NCBI RefSeq assembly: GCF_932294415.1
Contig: NC_065538.1
Coordinates: 19,009,656 to 19,073,655 of the forward strand
Origin: Quercus robur
Lineage: Eukaryota; Streptophyta; Magnoliopsida; Fagales; Fagaceae
Length of the DNA stretch: 64,000 bases
Reading direction: 5' to 3'
The position numbers were made by a program, and so were the translations under genes. Below are positions 1-64,000 of this stretch, piece after piece. Each line of letters starts with the position of its first letter. Within the stretch, counting starts at the first letter, position 1. The notes below the pieces were generated by a model. The model was not told the DNA's origin. It made no database searches and saw only the letters and a program-made list of their open reading frames with translations.

Positions 1-509
1 TTATGTTCAATCGTTAGTGACAAAACTAAAACTTCATACAACAAATAAATTGACATGCACAAAAATTACTTAGTATATTCTAAGAGTTAGCACCTAGGAT
101 TGCTTAGAGTTATCACCAAGAGAAACAGAAAATCATGGAGTCAATACCAAATCATTGGAGAAATTCCTAGAGAAAAATGATCCCATCCTATTTAAATCCT
201 ATAATTTTCTTTCAAATAGTTTGGTGAATGGACATGAACAAGGTATGATGCTTATGCATTGCTAACATTCTAGAATATAGAAGAAGCTTTCCATCGAAAA
301 GGGGGTTAGAAATTCTCCTAGAGATTTGACATTTTCTTGATCAGGAGTGTTGAAGTTCGTGCCGAAAGTGTGTGGGCACAAGTTTTGTATCACAATATTT
401 GTTACTATTCTAACATGTACGATTGTGAGTCACGGAGAAAAAGTTACGAGTTTTTGTGAATTAAAGTGATGGATCATTGATTACAGTTGCACATTTCATC
501 GAGTTGTGG
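1..509. repeat. Duplicated flank, copy 1 (partner at 33770-34383)
   Basis: This stretch aligns in the same orientation with 33770-34383. Shared blocks include the run around 90-115 (GAGTTAGCACCTAGGATTGC) and the one around 250-270 (GATGCTTATGCATTGCTAAC). The partner has an extra ~80 bp near 34080-34160. No open frame was recognised. In the partner copy the block lies just 3' of a cysteine-rich gene remnant, so copy 1 may be the 3' flank of a paralogue lying left of the window. Homology stops near 509, where the partner meets the Mutator-like locus. Confidence 0.8.
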
Positions 510-572
510 TAAAAATTGTAGTAAATCGTGTGGTCACAGAATAATTGTATTCATTTTAAGCTTAAATTTATA

Positions 573-1657
573 TAGACGTGGCAAACGGGCAGGTCGGGTT
601 CAGGTTCGGCTCAGGTCAAGTTGTGTTAGGTTGACCCGTATTTTTCACATGATTTTTTTTTAATAAAGAAAACAACATGTATTTGCCATTTGGAAAGTTA
701 CGTAGCAAATTACTTGATGTAAAATGCATTACTTTGAATTCTTCACTCATATCAAGAATGAGCTCAGCTAAACAAATTAATATTTGTTCAATAATTTTAA
801 AATTATACAAATCTCAAAATTACTAACAAAAACAAAATAGCACAAAGGATAAGTAAAACAAATACACTAAGTTTTATTTCTACACAATATCAACATCCCA
901 AAACATAAAACAAAATTACAAATGGCTTATTGGATAGCTAATTTGACAAAGAATAAAAATATATAAGAAATTTATAATGTTGAAAACTAATTTTATAACA
1001 TATTATCAATTGTGGTTGACACTCTCTTTCAATTTGGAGAATATATATTAAAGTTTGATTGTTTACTTATTATACACGGTCTCTTTTATGAATATCATAT
1101 CATTTTTATGCAACGCATATTCTAAAAAATATCATAATTTATTTTGAAAATCCATTTATTTTGGACATGAATTGTTAAAAAATAGGCCTGAGCATTCATA
1201 ATTTATCCTAATTTCATTGATACTTTGGCTTCACTCTTTTCACACTTATGAATGTTTATCATACACGTCTATAATTTTAAATATATGTTTTTAACTCTAT
1301 TGTAACTAGATTGTCTTGGCATATACTTTGTTATTTGATATTTAAAAATCTTTTCTCATTACAGAATGTCTCAACCATTCATCTTTTAGTTCATTTGCAT
1401 GTAGTTATGTCGAGGTCTCAATTGTTTTTTTAAAGCTCATAAAAAATAATTAAACCAATATTGTTTTAATTTTATTATTTTTTTCCCCAAAAAAAAAGTT
1501 TTAAAAAAAGTTTTAGGTCACGGGTTGGGTCGTGGTTTAGGTCGGGTTGACTCGCAAAAAAATTGGGTTGGGTTATGGGTCATCCCATTTTTGCTTCGAG
1601 TAAAAAAATTCAGGTTTAGGTTGGGTCAAGAAATTTTGTCCTGTTTTGCCATGTCTA
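573..1657. mobile_element. Probable non-autonomous hAT-like element
   Basis: The left end starts TAGACGTGGCAAACGGGCAG and the right end, read in reverse complement, starts TAGACATGGCAAAACAGG, giving imperfect terminal inverted repeats (TIRs) of about 18 bp. Both subterminal parts are full of GGGTTGGGTC/GGTCGGGTT-like words, as in other plant hAT derivatives. The flanking 8-mers match only partly, so the TSD is not convincing. No transposase frame is present; the interior (660-1480) is AT-rich and non-coding. Confidence 0.5.
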
Positions 1658-1671
1658 AATGTATAAACCTA

Positions 1672-1776
<105 letters not shown>

Positions 1777-2294
1777 ATACAATATGTATAGTGTATTAAA
1801 ATACATAATTTTGCAAAAAAAAAAAAAAAGAGAGTGAAATCTAAGATTTAACTTTTATTACATCGTATATGTTATGATATTAGATTAGAGTAGACATTAA
1901 GTTTAAATCATAGACACAAGGCACCACAGAAGATGCCATTATTACTGAACTATTACTTAAACTCCATAAAATTTCAAACTTATGGCGTTGGCTCAATGGT
2001 GATTACTTTCTATTATAAGGAAAAATACCAATTGATTTTTGGTGTTGGCAGAGTTATACTTCTAACCCCAAATCTCTTTGATGGTGACAAAAAACTTGTA
2101 TCCTAAATCTCTTTGACGACGACAAGAAGTTTTACAAGTTGAGCTAATTAGATCTCACAATGTTTTACCTATTGAGAGGGCATACTTTTTAGGATTGATT
2201 TAATTATAGTATTTGGTGATTGGCCTATAATTTTAGTAGTTTACTTATTTTTTAAATTTCCATTTAAAGCTATCTGGTTATTATGTCTTTTAAT

Positions 2295-2448
2295 TTTTTT
2301 TGATACAAGATAGAATTTCTACTCTAACTTAATCTAAGTATATATGTGTGTGAAGCTCCCTTTTGGAGACTTGAATCCCGGCCCGTGCCCTCCATACCCC
2401 ACAAACATTTATACTTATGGAGTGACCATCACACCAAGGGTGCGCAGC
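2295..2448 (-). mobile_element. tRNA-derived SINE (Au-like)
   Basis: Read on the minus strand, the element has a Pol III box A-like segment (reverse complement of 2423-2436, TGGTGTGATGGTCA) and a box B-like segment (reverse complement of 2366-2379, GGGATTCAAGTCTC) at tRNA-like spacing. It ends in a short A-rich tail, seen as T's at 2295-2301 on the plus strand. It is flanked by a 19-bp TSD at 2276-2294 and 2449-2467 with one mismatch, as expected for LINE-mediated retroposition. The internal wording matches what I remember of the plant Au SINE family. It carries no ORF. Confidence 0.85.
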
Positions 2449-2686
2449 GGTTATTATGCCTTTTAATAACTTGCATCATATTATGAAAATTTTTTCCCTT
2501 TTAATTAGTCATTTAAGATTCTATTATTATCTTTCTCAAAAAAAAAAAAAGATTCTATTATTATAGTGCCTTTTTTTAAGGCAGTGTTGAACTTATTATT
2601 AACATAAAAACTATAACGGTTACAACATGTCATAGATCATAGACGAGCCTGTCTTTTCATTTTTCTCAATATATTGTTGTAACATG

Positions 2687-3763
2687 CACTACAAAACACG
2701 CGGGTCTTAGGCTGCGGTTTTTTCAGCCACGTTTTCAAAAATGCGGCTACAAACGAGCTATAGCCGCTTTTAAAAAAAACGCGGCTTAAAGTATTGAAAA
2801 CTAGTCGCATTTTAAACATGCGGCTATAGAATATGTCTACAACCACATTTTTAGTGTTTATAGCCGCATTTTTAGGGGTGGAGCTATTGTCGCGTTTTAA
2901 ACACGTGGCTATAGGACTTTCCGATTTCATTTTTTTTTTAAATCTTAATTGAAACCGCGTCTAGGAAACGTGGCTCTAGCTTGCCTATAGTCGTGTTTTT
3001 AAATGCGGCTATAAATTTAGTCTGTAGCCGCATGTTTAAAACGCGGCTTTAGTTTAGGAAGTGGCCACGTTTCTTAAACGTGGCTTCAGATTTGTCTATA
3101 GCTGCAGGTTAAAAATGCGGCTTTAGGCTTTGTATAAATAGTATAGTAAAATATTTCCACCCCTCTCCAATTGCACATCATCAGCCTCCATCTCTCAAGC
3201 CCTCACCCTCTATCTGATATCAGGTTTTCTATATTAGTGTTTGTAAAACTTATAGCAGTGTTTGTAAATGCATTCGCCATTTGGCCTAGAAAAAAAAAAA
3301 GGCTATAGCCGCGTTTTAAAAATGCGGCTATAGACAAATTCAAAAAAATATTTAGGGATTATAGCCACGTTTAAAAACGCAACTATAGGTGACAGATATA
3401 GCCACATTTAAAAGTGCAGCTATAGTTGTCAAAACGTGGCTATATCTGACACCTATAGCCACGTTTTTAAACGCGGCTATAATATGTCTTCTCACACGGA
3501 AACAAGTGACCTATAGCCATGTTTTTAAACGCGACTATAGATGTCCTTTATAGCCACATTTGAAAAATGCAGCTATAGATGTCACCTATAGCTGCGTTAA
3601 TAAAAATGCGGCCATTGGTCCTGGCCTATAGTCATGGGTTTTAGGCCACGGTTGTAAATGCGGCCTAAAAAAATGTGGCTATAGGCCAAATGGTCCTATA
3701 GCCAAGTTTTTATGAGCTATAGCCACGTTTTAAAAACACGGCTATGGGATTTTTTTTGTAGTG
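2687..3763. mobile_element. Non-autonomous CACTA (En/Spm) element
   Basis: The element begins CACTACAAAA (2687) and ends with TTTTTTTGTAGTG (3763), the CACTA-superfamily termini. It is flanked by a 3-bp TSD, ATG (2684-2686 and 3764-3766). The interior is built from repeats of TATAGCCGCGTTTTAAAA and the inverse TTTTAAAAATGCGGCTATA in both orientations, spaced every 30-60 bp, typical of subterminal transposase-binding repeats but here filling almost the whole element. A non-repetitive core lies at about 3130-3290. No transposase is encoded, so mobilisation would be in trans. Confidence 0.92.
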
Positions 3764-4399
3764 ATGTCATATTTGCCAATATCTTTGTAGTTTGATTTGT
3801 TTTTTTTTTTTTTTTTTGGAGAAACCTTGTAGTTGATATTTTAGTGCTCATAAGAGTGACCTAATAAATATTGCGAAAAGATCAAGAAGGGTCTACATGT
3901 ACTTTATATAACATGCATGTGACAAAAATTTTTAAATCACAAACATGACGAGGCACTACAATCTACAAAGTATGCCATTAGGTTGAACCATCACTTGAGT
4001 CCCAAAAATACAAACTTTATTTATTTAAATGATGTGTTTTCTTAGAAGTGATTGTCCCATAATTTTTTTGGGAGTTTTTTTCTTTTTTTTGGGAGATTTT
4101 TTTTTTCATCATTTAAAGCTCTTTAATTATTTGAAGCTATCTAATTATCATGCTTTCAAATAATCTACGCAATATTAGGAAAGTTCTTCACTTTTAATTA
4201 GTTTCTACAATTATGGTACCTTTAAATTAAATTACATGGATGTGGCAAAAATTTTTAAATTTTGTTTTATGTTTCTACCATTATTATGAATTTTTTAATA
4301 TTCAAGTCGGGTTTTTTTGGATAGCTTCTTTTGGTTTTTTTCTCTGTCGCTAAGAAAGTCAGGTTACTCCTCTTCTCTTAAGCTATAGAACTGCCATCC
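3764..4399. other. AT-rich spacer, no gene seen
   Basis: T-rich runs (around 3800 and 4080-4100) and low-complexity AT sequence. Nothing recognisable until the LINE ORF1 remains begin near 4470. The true 5' end of the LINE could lie in here but no boundary was found. Confidence 0.6.
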
Positions 4400-4499
4400 C
4401 TCTTGTAGGTGGTTTTGTCCTTTTTGGTACCAAGTGTGCCTATAGAGCTAGTGGATTTTTTCTTTTGGGGTTACTGGGAAACAATCTAGTTTAGTCTTC

Positions 4500-5748
4500 G
4501 TGCTTTGTTCATGGCAGCATATTGCTATGGAAGACCTTGCTAAATCCTGGAGTAATATGTCACTTTCTGAAATGGAAGATTTCGGTTTTATTCTCCCAAA
4601 AGTACAAAGAACAAATGAGTTTATCATAGCGGAAAAATTCCTTACCACTTGGGCTCTAAATATGGATGCAGTGGCAAGACCTTTTAAACAGGTGTGGAGA
4701 TGCAATGATGGTTTTAAGATTTGAAACTTGAGAGATCATAAAGCACTCTTTGTTTTTGAGGACTAGCGTGATGTAAATTTTTTTTTTTCTTAGCGAGCCA
4801 TGGAGCTTCGATAAAGTACTTGGTGTTGCTACAAAGATATGACCAAGATGGTCTAGTGGGCGATTTGAAGTTTGAAAAAGTGATGATTTGGGTATAGGTC
4901 CATGATGTCCTGTATCGGTTATGACAATCACGGTGGCTGAAAATATATGCAATAAGATAGGCGAGGTTATTCGTGGAATCGGAGTAGAAAATGAAGAGGG
5001 GGGAAGTTTTATTAGGGTGAGAGTGGAGATAGATATCTGGCTGCCTTTGTGCAGAGGGAGAGTTATCACTTTAGAAAGCGGGGAGAAATCTTGGGTATCC
5101 TTTAAGTACAAACGCTTGCCAAACCTTTGTTATTGGTGTGGCCGCTTGAATCATGGGGATAAGGATTGCCCATTGTAAATTCAAAGTAGAGACACTCTTA
5201 CTGAAGACAAAAAGCAATTCAATTTGAGCATTAGAGCTCCTCCCTATCAACCCTCCAAAAAAAATGTGATTTTTGTCCCGGGATACTATGACAGGTCAAG
5301 TTTGGATGGGAAGGAAGCAAAGAAGGCAGAAGGTTCTATCCTAACCACAGCAGCCGAAAATCATGAGAAAGTGCCTCCGGTGGAGGCGAACTTGGATATG
5401 GAAATTGATGAATTTGTGGGGGAGTTTAATGTTGAGATTAATGGTAAGAAAGATTTGAATTCAAAAGACTCAACTCTGGATTTTTCTCTTCCTTCGATTG
5501 TGTCGGACCAAAATAATCAATGTGAGTTATTTCCCTCAATATTTACTGATCCTTTATGCGATATATTTGGAGTTGAAAAAGCGAATAGTGTGATTGGGGC
5601 AGGGGGAGATTGTGCAGCCAAAAAAAATGGGACACCAAAGCCAGAGTTATTGTTGCCTACGGTGTTAAATGTGGAGGATGGTCGTATATGCCCCAATGTT
5701 TTATTTTGGTGCCGTATTGATGAAATTGATAGAGTTATGCAAGTATGA
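4500..5748 (+). pseudogene. LINE ORF1 remnant (DUF4283 / CCHC knuckle)
   Basis: Three consecutive frame pieces (4500-4724, 4921-5178, 5224-5748) make up a gag-like LINE ORF1. The first resembles the DUF4283 region (EDLAKSWSNMSLSEMEDFGF). The second ends in RLPNLCYWCGRLNHGDKDC, a CX2CX4HX4C knuckle that would bind nucleic acid. The third is the acidic, poorly conserved C-terminal linker. Stops and a frame change between the pieces show it no longer encodes one protein. In an active element this product coats LINE RNA. Confidence 0.8.
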
Positions 5749-6630
5749 TCCTCTGCTAGATGTCACTAATAAAGCTCCCCTAGTTCCCCTAGTTTTCGGC
5801 AATTGATACTTCCAAGTGGAAAAGAGTTACTTGGCCTCTAGCAAAGCCAAATTCCAACACAAATGTCTCTAGTGGAAAAAAAAAGAAAAGAAACTCTACA
5901 CCTGTGGCAAATAAACTTGAGTCGATAAATAAAAAATCCAAGGTCTCAAAGGGTGATGAAAGTAACAACATGGTTTTGGTGGAGACTGGTTCCCAGCCCC
6001 GCCAATTTCAATGAGTCTTCTTTGTTGGAACTGTTGTAGGCTTGGGAACTAGTAGATAGTTCAAGAGCTCGATAATATCGTTTGGACACAAGATCATGCA
6101 GTGGTGTTTTTAGCTGAAATATGGTTGGATAAAGCAAGGCTAGTGGTGATTTGTGATGGTTTACAATTTGGTGGTTATCATGGTGTTTTAAAAATTTCTA
6201 GAGGGGGTGATGTGGCCCCTTTTTTGGAAAAATGATATGGAACTTCATGTTGAACCCTCTTCTCCAAATCATATTGATGCTAGAGGATGTGTGGAGATTT
6301 ACATGGTTTTATGGAGCTCCGGAAACTCATCTTAGAATGGAGCCATGGAATCTTCTAGGGGACCTACATTAGTGGTTCTCAATTCCTTGGTTGTGTGCAA
6401 GGGATTTTAATGAGATATCAAAAATTCACGAGAAATAAGGCAGAAGGGTACAACCTTATGGTCAGATGAAAATCTTGCTTTGGATGAATGTGGTTTGATG
6501 GACTTAGGTTACATAGACAGTAAATTTACATGGTTAAAATATTGCAAATGGAATTTTGATATGGGAAAGATTAGACAGAGCAGCGGGGTTGATTGATTGG
6601 TGTGCTCATTTTCTAGCAAAAAATTGTTCC

Positions 6631-7960
6631 TATAAAGTTGTGATTTACAACTATATTTTTGTTGGTTTTAATTCCATGTCAAATTTGGTTGTATTTTGTT
6701 CAATCATTTTCTTGTATGTTTGTGGGATTTATTGTAAGGGTTGAGTGTGAGAATTTTGTGAAGAATTGTAAAGACAATGAAGTTTGCGACTTGCTTGCGA
6801 CTGACTTGTGAGTGGACAACTTGTGAAAGGCCACGTGAGAAGCACATGCGTGGAAGTTGAATAGATTTATGCTAGGTTGGTTTTTGCGAGTCACTTTGCA
6901 ACTTGGCCAACTCGCAAGTGACTCGCAAAACTCTCTGCCTGGATGTTTTTAAAGAGTGCCTTCCTCATTTCTTTACGCACACTATATAATCCCACATTAC
7001 CTATGAAATTGTAAAGAGACTTTCAAAGAGAACCCTAACAATACACTTGAAAGTTAGAGATTGTAAACCCATAATCATATACTTCTACCTCTCCAATTAC
7101 AAATCCTTGAGAGGTTCTTAGCCTAAACACTTACTTCTCCCAATCCGAGTGTTGAGAGAAGTTTTGGAGCATGTGGGAAGTATTGGAAGAAGCCATTGAT
7201 TGGCGGATGCAATTTGGAGTTGATTGTGGGATTTGGATAACTAGTGAAGACAAGACTCGGTGCTTTCCTCATTTCTTTACACACACTATATAAGCCCACA
7301 TTACCTACGAAATTGTAAGGAGACTTTCAGAGAGAAAACCCTAGCAATACACTTGAAAGTTAGAGATTGTAAACCCACAATCATTTACTCCTTCCTCTCC
7401 AATTACAAATCTTTGAGAGGTTTTTAGCCCAAACACTTACTTCTCCCAATTTGAGTGTTGAGAGAAGTTTTGGTGCGTGTGGGAAGCATTGGAAAAAGCC
7501 ATTGATTGGCGGATGCAATTTGGAGCTAATTATGGGATTCAGATAACTAGTGAAAACAAGGCTCGGTGAAGTTCGTTGGGAGCTATAATTCGGAGGGTTC
7601 AAGTATATTGGGTAGATTAGGCTTAGATGGTCTTTTTGATATTCTTGTACTCCAACTTTCTTCACTAGTGGATCATTTCAGCTTGGAGGGCTGCGAGAGG
7701 GTTTTTTTCCGAGTACTTCGGTTTCCTCTTCAATAACACGTCTCTGTATTATTTTGTTATTTGCATCTCTCTTCCCTTACTCTTTAAGTTTTATACTTAT
7801 TGTCTATTGTATATGCATCTGCTTTAGAGTAGTTCCGACCTGATTACATTACTCTTACTCTTATTCCGTATCTAGTTAAGTAGGGTAAAAGCAATCTAGC
7901 GGTAAATTTAAAATTGGGGATCTAAACAAGCAATAGTGTTTTACACTATTTGAGCTTTCA
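6631..7960 (+). mobile_element. Solo LTR of the Copia family also found at 50165
   Basis: Large parts match the 5' LTR at 50165-51275: the opening TATAAAGTTGTGATTTACAA, the TATTGTAAGGGTTGAGTGTGA block, the GCTTGGAGGGC...CTTCGGTTTCCTCTTC block and the terminal GAGCTTTCA. It lies inside LINE endonuclease coding sequence. The flanking 5-mers are GTTCC (6626-6630) and GTTTT (7961-7965), the same TSD if two C-to-T changes occurred. Length is 1330 bp against 1111 bp for the other LTR, largely because of a 304-bp internal tandem duplication. No internal retroelement sequence remains, so it formed by LTR-LTR recombination. Confidence 0.85.
6957..7564. repeat. 304-bp tandem duplication inside the solo LTR
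   Basis: Bases 6957-7260 are repeated at 7261-7564 with about 95% identity by eye; the block CCTCATTTCTTTAC recurs with an offset of 304. Each unit includes a TATA-like ACTATATAAKCCC sequence and probably the transcription start region, so the solo LTR carries two promoter-like copies. Confidence 0.9.
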
Positions 7961-8068
7961 GTTTTGTTAGAGTGTGGGTCTTTGGATCACAAGCCCATAA
8001 TGATTCATCCTAGTGGGGCAGTGGTAAAGCCGAAGAGGCCATGGAGGTTTGAGGAAGTATGGTTGGAT

Positions 8069-8852
8069 CAGGGGCGGAACCAAGGGGGGGCGAGAGGGGG
8101 CAACTGCCCCCCCTGACTCCTCCTGAAAAGTCCCCTAGATTATAGCATTTAGGTTCCTTTTTTAAATGCTTTGCCCAACATAGGAAAAAAATTCAAAAAG
8201 ACAAAATGTCTTGTTATAGAAAAACAATCCTGACATGTAAAAATAAAAAGGGAAAAAGCTACATAGATCATCCACTTACAATAGTACTACTTATTTTCTC
8301 TTTTAAGCTTTTATATTGTCCAAATTTATAGCTTATCACCATATATGACACTTTACTGTTTAACTCAATTTTCTTCTGCTATCCTTCTTCTTATTTTTTA
8401 TTATTATTTTTGGGTTTTTTTTTTCACCGCAATGATGGTGGTCTTAAATTTTACACTCTTTTTTATTATTATTTTTATATAGAAAAGATAAACTACCTAA
8501 TGTCCCAGTACGGTATTGAAATTTTCAAACCTCCACTATCCATTTTTTCTCCTTCCTGACTTTTTAGTTTCCAATTTTATAGGTTATTGCTATACTTTTT
8601 TTACTTTGATTATTAGTGACTATGCAACAATTTCAAAATATAAATCATCAAATGCTGTCGAGCAAATTAAATTTGTTATGAAAAAATAAACTATAGTTTA
8701 TACTTACATTAAATTTTGTATAACAATTATAGTTATTTACAATTGTTTATTTATTAGGTTATTAATATTGATTAGCTTTTTTAAGGTTATTTTAGTTTAA
8801 TATTGTCTTTAAACCTTGCCCTCCCAAAACTAAAATCCTAACTCTGCCACTG
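8069..8852. mobile_element. Non-autonomous hAT element
   Basis: The ends are CAGGGGCGGAACC and, in reverse complement from the right, CAGTGGCAGAGTT: imperfect 13-bp TIRs of the plant hAT type. They are flanked by a perfect 8-bp TSD, GGTTGGAT (8061-8068 and 8853-8860). The interior is AT-rich and non-coding. It sits in LINE ORF2 between pieces encoding RPWRFEEVW and the following spacer-helix region, so it inserted after the LINE. It is 784 bp and would need a transposase in trans. Confidence 0.93.
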
Positions 8853-11800
8853 GGTTGGATGATGAGGGGTGTAATGACATAGTGAATGCAACATGGAGGG
8901 TAAATACAGTGGGGTCCCCAATAAGAAAGGTGGTGCAAAAAATTGGTGCTTGTCAAAATAAATTGTAATGGTGGAGTAAAAATTGTTTCGGCAATATCAC
9001 TCAGCAACTAGTAGAGAAGAAAAAATTCTTGAAAAAGGCAGAGGAGGTGGCGTTGAGGGGTGGTGACACGTTTGGCATGATTGGGCTAAAGGTGGAGATT
9101 TCAGGTTTACTTACTCTAGTGGAAAAAATGTGGCATCAGAGAGCAAGGACTTTGTGGATGTAATCTAGGGACATGAAACTTGTTATTTCCATAATAAAGC
9201 ATCACACCGATTTCGAAGAAATAGGATTCTGGGATTAAAAAATTCTAGTGGGGAGGTGTGTTTTGGAGATGATAAGGTTGTTGATTTACTGGAAAACTAT
9301 TACAGAAATTTATTTACATCGATCCGCTGCCCCAACAGAAATAGAAGAGGTAGTGCAGTATACAGCTCGTGTGGTTGATGATGAGACGAGTCAAATGCTG
9401 GTAGCAGATTTTACAAGAATTGAGGTGGAGGTTGCCCTTAAGCAAATGGCTCCCTTGAAAGAACCAAGCCCGGATGGAATGCCCTCAATTTTCTATCAAT
9501 ACTACTGGCAGAATATTGGGGATGAACTAACAGAGGCAATTATCTCCTGCTTGAATTCGGGCAAGACCTTGACAGGTTTGAACCATATTTTCTTACACTT
9601 ATTCCCAAATTAAAATGCCCTGAATCTATTTATGAATTTCATCCTGTAGCATTGTGTAATATTTTGTATAAACTCATCTGAAAAGTGCTGGCAAATAGAT
9701 TAAAAATAATTTTGCCTCAGATTATTTTAGAGTTCCAAAGTGCTTTTCAATATGATAAGGCCATCTTTGACTATATTTAGTCGCTTTTGAGACATAACAT
9801 CATATGAAGACAAATAGGTTTGGGAAAATAGGTTTTATGACTATGAAATTAGACATGAGTAAAACATATGATAGGGTGGAATGGAAGTTTTTGTAGGAAA
9901 TTATGGACCGAATGGGATTTCATTTTAAATGGATTGGGTGGATTTTGGAGTGTATTAGCTCGGTTTCATTTTCTATCATGGTGAATGGTGAACCGAGAGG
10001 GCATAAGGGACCCTTTATCTTCTTACCTATTTCTCCTATGCTCAGAAGGTTTGAATAGTCTAATCCAACATGTAGTGGTTGAGGGGAGCCTTCAAGGTTT
10101 CTCACTTTGCTGAAGTGGACCAAAAATTTCTTACCTATTTTTTTTGCAAATATATGATAGCTTGCTTTTTTGTTGTGCAAAAATGGGGGACATTCAGACA
10201 ATTCTTCAAGTCTGAAAATATCTTAGGTCAAATGATAAATACAAAGAAGACAACATTATTCTTTAGTAAATCAGTGACTGAAGAGGTTAAAAATTCAATC
10301 AAAGCAAAACTCGAGGTGCAAGAGATAAAGCAATATGAGATGTATTTGGGGCTACTTGTTGTGGTTGGAAAAAATAGAAGTGCTAGCTTGAATTACATTA
10401 AAGATAGGATTTGGGGAAAGCTCCAAATATGGAAGGAAAAACTCTTGTCACAAGTAGGGAAGGAGGTTCTCTTAAAGGTGGTGGTCCAAGCAATTCCCAC
10501 TTTTGCTATGGGATGTTTTAAACTTCCCTTGGGCTGATTTGAAAATTTTGGTAGGGACAACATGGTGAACTAGTGGAGGAAAATCTATTGGAAAAATTGG
10601 GAGGTTGTGTTGGGCCAAAACAGAAGGTGGAATGAGTTTCAAGTAGTTGGGAAAATTCAATGATTATATATTGGCAAAATAGGTTTGGCGTCTTGTGCAT
10701 GATACAGATTCTTTTTTTTTTTTTTTTTAAAAATTTTTTTATTATTTTTTTTATTGTGTTTTCAAGGCAAAGTATTTCCCAAATGGAAGCATTTTTTGTG
10801 CCAAAAAAATCTTTGGGGTCCTATACATGGAAAAGTATTTTGAAGGCGAGGAGGGTTATTTCTTTGGGTGCAAGGTGGAAGGTGGGTGATGGAAAATCTA
10901 TCCGAGTGTACAACGAAAGTTGGATGTTGGGAAACTCTGGTGGTAGAGTGCTATCGCTTCCCTTGGAGTTGAGTGGTGATTCTTGTGTGGCTGACCTTAT
11001 AAACAATGACACAGGTTGGTGGGACATAAGAAAAATTGATAAATGTTTTTTGCCTTTTGAAGCTCAAAGCATTAAATCTATACCCCTCTGTTCTAACCCA
11101 CAATCTGATTATTTTTTCTGGCCATTAGCAGGTGATGACATATACACGTTGAAGACAGGTTATAAGCTATTATGTGGTGTGGCAAGAGAGGAAGCTGCCT
11201 CTGTGTCAAACTCTGAGAACATAAAAACTTTCTGGTCTGGGTTGTGGAAATTAAAAAATCCCAGGCAAAGTTAAGCATTTCCTGTGGAAGGCGTGTACCA
11301 ATAGTTTGCCAACAAAAACAAATTTGCTTAAAAGAAAAATCCTCTCGGATCCCACATGCCATCTATGTGGCTGTCTAGCTGAAGATGTCATGCATGCATT
11401 ATGGGACTGTGAAGCTGTAAAGTCAGTGTGGGGACTGGATTTTGGGTGGGTTAACAGGTTTGAAGCTGCACAGGGGACATTCACTGAGCTGTTTGGTTGA
11501 ATCATGACTCAACCTCGTGTTCCTGAGATTTTTGCCACCACAGCATGGTTCCTTTGGTCGCATAGAAATAAAACAAGGTTGAACGAGGTTACTCAACTTA
11601 CTTGACAGAATTCCTGAAGCTGTCCGTAGCTTCCCCTCAACATTTAAAATAAATAAAGACTAGCCACGGGGGAAAGCTCAAAGCAGAAAAAAAGAGATGG
11701 ATACCAGCTACAGAGGGTGAGTTTAAAACTAATTTTGATGGAGCAATGTTTGAAGAAAATAATAATGCAGGAATAGGGATTATTGTTCGGAACTCTCGTG

Positions 11801-12225
11801 GTGAGGTGATGGTGGCTCTTTCTGAAAAAATCCCTAAACCTTGATCGGTGGAAATCTTGGAGATGTTAGCTGCAAGGCGCGCTGTCAAAATTGTGCAGGA
11901 ACTAGGCTTGCATGACTCTCACTTTGAAGGCGACTCACTTGTTGGTATCAAAGCCTTGCAAAGAGGAAATATGCTATCATCCTCTTTTGGTTACTTAATT
12001 ATGATATTTTATCTTCTGTTAGATCCTTAAGGAGTATCTCTCTCTCATACTTTGAGGTAAGGAAATATGGCAGCACATGCCTTAGCCTAGAGAGCAAAAA
12101 TTTCTTTTCTTTTGTTTGTTTGGATGGAGTCCGTTCCACCATATCTGGATTATGTAGTTTTTCTACTGATTTCTCGGCACAAAAATAATATTATGGATGA
12201 CTTTTTTCTCAAGAAAAAAATTAAA

Positions 12226-13190
12226 AAACAAATAACAAAACATGCATGTAGCATAATTGTTTCACATGTCAAAGATTTAGAATTGCTAAATAGCACTTAA
12301 GTCAAACATGACATGTCAAATGGAGCTGAGACATGTACAAAATGGTCACTCCCCATCGTATATAGTTGGTGTGTGTGATGACTCCCTCCTTCTTCTAAAT
12401 TAAATTAAAATCTCTCATCCCCAGTTGTGGAGTTGGAACTGTCAATGACCATATTCAGTGTTCTAATAATATAAATTCAAGTATTTATGCACAAAATTAA
12501 AAGTGGCATGTAAATCAGCTTAATTTACTTAAAAAAATGCTTTGAAACATGAAGATTAAACACTAGATAAATAATCATGCTTATTTCTGCCTATGGACAA
12601 CTGGACTTTGTCCACCTTACCCGAAATAAGCCGCTTTTGTTATTTGAGTTTTATGTTCATCATCAATATTTTATAGAAATGATGATAATTGTTTTGATAA
12701 ATAGTTGATGATGAACCAAAATTCAAAAACCAAAATTTTATTATCATTTTTAGTATAGCGTACACATATGACATATAAGAATTTAAAGAGTAACCTTGCA
12801 TACAGCTAGCTAGAGTTATATTGTATTGTTTTTCATTGTAGATGACACCCCATTCTAAGTAATCCTTTTAGGGTATAGCTATGTAAATTATACATATGAT
12901 TACTACTTTATCCTCCAATCATGAGAAAAGACTTTTACTACTTATTCTGTAACCACAATACCTAATGCAAATTTTGAAATCAAACTTACAAGGGATATTC
13001 TCAAAAAAAAAAAAAAAAAAAAAAAAACTTATAAGGGATATTATGGAAAATATAATTGGACTACAACTCTTGGTGATACTATGAAAATAGTAAAAAAAAT
13101 TACCAATAAAAAAAATTGACATTTTGATTTCTCAAATATGAGAGTTATTTATTTTTTTGATAGTAATATGATTATTTTTTTGTCCACTTG
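12226..13190. other. Intergenic AT-rich spacer
   Basis: No coding region, RNA gene or element ends were recognised. There is a poly-A run of about 25 at 13003-13027. The 3' untranslated region of the neprosin gene should lie in its right part. Confidence 0.6.
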
Positions 13191-16177
13191 CTACTTTGGA
13201 CATTTATCTGAATAGCCAGGACCCCCGAAATAAAAATTGGTTCCACTGCCTCCACTCTTATCGCTTTGTAAATTTATATTATAGCAGGAAGGTTTCGTTG
13301 CATCTGTTGCCAGCTCCCCAGCCTCAACATCTCTAAAAATGCCGTTTGAATCCACGGATTGAATATTTCGAAAATAGCTTGCTTTTCCATAGCCTTCACT
13401 TGGAAAATGGCCACTTCCCATTTGAGTTTTTGTGTGGACGCCCCCTATTTTGTTGTTGTAAATCTCTCCACCCCAAGTAAGTTCGGTTGCACTGTTCGCC
13501 AAATATGTGAAGAGGGATGAAGGCCAGTATCCTACCGGCTGATCATTCACTTTGAGCCACCAATTTTCATTGTTCTAAAGCATTTAGGATGAAGAATTTC
13601 GTGAGCATTATGTAAGAAAGGCATATGTATAGCAAGCATGATTTATTGAAAAATAGAATTTTTTGTACACTACGTACCTTGTATATGGTTATCCCTATGT
13701 TGGTTTGCTTCGAGTTGTAGCTGGAAACACCTCCTATAGGAGATCCAAGGGCAACTTGCTTGTTTGTTTGAACAAAACCAGGGCATTCAAGATTGTGGCA
13801 ACCCGTGCTTTGGTAGCCATCACTCTTAATAAGGATAAAATAAGTTAGTTTACAAGAGAAACTTGCATGGAATTTATACTAGCAATTATACATGGTAGGG
13901 GTAAATATATATCTTGATTTGGAAAGCATGCAATTGATAAGAGTAGGTTGACGAAATTCCTAGTGCAAATTTAAATTTCATCCCAAAAGGAAATAGGCAA
14001 ACTTACAGTCCAATATACGAAGAGCTTTGATTTTTGGTCATAATCGACCTGGAATATCATGAAATGTTCATCAATTCATTATCAATGTTATATATATCTC
14101 AAATCAAACTTTCTATGTTTTTCTTATGTATATTTGAATGCCAATATATAGAGTCTAATCATCTCAAAGTTTAAACTTATAACACTCAAAAAACAAAATC
14201 TAAATATATGCTAATGTTTAATTTTTGTGAAGATGACATTATAATTCAGTGAAGAAACTTACTCTCCATCCAGCTTCCATAGTGTTTACTTTTTCGTCTG
14301 GACCAGCTACAACCCATATTTGACCAATACTCATTTCTCCATTATTAGATACAGTAGGTTGCCATACGTTAATTGTTGCATGTGCTCCATGAAAGTTGCC
14401 ACCAAGATAAGCTGTGGCATACTAATTATTCCAATTATCATTCATATCAATATATATATATGTCAGTAAGAATAATTAATTTATAAAAAGAAATAAATTT
14501 ATTCAAGACTAAAAAGAATTTTGCATTTCAATGCGACATGATCAAATATGTAAAAATAAATATCAGTTTTTTATTTATAAAAACGATACCTCATGAGCAC
14601 TTAGGTCATCACCATCAGAAGCGCTGTCCAAGCTATGATTAAGCCGTGCTCGACGTTGTTTGAAATGATAGAGATCACGAGGGCGTTGATTTCCTTGTGG
14701 TCGTCTAATGGGGATTGTTGCCTCAGGGCATTGTCCACTTTTATGCCAATTTTGAAACAGCTGATCAGGTTCTGAGGGATTCGCTTTTAGATCACTTGGA
14801 ATTGAACTAGGTTTCATCTGTTTAGCCAAAAAATAAATCAATTACTATTAGTTTGAATCCCCAGTTGTGGCATTGAAAAGAGAAAGCAATAATCAAGTCC
14901 TAGAGCATTGAATTATTGAGTTTGGTACTCCTTAGCCCTCGTTGAGATAAGGGAAATAAATGGAACAGAAAGGAATAAAAAGAGTAAATTTAATAGTGTT
15001 TTTATTCATTTATTTATTTTTACAGTTTCCCTCTCAAAGCTTATATAAACTATATAAAAAAAAAAAAAAATGGAATACTAACCTTTTTTTTTTAAACCGT
15101 AAATATAGACTGGCTTATTGTACAAATGCATGTACTGTACAATTCATTCTAAAAGTATTCTAAATAAATATTTAAGTTTGTTAAAGATATTTATTGGTTT
15201 AATATTGCTTCATGTATTGGCTCAAGAGGCCCGATTGTATTTCTCAACCTATGTACATTGAATCCTAAACATTACCCTCCTATATAAACCCTGTTATAGG
15301 GTCATAACACATACAATATTAATAACAAAGATATAATTAGCAATGTCTTTATCCCGTGGATGTAGGCTGTAAGGTCAAACTACATAACTTCTTGTATTCT
15401 CTCTCTTTCACATGCTTCCACTTTCACTACAATTTATTTGCAATATTTTCTATTCCTTCTTTAGTTTTAACAAAGCTAAAGTTTTTTATTTATTTATTTG
15501 TTTTATTTAAAGGAAAGGGTGAATTCACCAGATTAGTTGAGAAAATTAGTTTTTGGACTCAACTTCCCAAAAACTCAATGAGGTTTGGTATAGTGATAGG
15601 TCCTGACAAAAATAAAGGGCTTATGATTTAAAAGGTTATTGTTTTTATTTTTATTTTTTAAAATGGAAGGGTTAAAAAGTTACTTGTTACACATTTGGCC
15701 ACCCCTTGAAATGGCTCACGAAAGAAGAAGAAAAATTATAAAGTTATGAGGTATATGAAACAAAATAAATGAAATAGAAAATTCAATTATAGAAACCTGT
15801 ATATACAGTTAGCAATATAACTAAATAAACTACCTGTATGATGTGATTTTTTAGAAGTGGATGATCAAAAGCAGGTTGTTGATAAAAATCGACACAGTCA
15901 ATTATGTCACCATCCTCTGTCTGAAAAGATTTCACTTGATCTTAGAATAGTCGGGAATCAAAAAATACATATATAAATATGAAAAAACATTTTAAATCAA
16001 GATAAAAATTAAGGAAGCAAGAAGTATAACCTCAATGGTTTTTATTGTTCCTTTGTGCTTAACCAATTTCGTAGCCCCAATACTTCTTCCATCAACAAAT
16101 CTATCACTTAACATGTAAGACAAAGTTAGCAAGTAAAGCATAAAAAATTCTAGTTTATTGTTAATAATGTTAGCCAT
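13191..16177 (-). CDS. Neprosin-domain protein (seven exons)
   Basis: Minus-strand exons: 16031-16177, 15834-15920, 14590-14817, 14263-14421, 14007-14048, 13678-13824, 13191-13574. All introns are GT-AG, every junction is in phase 0, and the sum is about 397 residues, normal for the family. The N-terminus has a hydrophobic stretch (residues ~10-24) that may act as a signal sequence, and GTIKTIE then GDIIDCVDFYQQPAFDHPLL mark the neprosin activation-peptide domain (PF14365). From HEYATAYLGGNFHGAHATIN the catalytic neprosin/DUF239 domain (PF03080) follows, with QIWVVAG, EAGWR, YWTSDGYQSTGC, LGYWPSSLF-like GYWPSSLF, WGGEI and QMGSGHFPSEG. The glutamates of EAGW and WGGE fit the two-glutamate catalytic pair known from Nepenthes neprosin, a secreted prolyl endopeptidase. 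No stop or frameshift was seen, so the gene looks intact. The substrate of plant paralogues is generally unknown. Confidence 0.93.
14818..15833. other. Neprosin intron 2 with LTR-like remnant
   Basis: The longest intron of the neprosin gene (1016 bp). At about 15350-15385 it holds GGATGTAGGCTGTAAGGTC followed by AAACTACATAACTT, resembling the R/U5 part of the TRIM-like LTRs at 24545-24590 and 25185-25210. This suggests an old LTR fragment inserted in the intron. Its edges could not be placed. Confidence 0.45.
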
Positions 16178-16325
16178 TGAGAAGGTTGAAAAATTCTCTA
16201 TCGTTGAATAACTGTTCTTGATAGAATTTCCTCCTCTCTATAGAGTCATAGACAATAAGATTCAAAAGTATTATGGAAGTTAGAGATTGAAAGAGTTAAA
16301 TATATCTTTGTGAGTGTAATTAGCT

Positions 16326-16338
16326 TGCCTTTTATACT
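16326..16338 (-). promoter_or_regulatory. Probable TATA box of the neprosin gene
   Basis: On the minus strand this reads GAGTATAAAAGGC, a good plant TATA box, about 150 bp upstream of the chosen ATG (16177). That leaves a 5' leader of roughly 115-120 bases and supports the start codon. Confidence 0.55.
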
Positions 16339-16344
16339 CTAATG

Positions 16345-18757
16345 AACAAAATCCAACTCATAATTTCAACAATTAGGAGGTTGCCAAAGAAAAAATGATA
16401 ATTTTTAGGAAGGAGACCTTTTCAATTTTAATTAGTTTTTATTTAGTTATTAATAAGAGATGTGGAAAATTTTTAGGAAAAACAACTTTTCAATTTTAGC
16501 TATTGATAAGATATATGTATAGAGTTTTTAGGGAAAACATCTTTTCAATTTTAATTTACGTTTGGTTTGATTCAAAGATAATATTTTCTATAAAATTAGT
16601 CATTTTCAAAAAATATTTTTTATAACTTCTCTTATTTAGCTAACTGTGAGATAGATTTATTTTTCAAAAAAAAAAAAAATAGTGGAAAATAATTTCTAAA
16701 AATAAGTCATGCTTTTTTTTTTTTTTACCAAAGATAATTTTCATTTGACTCATTTTTTCTAATACTACCAAACAGTACTAGAAAACTATTTCTATACAAG
16801 ACTTTCCATCAAAACAAAAAGCGTTAGTTTTAATTATTAATAAGAGATGCAATTATCTATTACTAAATAATGTACCGCATGAAACACAACTAAATTTCCA
16901 AGAATGATTTAGTAATATTTATGAAAAATCGTTCTTACACAAAGGCAAACTAAGGGTCGAGCGAGGGCAATTGCTCCCCACTAGCCCCATTAAAACTTAT
17001 ATAAATGTTTTTTATGGTTCAAAAGTTAAAAAAAGAAAAACAAGGATACAACATGGAGAAAAAAAAAAAAAAAACCCAAACAATATTTGTACTTGTAACA
17101 AGTTTAAGTTTATATAGTAATTTTTTATTTTCATAAAAATTTATATATATATATTTATATAATTAATGTTTACATTGATTTTTCCCATCTATAATCTTTA
17201 TAAATATAAAGTTTAAATTCTATAAGAACTTGGTGTAAAAGCTTTGGTTTACATTATTTAATAAGGACTTGTCATATCATCGTTTTACTAAAGATCATAA
17301 ATTCTAAGCAAATGTTAACGCAACAAAAGTTTTCTTAATACAATTACAAAGACCAATTGTTATCAAAGTGAAATTCAATTGTTAAATAAAATAATTGTAA
17401 GAGTATAGATATAAACTAATAAATAAAAACATTCTTAGCTTTAATAATTAAAATTCACTTAACAACAATACTTATCATGTTTATTGTATTTAGAAACAAT
17501 AGATAATTTCTAATATTTAATTTTAGAAGTAATAATTAGAATGTTCATTGTATTAAGAAACATTATGTCTAAAGAACTTATAATTTATCTTTTATTCTCT
17601 TATTAGTACTATGTACAAAATTGAATAAGAAAACCATTCAGACTGCAAAATTAATCTATTACTCAAGATACATCTTTTTTTTTACCCCTCTAGAAATTTT
17701 TTTTGGAGCTGTTATTGGTTTAAATTCTATAAGAAATTGGTGTAAAATCTTTTGCTTACATCATTTAATAAGAACTTGTCACATCACTATTTTATTAAAG
17801 ATAATAAATTCTATAAAGAATATTGAGCGTAAAAGTATGTGTTTACGGTTTACACCCACCAATCAAATGATGATACATTAGAAAATTTTTAAATACAAGA
17901 AAAGACCCTAACACAAGTTATCAAATCCCTTTTGAAGCAATATGCTATGTGAATATTACAAAAAAAAGAAAAAGAAAAAGAAAAAAAGACATCTCCGAAT
18001 AAAAAAAAAAAAAACAGAGAACTTCGGCCGCCACAAGACCTGCAAACCAGGAAACAGCACCTGCGAATCAAAACCCAAACTTTGTATCTTAACTGCGAAC
18101 ACTCGGCACCACAGGACCTCTCTCTGTGAAAGTGAAACCGCCGCCGCGTTTGTTGTTTTTTCCTTGGTTGGAGCCAAGGAAATCTTCGCTGTTGCTCCGA
18201 AAGAGAGGCCATTCCAGTCCCACACACTCACTACTTCGTGGTGGAGGTCATCACCGTTGGCTAATTTGGAAATTGGCTTGCGAGAGAAGAGCTCCATTTA
18301 CCCTCATTTTTATTTTCTACTTTTTAATGTTTGTCTTGATTATGGTACAACACAAAACTACAAACAATGATAATCTCTACATCTCTATCACTACTTGATC
18401 TATACTATGGTAGTCTGGGAGACTTAGACTTGTTGATTAATCAAATTGCAAGGTTTTGTTTTGTTTTTTTGTTTTTTAATATTCAGAATGTATGGTTTGA
18501 AAAGGAAAGGAAATTAATGTTAAGTGTGTATTCTTGTAGTTGAAACTCATTTAGTCATACACAATAACATCTCAAGAAACTTCTTATGTTCTACAAGTTT
18601 TAATATCACGTAAAATTTAAAATCCCCAAAATCTAAGATCCTCTTAGAATAGAATAGGGAGCACTGAACCTCCAACCCGCCGTACCTCCTGCCACACATA
18701 TCGCCATGCATCCTGCCGAAGTCGCTGTGGGAGCCTTGAAAAGATGATGTATCTGCC
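16345..18757. other. Intergenic AT-rich region, no gene recognised
   Basis: Mostly AT-rich. Around 16938-16985 there is a short GGGTCGAGCGAGGGCAATTGC block resembling the left end of the hAT element at 8069, possibly a decayed relative. A GC-richer island at about 18020-18300 contains overlapping open frames on both strands between A-rich runs; neither resembles a known protein. It might be a leader exon or an old insertion. Confidence 0.5.
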
Positions 18758-20967
18758 CAATGGTGACTTTAGGAATTTTGTCTAGGGTGTTCCTATTCTA
18801 CTTTGAAAAAATTTCGGGTCATTTCGGTCTATTTCGGGTGTTTTGAGATATATCGGCTGAAATTCAAGATTTGGCCGGCATGAAGTTTGTACTTAAAAAA
18901 AAAAAATGTTCTTAAAACCAAAACAAATTTGTGTTTTGTACACCGAAAAACCTCAAAAGGAAAAAAAAATGAAAAGAAAAGAAATGAACAAAGTTACCTA
19001 TATAATAAACTATAAGTTCATTTGAAATATTAATAAAATTATTAATTATTGTTATTTAGTTGTTTCATTAATTTGTTTGTTTTTTATAAATTATAATTTG
19101 TTATATTGTTGTTTCATTAATTATAAAATTATTAATTGTTGTTTAGCCTAACATAATTTAATTTGTTTATCTTTTATAATGTATTAGCTAATTAAATTAT
19201 TAATTATTTTTTATTAGTTGCTTCATTATTTTTCTTTACTAACTATTAGCACACGTCCCATGTGCATTATCCATTGCCTGCCTCTCATACCTTTACTTCA
19301 CACTCGATCCCATGCCCCATTCACCCCTCCCCCCACTCAACAGACAAGCCCCAATCACAAGAGCCAATCAGAAATTCACAATCACCAATCACAATAGACA
19401 ATACACTAAAAGACAAAAAAGAGAATCAGCCAATCACAAATATTAATAAAGTTACAATAAAGCTAAGCAAGCCCGTATCAAAAAAATAAAATAAAATAAA
19501 GCTAAGCAATTTCACCAAAAGAAAAGAAAAGAAATGAACAAAGTTACCTATATAATAAACTATAAGTTCATTTGAAATATTAATAAAATTATTAATTATT
19601 GTTGTTTAGTTGTTTCATTAATTTGTTTGTTTTTTATAAACTATAATTTTTTATATTGTTGTTTCATTAATTATAAAATTATTAATTGTTGTTTAGCCTA
19701 ACATAATTTAATTTGTTTATCTTTTATAATGTATTAGCTAATTAAATTATTAATTATTTTTTATTAGTTGCTTCATTATTTTTCTTTACTAACTATTAGC
19801 ACACATCCCATGTGCATTATCCATTGCCTGCCTCTCATACCTTTACTTCACACCCGATCCCATGCCCCATTCACCCCTCCCCCCACTCAACAGACAAGCC
19901 CCAATCACAAGAGCCAATCAGAAATTCACAATCACCAATCACAATAGACAATACACTAAAAGACAAAAAAGAGAATCAGCCAATCACAAATATTAATAAA
20001 GTTACAATAAAGCTAAGCAATTACAGTTCAATAAAGCTAAGCAAGCCCGTATCAAAAAAATAAAATAAAATAAAGCTAAGCAATTTCACCAAAAAAAAGA
20101 AAAAGAAAAAAAAGAGAATCAGCCAATCAGATTAACTCTTTAGTCTTAAAAAGAGAGAGACTCTCATTTCACTTTCATACTTTCAGTCTTTAGATAAAAG
20201 AGAGAAAGAGACAGAGAGAAGTAAGAGAGTAGAGAGTAAATCCATTAGAGAAAAAGAGAGAGTCAGAGAGAAGAAAAGTGTAAAGTAAAGATGAAATACC
20301 TTAAGGTTGGGGGAGTAGGGTGGTTGAGGTTGAGGGGCGGTGTCATCGGGTTGGGCAGCATGTCGAGGCAACTGGCAAGGAAGGAATCTTCGATCCGATC
20401 TGTGCTATTCCGATCTCCGATTTGATTGGCGAGGCCAAGGCGATGACCGATCTCCGATCGGACTGGCGATGACTGATGGTGATAAGCTTTGTTGCTCAAG
20501 TTTGAGGCGGAGGCGATGAGCTCTGTTTCTCCGTTTCTGATTTCAGTTTTTGCTACCATCTGTGGGTTAGGTTTGCTACCATCTGTCTCTAGGTTGGGTT
20601 TTTTTTTTTTTTTTGAGAATCCGTGGCCCGTGGGTTTGCTACCATCTGTTGGGCTTGCCATATGTTGTTTTTTTTTTTTCTTTAGATTGGGTTTGCTTTC
20701 CCATCTGTTGTTTAGGATTGATGTTGGGCTTTGGGCAGTGGGCTTGCTCTGTTACATTTTTTTTTTGCTTGAAAGTAGAACATATAATTTTTATTTTTTA
20801 TTTTTTATTTGAGGGTGTTCTTGATTTTACTTGAGGGTGTTCCTATTTTTTTTTTTAAGGGTAAACAAATAAAAAAATTTAAATTATTATATATAAATTT
20901 TTTTTTTTTAATTTTCGGATCAGGGTGTTCCTGGGAACACCCTGCCCTTAACGTGGCGTCACCACTG
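18758..20967. mobile_element. Non-autonomous hAT element, 2.2 kb
   Basis: The left end is CAATGGTGACTTTAGG; the right end in reverse complement is CAGTGGTGACGCCACG, so the TIRs share a ten-base core with one mismatch. The flanking 8-bp TSD is perfect: TATCTGCC (18750-18757 and 20968-20975). Both subterminal regions carry AGGGTGTTCCT words (18790, 20815-20830, 20925). The interior has a 550-bp tandem duplication and a purine-rich, leader-like block (20150-20280). The open frames at 20263-20812 on both strands look like promoter/leader remnants of a hAT gene and encode no transposase. Confidence 0.88.
18971..20095. repeat. 550-bp tandem duplication inside the hAT element
   Basis: Two copies with an offset of 550 (for example GAAATGAACAAAGTTACC at 18981 and 19531), nearly identical by eye. 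The second copy has a 24-bp internal insertion near 20020-20044 that itself repeats AATAAAGCTAAGCAA. Each unit has an AT-rich half and a half with CACCAATCACAAT-like words. Confidence 0.93.
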
Positions 20968-21063
20968 TATCTGCCATAGCCTTAGACGACGTAAAACATG
21001 GGCCTATTGAATGGATAATTTGTTGGGTTTGGGCTTGGGTTTTAGAGATAAAATTAGGGTCGT

Positions 21064-21660
21064 AGGGTTGTCCACAGGTCGAGCCAGGTTGGTTTTGGAC
21101 CCAACTTGGACTTGACCCGTCGGCGTTGGGTGGAGGGCGGAGGAACCCGAAACTGATCGTCGGAAAAATTGGTTGAGTCAATTTCAAGTGAGGGTGAGCG
21201 TTGGTCGGGCCGGGTTGGTCGTTGGAATAAAAAAAAAGGCATCGAAATCTGGAAAAAAAAGCGTTGCTGGAATCTAGAAACTTCGGCAGAATCTGGAAAA
21301 CTTAGCCAAAATTTGAAAAACTTCACCAGAATTTGCATTTTTTTGCTGGAATCTGCATTTTTTTTTAGCTAAGAATTGCTAGGATTTGGCTAAATCCCAC
21401 CAGATCTAGCCGGATCTAGTTGAGATCTCACCAGATTTGGCTTGTTTTTGTAGGATTTGGCAGGATTTTTTTATAGTTCCGGTTGGGTTTGGGCTGCTTG
21501 GGTTTTGGAGATGCAAACCCACCACTCAACCCACCAGTGTCGATTTTTGATAACGGAAACCCATTGCTGATTGACTGGACCATCGGTTCAAGCCGGAATC
21601 AGGTCGACATCGGGCAGTTTGGCTAGGTTATCGGGCTTCGGTTGGGTCTAGACATTCTTA
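21064..21660. mobile_element. Possible short hAT-like derivative
   Basis: The left boundary candidate is TAGGGTTGTCCACAGG; the right boundary in reverse complement is TAAGAATGTCTAGA, matching 8 of 12 positions. The interior has GGTCGGGCCGGGTTGG words at both ends and repeated GAATCTG/CCAGATCTAGCCGGAT words. No TSD was found, so this is tentative. There is no coding sequence. Confidence 0.35.
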
Positions 21661-22442
21661 CTTTAGACTATTAGAGAAGTAGAAAGGAGGTGAAAAGAGA
21701 TGAAGATGTAGTGTTAGAACTTGGAAGGATTGAGGTGCATAGAAAGATTGCGAAGTGGGGTTAAAGATGGTTCAATGAAAATCCCATTGGCATTTTCATT
21801 AGATTCCTTCACCAAATGGAATGGGAATAGTAGTTTCCTTTGCATAACTCAACTTGATACTAAAGAAACTAAAGAAATTGAAACTATTCACAAATGTGTC
21901 TTTAATCTTTTTTGCTCTCCTTGAAATGAATTTAAATTTTTTTCCCCAAGAACTTGTGGTAAGTTATGGAAGAACTAGAAATACTATAGCTTGTTATGCT
22001 TTTTAAGACAAAAAGGCTGAGAACTTAGGAGTTGAACCAAAGAAAAAAAAAAATGCTATGTTCAAAAACAAATAGACATGCTCAAGAGGGAGGGAGAGAT
22101 GAAAGGAAAGGGAAGAGATAAAAGAAAGATTATCCCTAAAGGAATCTTATGGCATTGGTGAACAAATGTAGGAAAGGGTTTTGTATTCGATGACTTTTCC
22201 AGACTTTGGCAAAGTTCTGTATTCGATGGTTTTTATAGGAAGAAGAAGTTTAATTTTGGATTTGAGTTTCCGTTAGAGATATATTAACCTATTAGCAATA
22301 GGCCCAAGCTTAATACTACTTTATGTGCAAGCCAAGTTTCTTACTTGTACTAGGAGTCTATTAATTTAAGGATTTAGTCTACAATATATATTCATGTTAT
22401 GGTTCATTATAACACAGATTTTGTACTACACTCTTATACTAT

Positions 22443-24514
22443 TGTAGTGGGCCTTTTTTGGTTAAATCGAGCTGGGCTGCCTCCTACGGTACTGTGCCCA
22501 AATATTCTAAGTAAGAGAGTTGAGACCAGTCCAACTGCAACTCAATTTGGCCCGGCTTGTGCGCAAACTATGCCTTGTCTGCTAGGAGCACGCTTACGGC
22601 AACAGAACTGTTTCAGATGAGTTGCGGCAGACAGATATGATAATAACAAGATAAAATAAAGTACTTTGACATCTTTATTAACGTAAACAGATAATCCCTA
22701 CTTAAGAAAAGATAATTACAGTTTAACAACAATTATTTTATAAAAAAAGTAAGGGAAACAAGTGGGTAGTATATGGGTTGATTGAAAGAGGAAAGAAATC
22801 AGATTAAATCTGATTCACAGGACCAAAGCCAGAGAGGGAAGAACGCTTCTTCTCAAAGTGAATAATCTCCCAAGGAGATCCTACCATGGAAATTAATCAG
22901 TTTAAGGGAAGCGGACCTGAATGGTTGGTACACAAGAGAACCCTTTGTTTCCGGCAAAGAGTAGGACTTTGAGAGGGAGAGAGGGAATTAACCTATTGGT
23001 GCATGCCTGTCGCTCTAACTCTCTTATCTTTTTCTTTCCTTCTCTTCTAAAATTCCCCTTTCTTATCTTTTTTTTTCTTTCTACTTCTTTTTCTTAATAC
23101 TTGTTTTCTATTTCCTAGTTTTCAAATTTTTAATATCGTGGTGCTTGTTTCCCTCTCTCTATACACGGCAAGGGCCTCTTTATAGTGCCTGCCGTGACCG
23201 AATTTTACTATTTTAGCCCTTAACCACCTTTGTCTGGTCTGGGTGTACTTGCCGACCACCACTGGTTCGTCTGTGTGCCACTCTCCATCGCCAAACAAAG
23301 AAAACTATTTTGTTTGTTTGTTTGCCGTGACACCCTTTCCTGCTATGGTGTGGGTACCTTCTTTCTCCCTATCCCTCATGGCATGCACCTAGTGGTTCTA
23401 ACTCAGTTTTGCTCCTTTGGGTGGTATGTCATCTCAGCAGGACACTTCCCCCAAAAGAGCCCTAGCAGGAACCTCAAAATAGGTTTTTCCTCTCTCCCCA
23501 CCGCCAAATCATGCCCTCTTACCTCTGACCCATGACCTCACCATGTCCTGTATTGGCTGGGTACAGGCTGGTGAGGTCTAGGCCTTGCGCGTGCCTCTCT
23601 TCTATGTATGTCCAAAATCTGTCTGCTGCTCATGCATTTGCAGTGGTTGGTTTGCACAGTCTACCGTTCGTTTTTGACTATTTTCTGGTTTCCCTTTCCT
23701 TTATGGCTTGCCCTACTTAGGGACTGGGCCTTGCTCGACGGTGGGCTTTGCCCTCGTACCTCTGACCCATGATCTCACCATGTCCTGTATTGGTTGGATA
23801 CAGGCTGGTGAGGTCTAGGCCTTGCGCGTGCCTCTCTTCCGTGTATGTCCAAAATCTGTCTGTTGCTCATGCGTTTGCAGTGGTTGGTCTGCACAGTCTA
23901 CCGTCCGTTTTTGACTATTTTCTGGTTTCCCTTTCCTTTATGGCTTGCCCTACTTAGGGGCTGGGCCTTGCTCGACGGTGGGCTTTGCTTTTCTTCAGCC
24001 TACCCTTTTTCCTTCTACCATCTCCTACCATACCACTCTATCATTCCTGCTGCGAAGTTGTTTGCCTCAATCCTGCTGGGCCTTTTTAGGCCTGCCGTTT
24101 ATTCTTCTCCCAATGGCCCAGTACGACCATTGGTTCTTTTATTACATCACTGGCTGGCTCTTGTGTCCCATTTATTTTCCCTTGGGCGTCCTGGGCCCGT
24201 TTGCTTTCCTTGGGCTTTCTCAGCCCCTTTCTTAACTTTGCATTCCTATGGGCTTTTACTGAATTCTTTGGGCCTGCTGTGACCCATTCTCACTTTTTCA
24301 CATCATATACTGCCCATGGTTAGCTTTTTCTCTCTTTCCGGGCCCCTTTAGGCCCATTTACCTCCTCAAGGCCCATTTGTTTATCTCATGGGCTTTTGAC
24401 CCATTATTCCTGCCGCTTGGGCTTAATGGGTTTTCTATCCATTTGCCAACTCTTTTCTGTTTGTGTTGCTGGGTCTCTCCTTTCCACTTGGGCTTCCTAA
24501 AATGGCCATCAACA
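22443..24514. mobile_element. Solo LTR (about 2.07 kb) nested in the TRIM-like left LTR
   Basis: Starts TGTAGTGGGCC and ends CATCAACA (TG...CA). Flanking 5-mers are ACTAT (22438-22442) and AGTAT (24515-24519), one mismatch. Joining the flanks once recreates the sequence seen in the other TRIM LTR around 25138-25152, which confirms the insertion. The interior is pyrimidine-rich with many GGGCC/GGCCC words and a 237-bp tandem duplication (about 23521-23994). The superfamily could not be decided from the LTR alone, and no coding sequence is credible. Confidence 0.82.
23521..23994. repeat. 237-bp tandem duplication in the nested solo LTR
   Basis: ACCTCTGACCCATGA occurs at 23521 and 23758; the following ~235 bp are almost identical, including TGTCCAAAATCTGTCTG and GACTATTTTCTGG. 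The twin short open frames here (62 residues each) come from this duplication and are not genes. Confidence 0.93.
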
Positions 24515-25800
24515 AGTATAAAGATATAACCCTTAAGGGTTTCCTCTGTTGACGTAGGCTGTAATTAAGGTTGAACCACGTAACTTTTGTGTTCTTGTGT
24601 TCCTATTTTATGCTTCCTTCTTCCGTATCTATTTAAGCATATTCAACATGGAATATATATCATAACTAATATTTAACACGGTATTAGAGCCACCTTCTTG
24701 TGGCCATGGTTTTCTGTCCTTACGGTGTGTTTAAAAGCAATCTTTGTCTTCCTCGATGTTTCTTCGTTGCATTCATCTTCTTTGGCTTTCCATTTTTGCC
24801 GTCAAAACTCTCTAGTATAGTTATGCCACTGTTAGAAGTTGCATCAACACTGCAAGACCATTGCCTTCCTCAAATCACCGTCACAAAGCCAAACTTCATT
24901 CAAGGGATCTTCTAAACCTTATCAAATCTCAAGGTTTCATCGAGCTTCCATCTTGAGTTTGAGAGGGGGTGTTAGAGATATATTAGCCTATTAGCATAAG
25001 CCCAAGCCTAATACTAATACTAATTTGTGTGCAAACCAAGTCTCTTACTTGTACTAGAAGTCTATTAGTTTAAGGTTTAGTCTACTATATATACTCATGT
25101 TATGGTTCATTGTAACATAGGTTTTGTATTACACTCTTATATAATAAAGATTTAGCCCTTATGTGGTTCATTCACAAACATAGGCCATAAGGCTAAACCA
25201 CGTAACCCTCATATTTTTGTGTTCTCATTTTATACTTTCCTCTTCTGTATCTATTCAAGGATATTCAACATGAAATATATATATCATAGCTAATATTTAA
25301 CAAGTTGGAATATGATTCATACATCAATATCCACATGGCTATCATCTGCCTCAAAATTGTCCCAATTGGTTCCAAGGAAAACAACATTAGCCATTGTGCG
25401 TGTTGCCCCACCTCCATACTCAGCCATCACTAACCACCACACCACACCAGGACCCTTTACCAGATTCGTACCTTGAAACAAACCCATTAATTGTAGCTAT
25501 TTTGCACAGTGGTTGAATGACTTTTGGTCTTCAAAACCCCCCATGATTGCCGCCTTGGGACAGAGGAGGCTTGAGGATAATTGGAGAAAAAGAGATTTGC
25601 CACAAATGAGAGAAAAAGTCATCCATGGAGGTTGGGGTTTCTCCTCTTTTGGTTCCTCCCATGCTGTGATGTTTTCTATTTCAGCATTTTGGTTGTTTTT
25701 TTTTTTTTTTTTTTTTTCTTTTCCTTATTTAAAACCAATATTCCTCCAAGCTGGATAGCAACATCTGGAAGTTGATTAATATATATATATATATATATGG

Positions 25801-26189
25801 GTTGGGCTCAAGTTATACCTAATGTAACTCTAAGCAATATTACACCACCCAATAACTTGTTAATGAATTTATATTTTGAAAATTCCATCATTGAATTACA
25901 TGTTCTAAACATGCATGCCAATTTTCATACCAATCTGATATTATTTACTATTCAATCCATAAACTCATCTTTTATGCATTATTTTAAACTACAAAAACTT
26001 GAATTTTTACAATTGATAGATGACATGACTATTGATCTTTGATCACCTTGAAAGTTTGCAAACATGAATAATATACAAAGATAATGTAATCTAACGGCCA
26101 ATTTGTTAAAATTCACATTCAATTAAAAAATATTGATTGGCATGGTGTAACATTGCTTAAAGTTACACCAGGTGTAACTTGAACCCAAC
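25801..26189. mobile_element. MITE with 46-bp terminal inverted repeats
   Basis: The first 46 bases (GTTGGGCTCAAGTTATACCT...) match the reverse complement of the last 46 (GTTGGGTTCAAGTTACACCT...) at roughly 40 positions. The element lies within TA dinucleotide runs (25780-25798 and 26190-26216), so the TSD cannot be read unambiguously. It is 389 bp, AT-rich and non-coding. The long TIRs would suit a Mutator-type MITE, but the superfamily is undecided. Confidence 0.75.
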
Positions 26190-26217
26190 TATATATATAT
26201 ATATATATATATATATC

Positions 26218-27477
26218 AAATCACTTATCCTTCCCAAATATAAACTATATCCCTAAATTTTTTGCTGTGTTGATTCCATTAAGAGGAGGAATGTGTTTCA
26301 CTACACTAATAGTTTCCAAAAACTCAACCATTTGGGGAAAAGAGCTGCCTCCATGGATCTTGTGAAAAAGATTTGCTTTTGAAGGCATTTCCTTTTGGGT
26401 GCTCTGGATTGGAACACAAAGTCAGGTTAGCTCAATGTATTTGGTGACCTAAGTCTACAACTTTAATAGGACCTTTTTTTTATATTTAAATATTAATTAA
26501 ATCATATTATTTAAATTTTGTTATCAATTTTTTATTCACTTAAAATTTATCTTTCTTGCATTTTGAGATGCAAAATAATTAATTAAGTTTTTGTATTCAA
26601 ATTTTGCTAATATTTTATTTTTTATTTATAACACGACTAATCTACTCATTTTTTTTTTACTTCTTTTTTCTTATTTTTTCAAAAATACAAGTATACTTTA
26701 GCAATTTTTCAGGAAAAAAAAGAAAAAGAAAAAAGAAGAACATAAGCTGATGTCAAACGCACACCATATTAAGTGTATTAAGTTAAATTACAAAAATAAA
26801 AAAGTAAAGTAAAAAACTAAATGTCATGTGGGGGTTATGCTAATATGATGTGAATAGTTGATGTGATAAGTGATAACTCATACGAACCGGAAGAGAGGAA
26901 AAAGTACTCAAGGGAAAAAAAGAGAAAAAAATAAAATAAAAAAAATTATATTCGCTTTATTTTTGTTGGGAGACATGGTCTTAATTTTGTCTTTTCACCT
27001 ACTGATTTTAATAGACAATGCATTTTTTTGGTCAATAGAAAAGCTTTGATTTTTTTTTTTCTAAGTGAGAGAATTTTCATTAAAATGTGCATTATGGAAA
27101 ACAGATAAATATAATATATTTTATTGATGAAAAGGGTTTTTTTTTTTTTATTTTTTTTTTTGATGGCCTTAAGCAGTTGCCTTGGTTGCATATGGTCTTA
27201 AGCCAGCATTGCATAAAGTCACTCAAGTATTTAAAGGAAGTAAGGCAAACAGAGGCCTTGGTAATGGTGGGTTCAGCGGCGGATAATGACAGTGACTCAA
27301 CATGAATAGAATTCTAATACGAAGAAGATTTTGGATGATATGCCCATTAATGAGGATCTTCCCTATATGAAAAAGACTTGTTGCGCAAGCATAGAAGTTT
27401 GATTCTACACTACTATAAAAACCCAAAGACCCTCAGAAAATAGGTACGCTTAATTGACCCGCTCTGGCACTCTAGAC
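26218..27477. other. Spacer left of the Copia element, no gene recognised
   Basis: AT-rich sequence with T-runs near 27050 and 27130-27160. No open frame resembles a known protein. If the Copia element interrupted a gene whose 3' part is at 33186-33588, upstream exons would be expected near here, but none with a credible signal peptide was seen. Confidence 0.5.
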
Positions 27478-27524
27478 TTATGAGAAATTCTAACTTGACA
27501 TTTGGAGGATATTTGGCCGACACC

Positions 27525-28045
27525 ACAAAGAGGAAGATGAAGTCTAACGGCTACTTCTCCAACGGTAACTTAAATAGACTCAAAACGGTGTCGTGGAGAT
27601 TAATGAGTGTTAGTGAAACGGTGCGTTCCCAGTAAAGAAGGAAACACGCGTTAGTAAAACGGTTCGGTTTCAGTGAACACAAACGTCACCGTTTTGACAC
27701 TATCTTCCTTACAGAATCAAGCTTCCAGGTTTAAGAACTAACTCTGTTCTTCCTAGAACTGAAGTTACAGGGAAGCTCCAGGATTGATCATAACTGCCTT
27801 CCGTGATTATTGGAGGTGGTTACTTCGAGTTGTTACAATACAGTTAGGATTGATCTTCTAGAAGGTTTAGCCTTGTATGTATTCTCAGGCTCTATAAATA
27901 AGAGCACTGGGTTATGTATTTGTTTAACCAGCTTAGATAATCAATTTACTCATTTCTTCCAGAAACCCTCTCTCTCTCTCTCTTCCATATTTTCTGTTAT
28001 TGATTCTTCGCCATTGTTAAACACTTCTGAGCTCAAATTCTCACA
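27525..28045 (+). repeat. Left LTR of the Copia element (truncated)
   Basis: Matches 32648-33168 almost base for base. It includes a TATA-like CTCTATAAATAAGAG (around 27892-27905) and a CT-rich leader stretch near 27970. The first 47 bases of the intact LTR are missing. Confidence 0.93.
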
Positions 28046-28065
28046 TGGTATCAGAGCCAAGATCC

Positions 28066-28830
28066 ATGGCTTCAACTACACCTACAGAATCTTCTCAATC
28101 TACTTCGAATCCATCATCCTCTGCACACATAACTTCATCTCCATCTCCATTGCTGTTTCTCTCCAACATGTCAAACTTAATGTCTATCAAGTTGGATTAC
28201 ACCAACTACATACCATGGAAACACCAGTTGATCACGATACTGGAAGCATACTCATTGATTGAGCACATTGATGGTACAACTCTAAAACCATCTCCCTTTG
28301 TGCTCGATGCTACAGGAAATCCAACTTCAGTTGTGAATCCTGAATTTCAATCTTGGAATATCAAAGATAAGGCCTTGCTCTCTTTGATCAATTCTACTCT
28401 CACTCCTCAAGTCTTCTCACTTGTTGTTGGGATCACAAACTCAAGGGAGGTCTGGAATACTCTTGAACAGAGGTTCACTTCCACATCAAGAGCTAACATA
28501 CTGAATCTCAAACTTGAGCTTCAAAGTCTCAAGAAAGGAAATGATTTAGTTAATAGCTTTCTACAGAAGATTAAAGTTGCTCGTGACAAGCTTCTTGCAG
28601 TTGGAGTGGTTGTTGACAATGAAGAATTGATTTGCATTGTTCTCAGAGGAATTTCTAGGGATTTTGCTCACTTTTGTTCTGCAATCCGCACTAGAAGTGA
28701 TCCTATCTCCTATGAGCAACTAGCTATAATGTTGCAAAGTGAGGAACAAGCAATCATGGAGCACTCAGATTCAATTCCTCACTCTTTGGCCATGTTTGCA
28801 TCTAATAGCAAACCAAATGGCAATCCTTAG
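28066..28830 (+). pseudogene. Copia gag, ended early by an in-frame TAG
   Basis: The start chosen is the MASTTPTESS methionine at 28066, 20 bp after the primer-binding site. The region has the UBN2/retrotran-gag-type fold signature of plant Copia Gag: LDYTNYIPWKHQLITILEAY, WNIKDKALLSLINSTL, VWNTLEQRFTS, LQSLKKGNDLVNSFLQKIK. A TAG at 28828-28830 stops it after NPNGNP-type sequence, before the Gly-Arg-rich linker and the zinc knuckle. Reading continues in the same frame beyond the stop, so this looks like a single C-to-T change. Gag would form the cytoplasmic virus-like particle. Confidence 0.88.
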
Positions 28831-31800
28831 AATCCATCTCAGAATCATGGATCTGGAAGAGGAAGGGGCAGAAACTACTCTAATAGAGGAAGAGGTGGAG
28901 GTAGGTTCAACTCCAATGGAAGTCAACAGTTCATATCTCAGACACCACAAGGGTTTTCCCCTCATAATAGTCACAATTCAACATATCAGAGTCATACACC
29001 TGCTCATGCTCCTAAGGGTGATCGACCTACATGCCAGATCTATTGGAAATCTGGACATTCTGCCTTGGACTGCTATCACAGAATGAATTTTGCTTATCAG
29101 GGAAAGAATCCCCCAGCTAAACTAGCTGCCATGGCCAGTGCTACTAATGTTGCTATGGCCAATAATCAGGATCCTTGGTTGGCTGACTCTGGTACATCAG
29201 ATCATCTCACTGCCAATCTTAGCAATCTTGCGAATCAATCTCAATACAAAGGACCTGAACAAGTCACTGTGGGTAATGGTCAGGCTCTACCTATCAACCA
29301 TATAGGTAATACTACCCTTCCCACTAAATATCACAATTTTATTCTTAAAGATGTCCTGCATGTCCCTAGGATAGCCATGAATCTCCTTTCTGTTCACAAA
29401 TTTTGCCTTCACAATAACTGTTCCTGTCATTTTGATGCAAATGAACTGAAAATCCAGGATATACCTACGGGGAGGCTCCTCTACAGGGGCTTGAGTAAAA
29501 ATGGAGTCTATCCAATTTACTCAAGGAACTTCCTCAAGCCATCTTCCTTCCACTCTGCTTCAGTCTCACCATCTCCTCAGTCTGCTAAATCTCCCTGTTT
29601 TTCTACTGCTTTACATGTAAATAAGCTTAATAATTGGCTGCTGTGGCATCATAGGCTAGGGCACCCCAGTAATAAAGTGCTTACCACAGCACTTTCTTCA
29701 GTTGATGCATCTTATAGCTTACCAATCACTGATACTGGTACACATTGTAAACATTGTCTCAATGGCAAAATGCATCAATTACCTTTTGATAAATCTAGTT
29801 TTAATGCTTCTAAACCTCTTGAATTGATTCACTCTGATGTTTGGGGTCCAGCTCCCACCACCTTTATTAATGATTTTCGGTATTATGTCCTATTTGTTGA
29901 TGATTACTCAAAATTTACCTGGCTTTTCCTTTTAAAATTCAAGTCTGATGTGTTTGAAGTCTTTAAATATTTTAAAGCTACAGTAGAAAATCAACTTGAC
30001 TCCAAAATAAAAATTTTGAGAACTGATAGAGGTGGTGAATTCACTTCAAATATGTTTAAGAGATTTTGCTCCTCAAATGGCATTGTCCAGCATCTTACTT
30101 GTCCTCACACACCTCAGCAAAATGGGGTAGCTGAGAGGAAACACAGGCATTTGGTTGAATGTGCTCTAACCATGTTATCACATTCTCACCTGCCACCCTC
30201 ATATTGGTCCTATGCCATATCCACAGCAGTTCACATTATTAATAGACTCCCTACACCCAATCTTAACAATCACTCTCCTTGGGATTTGTTATTCCTCACA
30301 AAACCTGATATTTCTCATCTCAAGACCTTTGGCTGTGTCTGTTTTCCTTTACTTAAACCATACAATTCCAACAAACTTCAACCCCACACCACTTCTTGCA
30401 TCTTTCTTGGTTATCCTCCTTATACCAAAGGCTACATTTGTTTAAACCCTCTTACCTCTCGGATTTATATCTCTAGGCATGTCCTATTCAATGAACATGA
30501 GTTCTTCCCTTCCTTGTCCTTATCTTCTAATCCTACTGCACCACTCAGTGCACAGTCTCCTCCATCTCCTTTTTTGTTTCCTGTGTCAGATACCACTAGT
30601 ACAACCTCATCTATCCCATCTCACCCTCCCTTTCCTACACCTGCTTCTAGCACTGATCCTCCTACTGAACCTGTGTCTATATCAGTACCTGCACTCCTCC
30701 CTGATCCAGTTCCTGCACAGGTTACTGCATCAGTCTCTACTTCTATTCCTACATTAGTCACTACCCCAGTTATTGCCTCTGTGCCTGCATCTGACCCTAC
30801 TCCCTCTATATCACAACCTACTCCCTCCATTCCTACACCTATTCCTCCTGTCTACCCTCTTGCTCCACAAGTGACTTCTATGTTTCAGGTTCCTGCTGTT
30901 ACCAATACACATTCTATGGTTACAAGGTCTAAGGTTGGTACTTTTAAGCCAAAGGCACTTGTTGCTCAGGCTATTACTGATGACCCTCAGCCAGTGGTCA
31001 AGTCTGCAAAGCTCTCCAAGCCTTCCTCTAAGGCTCTCAGACCTGACTATACCTTGACTGAACCTCCCTCTTATAAGGTTGCAGTCCAATTTCCTCAGTG
31101 GTGTGTTGCCATGGATGAGGAGTTTGCTGCCTTACAAAGACAAGGGACTTGGTCTTTAGTCCCTCCTTCTCCTTCTCAGAATGTTGTTGGGTGCAAGTGG
31201 GTCTTCAAGCTTAAACTCAACAGTGATGGCAGTATCAATAGGTATAAGGCTAGATTGGTTGCCAAGGGCTTTCATCAACAATATGGTGTGGACTTTGAGG
31301 AAACCTTCAGCCCAGTCATTAAACCTCCCACAGTGAGGATTATTCTTTCCCTTGCAGTTCAATTTGACTGGCCTTTAAGGCAATTGGATGTTAGGAATGC
31401 CTTTCTTCATGGCCTTTTGAGGGAAGAGGTGTATATGGTGCAGCCTCCTGGGTATGTTGACCCTTCTTGTCCCAAATATGTATGCAGACTTTGGAAGTCT
31501 CTTTATGGGCTTAAACAGGCACCCAGGGCCTGGTTTGAAAGGTTTTCCACCCAACTGTTGCACATGGGGTTTCAAGCTTCTCTTGCTGATTCCTCCCTAT
31601 TCATCCTTCATCAGGGCACTCTTGTGGTTTATCTATTAGTCTATGTAGATGATATTGTCATCACAGGCAACAATCCCAAGTTCTTGGACACTCTGGTAGC
31701 TCAACTTAGTCAGGCCTTCGAGCTTAAAGATTTGGGTCCACTTCATTATTTTCTTGGCCTCCAAATCACCAGATCATCCAAGGGTTTGTTCCTTACTCAA

Positions 31801-32670
31801 ACCAAATATGCTCAAGACCTGCTCCTCAAACTTCAAATGCAGTCTTCCAAGCCTGCCCGCTCTCCTTGTGCTCCTCATCTCAGATTGGTGCCCAATGAAG
31901 GTTCTCTTCTTTCTAATCCACATGAATATCGAAGTCTGGTTGGTTCTCTCCATTATTTGACTTTCACCAGACCTGATTTGAGTTTTGCTGTCCATCAAGT
32001 ATGTCAGTTTATGTCCTTTCCTACTGATGTTCATCTTACTGCTGCAAAACGCATCCTTCGATACCTCACTGGCACACTCCATTTTGGAATTCTCCTTCAA
32101 CCTGGTCCTATCTCTCTTTCTGCCTTCTCTGATTTAGACTGGGCAGGTGACCCTTATGATCGACGATCTACCACTGGCTTCATTGCTTACCTGGGATACA
32201 ACCCTATTACCTGGAGTGCTAAGAAACAAGACACGGTGTCCCGTTCTTCTACTGAATCTGAGTACCGTGCATTGGCTTTTACAGCTGCTGAACTGTGTTG
32301 GCTTCGACAGGTGTTCAAAGATCTGGGCATTTTTCTTCCCACTGCTCCAAAGCTTTGGTGTGATAATGTCTCTGCCTTGGCAATTGCTTCTAATCCTGTC
32401 TTCCACGCCCGCACCAAACATTTAGAGGTTGATTACCATTTTGTTCGTGAGAAGGTTTTGCGCAGGGATCTTCAAGTGAAATATATTGCTACTGGTGATC
32501 AACTCGCTGACATTTTCACTAAGAGTCTCTCTACTTCTCAGTTTGTGTATCTCAGGTCCAAAATCATGGTGTCTGTTGACCCCATGGTTTTGAGGGGGGA
32601 TGTTAGAGATAATGTGCAAATGGTGAAGACAGAGCACAAATCTGAGAACAAAGAGGAAGATGAAGTCTAA
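28831..32670 (+). CDS. Copia pol polyprotein (PR-INT-RT-RH)
   Basis: Continues the gag frame after the TAG. In order: a GRGRGRNYSNRGRGGG linker; a zinc knuckle CQIYWKSGHSALDC in which the second Cys of CX2C is Tyr; aspartic protease WLADSGTSDHLT; GAG-pre-integrase LWHHRLGHPSNK; integrase core with HSDVWGPAP, DRGGEF and QNGVAERKHRH; a long Pro/Ser/Thr-rich linker (about 30540-30900); reverse transcriptase with the LLVYVDDIVITG box; RNase H with DLDWAGDPYDRRSTTG and RTKHLEVDYHFVR. The frame runs into the right LTR. Apart from the upstream TAG and the damaged knuckle it is open throughout. Confidence 0.95.
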   Translation, partial: NPSQNHGSGRGRGRNYSNRGRGGGRFNSNGSQQFISQTPQGFSPHNSHNSTYQSHTPAHAPKGDRPTCQIYWKSGHSALDCYHRMNFAYQGKNPPAKLAAMASATNVAMANNQDPWLADSGTSDHLTANLSNLANQSQYKGPEQVTVGNGQALPINHIGNTTLPTKYHNFILKDVLHVPRIAMNLLSVHKFCLHNNCSCHFDANELKIQDIPTGRLLYRGLSKNGVYPIYSRNFLKPSSFHSASVSPSPQSAKSPCFSTALHVNKLNNWLLWHHRLGHPSNKVLTTALSSVDASYSLPITDTGTHCKHCLNGKMHQLPFDKSSFNASKPLELIHSDVWGPAPTTFINDFRYYVLFVDDYSKFTWLFLLKFKSDVFEVFKYFKATVENQLDSKIKILRTDRGGEFTSNMFKRFCSSNGIVQHLTCPHTPQQNGVAERKHRHLVECALTMLSHSHLPPSYWSYAISTAVHIINRLPTPNLNNHSPWDLLFLTKPDISHLKTFGCVCFPLLKPYNSNKLQPHTTSCIFLGYPPYTKGYICLNPLTSRIYISRHVLFNEHEFFPSLSLSSNPTAPLSAQSPPSPFLFPVSDTTSTTSSIPSHPPFPTPASSTDPPTEPVSISVPALLPDPVPAQVTASVSTSIPTLVTTPVIASVPASDPTPSISQPTPSIPTPIPPVYPLAPQVTSMFQVPAVTNTHSMVTRSKVGTFKPKALVAQAITDDPQPVVKSAKLSKPSSKALRPDYTLTEPPSYKVAVQFPQWCVAMDEEFAALQRQGTWSLVPPSPSQNVVGCKWVFKLKLNSDGSINRYKARLVAKGFHQQYGVDFEETFSPVIKPPTVRIILSLAVQFDWPLRQLDVRNAFLHGLLREEVYMVQPPGYVDPSCPKYVCRLWKSLYGLKQAPRAWFERFSTQLLHMGFQASLADSSLFILHQGTLVVYLLVYVDDIVITGNNPKFLDTLVAQLSQAFELKDLGPLHYFLGLQITRSSKGLFLTQTKYAQDLLLKLQMQSSKPARSPCAPHLRLVPNEGSLLSNPHEYRSLVGSLHYLTFTRPDLSFAVHQVCQFMSFPTDVHLTAAKRILRYLTGTLHFGILLQPGPISLSAFSDLDWAGDPYDRRSTTGFIAYLGYNPITWSAKKQDTVSRSSTESEYRALAFTAAELCWLRQVFKDLGIFLPTAPKLWCDNVSALAIASNPVFHARTKHLEVDYHFVREKVLRRDLQVKYIATGDQLADIFTKSLSTSQFVYLRSKIMVSVDPMVLRGDVRDNVQMVKTEHKSENKEEDEV

Positions 32671-33168
32671 CGGCTACTTCTCCAACGGTAACTTAAATAG
32701 ACTCAAAACGGTGTCGTGGAGATTAATGAGTGTTAGTGAAACGGTGCGTTCCCAGTAAAGAAGGAAACACGCGTTAGTAAAACGGTGCGGTTTCAGTGAA
32801 CACAAACGTCACCGTTTTGACACTATCTTCCTCACAGAATCAAGCTTCCAGGTTTAAGAACTAACTCTGTTCTTCCTAGAACTGAAGTTACAGGGAAGCT
32901 CCAGGATTGATCATAACTGCCTTCCGTGATTATTGGAGGTGGTTACTTCGAGTTGTTACAATACAGTTAGGATTGATCTTCTAGAAGGTTTAGCCTTGTA
33001 TGTATTCTCAGGCTCTATAAATAAGAGCACTGGGTTATGTATTTGTTTAACGAGCTTAGATAATCAATTTACTCATTTCTTCCAGAAATCCTCTCTCTCT
33101 CTCTCTTCCATATTTTCTGTTATTGATTCTTCGCCATTGTTAAACACTTCTGAGCTCAAATTCTCACA
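32601..33168 (+). repeat. Right LTR of the Copia element (complete)
   Basis: 568 bp, TGTTAGAGAT to CTCACA, directly after the polypurine tract. The pol frame ends 70 bp inside it. Confidence 0.95.
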
Positions 33169-33185
33169 ATCCTTCCCTTTCGCGG

Positions 33186-33588
33186 ATGGCGACACCCCAA
33201 GATTGCGTTGTGGAGTGTGATGCGTATTGTCAGGAACGTTGGAAAGGTGATACTCGTAATTTGCGCCTTTGTTATGTTAATTGTAAAAAGTTATGCGGAG
33301 TCGATCTCTGTCACAGATGTCATCTATGGTTGTATTCTTGATTGTGCAGAGTCCATGTCAACCAGTTTTGTTTCAGGTACTAATTAAAACCTTTGGAGTA
33401 CGTTCATATTTCATTCCTTTGGATATAATTATACATAATTGTTTTCTTTATAATTCATCCTCAGGATATAATATATATATATATATATATATTTAAATTC
33501 TAATGGATGTTATTAACTTGCAGGTGTGAATGAAGCAAAAGACCAAATCGATACCTGCTACAGCTTTTGCAAGAAGAAGAATTATTAG
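33186..33588 (+). pseudogene. Cysteine-rich, thionin-like gene remnant
   Basis: Right beside the Copia LTR a frame opens with MATPQDCVVECDAYC and continues to CYVNCKKLCG, giving CX3CX3C-X13-CX3CX3C. In the next frame the sequence goes on with GCILDCAES to a GT donor at 33377; a second exon (33524-33588, after AACTTGCAG) encodes DTCYSFCKKKNY and a stop, another CX3C. The two exon-1 halves need one extra base near 33298 to explain the frame change. No signal-peptide exon is visible, and the Copia element sits where it would be. I read it as the 3' part of a secreted cysteine-rich (thionin-like or hairpinin-like) gene cut by the retrotransposon. The family assignment rests on cysteine spacing only. 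Confidence 0.5.
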
Positions 33589-33769
33589 CATGTACTAGAC
33601 TTGAAATGAAATGAAAGAAAAAAAAAATAATATTGAAAAGCATGCTTCTAATCCTCTGGTGCAACCTTCATCAAGTAAACAAATTTGATATACTGTTGGT
33701 ACAGTTAAGAAAAATAAAAGGCTTGATGTTGAAGGAATGATGTAACAAAACTAAAACCCTTATTTTTTT

Positions 33770-34383
33770 TTTCCTTTTCAAACAATAATGACAAAACTAA
33801 AACTTGAAATATAACAAAGAAATTAAAGAGCGTAAAAATTACAAGGTACATTCTAGGAGTTAGCACCTAGGATTGCTTAGCTAGAGTTAACACCCAGTGA
33901 AATAGAGAATCTTGGAGCCAACACCAAATCGTTAGAAAAATGATCCCATCTTATTTAAATTCTCGAATTTTCTTCAATTTTCTGATAGTTGGGTGAATGG
34001 ACAGGAACAAGGTTTGATGCTTATGCATTGCTAACATACTTGGACACGAAATTTGAAATGGAGAAGAGGCTCGCCATTGAATAAAGGAAGTAGGTCATGT
34101 GTATGAGAGGTTACAAGCACTTGTGGTGAGCTTCTAAGGCATTAATTGCATCAGATCCTTGAGGTTTAGATCTTCTCCCAGAGATTTGACATCTTCCTGA
34201 TCTTGGGAGTGTTGAAGTTCATGTCGGAAAACGGGGATGGTTGCTATATATTCACCCTTGAGAAAGTATAAAGGCATAACTTTTGTGTCACAATTATTTT
34301 TACTATTCAAACATGTACAGTTGTGATTTGTAGAGAAAAAAAAATGAAAGTTCATCGATCACAATCATACATTTGATCAAGTT
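33770..34383. repeat. Duplicated flank, copy 2 (partner at 1-509)
   Basis: Homologous in direct orientation to the first ~509 bp of the window. Homology ends abruptly near 34383, after GATCAAGTT, where the sequence changes to GGGAGAAAATGGGCAAATAC. That break gives independent evidence for the left edge of the Mutator-like locus. Confidence 0.8.
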
Positions 34384-34487
34384 TTATAATAGAGAAAGGG
34401 AGAAAATGGGCAAATACCCTTTTTTGGGAAATTAAACATTCGTTTGCCCTCTTTCTGAAACTAAATAGGGAATTGCCCCTCTTTTGT

Positions 34488-34624
34488 AACTCGACAATAG
34501 AGAAATCGAGTTTTAATGAATAACTTGATATTTGTATAGTCGAGTTAGTCTGACCCTTCGAATTTTTCCCAATAAAAAAATGTTTGTGTAGACGGTCATA
34601 ACTCGGGAAACTGGAAATCGAGTT
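34488..34624. promoter_or_regulatory. 25-bp dyad cluster A, upstream of the PMD gene
   Basis: Three dyads of the form AACTCG-N13-CGAGTT: 34488-34512, 34522-34546 (first half AACTTG) and 34600-34624. The 13-base spacer is the same length each time. The cluster lies about 35-170 bp before the CT-rich stretch (34680-34760) that looks like the PMD gene's leader. Just left of it, 34400-34475 holds GGGCAAATACCC and GTTTGCCCTCTTTCTGAAAC words that could be part of the element's terminus. Confidence 0.8.
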
Positions 34625-34639
34625 ATTTTCAGCGGTTTG

Positions 34640-34825
34640 AATCAATAGGACCCTAACGTCTCACAACGCTATTCAGTCACTCGCTCTCCCTGTACACTCT
34701 CTTTCCCTCGCTCTCTGCCATCACTCTCTCTCCACACTCTGTCTCTCTCGCTCTGCGATCAGGCTTCCCCACTCTTCCTCGAGTCTCCATTAGTCGTCGT
34801 TGGTTCCCGCCGCCGCTGATTACAG
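34640..34825 (+). other. Probable 5' leader exon of the PMD gene
   Basis: A CT-rich, ATG-free stretch ending CGCTGATTACAG followed by GTACGG, a good splice donor. The following intron would run to an acceptor just before or at 35279 (CATGTCAG). Typical of plant genes with a leader intron. The 5' limit is approximate. Confidence 0.5.
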
Positions 34826-36485
34826 GTACGGTCCTCTCCCTCTGAAATATTTTCTGATGTTGGTTAATGTTAGGTTGCGTTTTGTGTGGGATTTTGATTA
34901 TTTTGTTGAAACTTAAGGAAGTAGTAAATTTACTAATGAAGATGAGAATTTTGTTGTCTTTTATATGCTGCAATGATGATTTTCTCATTAATGAGTTTAA
35001 ATGTGCTTGGGGTTTTGATGAGGGGTTTTGGCAAATCGAGTGGTGTTATAACTTATATTTTCATAAATAGTTAATTAATAATTATCCGAAGCTTTAAGAA
35101 GTGATTTAAATAGTTCTGAAATAATTTTTTTTATGGCAAGTTCTTATTTATTTAAGAAGTGATGTTGAAAATCTTGTGCTCAAAATATAATGTCTTACTG
35201 AATCTATGCTTTTATTTTATATTAAATGTGGTTTACTTGTTAGAAAATTGCTAACAATGTATTTGCTGCCATGTCAGATATGCAGGCACTAGATAGAGTG
35301 CGGCCTGGACCCGATGTGGATACCCAGTTGGCCCAGCAGCCGAATCATCGGTCAAGTCCACTTTGGAGGTGCGCCGCTGACGAGGTATGTAGTAGTATTA
35401 TTAATACATGTTTGTTTTATAATTACCTCGTGTTTAATCTCCTAACACAATACTCGTCCGTGTGCAGGAGGCGCCTGGCATGATAAAGGTTCGACGCCGT
35501 AAATGTGTATTGCCACAGGGTGGGTTAGATCCACGTATCATGCAACACATAGATGCAGCAGGGTTGACTGGTTTATTCAAGGTTCCTGATATGGAGGTCG
35601 ACCACGCCTTGATCACGGCGTTGGTTGAGCGGTGGCGTCCGGAGACGCACACGTTCCACTTACCCCATGGAGAAATGGGTATCACCTTGCAAGATATGGA
35701 GGTGATGCTGGGGCTTCCGGTGGATGGGTTGCTTGTCACTGGGAAGACAGACTACAAATGGAGTGAGCTGTGCGAACAGTTGTTGGGCCATAAACCTCCA
35801 CCCCCGATACCAAACTCAAACAAGTCTACCCTTGCTGGGGCGAGGATAAGATACACCTGGCTTGATGCACAGTTTGCCGATCCCTTAGTTGTGGATGCTG
35901 CTGACGAAGTCGTGCAGCAACATGCCCGCTACCACTTACTTGTACGGATGGGGGCCCTCTTGTTCATGGACAGGTCTGCGGACCGGGTCTCATTGCTGCC
36001 TCTGCAGTTGCTCAACCCAGTCAGCAATGCGAGACGGTATAGCTGGGGTAGTGCAGCATTGGCCTGGCTGTATAGGCAACTTTGTGGTGCATCGAAGAAG
36101 GATGCGATGCAGATTGGAGGAGCACTCTTGTTGGTGCAGTTATGGGCCTATTCAAGGTTCCCACAATTATGCCCTGTTGTGAGGCCGCCTCTACCGCCAG
36201 TGCACTCAGGGCCCCTTGCCATTAGGTACGTTCATTGAGTTCTCGTTATTTGTCTCTTTCATATAATTAAAAATATGCCAAACTAACAAACGAAAGAAAC
36301 TTATCAATGCTTAGTATATGGATGTGAAATATAAAAGCAAAGTTTGTTAAATGTAAGGTTCAGTAATGAGCATTTGTCGACACCTCATGTTTGGTAGGTG
36401 GAGCGGGCCAAAATGCACCGCAGAGCATGCCACACACGTCCTTACTGCGTACCGGGCGTCACTGGCTACAGTACGGGCCGAGCAG

Positions 36486-39400
36486 GTATTCGGTTAATTT
36501 AGTTTGAATTCTTATGACCACGTTTCCCTCAATTCTTATGACTACGGGCCGAGCACGTTTCCCTCAAATGCACCGCACATGCTTTTATTTTCGTTTCCCT
36601 CAATTTTTATTTTATTTTGAATTCTTGGATTGTTGTAGGAATGAGTTGATTTCATAATACCATCCAATCATTTTGTTTGATACTTGGATTTCCATCCCAT
36701 CATTTAACTCAATTGGAATGTCCATCGTGAAGTACTTCACATTAGAACTTCCATTTGTAGCACCTGCATGAATACTTGCTCGTCCTTACATAAAGTAAAA
36801 CAAAAGTAAAAAATTCTTGAATGTTAAATCAAAGGGTTTTTTCCAAATTGGGTTGGATTGAAGGGTTTTTTCCAATGCAACCCAACTCACATGACTCAGG
36901 TTAAGTTGGGTTAAATCAATGGGTTATATATAAATTTAGTCATATATATATAAAGTAGAATTTGGCTATATTCTTCATTATGTACAGAAACGTTTGTGAT
37001 TTACACCGAAAAAAAAAAAAAAAAAACACAGAATAAATTGTCCATTTTCCAAGATGTTTGAAGCATGTGCAACATGCGCAAAAGATTGAGCATAAAGTCT
37101 TGGTTTAGTGCAAGACAGTGAGTTCAAACTTGTGTTGCAACCAAAAAACAAAACCCCACCAATTGTTACAAATGTCATTAAGCTGATGCAATGAAGAGAA
37201 GACGCACATATTGGATTATGTAATTGGTTATAATTCAATGAGAAATGAATTTACCTAATAGTATACCAAAGATAATCAGATTTGTCTTTGGTTGTATTTG
37301 TGTGCTCAAGTAATTCATTTGATTTTAATGATGCATCTTCGAAACTGACGATGACATCTTTAAATTCTTTCCAGCTACTAACTGAATCAAAAGTTTGTGT
37401 TCATTTTCTGATTATGTCATTATACACCGTTTCAACCTATTTAACATGAGAAAATAGAACTTTTAGCCTGCTATGAAAATGAACTAAAAAATTTCAAAAC
37501 AATATTTCTTAAGACTTTATATAAGGCGAATGATTGTAAACGCAGAAGATATCAATTAAATTCTAAACAACAAATTTCCTACTATAAACTTGACAAATAT
37601 GGGTCTTTTCAGAACAAGGGAATCAAGGCATATTAGAATACAAATGATATTTTCAAAACGCATGGCCCCTGCGCAAGGATGACACGCATAAATCGAGAAA
37701 TGGTCCAAATTTTTTTCTTTCCCTAATCCTTGCGTGAATTCTGCGTCACTGTCTTCTTCGTTGTTTTTGCACTTTCTGCTTCTTTACATGCGTTTTGGAG
37801 TCTTGCTCAACAGGTTAGCCCAGACTTGTGCTCATAATTCTTTTAGAGAGAGTTTGAATCTTTGATAGTTGTTATACTTCAATATTAAAGCTTTAAAATA
37901 GAATTTTTTTTTAGAACTGTTGAAGCTTATTAATATTTCACACATTCTGGATTCGCTATAGTTTTGGTGGTTGACTTAGATATTACCACAATTATATTCC
38001 AGATTTTCGTTGAATTAAATTTGCTGAGTTAGAGCTTCTCTTCACTGTTGTAATATAGTTGGCTGTTAAATCTCATAAAATGATAAAATTCTTTAAATTT
38101 AGAACGTTGGGAAAGCTGCAAATGTTAAACTACGAAAATTTTATCTAATTATTGTGTAATCATGACATTAGAGCAAAAATATAACCCCAATTTGCATTTT
38201 TGGCCTAAGTACAGAAACAGAGGGAATGATGACATTATTGATCATTGGCCCGTAAAACACATGATCACTTCTCTGGCTTTCATTGAAATTTGAAATTAAG
38301 CAAACTAAAGGATGGAGTTACTCTGCCTTGAATGTCATAGAGTGACCATAGGCTAAGCCATTGCCATAGCTTGTCCTTGTCCAATGCTGGATGGTTGTCA
38401 TTGCTTGGGTCCACACTGTGAAATTTCCAAAATACAAAGCCATTAGTGCCCCCCCCACTAGGAACTCGAGAGTCCAGGGTATAGGTTAAACCCTTTGTGA
38501 GATTTGGGGTTGTTTAGGATGCCAGAGTGAGCACCGAAGATAGTCTCAATTGTTGCTTTGCCTTCAAAAACTTACTAATGTTTGGAGTTTATGCATTTCA
38601 CTACCCCTGTGACAGAACATAGCAATATTTAGTATTAAGTGACCATCTAAGGTTAATATAAACTTTTATGTTATCTAAACATCCGTTTGGGATGTTCTAG
38701 TTGATGGTGTTTTCATAGGTAGTCAATGTGAATCTAAGCTCTTTACAATTCATTGGTGCCACTGGTACTGCAGGTGGTTTTAGTGTGTGAGCTCCATTTG
38801 GGCATAGATATAAGTTTCATAGGTACGATCGAACTCTCTTGGCTAGAAGTTTCATATGTACAATTGCACCAGATTACTATCACGCTCTACTTTAGTCGGT
38901 TGTTTTTGCATATAGCCTCAATATATGCTACAAATTTGATTAAACAAATAAAATTTAAGCTTGTACGGTTTGTAATTAAGCTTGTGAAATCACTTGTAAT
39001 TAATTAATAAAATGTTATGAGCTTAAAACCATAGTTATTGCTCTGCCTAATAAGTAGACAATTTAGTATTTCTTCTTCTAACATAGGGGTATCCAGGATT
39101 ACAAACATTGTTATTGTGATGCAAAAAACATTGTTACATTGTACGTTATAAATTACCTTTGCTGAATTGAAGGTTATATTTTTACAGTCTAGTAGAATAC
39201 TGTTTGACTTCGATTTATGTATTCAAGTGGTATATTTTGAATATGCACAGCCTCGATTGTCTTCTTGGAAAACAATGGCCTAAGTTTAAAGAAACAAATA
39301 ATTGTTAATCAGTGATATATGAGAAAACATAAAGACGCTTGACACATTACCTCTTGTTGTTGACCTAAATGAAAAGTTAGTTCGTGCTCCTTGCACCAAA

Positions 39401-40209
39401 GTTGGAAAGCACAATTTAATTGCAGCATGCAACTCCTTAAGTTGTCCCCACTTTAGCTGCCTTAATAGTCCTAAAATTATTAAAAGCTATGGATTATTAA
39501 CGAGTACTTTATTCATATAATTTTAGAAGCGTGCAAAATATGCTGCTCACCATATTCTTCAAGAGGAATGTAATTTTAGACATTGACATGATTAGTTTGA
39601 GATAACTAAAAGGCTTACGTAATTTCCAACACTAAAATTTATAAGAAATATATATTTACATAGAAATATAATAACAGTATTTGATGAGGATTATACCATG
39701 TAATAATTTACATAGCTTCCATTTCTTGCAATATAAAGTGGTACTTGAAATGCAGTGTCTTCAGTAGACCTTATAATAGTCATTTTGTTCTCATTCATTG
39801 AAACATTGTTAATGACTAATGCAATTAATGTAGCACAATATTTCTATTACGATAAAAAGATTTTGCGAAATCATCAACTTGGATTCATCTTACAGCCATA
39901 AGGATGCTCTAGTACCCTCCTCTAAGTTTGGTTCAGATTGAAAACCCTAGTATTTGATGGTGTCAGTTAGCTTTGAACCCTGTCCAGCATATGAACATGG
40001 GGCTGAAAATGGTGGACATGAACAACCTAGATCTTTTAATATTTTTTGCAGGTCAATTTTGTTGTTCTTTTAGTTTCTGCCCAATAATCCCTGAAGATTT
40101 TGTGTACGACTAGAAGCTAGAAATTCCATGCTTTGCATATTACATATCACAAACATAATGTTAAATTAGTATGATGTCTCACTATCACAAACATAATCTA
40201 CTTATGCAG
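36486..40209 (+). other. PMD intron 3 (3.7 kb)
   Basis: No coding region recognised. It holds a short duplication at 36525-36600 (CACGTTTCCCTCAA twice), a poly-A run at 37008-37026, and the U6 snRNA fragment at 37660-37716. The rest is AT-rich. The donor is GAGCAG/GTATTC and the acceptor CTTATGCAG/ATTGTA. Confidence 0.7.
37660..37716 (+). ncRNA. U6 snRNA 3'-fragment (pseudogene)
   Basis: The sequence GCATGGCCCCTGCGCAAGG and the following GATGACACGCATAAATCGAG up to the terminal GGTCCAAATTTTTTT is the 3' half of plant U6 snRNA with one difference (ACGCAT for ACGCAC). The 5' half (GTCCCTTCGGGGACA, the conserved ACAGAGA box) is absent upstream, as are recognisable USE and TATA elements, so it should not be functional. 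U6 is the spliceosome's catalytic RNA. 3'-only copies can arise by LINE template switching or DNA capture. Confidence 0.92.
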
Positions 40210-40608
40210 ATTGTATGGGAGCCGTACACGCATACGCTAGGCTCCCTACCTGCGTATTGCACTGCTGGGCAGCATATTTGGAGGGCCGAGGTGCCGTTGA
40301 TATTCTTTTGGATAGTGGAGTGGCATCATCCTGAGCGAGTCCTCCGTCAGTTTGGGATGAAGCAACCAGTTCCAAGTGTCGTGGATACGTCGACTACCCT
40401 TCACAAGATATCCCTTCAGGGTAAATGGGAGAAGAACTGGGAGGTAGAACATGATCCCTTTATTCGGCAATGGGCCAACCGAGTGAATGTAGTTCGCGGG
40501 TCCGATCTCCTAGACGATGATGATACGTATCTCGTTGAGTACATGATGTGGTACAATCGCCACACAAGGCGGTACATAACACCAGAGTCTGCGTATTGGG
40601 AACTCATG

Positions 40609-41753
40609 GTAAGGCAACAATTCATATTTTATGGATGAAACCATTGTTGGATTAAATATCCTCAGCAGCTTTATCATGCATGCAAAAGTCCACAATAATT
40701 ATCGTTGTTACATCTCTATAAGTTTCTCTGTCATTTTGTTTTAAAGTCAAAAAATACTGCATGACATGTCATTATGTTTTAAAGTCAAAATACTGCATGA
40801 TTTAAGTTGTTCATAACAAACTGAATTTGTCTTGATCCAATTTGTTTGCATGAGGAATGGTTAATGGGCAATGACTAATGATGACCACACCTTTGTTCAT
40901 ATAATTACATTCAACTTTTAAAAAGGGTAGGTTGGGTTGGGTTTTATTGTATTTTATTTTATTTTTTGTTTATTTTTTTTTGTTTTTGGTTGGCTTGTAC
41001 TTTAAAATGGACGGTGCAACTCTGTGTAGTAGTGATAAATTCACATTTCATGATAGTTTAGATAGCCTTTCCTCCAGGATTGATTAATGTATTACATATT
41101 CCTTGATAGATATTACCTCTAGGATTGGGAAGTCCCTTACTAAACTGTTGGTAGAATGCAATTCCCAACAGCTTAAAGGTCATTTAAAATCTTGCAAGTA
41201 TGCAGCAAGGAGATGTGCATTTATACTAGATTCAAGTATGATATATGTTCTAAGTTTTTGGTACTTCCCTTAATTGAAACTTGAAGCTTGCGTTTGATAT
41301 TTTCAATTCATTTGATTTGGGCGTGTACGTTAGGAAATAATAACTTCAAAATATGTGTCCTGATTGCAATGTGATATTAATGGAGTTGTAAATCTGGTGA
41401 AGCCTAGATACAGAAGTGAAATTCTGATATTTTCACTTATGCTAAGATTGAACTTATGTACAACCAACTATACGTGTTTTTTAGAAGTATTATCTCAATG
41501 TTTAGATTGCATAGCGATAAACATAACAGGAAACTGAAAATTCCTGAGTGTTGGGTTGGAACTATAAATTTTTGCACAGGGGGGGCCAACCCCTATTTTT
41601 ATACACTGTCTTTTTAAAGATGCTTCATAATTATAAGTAATATAAGGATTTCATTAGCTATGTTTGCTACTTTTTCTTTTGATTTTGGAACAGATTTATC
41701 CAAGTTTTGCATCATACTTGCGTTCTTGCTTTTATGACGCCCTTGTTTTGTAG
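40609..41753 (+). other. PMD intron 4 (1.1 kb)
   Basis: Bounded by ATG/GTAAGG and TTTTGTAG/GTTCGG. AT-rich with no recognised feature; a short run of G's at 41580-41587. Confidence 0.65.
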
Positions 41754-42587
41754 GTTCGGACGATGATTAGGTCTATACAGAGGTGCGATGAAGGTTCTGA
41801 CATGCACACTGACCTTACATTTACACTAGAGCTTGTGGAGGAGCTAGGCCGACTTAAATTGGCGAATGCGCTTGCAGAAGCAGTTGACATTGATACACAG
41901 GCCCCAGTTCGTGGCGGGCAACGTGGTGGGTCTCGTGGGGGTGGACATCGTGGAGGTGGTCAAGCTGGTCGCAGCCGTACGACCGAGTCGGCTCCCATCT
42001 ACGAGGAAGGGAATGAGGAGGGTGTAGAAGAGGCATGGCTTGGCACTGATTGGGTACTGTCTGATGACGACGGCAGGACACCGTGATGCACGCCTGGCGA
42101 TGGTGCTGGGCCATCCCATAGCGTCGATCATCAAGGCACTGTTCCAGCCCACACTACATCCCATGGTGGTAGCACGGACTTTGAGGGCCCTCCTCGTATG
42201 TCGCCCCCAGTTTTCAGTGGATCTGCCCATGATGGTGGATGCATATTTGTCCCCACACCAGGCATGCCCACCCCACCTCTAAGCATGTGGACCCCACCAT
42301 GTCAGCTCCATCTCAAACCGCCCACGAAGAGGCTGTACAGATTGAGCAGATACCGGCTGAGGACATTGAGCCGGTGGAGGCTTTGCGGAGATCGCGACGC
42401 CCGCGTGCGCATGCTCCCGATTGCGGGACCGGTGATGGTATGTACTTCGTCTACACTTCCCATCTTCTTGAGCTACTTGTACTGTGCATTTGATTGATTA
42501 TGTTAATTTAATTATGCTGTTGTGTCTGATGAAACAGGTAAGATTAGACCTGTCAGGGCATATGGGCGGAAACGAAAAGATCATTAA

Positions 42588-43882
42588 ATGCCTTAGTGTA
42601 TGCTTATACTTCCTGCCTATAGGTGACTGCATAGTTACGTTTCACTTTTCTTCTAAAGTCGTATTTTTTTTTTTAGACCTAACTGCAATGGTGGACACGA
42701 AAAGGCCATTGAGCTGGATTGTCCTTGTGTGCTTATTCTTCATGTGTATAGGTGACTGGAATAAGCATGCAAAATGTTCTACTAATTGGGGAGAATCTTG
42801 GTGGCTGTGCATCTATTTCTGGATCATTGCTTGGGGAGAATACTGGCTGTCAATGTGTTTGTTGTCAAGAAATTGATATTTTGGAGAAAACCCATAAGGT
42901 GTATTGTATTTATTGATGTATTAGGAAGTTTTTCTGCACTTGGAGTTTTGATTGCAATTTGACAAATGTCTGGATTGGTATTCATTTGAAGCCAAACTTT
43001 CTTGTGTTTTTGTATGTTGTTAGCTACAGTAAAGTGGGTTGTAAGAGAGTAATTTGTTTTTTTTATTTTTGTTATTTTTGTGAGAAACAAATGTGTGGTA
43101 TTGTTGATAAGCAAGAAGAAGTAATTTGATACTTTCTGTAAAAGAGTTTGATGACGAAGTTTATGCGGATCAATGGCAGAACCAACTCCTTTGTAGCAAA
43201 TCATTTATCCGAGTCTCTACAATGCTTGGCTAGGTATGTGTCTCTCTCCTAATTTTCTGATTCGCCTTCCCTACAATTCCTAGATTGGTACATCCTCCTT
43301 CCCATTTTCTTATTTTTAATCTCCTTTAAATCCCCTCCTCTCTAGAATGATTAGATCTGTGTACATTTGATTACAAGTTCGTTAGTAGGAACTTTGGAGA
43401 GTAGAATTTATATTTTTTTCTAGCATTGTTCTAGAGCAGCTCACAATATAACTTACCCAAAGCTGAAAACGGCAAAAATCTTAGTTATGTGTGCATGTTT
43501 TGTTCCTTTCGCTTCTTGGGGTTTGTAATTGTTATTTATCATTGTATATATTACCTTTTCATTTTGGTAGCAAATTGGGAACCCAATGAGAAACATTTAA
43601 TGGATTATTGATTTTTTCATCAATTAGCCTTCTTATTTTATGATTTTCAGTATATATATATATATGTTGTGTGTGTCATTGGCCAATGAATCAAATCTTG
43701 TCCATCATTTGCTTTAATGAAATGATGGAGGCATTAATGAAAAATTTGCATACTGTTTGAATGTTACTTTTATTGTTTGTGTATTGCCGTTTTTTGGGTT
43801 TGAATTATTATCTATGCTTACAAAGGTATATGCATTTTTCTCAATAATTTTCGGTTAGTATCTAATGTCTCCTTCACCACAG
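42588..43882. other. Region between the PMD gene and the captured fragments
   Basis: No gene recognised. It contains the presumed PMD 3' untranslated region and poly-T/TA runs (42665-42675, 43645-43665). The open frame at 42484-42876 has no family resemblance. Confidence 0.5.
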
Positions 43883-44209
43883 CACATTAAGACGTTGGAG
43901 AAGTGGCCAACCTTCAGAATCCTGGGAGGCTCATAAGGCAGCAATCCAAGCACTCATAAAGCTGCCTTCAGGCGAGCTTGTTACAGGTATAATATGATTC
44001 AGTAGATGACTGTTCTGCTAGATATTGTTTTAGATTTTGTTGGTAGTTGGAACTGGTTACATCAGATTGGAATGCATAGATCCAACTATGTCTTTCACTA
44101 TGAACTTATGGGGTTCATTTTTATGCTACCACGATTTTAGGTTCAAGTGATACAACTTTAAAACTTTGGAGAGGAAGCAAATGTACACATACTTTTGTTG
44201 GGCATACAG
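43883..44209 (+). pseudogene. Captured two-exon fragment of a PLAA/DOA1-like WD40 gene
   Basis: Two exon pieces, 43883-43986 and 44141-44209, are flanked by intact AG acceptors and GT donors. They read TLRRWRSGQPSESWEAHKAA, IQALIKLPSGELVTG and SSDTTLKLWRGSKCTHTFVG, the WD40 repeats of the plant phospholipase-A2-activating-protein family (Ufd3/DOA1 type, ubiquitin and Cdc48 linked). Only about 57 residues of a protein of roughly 750 are present, with no start or end. Intron sequence is kept, so genomic DNA rather than cDNA was copied, as in Pack-MULE transduplication. No function expected. Confidence 0.85.
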
Positions 44210-44238
44210 GTATTTTTTCCATTTATTTGCCTTCATTG

Positions 44239-44270
<32 letters not shown>

Positions 44271-44777
44271 CCTTATCTGCAATGTGTTGAAATCATGTGG
44301 GAATGAAAATAATTGTAGATTTTGCAAACTAACGATGCTGTAAAATTTTCTTCTTACATGTCTGTTTGGTGATCATCAAACATATTTTCTTTGAGCTTCC
44401 TATAAGTTAGAAGTGGAAGAAGCATTTAATAAGACTTCTGATCTATAAGTTGGCATTAATTGACCAAACTGTTGACATGGGTAATCCTCATATGTTTAGT
44501 GCTTTACATGGTTTGATTGCTAAAAAATTTAGACATGATGATACCTCTTTGTCTCCTGTGGAGTATTTAGTGGGAAAGGAATGCTTGCACTTTTGACGGA
44601 AGTGAGATTGATTCTTGATTTGAAGTTGCTCTTCCGGACTTTATCTAAGCGGACTAATGCTTTGGCATTCATTACCAATCTGACTGGTTTTGTATTTATC
44701 TTCACATGATTGAGAGTTGTGTTATTTGCTTCAAACTTGGCTTTATAATATGGCTTTATATATCATTGATAAAACAG

Positions 44778-44932
44778 ATCAAATATAGGCTGATGCACTT
44801 GTTCTGAGGGGGATCAGTTGCACATTTGAGGAAGGGCACAAAATACGTATTGTTGGCAGAATTGGCAGTGGCAAGACCACTCTCATAGAGATGAACCTGT
44901 TTTGTCCAGTGGAGCTAGCTAGAGGGAAGATA
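44778..44932 (+). pseudogene. Captured exon fragment of an ABCC-type ABC transporter
   Basis: After a splice-acceptor-like AAAACAG the sequence reads IKYR, then in the next frame [35 protein letters not shown] and ELARGKI before a TAG. This is the start of the second nucleotide-binding domain of plant ABCC (MRP) transporters, with the Walker A motif GRxGSGKTTL. One frameshift near 44795 and no flanking transporter exons are present, so it is a fragment. It lies 570 bp after the WD40 fragment in the same orientation. Confidence 0.82.
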
Positions 44933-45767
44933 TAGTAATGTATCTATTGAAACCTGTAGTATTCCATGTAATGTTCACTTTTTACGTAACTTTTAAATTT
45001 TAAGTGTTCATTTTTTTTCTAATTCAGAATAATATTACAAGGTACATCATAATTTTAGGGTTTTATTTATTGTGTTTGGGATTCAAGAACCTTTATATAG
45101 CTGTGTTATTTGTTTTTTTAGTTGGTTGGTGTCAATTTTTATTCATGGTCATTTTGTTCTGGACTTTCTATATTGTGGCTATTAAAATTTTCAGAATTGA
45201 CTTGAAGAATTTAGATAATTTTCTAATGTTGGACAATTTATCATGTATGAATAATTCCAATCCTATCTTTTTTAAACTTTGAATTTTCTTTGATTGGTAT
45301 GGATTGCAGTGAATCCTCCAACGAGGAGGATTTCCAAATCGTTCATGTAGAGGTTATGCAATTCATTGTTGTTTTTTACGTCATGTACATTCGTTAATCG
45401 TGGCTCATTGTGTATAGGCTGATGTAGTATTTTGTAACTACACAATAATGGACTGCAGTGAATCAAATAGACGGGGTACGACCAAAGCTGACTGAGTAGG
45501 ATCAAATAGAGTAAATAGAATGTAGTACACCGATTTTCCTAGAAACCACAGTGGACCGAATAAGACCAAAGTAGATATAATGGACCGAATAAGACCAAAG
45601 TAGTCCAAAAACAAAAATAATAAGGTTATTTTTCCATATATACATATCTGTCAGTGAAACAATTGGAAAACGATGACACTTCTACTTAAAGCACACATGA
45701 CAACAGATGGTACTTGGAAGTATACATATCTTACTAAATACCACAACAAGAAGTCGTACTTTTGCAT
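44933..45767. other. Spacer with no recognised gene
   Basis: AT-rich sequence with short imperfect repeats such as GATTGCAGTGAATC at 45303 and GACTGCAGTGAATC at 45452, and TGGACCGAATAAGACCAAAG repeated at 45552 and 45581. Possibly the 3' flank of the minus-strand ORF that follows. Confidence 0.5.
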
Positions 45768-46205
45768 TCATGCATCCGTACGTTGTCTCGTGGGTGCATC
45801 AACTTCATCATCCCCCACAACATGAGCCACCACTTCATTCAACATGTTTGCACTCAACGTTGCGATCCTCCTTGTGTGGTCATGCTCCTCAATGGCAACT
45901 TCCAACTGATACCTTAAAAAAGTGTGCCTAATGTGTCCACTGCCATAGTTGGTTCCTTCGCTTTGAGAAGTGCTAGGTGGAGTTGAGGTTGATATGTTTG
46001 GAGTTTCCCACGATGTAGACGCACCACCATGCACGCCCATACCATTACTATGCAAATACTCCATGTATGCAGCTTCGGCTTCCCTTCGATCTTTATATGA
46101 TTTGTGATTGGCGTTTGGGAATTTATGAACTTGTCTACTCGCATCTAGCCAACTGTCGTATATGCCTGGAACACGACCGTTAAACACAACATAGGTTCGT
46201 CCCAT
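45768..46205 (-). CDS. RNase H1 hybrid-binding-domain (viroplasmin-like N-domain) protein, no RNase H
   Basis: A 145-residue single-exon frame starting at ATG 46205. Residues ~3-50 (YVVFNGRVPGIYDSWLDASR, QVHKFPNANHKSYKDRREAE) are a clear RNase H1 N-terminal / caulimovirus viroplasmin-type domain (PF01693), which in RNase H1 binds RNA:DNA hybrids or double-stranded RNA. The rest is Ser/Thr-rich with a helical tail (LEVAIEEHDHTRRIATLSAN); no catalytic RNase H domain follows. It is divergent from the transposase, and the ~300 bp upstream is shared dyad cluster B. The frame is intact. It could be an accessory factor of the MULE; its role is not known from sequence. Confidence 0.8.
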   Translation of the reverse strand: MGRTYVVFNGRVPGIYDSWLDASRQVHKFPNANHKSYKDRREAEAAYMEYLHSNGMGVHGGASTSWETPNISTSTPPSTSQSEGTNYGSGHIRHTFLRYQLEVAIEEHDHTRRIATLSANMLNEVVAHVVGDDEVDAPTRQRTDA

Positions 46206-46304
46206 CCTGCTCTACAAAAACGCAATGGTGGGAACTCTTTGCACTAGAATGTGGTTGCACCTTCTAACGTGTGAAGTGGGCTTTTGTAGAGGAAATGGGG
46301 CTAA

Positions 46305-46470
46305 AACTCGATTCTATAGAAATCGAGTTATAGCATGCGGAGTTACATGTAACTCGACTTCTAATTAATCGAGTTTCTGAAATGCCGTCATTTCAATATG
46401 TCTTGTCAACAGTAACTCGATTTATGTGGTATCGAGTTTTATATAAAATCGATTTCCTTAATATCGAGTC
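46305..46470. promoter_or_regulatory. 25-bp dyad cluster B, between divergent genes
   Basis: Four dyads: 46305-46329, 46351-46375, 46414-46438, 46446-46470 (the last with AAATCG and CGAGTC halves). All have a 13-base spacer. A perfect palindrome AGTTACATGTAACT lies at 46341-46354, overlapping the second dyad. The cluster begins 100 bp from the ATG of the minus-strand RNase-H1-domain ORF and precedes the probable leader of the transposase gene, so it could serve both. Confidence 0.82.
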
Positions 46471-46509
46471 ATGTTGTCCCCGTCCCCACATTTCAGAATC
46501 CATGCACGT

Positions 46510-46890
46510 GTCTGGCTCTATCTGTGTTGAAAACCTTCACTGTCTGGTCTCTGAAAAAGAAAGCCTATGAGGTGAACAAAGTTTGCTAACTCTTCTGCCA
46601 TTTTCCTTGTCATTATTGCATCCTCACCAGGCGTGCTGTTGCTGTGGTCCCCTTCTTCTTTGTTCTGGCACATCTTCCCTGACAGGTATATATTCACTTA
46701 CATAACTACTTATAAATGGATTGACTTACATAACTACTTATAATTTGGATTGCTTTCTACAACTGTCTTATTCTGACATTATGTGTGTGTATATATATAC
46801 ATAAATGTATGTATGTATAGATATATGTATATATAGACAAACGTACTTACCCATATCATAAGATGTATATGTGGCATTCCCAAATATATG

Positions 46891-46954
<64 letters not shown>

Positions 46955-47640
46955 CATGTATGTATGTATGTATATGCAAATATATGTAAATATAAACAAA
47001 GCTACCTACCCATATATGATCACATGTATATATATATATATATACACACACACACATGTATAGGTATGTTTACATATAATGTATGTGCTTAGGGCACCAA
47101 TTTTTTGAAACATTTTTGTTAGGAATTGCAAAAACTGTTAGTGCATTGAAAATCCTGGAAAAAATTGTCCAAGAAACGATTAATTATTGTGTGCTCTTAT
47201 GACTTATGTGAGAATAATCTTATATGTGTGTGTGTGTGTGTGATAGGGACATTGTATACATATTGTTCCTAAATATGTCGAGTTTTATATAGTAATATAT
47301 ATAATAATTATTTTTGAGAATTCTTTTGGGAAATATGTATATAATCATTCTAAATAAACATATATATAAACAAACATTGTACGGTGAATTCATATGATGA
47401 CATATGCATTCATTCATACATATTAACAATGATGTGTAATGTATACTGAGGTTTAAATTGTATGGCTCTTTCAGTTCTGAAAGTCTTTACTGTGTGGGTT
47501 CTGAAAAAGAAAGCCTGCGAGGTGAACAAGTTTTGCTGACCATGTTTGCATTTTCCTACTCCATATTGCATCCTTACCAAGCGATATTACAAACACCCTG
47601 ATTCTTTGTTGTGGCACGTCTCCCCTAAAAGGCCAATGTT
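46510..47640 (+). repeat. Duplicated leader block of the transposase gene with microsatellites
   Basis: Block 46510-46690 and block 47460-47640 are about 75-80% alike in the same orientation with an offset of 950: GAAAAAGAAAGCCTRYGAGGTGAACAA, CATATTGCATCCT-like and CTTTGTTSTGGCACRTCT occur in both. The first ends CCCTGACAG/GTATATA, a possible donor, and an acceptor lies at TTATCCAG (47767-47774) just before the transposase ATG. Between the blocks are TA/CA microsatellites (46780-47060 and 47223-47240). Confidence 0.7.
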
Positions 47641-50164
47641 TGTGTCCAAACGAATCAAGTGTGTACACCTATAATTAGGATAGCATCATAGTGCATCTGT
47701 AAAAGATTAATTACTGTTGCATTAACATAACCCCATATCTTCTGCATGATAACCACAATTAATTGTCCTTATCCAGGTCTGGCATGGGTCGTCACTGCTT
47801 CTACGTTTACTATGATGGGGAACAGTATTTCCATGACTTGCATGGGCTGTCCTATAAAGGCGAGTCAGTGAAGCAGAAGTTCATTGAGTTGAAATGGGGA
47901 ACACACTTGAGAAAAATGCACCGGAAGATAATGGAAGCTCTACGGTTGGACAAGGAGTCACATAAGATATCCATTGTGTACCGTGCCCCCCAGATACTTG
48001 TGAGTACTCAGGTTGTCTACAACTCAAATCCGTTGGGTTGTGATGCTGACGTGGACATGATGTGGGCAGTGATTAAGCGGACCCCCCAGTTCATAGCGTC
48101 CGACTTGTATGTAACTGTTGAGGCTGTTGGGTTCCATGGTAGTGCAAGTTCATAGCATGCTAGTGGGGTGGAAGAGCCACACTCATTGTCGGTTGACGTG
48201 CATCCTCCCTTTGCCTATGCCACGCCTTTCCCCTACAATAATCAACCATGTAGTGCGGTTGATCATTTGGACAACACCGAAGTGGTGGGCGCCACCAATA
48301 CACATGATGTGGGAGGGTCTACTCACACATATGAGCATGTCCAAGCTGATATGGACGGGGGAATTGATATTGATGCCAGCCGAGATGTGTATGAAGAGTT
48401 CATTGATACTGATGGACCAGTGGACGACGCGGAGGTCTTAGATGTACCACTGATCGAAAATAACGAGGAGGATTGCCTTACAACAGTTCCTATCCCAGAA
48501 TGGTTCACATCAAACACATGGGACAATATTAATGACCTATCACCTGCATTGGGTACAGGACATCTTACAAGTTGGCATAAAGATGACCACCCAGCAAGGG
48601 GGATGCTATTCAAGAATAAAGCCTCTGTTCAATATGTGTTGACCTTCTACTCTGTGGAGCATAATAAGCAATACAAGGTCATCAAGTCTGACACCAATAG
48701 GCTGGTAGTGCGGTGTAAGAATGAGGCATGTCTGTGGTCAATTCGGGCCAATTGCAGCAAGAAGCACGGGATGTGGGTTATCAGTACATGTAAGGGTCCC
48801 CATAGTTGCTCATCCCTCCAGCTACCAACTGATGGGCGGATGATGGATTCAAAGTTCATCTCCATTGCACTTGAGAAGTATGTACGGGAAGACCTAACCC
48901 GAAAGGTAAGGGACTTGCGTAGTATGTTGCATGCAAGGCATGGGCATGATGTAACTATGTACAAGGTTTGGGAAGCCAAACAGAAGGCAGTTGCACGTAT
49001 TTACGGGGATTTTGACGAGTCGTACGCAGAATTGCCACGATTTCTAGCTGCATTGTCTGATGCAGATCCGGATACTGTGACCACATTAAAGTGTGACCCC
49101 AATGTCCCGGGGACTTGTATATTCAACTCCGCGTTTTGGGCTTTCGGTCCGTGTATTAGAGGGTTTAGGCATTGCAGGCCGGTGATAAGCATAGATGCAA
49201 CGCACCTTTATGGCAAGTACAAAGGAAAGCTGTTGATAGCAATGGCAACAGATGGTAACAACGAGGTTTATCCACTCGCATTTGCCGTTGTCGAAAGCGA
49301 GAGCACGGAGACATGGGGATGGTTCTTGGCATGCCTGTTGACCTATGTTACAGACCGCACCAATTTGTGTATAATATCCGACAGGCATCGTGGGATACAA
49401 TCATGCTTCGATGACACCACTAGGGGCTACTTGCAACCGCCCTTAACCCATCACCGGTATTGCCTCCGCCATTTAGTAAGCAATGTTAACACTAACTTCA
49501 ATAGTGTGCCGTTGAAGAACTTGGTATGGAACGCAGCAACTGCGAATCAAGTTAGGAAGTTTGAGAACACCATGGATTGCATCAAGAATGTCAACCCGGC
49601 TGCGTACGACTATCTTAAGGAGGTAAATCAAGAAAAGTGGACACTTGTACATGACCATGGGCACCGATATGGGGCAATGACAACCAACCTGTCAGAGTGC
49701 TTCAATGGGGTACTTAAGGGCGCATGTAGCTTGCCCATAACTGCAATGGTGAAGTTTACATTTTACAAGGTGAACTCATACTTTGACGAATGTCGAAACA
49801 AAACCCTAGAGAAGTTGGAAGAGGGGCAAGTGTGGTGCAAATATGCCTATGACAAGTTCGAGGAAAATCAAGAGAAGGCGAAGCTCCATATTGTTAGAAG
49901 GATGAGTGCGCAACAACGGTTATATACAGTGGAGACACAGTCTTCACTGTTGAACACTGGCGGGGGAGATCACACCCATAGGGTTTCCCTCATAGACATG
50001 ACATGCACGTGCGGCAAATGGGAAGCAAACAAGATCCCTTGTTCCCACTTGATAGCAGTTTGTGCCAAACACAACCATGATGCCACTGAGTATATGGATC
50101 ATTTCTACCGCCTTGAAGAACGGTATCACAGCTATAAGCCTATATTCCAACCACTAAAAGATAG

Positions 50165-51275
50165 TGTAAGGTTGAATTTATTCAACCATCTAATTGGCTT
50201 TATTCCGTGCCAAATTTGCTTGTAATTCAGCATTTAGTAACCCTGTATTTAGGTGGGATTGTTGTAAGGGTAATGAGTGAGATAGTGTGAAGATTGCTCA
50301 AGAGTGTGCAAGAAAACAGAGTGTCGCGGCTGGAACTCGCGACTGGACTCGCGGCTTCAACCCGCCAGAATCTGCACACGTGCCAAGCATGCTGGAAGAT
50401 GAACAGTCATGCTAGCTGGAGCACTACAGGACAAAACAGGACAACTGGCCATACGGTTAACTCGCGACTGGAACTCGCGACTTAGTCAAGCCGCGAGGTC
50501 AAGCCGCGAGCCACCCCTGTTTTGGAAAAACCTGACGTTTCGCATTCCACTCCTCTTCAGTATAAATACCCTTTTAACCCACGATTGAAAGAGAGCTTCC
50601 AGAGAGAATTTTGAGAGAGAAACCCTAAAGAAAAACCAAATTGTTTCACCCACAATCTCTACCTTAGAGTCTCATCAAAATCCCTCACTCTCTTCCTCTC
50701 CATTGTCAAATCCTTGAGAGGCCATTATACCAAACCTGGTTCTCACCATTATCATCTCTGTGAGACAGTCGTTTGGAGTTCTGGGAAGCAGTTAGGAAGG
50801 AGCCAATATTCATTGGTTGATGCTACGGTGTAGTAGCGGAATCCGGAAAGCTAGAAAAGAAAAAGGTTCGGCGCAACCTCGTTGGAGCAAGAAGCTTGGA
50901 GGGCTTAGGTGCATTGGGTAGATTAGGCTTGGAGGGTCTATTGCTGTCCTTGTATCCCAACTGTATTTTCTAGTGGATTGATTACCGCTTGGAGGGCGGC
51001 GGAGAGGTTTTTCGCCGAGGTCTTCGGTTTCCTCTTCGATAACATATCTGGTGTTATCGCTGTGTTTGCATCTTCCTTCCTCTCTATCTCTGCCTTTACA
51101 TTATCTGCTGTGGTTTATTTTGTTGTGGCTTAGATAGTTGTTTAATCAATACCATGTTATAGCATATGTTAAGTTTCCGCACACTAGTTGTTTAACATAT
51201 TGCGTGTGTTGTTTAATTTGGTTTTTGGGGGTCTAAACGTTCAAAAGTGTTTTTGTACACGTTTTTGAACTTTCA
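50165..51275 (+). repeat. 5' LTR of the nested Copia element (1111 bp)
   Basis: TG...CA ends. At 50325-50513 is a cluster of CpG-rich words, GTCGCGGCTGG, AACTCGCGACTGG, AAGCCGCGAG. A TATA-like CAGTATAAATACCC lies at 50557-50570. The same CpG-rich words recur in the element at 55895-56165 and in weaker form in the related solo LTR at 6780-6930. Confidence 0.93.
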
Positions 51276-51368
51276 ATTGGTATCAGAGCGGGTACACAGC
51301 TGTTTGGTGTCATTACCATTTGTGTGATCCTAGACCCCTGTGTTGTGGTTGCTGTTCTTGTTTATACC

Positions 51369-54300
51369 ATGTTGAATTGTAGCTCAAGTGTTTGTGAAAA
51401 TGTCTCTATGCACATGACTGAAAGGTGTCTTACTGATGACCTTGTAGAGTTATTAAAAACTAAGAAACATGCTAGAGCTTTTGTTCACATGCTGAAATTA
51501 CTTGAGAATCAGAATCTTTTCTTACACAGTAGCATATCTGAATCAAAATCATTGATTAAGAAATATAAAAGAAAGAATAGAATGTTGTGTGAAATGATTG
51601 AGAATCTGAAAATGAAAAATCAATCTAAAAGTAGCATGAAACCTGATGATGAGTTTGTGTTTGAAGGTCAAGAGTGTCTGTCACATGTGAACCTATTTGT
51701 GCATACCTCATTAAAGGTGTTTAATGCTTGTCTGTGGTATCTTGATAGTGGGTGTTCTCGCCATATGACAGGGGATAAGTCACTGTTTAAGTCACTCAAA
51801 GAAAAGGTGGGTGACTATGTGACCTTTGGGGATGGAAGCCATGCTCAAGTCCTAGGCAAAGGAACCATTGAGATACCCGGTTTGCCTCTGTTGAAAGATG
51901 TGCTGTTCATAAAAGGGCTGAAGGCAAATTTGCTGAGCATCACTCAAATTTGTGATGACAACTTTCTGGTACAATTCTCCAAGAAAGGATGTTTGATCAT
52001 CAATAAAGAGGGGATTCAGGTTTTGGAAGGAAATCGGACTACGGATAATTGTTATGGAATAGTTCCCACGGCACCAATATCATGTAGAAGTGCTCGGGTA
52101 GATATGTTGGAGCTGTGGCATCACAGATTTGGGCATGCCAACTTCAAACAAGTAGCCAAAGTCTCCAAACTTGAAGCAGTCGAGGGACTTCCTAAGTTTG
52201 GAAAAGTAGAGAAGACCATTTGTGGTGCATGTCAAATGGGGAAGCAAACTAAGGCAAGCCATCACAAGGTAAATGTGATAGCCACCTCTCGTTGCTTGGA
52301 GCTACTTCATGTTGATCTGATGGGGCCCACCAGAACTGAAAGCCTAGGGGGAAAAAGATATATCATGGTCATTGTGGACGACTACTCAAGATACACTTGG
52401 GTTGAATTCCTTAGAGAAAAATCAGAAGCTTGTGAGAGGCTAGAGATTCTGTGCAAGAAACTACAAAATGAAAAGGGGATTCCAATAGCCAAGATTAGAA
52501 GTGATCATGGGAGAGAATTTGAGAATGCAAGATTCGAGTCCTTCTATGAGAAGAGTGGTATTAAAAGAGAGTTTTCAGCTCCCAAAACTCCACAACAAAA
52601 TGGAGTGGTAGAGAGAAAAAATCGTGTGATTCAGGAGATGGCAAGAGTCATGTTGCTTAATAAGCAAATACCTCAAAATTTTTGGGGAGAAGCTGTCAAC
52701 ACCTCGTGTCACATTGGCAATAGGATTTTCTTTCGAGCTGGTACAAAGAAGACTGCATATGAGATATGGAATGAGAAGAAGCCTAAAGTGAAGTATTTCC
52801 GGGTATTTGGAAGTAAATGTTATATCTTAAATGATCGAGAGAATCTTGGGAAGTTTGATGCAAGAAGTGATGAGGGTATTTTTCTTGGTTACTCTACTAC
52901 AAGTCGAGCATATAGAGTGTTCAACAAGAGAACAAAGACTGTGATGGAATCCATAAATGTCAAGATTGATGATGCATTACCTAAGGTGGAAATGATTGAT
53001 GATGTAGAAGGGCCGAGCACCGAAGAGCCTGATGTTGAGGTAGAAGCTTTGGATATAGAAGGTGAAGAACCTATACCAGAAGTAGAATCGACTCCCATCA
53101 ACCCAAGAAGGGAAACGAGATCGATGTCTAGAACTTCAAGTCCTCTTACTCCACCAGAAGTTCATCCTCCTATCTCTCGTAGTGATGAAGTTTCCACTTC
53201 AAAAAGGCCTTCCTCAAGAATTCTCAAGAATCATCCAGAAAGTAATATCATAGGATCACTTGATGACGGTCTTCGCCTCAAGAAAGGAAATATTCTGCTA
53301 GCCAATCATGTAACATATCACTGTTATCTTGCACAGTTTGAACCAAAGAGGGTCGAAGAGGCTCTTCTAGATGAGAATTGGGTTGAATCAATGCATGACG
53401 AGCTGAATCAGTTCGTGAGGAATGACGTGTGGGAACTTGCTCCACGGCCTGAGAACGTTCATGTTATAGGCACAAAGTGGATTTTTAAAAACAAAACTGA
53501 TGAAGATGGGGAGATAATTCGAAACAAGTCTCGGTTGGTGGCTCAAGGCTACACACAAGTAGAAGGGGTGGATTTTGATGAATCATTTGCTCCGGTGGCA
53601 AGACTCGAATCCATTCGAATCCTCATGTCCATTGCGTGCACCTTGAAGTTCAAACTTTATCAAATGGATGTTAAGTGTGCGTTTCTGAATGGATATCTAA
53701 ATGAAGAGGTTTTTGTTGAGCAACCAAAAGGATTTGAGGATCCTCATTTTCCAGATCATGTATTAAGATTAAAGAAAGCACTGTATGGTTTAAAACAAGC
53801 GCCTAGAGCCTGGTACGACCGTCTTACACATTATCTTCTAGATAGAGGTTTCAAGAGAGGGTATGCTGATCGAACTCTATTTGTCAAAAATGATGAAGAT
53901 TATCTCCTTGTGGCACAAGTCTATGTTGATGACATAGTGTTTGGAGCAACTATCGAAGATCGTGCTACTGAATTTTCTGAGGAGATGAAGAAGGAGTTTG
54001 AGATGAGCATGGTGGGGGAGCTCACATTCTTTTTGGGTCTTCAAGTCAAACAACAGAAGGAGGGTATATTTGTATCTCAAGAGAAGTATGCCAGAAATAT
54101 TGTCAAGAAGTTTGGCCTAGACTCCAAAAAACATGCCTCCACTCCCATGAGCTCTGCCACTAAACTGAATGTGGATTCATCAGGAGTTGAAGTAAGTCCC
54201 ACGTTGTATAGGAGCATCATTGGAAGTTTGCTCTACCTTACAGCAAGTAGACCGGACATTGCTTTCAGTGTGGGCATTTGTGCTAGGTACCAAGCTAATC

Positions 54301-54866
54301 CGAAGGAATCTCATCTGACTGCTGCTAAGCGAATCATTCGATATGTGAGTGGTACTGCAAACTATGGTCTGTGGTATTCAAAAGACTCAAATGCGTGTCT
54401 TGCTGGGTATTCGGATGCTGACTGGGCTGGAAGTGTAGACGATCGGAAAAGCACTTCAGGTGGCTGTTTTTATCTTGGTAACAATCTTGTTTCGTGGATG
54501 AGCAAGAAGCAGAATTCAGTGTCTCTATCTACTGCAGAAGCAGAGTACATAGCTGCTGGAAGTTGCTGCACTCAGCTTCTTTGGATGAAGAAATTACTTC
54601 ATGACTATGGAATTCCTCAAGAAACGATGTGTGTCTTCTGTGACAACACCAGTGCCATCAATCTTTCCAAAAATCCTGTTCAGCATTCAAAATCCAAACA
54701 CATAGAGATACGTTACCATTTCATTCGGGATTTGGTAGAGGAAAGAGTTGTGTGTCTTGAGTTCATACACACTGACAATCAAAAGGCGGATATCTTCACC
54801 AAGCCTCTCGATGGTCCACGGTTTGAATCCCTCCGTAAGACCATTGGTGTCGGTACAATTCCTTGA
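51369..54866 (+). CDS. Copia pol polyprotein lacking most of Gag
   Basis: The open frame begins only ~45 bp after the primer-binding site (GTG at 51324, first ATG 51369). The N-terminal ~110 residues are a Lys-rich coiled-coil-like piece ([19 protein letters not shown]), with no Gag core or CCHC knuckle, so an internal deletion removed most of gag. Then: protease [17 protein letters not shown]-pre-integrase [13 protein letters not shown]; integrase with [19 protein letters not shown] and [10 protein letters not shown]; reverse transcriptase with [13 protein letters not shown]; RNase H with [17 protein letters not shown] and [13 protein letters not shown]. No stops. It could act only if Gag came from another copy. 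Confidence 0.93.
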
Positions 54867-56816
54867 CTCTCTTGTGTGTTGTGTGCTTCACTGTTTATAT
54901 ATCTGTCTGTGTTGGAGCACACATTTTTTTTGCAACTTGTTTCTTGCTTGCTTGTTCTTTTGTGTTTGCTGCTGGTTTTGTTTGTGTTTGATTCATTCTT
55001 TTTGTTTCTTGAGTCAAAAATCCAAAAATCACATAAAGAATTTGAAAATCAAAACACTTGATTGACTTTGTTGAGTTTTTGTCTTAAAACTCGTTTTGCC
55101 TTGTACCTTTGTGCTAATGGCTTTGTGCATTGTCGAGCATTACTTGTTTTCTTGCACTCATATCACTTTGGGAAAAATCTTGAAATCTATGTGATTGTTG
55201 TAAATAGATCTTCAAACTTGTCATGAATGATTAGTGAATGGTTATGTTGATCTTGAAACATGCATAGACTTGTGTCTATATCTCTTCCCATTTTTTATTT
55301 TTTTTGCTAAAAAGAGCTCACTAAATGTAAATCTCCAAATGAAAAGAGATATTGAGCTGCAAAAGCCTGTCGCACATTCTAGTATTTGACTAGGAAAAAG
55401 GGTAAGCGACTTTATATTAAAAGTGAAATTTCTTTCAAAAAGGCCAAAGGCCTATTCTTCAAAGTAAAATGTTATATATCCCTCTCACAATGAGAGATGA
55501 TTGCCTCAAAAGATCAAATGTTATGGCTGAAAGTGGAGTCAAATGAAAGGCTCCAAGTTATGTTATCAAGTTGTGTGGGAAGTCATATATTCATATTTCT
55601 TTAATTGAGATTGGTCACATGATCTAGTGCTAATTGTGTATGCCTTGGTTGAATTGATCATTGAAGCTTCACATTAGTCAAAGGACTATTTCATTGTTGT
55701 TATCCACACACAACACACAAGTTTGTGTTCGATAAATGCCATATTCATTTGTGTGATTGTACTTGATAAAATGTGTTTTCACATGCTCAATCTCTGTTAA
55801 TTCAAGCACAAAAAGATTTTTGAGTGTTTTAGGTGTTTTTGGAAAGTGTTTTGCTGAAAAATCTGAAAAATTTCAAAAATACAGTTTTGCCCTGTTTTGG
55901 CGGCTCAGTCGCGGGTGTGTCAAGTCGCGAGCCTCAGTCGCATCTTCGCTGGTCAGTTTTGGCGACTTGTTCGCGAGTGGAAGGTCCAGTCGCGAGATTC
56001 ACTCAGAGATTTTCGCGGCTCAGCTCGCGACTCACTCGCGGGTAGACCTTCCAGTCGCGAAAAACACTTAGACAAATTTTTTAAAAAAAAAAATTTCATC
56101 TTGAGTGCTTTGGCGGCTTGAGCTGGCGACTGTGTGGCGACTTGAACCAGTCGCGAAAATCGCGTGTTTTGGACATACAGGGGCAGTTTTTAAAATTTTC
56201 TGTTTTCCCTCGATCTTTTTGTGACTGTTCATTGTCTTTTTCTTCTGCACTTTCCCTTTCTCACCGTGCCTTCATTGTCGATCTCCATTGTTTGCTTCTT
56301 TTCCGCTAAAAATCGTCGACTCACAGGTATGGTTCCTTGTCTTGCACTCTAATTGTCCTGTTGTTATGGTTTTTCCTCTGGATTATTCACTTCTGAGTGT
56401 GGGTTTTGTGATGGGCTTTGTTGTCATCGTTGTCCTTTCTTAGCTTATGGTAACCTGTGCTTCTGGTTTTGAGCTTATTTATTTTGTTGGCTGTGTTCTT
56501 CATCATATGCTTAGCTAGGGTTAGCTAATTTTTGTCTGATCTGTTGTTGCTATCATATTTCACCTTGATCTTGTGTGGTATCTTGTTGATGTGGTGTTGA
56601 TTTTGGTCCCTTTACAGCTGTTTTTGTGGGCTTACTTGATCTCTCTACTGTGTAGTTCTAAGTTGGGCCTTTGGTGTCCCTCATTGTTACTTTTTGACCA
56701 TACTCATCCAGCTGTTAGGGTTTCTTCTTTGTTCCTACATTTTCACTAACCCACTGCTGATATAGTCTGTTGGATTGTGTTTTTGTCATTTCCCTTGTTT
56801 ATAATACAGACTGGTC
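54867..56816 (+). other. Copia 3' region between pol and the extra ORF
   Basis: 1.95 kb with no credible coding region, T-rich, with a cluster of TCGCGA-containing words at 55895-56165 like those in the LTR. It ends with a leader-like stretch up to the ATG of the next ORF. The open frames at 55757-56121 are read through the CpG-rich cluster and are not convincing. Confidence 0.6.
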
Positions 56817-57782
56817 ATGTCTCCATTCAAAAAGGCTGCTGTGAAAGGAGGTTCTTCCAAAGGGAAGGAACCCGTAATTGATGTTGATGAAGACACACCT
56901 CTCCCGAAAGTGACTCGCTCTTCATCACAGCGATTCGATCCCAATAAGTTCAGATCCTATTCAGCATATCAGTCATATGAGAACTTCTTTCTTCATGCAA
57001 CACCACTACTAGAGAGAGCGGTGGATCTGCCTTCACTTCATAACACTGACATCCCGATATGCTTTGCTCACAAGGATTGGAATTATCTTCTCTCGGATCC
57101 GGATATCGTGTATGAAGAGTTGGTTAAAGAATTTTATGCTAATGCAATTGTGGAGGGAGATGAACTTAAGTGCTGGGTTCGGCAAAAGAGCTTTTCTGTC
57201 TCTCCTACATACCTGGCAGAAATTCTTCACATCAACAGACCCATTTTTCGTCATTCACCGGTCTATGATGATCTATGTCCTGATGAGGAGCTTCTAAAAC
57301 AAAGTCTTGGTCAAGACTTGGAATTCTCGCCAAATGGAAAATCCATCAGTGTTTCCTCCCTTTCTCCGAAACTGCGAGTGCTTACAATTGTGATGTTTCA
57401 CAATTTGTACCCTTTGTCAAGTACTGGGTATATGAATCTCGGACGAGCTTTGTTTCTTCATGATCTGGTTTCTGATGAAGAAATTGACATTTGTGCTCAC
57501 ATCTTTCATGTTCTGCGCAAAACAGTTCTTCGCAGTGAGTCTCGGATCTGCATTCCTTTCTGCAGTCTCATTTCACGGATCTTGAAGCTCAAGGGGATCT
57601 ATCCATCGACTGATGAGTCTCCTATCCCTAAACCGAGTCCGATCAACATGCGTACATACAATGCAAGTGTTGGACATAGTCGGAAGAGAGCCAAACCAGA
57701 AACATCTGCATCTCACAGTGACTCTCAGTTCAGCAATCTCTCCTTCGATGAGAAACTTGATCGCATTGTTTCCGCACACTAG
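56817..57782 (+). CDS. Extra Copia ORF, 'putative plant transposon protein'-like
   Basis: A 321-residue frame from ATG 56817. The basic, Ser-rich N-terminus (MSPFKKAAVKGGSSKGKEP) is followed by a predicted globular part: SAYQSYENFFLHATPLLERA, VDLPSLHNTDIPICFAHKDW, LVKEFYANAIVEGDELKCWV, LAEILHINRPIF, LGRALFLHDLVSDEEIDICA. This resembles the 'putative plant transposon protein' family seen 3' of pol in some plant LTR elements; I recall it without being able to check. The last residues (SAH) come from LTR sequence after the deletion joint at 57768, so the natural C-terminus is missing. No transmembrane segment was seen, which argues against an envelope-like protein. Confidence 0.7.
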   Translation: MSPFKKAAVKGGSSKGKEPVIDVDEDTPLPKVTRSSSQRFDPNKFRSYSAYQSYENFFLHATPLLERAVDLPSLHNTDIPICFAHKDWNYLLSDPDIVYEELVKEFYANAIVEGDELKCWVRQKSFSVSPTYLAEILHINRPIFRHSPVYDDLCPDEELLKQSLGQDLEFSPNGKSISVSSLSPKLRVLTIVMFHNLYPLSSTGYMNLGRALFLHDLVSDEEIDICAHIFHVLRKTVLRSESRICIPFCSLISRILKLKGIYPSTDESPIPKPSPINMRTYNASVGHSRKRAKPETSASHSDSQFSNLSFDEKLDRIVSAH

Positions 57783-57870
57783 TTGTTTAACATATTGCGT
57801 GTGTTGTTTAATTTGGTTTTTGGGGGTCTAAACGTTCAAAAGTGTTTTTGTACACGTTTTTGAACTTTCA
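57768..57870 (+). repeat. 3' LTR remnant, last 103 bp only
   Basis: Begins GTTTCCGCACACTAGTTG, the same as 51173 onward in the 5' LTR, and ends ACTTTCA beside the TSD. The first ~1008 bp of this LTR, the polypurine tract and the end of the upstream ORF are missing. Confidence 0.95.
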
Positions 57871-58122
57871 GATAGGTTAGAATGGCCGGAGCCAGCAGAA
57901 AGGAGAACCGTGATGCCAAACCAGCGGTTGATCCGTGAAAAAGGTCGGCCCAAGTCCACGAGAATCCGCAATGAGATGGATGACGAGGATAGGGAGTTGC
58001 CAACCTCATTGTGGATTGAGAATGGACCAAAGTTGAAGTGTGGGTTGTGTCGCCAAGAGGGTCATAACCGTCGTACATGTCCAACTCGAAATGTGGCTTC
58101 AACAAGCCATGGTGCTATGTAG

Positions 58123-58872
58123 CAGGTAACAATTACAAATCATAGTAACAAGGGGGTATCATAAGTTATTCTTCTTTACATGTTTAGATATTACATTATA
58201 TGAGTTATAATTAAGATGTGGGCAGTAATTTGTAGTATTCTTTCAATCTTATTGTTTGTGGTGTTCATATTCTAGTATTCATGAGGTCTCTATTTCCCTA
58301 AGTGTATATGTTTTGCTGCAGATTTGTAATTGTTGCCAAGGTGTAACTGTAGATGCTCCTCATTTAAGCAGGCAAGCTTGAATGCTCTTCTATATTTGTC
58401 AATTCAATTTATTAATTACCATGGGTTGTATACTAATTTCTGTGTTGGCTACTCCTCAGAAAGGAGGCAACTTCTGAAAAGAACAAATAGAAGGTGTCAC
58501 TCAAATGCTATGACTCCATGTTTGCCTAAAACCATTGTTGGCGGATGCTGTCCAAGTTTCAACTTACAATTGTGAAGAATGTTTAAAATGCAGAAATGAA
58601 ACTTTTTATTTTTGTACATCAACTGATTTAAATGCATAGAGGCTCTTTACTTACAAATAAGCTTGTATATATGGATGATTTTTTTATTCGCGTAATGCAA
58701 ATGGGGGAATGTTACTGATGGATGTGGTTGGTTATGATTTGTATGGATGACTTGTTGTTCACAGCATGGTTGTCAGCAGGTCCACTTTTACTATGAATAA
58801 GCACGATACTGAATGGGTGTGAACAGTGCAAGTCGCAAGCAAAACTACAAGTAGAAAGGTTATACTAAATGA
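58123..58872. other. Transposase 3' flank
   Basis: AT-rich sequence, presumably 3' untranslated region and terminator of the transposase gene. No other gene recognised. No inverted-repeat terminus was found here. Confidence 0.5.
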
Positions 58873-59761
58873 AACTCGATTTTCCAGCTAACGAGTTACG
58901 TTGCAGTCCATTTTCAATCCCCTTCGACTGTATCCATTCTCAATTGTCAAGTATCTGGGTTACTCGATTTCTCTATATCCGAGTTACGTTCAACATAACT
59001 CGATTTATAGGGTACCGAGTTACGTTGGAGAGCACTCTACACAGCTAGATTCCTCTTGGACTGTATCTGGACCAGTCCAAATAGCTGGACTGGGTGTTTG
59101 AGCCCAGTCAAGGTAACTCGATTTCCTTATAGCCGAGTTATGTTGAGAAGAACTCGCTATCTGTAGCTTCGAGATACGTTGAAGACCATTGTGCACACTT
59201 AGATTCCTCTTGGACTGCCTCTGGACCAGTCCAAATATCTGGGCTGGGTCGGGAAGCCAGTCAACTTAACTCGATTAAGTTATTACCGAGTTATGTTGAA
59301 AAAAACTCAATATCTTTAGCATCGAGATACATTGAAGACCATTGTCTACACTTAGATTCCTCTTGGACTGCCTCTGGACCAGTCCAATTATCTGGGCTGG
59401 GTCAGGAAGCCCAGTCAACTTAACTCGATTTAGTTGTTACCGAGTTATGTTGAAAGGAACTCGATATCTATAGCATCGAGATACGTTGATCACCATTGTC
59501 TACACTTAGATTCCTCTTGGACTGCCTCGGGACCAGTCCAATTATCTTAACTCGATTTCTTTATAAGCGAGTTATTCGCATGTAACTCGATTTCTTGAGT
59601 ATCGAGTAATTCTACTTTAACCTGATGTTCAGGATATCGAGTTACTTCAAATGGACTTCCAAACCACCACACACAACATGGATTCCTCTAAGATACACTG
59701 CGCACAGCATGGACTCCTTTTAGTCCCAGTACACATAACTCGATTTCTTAATAATTGGGTT
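58873..59761. promoter_or_regulatory. 25-bp dyad cluster C, upstream of the B3 gene
   Basis: Thirteen AACTCG-N13-CGAGTT-type dyads start at 58873, 58961, 58997, 59115, 59151, 59268, 59304, 59422, 59458, 59549, 59584, 59619 and 59737; several have one or two changed half-site bases, the spacer never changes. Many come in pairs whose starts are 35-36 bp apart. Between pairs lies the second dyad TTGGACTG-N9-CAGTCCAA at 59056, 59210, 59363 and 59517. Together they form a tandem repeat of about 154 bp (phased at 59047, 59201, 59354, 59508). The cluster ends 92 bp before the B3 start codon. Confidence 0.85.
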
Positions 59762-59852
59762 ATGTGTATGACCAACCCACTATTTAGTGCTCAAATGTAC
59801 GAAGCAGCAACTGTTCAACTTCTTCTCAGCGAAAGTTGGGAGAACCAGAACA

Positions 59853-61942
59853 ATGGCTTCTCAATGGCGGAGAGACAACGACGATGGTCCTGCTGATCGG
59901 TCCCCACACTTTTTTAAGATTATTCTGCCGAATGCTGTTCAGGAAGGAAAGCTTGTAAGTATGCTCAAATTTATAAACTAGATTCCTCTGAAAATCATAT
60001 GCTAATATACACTTTGAACACTTCATCTTCTTTATTTGTGATTCTTGAAAAAATGTACATTTGTTACATGTAGTCAGAAAAACTTTCATTTTGCAATACG
60101 TAGGTTACACTTTAAGAAGAACACAGTCACATAACAGAGTACTTTTGCATCGTACACTTTTATATGAACAAAAAATGAAACAGGGATAAGCGCATGGTAG
60201 AGATTGAGGAAAAATAAATACAGAGCAAGAGCAGATGGCATTTTTTTGAAAATGTGATAGGGCTTATAGGGTCACCACAGATGTATAACTCAATTTAAAC
60301 TGTGAAACTGTGTCCTGGGATCAAACTAGGATACAGAAATCGTTCACTCTTTTTATCATTTGTTTTTTAGAGTTCACAAACTTATGAAGTGGCTAAGTGG
60401 CAAAAATTACTACGTCTAAATCCAAATCCTGCCCATAAACAAAAGTGGGTCATCTTCAATGTTTCCCCAACACCCCAAAACCAAATCACAGACACATTAT
60501 CAAAATACAACATTTCCCCAAAATTTTTTACATTTCAACAACAACAGAGAAATGTAAAATGTTGACAGCTGTTGATGGTTATTTTGGTTATAAGATTAGG
60601 TTGTATAATTTGGTTTCAAAATTCATAAGATTTGTTACTGTTATAGCTATTAAATATAACGTCAATGTTGCAGGATTACATTTTATTTTGTTTGATTTTC
60701 TTTTCTTTTTTGTGTGGGGGTGGGGGGCTGTAACTAAGAAGTATTCTGCCATCATTCAAACTTTTATTTTCTAGCATTGTGTATAAGGATTGATTGCATG
60801 TGTTTATTTCCCTAGCCTGCATTTATGTTATGGAGATTCTTTTTACAGCGGATTCCAGATAAGTTCGTGCAGAAATTTGGAGTGGACCTGTCAGATATGG
60901 CCTTTCTCACTATTCCAAATGGTAGAAAATGGGAAGTCAAGTTGACACAACATGCTGGGGGGGTTTGGTTTCAAAATGGTTGGTCCGAATTTGCAAGCTC
61001 TCATGGTGTAGCCGTGGGGCACTTGCTGGTTTTCAAATATGAAGGAAATTCACAGTTTCATGTACTCATATTTGATGCCACTGCAACAGAAATAGACTAT
61101 ACTTTAGACGACGAACTCCAAGTTCATAGGATCGAAGATGATGAGAGTGATGACAGCTCTGTTGAAATCATCAAACACTTTTATAGGGGAGAGGGTTCAG
61201 GTTTGAATGTTACACTTTTTTAAGCAACTGGTTGATTTGTTTAGCTTCTGCTCTATTAATTTTATGTGCATGACTTCGTATTTTCAACTTCTTTCAGGAT
61301 CAGCCCATCCTAAGAAAGACGGTGGTGTAGCTAAAAATCTTGTTATAGCCAATGCTTTTAAATCAGAAAATCCCCTTTTCACTGTTATCATGCGTCCATC
61401 CTACGTTAATGGCAAGGATCGTGCGGTAAGCTTTTAGCTTCACTAAAATGGAATATTTTTGTAATTTAGAAATGCAACTCCCATTAACTATCATTTTTCA
61501 TAGATCAATTAGAAAGATTGTCACACTAGATACTTGTGGCTGGACATTTTGTTGGTAATGATTTTTTCTTATTTGTGTTTTTAGGTGAAAAGATGTAGAT
61601 CAATTAGATACTTGTTGCTGGAATATATTTGTTAAATATCTATTATTGTTCCTTGTACAGAGTTTACCCCAACACATTATCAACTACTTACCAAGAGACG
61701 GGTTTACCAAGGACTACACCAAAGCAAGTATACTCCCTGTCAAGCTCCAGATTGTGGACCGATTATGGCCTGTGAAGCTATACATTTATGAACGAAGTGG
61801 GGGTTCATCATGTGTCGTATCAGCTGGTTGGTCTGCGTTTGTGAGGGAAAATAGTTTGCAAGTAGGAGATGTTTGCGTATTTGAGCTGATTATGAGGGAC
61901 GGTGTTGTGTTAAACGTCCACATTTTCAAGTGCCAAGACTAA
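59853..61942 (+). CDS. B3-domain (REM-type) DNA-binding protein
   Basis: Exons 59853-59954, 60849-61200, 61298-61425, 61661-61942; GT-AG introns with phases 0, 1, 0; about 287 residues, no stops. The start MASQWRRDND is the ATG nearest to the first B3 domain. B3 domain 1 (residues ~18-110): HFFKIILPNAVQEGKL, RIPDKFVQKFG, WEVKLTQHAGGVWFQNGWSE, HLLVFKYEGNSQFHVLIFD. An acidic linker (DDESDDSS) follows. B3 domain 2 (residues ~175-287): NPLFTVIMRPSYV, LPQHIINYL, PVKLYIYERSGGSS, AGWSAFVRENSLQVGDVCVF, NVHIFKC. Two B3 domains with this linker is the REM subfamily; these are nuclear DNA-binding proteins. It sits directly behind dyad cluster C, so it may be controlled through, or bind, those sites. Confidence 0.93.
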
Positions 61943-62674
61943 GTAGTTAGGGTAGATGCAAAGTGATGATAATATTATGTGATGTTTAGAGTGTGTTTAC
62001 TTTGCAACTTTACTATTCATCCCTATTTTGTTCATCCCAGTTTGCAACTTTATTGATTGGGTACTTTTGTGATGTTTAGAGTTTCACTCTTGGGAAATTT
62101 TTAATTACTATGATGAACTTTCATATGTATTTTAAAATGAATGTGATGCTATATTTTTTTCTGCGCTTTTGTTTGGATTTTGGCCTTTTTTGCATGTCAT
62201 TCAATTATATTACATTGAATGGCGACTCTTGGATTTTATTTTAGGGGGGTCAACATTGTTATTGCTATAGGATTTTGTTCTTTTCAGATGACATTGTTGT
62301 ATGTTTTGTATATATTGTAACACTTTAATACAATAACACCATGTGCAATAATTTTTAGTCATTATTTTTTATGTTTGCAAATTTAGATGTTTAAAAAATA
62401 AGTGAGAAGTTAATCCATCAATTGTGTCAATCAATATAATGTGGCAAATTGAAAAGCTTGATAGCTAAATTTTCAAAATTTCACTTGGTAGCAATTTTTC
62501 AAATGTTATAGATGAAGTTGGAACTTCTTGTAAACTGCAAGGACTAAAATATGTATTGTTTTATTCAATGAACTTGATGAATCGTTGCTCAAAGAAAAAT
62601 ATCATTGTTTCCTGAAAAATCTTTGTATCTTACAAATGAATAACACAAAATACTGGTGAAATATGTACCAATAC
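61943..62674. other. B3 gene 3' flank
   Basis: AT-rich, no gene recognised; presumed 3' untranslated region in its first few hundred bases. Confidence 0.55.
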
Positions 62675-62765
62675 GCTATTTGCAGCCAAATTTTCCACGG
62701 CTCCTTTGCCAGCTAAAAAACCACGAACAAGAGGACTGTATGGAACTATTCCAATGCCAAGCTCC
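62675..62765 (-). pseudogene. Single-exon fragment of an aldo-keto reductase
   Basis: On the minus strand, after an acceptor-like TGTACATGCAG, the sequence reads [20 protein letters not shown], then [10 protein letters not shown], and is followed by a GT. This matches the ELGIGIVAYSPLGRGFF region of plant NADPH-dependent aldo-keto reductases (perakine-reductase/IN2-2 type). Only ~30 residues are present. Neighbouring exons were not recognised, so it is probably another captured or orphan exon. Confidence 0.7.
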
Positions 62766-63382
62766 CTGCATGTACAAAAACATTAAAATTCGAGAGACCA
62801 TACTCATGCTTCTAGATAAGATAATTAAATTATATTGAAATCAAATCTACACAAAATGGATGATATTTTTTTTTTTTGTTGCAGTAGTCCTTCAAAAGAA
62901 CAGTAGTGTTGCAAACGCAAGGATGAATATAAGGGGAAAATAAAAAAGGAGAGAGATTTAGGATACACGGAAGCATTCAAAACACCAAAATTTATAGAAA
63001 AACATCATCTTTGAACTAAACAAACCTGCAAACAACATCTGTCAGACTCCTATCATAACTGCTGCCATTAACTGCTTATGAAAGTGGGTCATCCACACGG
63101 TAGAAATGCAAGTAATTCTATCATTGTCATAAGGAATCATGAGTCTGGATTATTTCTAAATCCATTTTCTCAAGAAATTTTCATGAAAAAGAAATTTTCA
63201 TGAAAACTGTGAAACTTACATTTTATTGAGAATCATACCACTAAAAAAGAAGTAAATAAAAAATATTAAATAAAAAGGCTCCGCATGATTTTTGGAACAA
63301 CTTAGAAGACTACTTGTTATTGTCAATTAATGTTGAGAAATGATTACACCTAACAGGAAGATTAAGGGAGACCAGTGAAAAT
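62766..63382. other. AT-rich spacer before dyad cluster D
   Basis: No gene recognised. More aldo-keto reductase exons were looked for on the minus strand and not found with confidence. Confidence 0.5.
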
Positions 63383-63976
63383 AACTCAAGTTCTACAAAA
63401 TTGAGTAACTCTGCAAATAACTCGCTTTATGATGTATCCATTTATATGCAAGCCATTACACACAGAAATTGCATTCTTGAGATATTCTACTGCAAATAAC
63501 TCGATTTTACCGGAGTTCGGTTTTGTGCGAGGTAGCCATATACAGTTGGATTCCTCTTGGACTGCATCTGGACCAGTCCAAATATATGGGCTGGGTGGGT
63601 GCATGTGTACAACGTAACTCGATTTTCCAAATCTCGAGGAATTTGAATTCTTGTGAGTGTCCACTGCACAGAACTCGATTCAAGTAGAATCGAGTATTGT
63701 GGCAGGCCTACCTTTAAACTTCGATTCGTCTTGGACTGCATCTGGACCAGTCCAAATATCTGGGGGCCCAGAAAAATAACTCGAGTTCTGTATAATCGAG
63801 TTATTTGAAATTAACTCGTTGTCTGCAACATCGAGTTATGAGAAAGCCGTTCCACCATTAACTGGATTCTTGTTATTTGTGCTACACATAACTCGATTTA
63901 CGGACAGTCGGTTTATGTGCAAGCCCTTGTGCTGAAAATTTGATTGCATGTAACTCGATTTCCAGAAAATCAAGTT
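63383..63976. promoter_or_regulatory. 25-bp dyad cluster D, at the window edge
   Basis: Nine dyads, some degenerate, start at 63383, 63419, 63498, 63616, 63672, 63778, 63813, 63890 and 63952, all with the 13-base spacer. The second dyad TTGGACTG-N9-CAGTCCAA occurs at 63557 and 63731 (offset 174) in the same orientation as in cluster C. The cluster probably continues beyond the window and, by analogy with A-C, may precede another gene on the right. Confidence 0.78.
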
Positions 63977-64000
63977 ATATGGACATTACAATCTATTACC

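What the first reader, a model, noticed from the sequence alone, without database searches (positions are those of the whole stretch)
34488..63976. A fixed-spacing 25-bp dyad, AACTCG-N13-CGAGTT, in four clusters beside four genes
I count about 29 sites in 29.5 kb: 3 at 34.5 kb, 4 at 46.3-46.5 kb, 13 at 58.9-59.8 kb, 9 at 63.4-64.0 kb. The spacer is 13 bases every time while its sequence varies (often ATTTC...AT, so the halves can extend to AACTCGAT/ATCGAGTT). Half-sites degenerate, the spacing does not. That pattern points to selection for a protein dimer binding two half-sites about 19 bp apart. Clusters A-C each sit within a few hundred bases of the start of a gene: PMD, the divergent RNase-H1-domain/transposase pair, and B3. 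I know no named plant element with this site. The closest idea is the clustered short motifs bound by VANC anti-silencing proteins in Arabidopsis VANDAL MULEs.
Basis: seen in the sequence. Interest (0 to 1): 0.87.

Follow-up and report, generated by a model that had tools for sequence, protein, structure and literature searches.

The report
Paired operator sites of giant MULE
A precisely spaced two-half DNA motif marks the ends and the control regions of a giant family of plant jumping genes, and it probably is the docking site by which a protein of the element controls and moves its own copies.

Summary
The motif is real: 29 sites in the window against 0.94 in shuffles; genome-wide 4650 exact AACTCG-N13-CGAGTT against 117 for spacers 10, 11 and 12 together.

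It is not four clusters beside four unrelated genes. All clusters lie in ONE Mutator-like element (MULE), 34398 to 73519 (39.1 kb, beyond the window), with a 9-bp target duplication and terminal inverted repeats. Sites sit in both termini and in intergenic clusters. In nine delimited elements, eight of them MITE-sized, the first dyad lies 89-90 bp inside 12 of 18 ends. One copy of a subfamily with 67% transposase identity and mostly unalignable intergenic DNA has 21 dyads in the same two intergenic places, but no B3 gene in the stretches fetched.

Best reading: operator for a dimeric, element-encoded protein, perhaps the transposase, serving transposition at the ends and control or anti-silencing inside. 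Unexpected: neighbouring dyads pair at 31-36 bp, and the spacer core changes faster than the surrounding DNA. It works like VANC targets of VANDALs, but no VANC-type gene was found. Binding is untested.

The parts
34389..34397 (.). left target-site duplication ATAGAGAAA (right copy at window coordinate 73520-73528, outside the window)
   Evidence: sequence at both ends printed
34398..64000 (+). window part of one giant Mutator-like element, total 34398-73519 (39,122 bp; about 31.4 kb without the nested insert)
   Evidence: 145-column terminal inverted repeat at 82.8% identity and 9-bp target duplication; MULE transposase inside
34488..34624 (.). cluster A: 3 dyads next to the left end, first one 90 bp inside the element
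35438..40635 (+). plant mobile domain gene in at least two exons (35438-36235, 40165-40635)
   Evidence: PF10536, E 5e-51 and 1.4e-19
45768..46205 (-). small protein with the RNase H1 N-terminal (Cauli_VI) domain, present in the 67% subfamily copy at 66% identity
   Evidence: PF01693 E 2.7e-15; tblastn
46305..46470 (.). cluster B: 4 dyads (plus one overlapping weak match) in the divergent intergenic region
   Evidence: 7 dyads at the same place in L055
47763..50222 (+). MULE transposase frame; interrupted in this copy by a stop at 48153 and by a nested insert
   Evidence: PF10551, PF03108, PF04434; stop; 24 of 65 listed copies show an 881-882 aa frame, two of these 24 with one internal stop; insert boundary
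50165..57869 (.). nested insert (copia-type pol and a second Transposase_32 ORF), absent from copy L026; ends uncertain by about 6 bp
   Evidence: L026 aligns across 50164/57870 with 6 bp overlap; domains
57870..58119 (+). 3' end of the transposase gene with CCHC knuckle, separated by the insert
   Evidence: (PF13696 E 0.0006, below its curated cut-off)
58873..59761 (.). cluster C: 13 dyads, in part on 154-bp tandem units
   Evidence: dyads at this place in all 29 fetched relatives L026-L054 and, as 14 sites, in L056
59853..61939 (+). gene with two B3 DNA-binding domains (domain exons 60816-61220 and 61589-61939); start codon read by eye
   Evidence: PF02362 E 3.4e-17 and 6e-13
63419..63976 (.). 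cluster D: 7 dyads between the B3 gene and the Transposase_32 gene whose open frame starts at window coordinate 64738

Best explanation
The dyad is a cis-acting operator of a MULE family. A homodimeric protein encoded by the element binds the two inward-facing half-sites AACTCG(ATTT) about two helical turns apart. Near the ends a dyad lies mostly 89-90 bp inside the element, also in MITE-sized relatives, and helps to assemble the transposition complex or mark the end. In the intergenic clusters arrays of often paired dyads recruit the same or a sister protein to the element's own promoters, for autoregulation or to keep them unsilenced. Shown by computation: element boundaries, spacing, positions, presence at the same places in a distant subfamily copy. 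Inferred: that a protein binds, that it is a dimer, and that the binder is the transposase (about 0.5) rather than an accessory protein such as the Transposase_32, Cauli_VI or PMD product.
For: Spacer 13: 4650 exact, against 117 for spacers 10-12 together. One element with termini and 9-bp target duplication encloses all clusters. 13 of 16 dyad loci taken from chromosome 1 share homology with its termini; in 7 of the 13 the match reaches the outermost 10 positions, in the others it is an inner stretch that includes the dyad. In 9 delimited elements the first dyad lies 89-90 bp inside 12 of 18 ends and 86-94 bp inside 16 of 18; 7 of the 9 have a target duplication of 9-10 bp, one of them with a mismatch. 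One copy of the 67% subfamily has 7 and 14 dyads in the two corresponding intergenic regions at spacer 13, against 2 at spacers 9-12 and 14-17 together; the only intergenic blastn match to the window's element there is 58 columns at a dyad. In the element's 34 sites, spacer positions pair across the axis at most 0.03 more often than column composition predicts, which speaks for two half-site contacts rather than a hairpin. In tandem units half-sites change less than the DNA between dyads: 7 changes in 48 columns against 84 in 216, p 0.004. Neighbouring dyads lie 31-36 bp apart in 38 of 108 neighbour pairs, none at 26-30 (not independent, as tandem and inverted copies are included).
Against: No binding, expression or methylation data exist here. 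In the three dyads outside the tandem units, half-sites are no more conserved than the DNA between (8/36 against 27/134, p 0.68), and one half-site column holds four bases. The left terminus of the 67% copy was not found in 8.5 kb fetched (L057, L058); the only N13 site there lies in what looks like a nested MITE. 3 of 16 chromosome-1 dyad loci show no terminal homology. Four positions just outside the dyad (-5 to -2) pair across the axis more than expected, 0.32-0.62 against 0.23-0.46, so some longer inverted symmetry exists. Internal sites outnumber terminal ones, which is odd for a pure transposase site. The termini are related by descent, so the fixed distance is not fully independent evidence.
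Confidence: 0.62

Rival explanations
1. VANC-like anti-silencing targets: the clusters recruit an element-encoded protein that strips DNA methylation from the element's non-coding regions; the terminal copies serve the same end rather than transposition.
For: Dense arrays in non-coding regions, tandem-repeat units and rapid divergence match what Hosaka 2017 and Sasaki 2023 report for VANC targets (passages seen). Cluster C lies partly in 154-bp units, and the DNA between its dyads changes faster than fourfold sites of the transposase (0.20-0.39 against 0.075 per site).
Against: No DUF1985 or DUF287 match among 20 unspliced ORFs scanned (10 at E<=0.001, 10 at E<=1). The motif is a two-half dyad; the word stem 'palindrom' has 0 occurrences in Hosaka 2017.
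Confidence: 0.3
2. The B3 protein carried by the element reads the dyad, as a dimer or through its two B3 domains, in the way ARF B3 domains measure the spacing of inverted sites (recalled).
For: Two B3 domains encoded inside the element; cluster C ends about 90 bp before the gene.
Against: One copy of the 67% subfamily has dyads in both clusters but no B3 match by tblastn in the stretches tested (L055, L056); its Transposase_32 gene follows cluster C directly. The median transposase to Transposase_32 distance is 3.0 kb in the 61-67% group (15 of 19 copies) and 7.5 kb in the >=95% group (33 of 34), as expected if B3 was gained. A genome-wide B3 search did not complete, and the 67% copy was not read whole.
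Confidence: 0.12
3. Host transcription-factor sites hijacked by the element: a plant dimeric factor binds the dyads and drives the element's genes.
For: Internal clusters lie in intergenic regions next to element genes.
Against: A mostly fixed 89-90 bp position at the ends of very short MITE-type copies is not expected of a promoter element; 13 of 16 sampled loci share homology with the MULE termini.
Confidence: 0.12
4. Passive descent: the dyads are only repeated remnants of an ancestral terminal repeat, copied with the element, without function.
For: The termini compared are related by descent; cluster C is partly tandem duplication; half-sites of dyads 1-3 are not more conserved than the DNA between.
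Against: Same places and same spacer in a copy with mostly unalignable intergenic DNA; half-site against spacer-core contrast in tandem units.
Confidence: 0.06

Closest known systems
VANDAL MULEs and their VANC-target motifs (Hosaka 2017 PMC5735166; Sasaki 2023 PMC10398659; passages seen)
   Same: Short motifs in dense arrays in the non-coding regions of a MULE, in part as tandem repeats that diverge quickly; a MULE transposase gene plus accessory genes.
   Different: A 25-bp two-half dyad with fixed spacing rather than a 9-bp motif arrayed in one orientation; sites also near the ends at a mostly fixed distance; no DUF1985/DUF287 match found.
MURA binding site in maize Mu/MuDR terminal repeats (about 32 bp, as told in passages of PMC3310237)
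   Same: A conserved protein-site candidate inside the terminal region of a MULE, present in short copies too.
   Different: Here the motif is a dyad, recurs in internal intergenic clusters, and mostly starts 89-90 bp from the end.
En/Spm TnpA subterminal repeat sites (recalled; the search found no paper)
   Same: Many copies of a short site near the ends and promoter, read by an element protein that both helps transposition and counters methylation.
   Different: Other superfamily (CACTA); no relation of the proteins was tested.

Membership tests
Mutator-like elements (MULE, MuDR type) | transposase with MULE domain, DBD_Tnp_Mut and SWIM finger | tested here: met
   PF10551, PF03108, PF04434 in window:48168-50225
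Mutator-like elements (MULE, MuDR type) | target-site duplication of about 9 bp | tested here: met
   ATAGAGAAA on both sides; 7 of 9 delimited elements have one
Mutator-like elements (MULE, MuDR type) | terminal inverted repeats | tested here: met
   145 columns at 82.8% between the two ends
VANDAL / VANC anti-silencing system | clustered short motifs in non-coding regions | tested here: met
VANDAL / VANC anti-silencing system | VANC gene with DUF1985 and DUF287 | tested here: not met
   no match among 20 ORFs scanned against Pfam; spliced genes were not modelled; domain names
VANDAL / VANC anti-silencing system | degenerate terminal inverted repeats | tested here: inconclusive
   145-column repeat here; Sasaki 2023 calls VANDAL TIRs degenerate but Dupeyron 2019 lists TIRs of 46-174 bp for some of its VANDAL group
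VANDAL / VANC anti-silencing system | transposase falls in the VANDAL clade | not tested
   no VANDAL reference sequences were held; no tree made
VANDAL / VANC anti-silencing system | sequence-specific loss of DNA methylation | not testable with these tools
   no methylation data
B3-dimer operator (ARF-type spacing rule, recalled) | B3 protein present wherever the site is used | tested here: inconclusive
   one copy of the 67% subfamily has 21 dyads but no B3 match in the stretches tested; the copy was not read whole and the genome-wide B3 search did not complete

The most novel reading that the evidence does not exclude
A giant MULE carries a dispersed operator system of its own, read by a protein unrelated to VANC: paired dyads 31-36 bp apart mark ends and promoters, and the spacer core is actively diversified (by repeated nicking and repair at the bound site, or by selection to escape matching small RNAs) while half-sites and spacing are held. 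It would be an independent solution to the problem that VANC solves.
Probability: 0.3. Interest if true: 0.8.

Novelty: new variant of a known kind. Interest (0 to 1): 0.62.

Why it matters
If the internal clusters work as anti-silencing targets, anti-silencing by MULEs would extend beyond VANC; Sasaki 2023 suggests that anti-silencing by transposons may be more common than thought (passage seen). The fast-changing spacer core would make an arms race with the host's RNA-directed methylation measurable at single-site level.

Tried and rejected
Four separate gene-linked clusters: rejected, one element spans them. A hairpin or RNA structure: judged unlikely, as spacer positions of the element's 34 sites pair across the axis at most 0.03 above expectation; but in a larger mixed set of 198 distinct sites position 8 exceeded it (0.77 against 0.63), and positions just outside the dyad do so in both sets. 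Passive satellite: judged unlikely. B3 as obligatory reader: lowered, not excluded. Literature: only searched for the motif's letters (AACTCG with 'transpos'; 15 of 61 papers listed, none a plant MULE motif by title); searched for MULE, binding-site and gene words, and their listings named no paper on this motif. Dupeyron 2019 mentions PMD 7 times and 'b3 domain' 0 times (passages).

Not answered: genome-wide counts for spacers 14-16, and searches with the B3 and Cauli_VI proteins. The organism was not identified.

Row selection: one search used 16 dyad loci (L009-L024) chosen from the 50 sites listed, all within the first 10 Mb of chromosome 1. One search took 9 elements whose ends I could place (two of them, L013 and L015, without a target duplication); the other loci were not delimited. 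Searches used 27 copies (L026-L052), leaving out the more divergent L053 and L054 and the window's own copy. In one search the set printed as 'C1' also held loci L025-L054.
Full report
CHECK. One search finds 13 exact AACTCG-N13-CGAGTT and none for any other spacer from 0 to 30; with up to two mismatches 29 sites, 0-8 for each other spacer. Shuffles give 0.94 on average and never more than 5. In the whole genome of 785.7 Mb the exact pattern occurs 4650 times against 64 for its reversed control; spacers 10, 11 and 12 together occur 117 times, control 179. Spacers 14-16 did not complete by the tool.

WHAT IT LIES IN. A terminal sequence at 34398 recurs inverted at window coordinate 73519, in flank L005: 145 aligned columns at 82.8%. 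Both sides carry the 9-bp duplication ATAGAGAAA. This delimits one element of 39,122 bp. It holds a plant mobile domain gene, an RNase H1 N-terminal (Cauli_VI) gene on the minus strand, a MULE transposase (MULE, DBD_Tnp_Mut and SWIM domains), a gene with two B3 domains, and a Transposase_32 gene. A 7.7-kb insert sits in the transposase gene of this copy, as the alignment of copy L026 shows. PMD genes in MULEs are known (Dupeyron 2019, passages). The dyads are: A, three near the left end; B, in the divergent region between Cauli_VI and transposase; C, 13 between transposase and B3; D, 7 between B3 and Transposase_32; and five more near the right end.

GENOME-WIDE. From the 50 listed sites (all in the first 10 Mb of chromosome 1) I fetched 16 loci; 13 of 16 share homology with the element's termini, 7 of these up to the outermost 10 positions, the others in an inner stretch that includes the dyad. 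Nine elements could be delimited, the 39-kb element and eight short ones (330-674 bp); 7 of 9 have a target duplication of 9-10 bp, one of them with a mismatch. The first dyad lies 89-90 bp inside 12 of 18 ends and 86-94 bp inside 16 of 18; the exceptions are 59 and 113. Neighbouring dyads are often paired: 38 of 108 neighbour distances are 31-36 bp, none 26-30, five 37-46; tandem and inverted copies are included, so these are not independent.

CONSERVATION. A transposase search lists 65 copies (lower bound), 34 at 95% identity or more, 12 at 80-94% and 19 at 61-67%. All 29 fetched relatives (L026-L054) carry dyads downstream of the transposase, at the place of cluster C. One copy of the 67% group was read further: Cauli_VI gene, then 7 dyads, then transposase, then 14 dyads, then the Transposase_32 gene. 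These 21 sites (up to two mismatches) stand against 2 at spacers 9-12 and 14-17 together; with the first base allowed to be A or T it is 23 at spacer 13 against 5 at spacers 11, 12, 14 and 15. 16 of the 21 combine one AACTCG with one TACTCG half. Blastn finds coding similarity to the window's element plus one 58-column match at a dyad. No B3 match was found in these stretches. The PMD region is partly kept: blastn matches the second PMD exon, tblastn with the first exon gave nothing. The transposase to Transposase_32 distance (58 of 65 copies have both within 30 kb on the same strand) has a median of 7.5 kb in the close group, 8.2 kb in the 80-94% group and 3.0 kb in the distant group, which fits a B3 gene gained in the closer groups; a direct B3 search did not complete. 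Against simple uniformity: 8.5 kb around the expected left end of the 67% copy show no dyad-bearing terminus; the one N13 site there sits in what looks like a nested MITE.

FAST SPACER CORE. In 27 close copies (L026-L052) I counted parsimony changes per column (numbers from the tree of all columns, the transposase-region tree gives nearly the same). Tandem units (dyads 4-7): half-sites 7/48, inner positions 7-9 17/24, core positions 10-16 43/28, between dyads 84/216. Dyads 1-3: half-sites 8/36, inner 2/18, core 13/21, between 27/134. Fourfold sites of the transposase: 22/294. Core against between: p 3e-11 and 0.002. Columns with three or more bases: core 13 of 49, between 7 of 350; the core favours transversions, 17 of 24 variable columns against 42 of 86 between dyads. 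Only 25 of 4725 cells inside dyad columns are gaps, the number that one missing dyad would give (not traced). Caveats: dyads were found by their half-sites and spacing, tandem units can exchange by conversion, and in dyads 1-3 the half-sites are not more conserved than the DNA between (p 0.68).

MECHANISM. Fixed spacing with a free core, hardly any excess pairing across the axis inside the element's 34 sites (some excess just outside them), a mostly fixed place near the ends of tiny copies, and clusters at the same intergenic places in a distant subfamily copy together argue for a dimeric protein carried by the element. The transposase is my first candidate for the terminal sites; an accessory protein is as likely for the clusters. 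In effect the system resembles VANC targets, but no DUF1985/DUF287 match was found among 20 unspliced ORFs, so it is not filed as a VANDAL; the transposase clade was not tested, and the TIR criterion is inconclusive because Dupeyron 2019 lists VANDAL members with TIRs of 46-174 bp. Binding, expression and methylation remain untested.

CHANGED ON CHECKING. 

Noticed in passing
58873-59482 and L026-L052: The core of the dyad spacer changes faster than the DNA between dyads and than fourfold sites, with transversions favoured; the cause is open.
   Followed up: partly
27525-33168: A copia-type element with 521-bp direct repeats at 99.2% identity lies just left of the MULE, so probably a young insertion.
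   Followed up: no
50165-57869: Nested insert in the transposase gene with copia-type pol and a Transposase_32 ORF only 23% identical to the MULE's own; a 110-bp direct repeat (51173-51281 and 57768-57877) does not match both insert ends, so its structure is unresolved.
   Followed up: partly
L055 and L056: In the 67% subfamily copy 16 of 21 dyads combine one AACTCG with one TACTCG half, as if the two halves were read differently.
   Followed up: no
L005:3886-4350:+, L005:8148-8627:-: Two small ORFs toward the element's right end, by eye with heptad-like stretches; no Pfam family above its cut-off.
   Followed up: no
33186-33590: A small cysteine-rich reading frame just outside the MULE, read by eye only.
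   Followed up: no
6956-7568 and 23512-23988: Two two-copy tandem duplications (306 bp at 90%, 237 bp at 95% matches).
   Followed up: no
dyad flanks, positions -5 to -2: Bases just outside the dyad pair across the axis more often than column composition predicts; meaning unknown.
   Followed up: no
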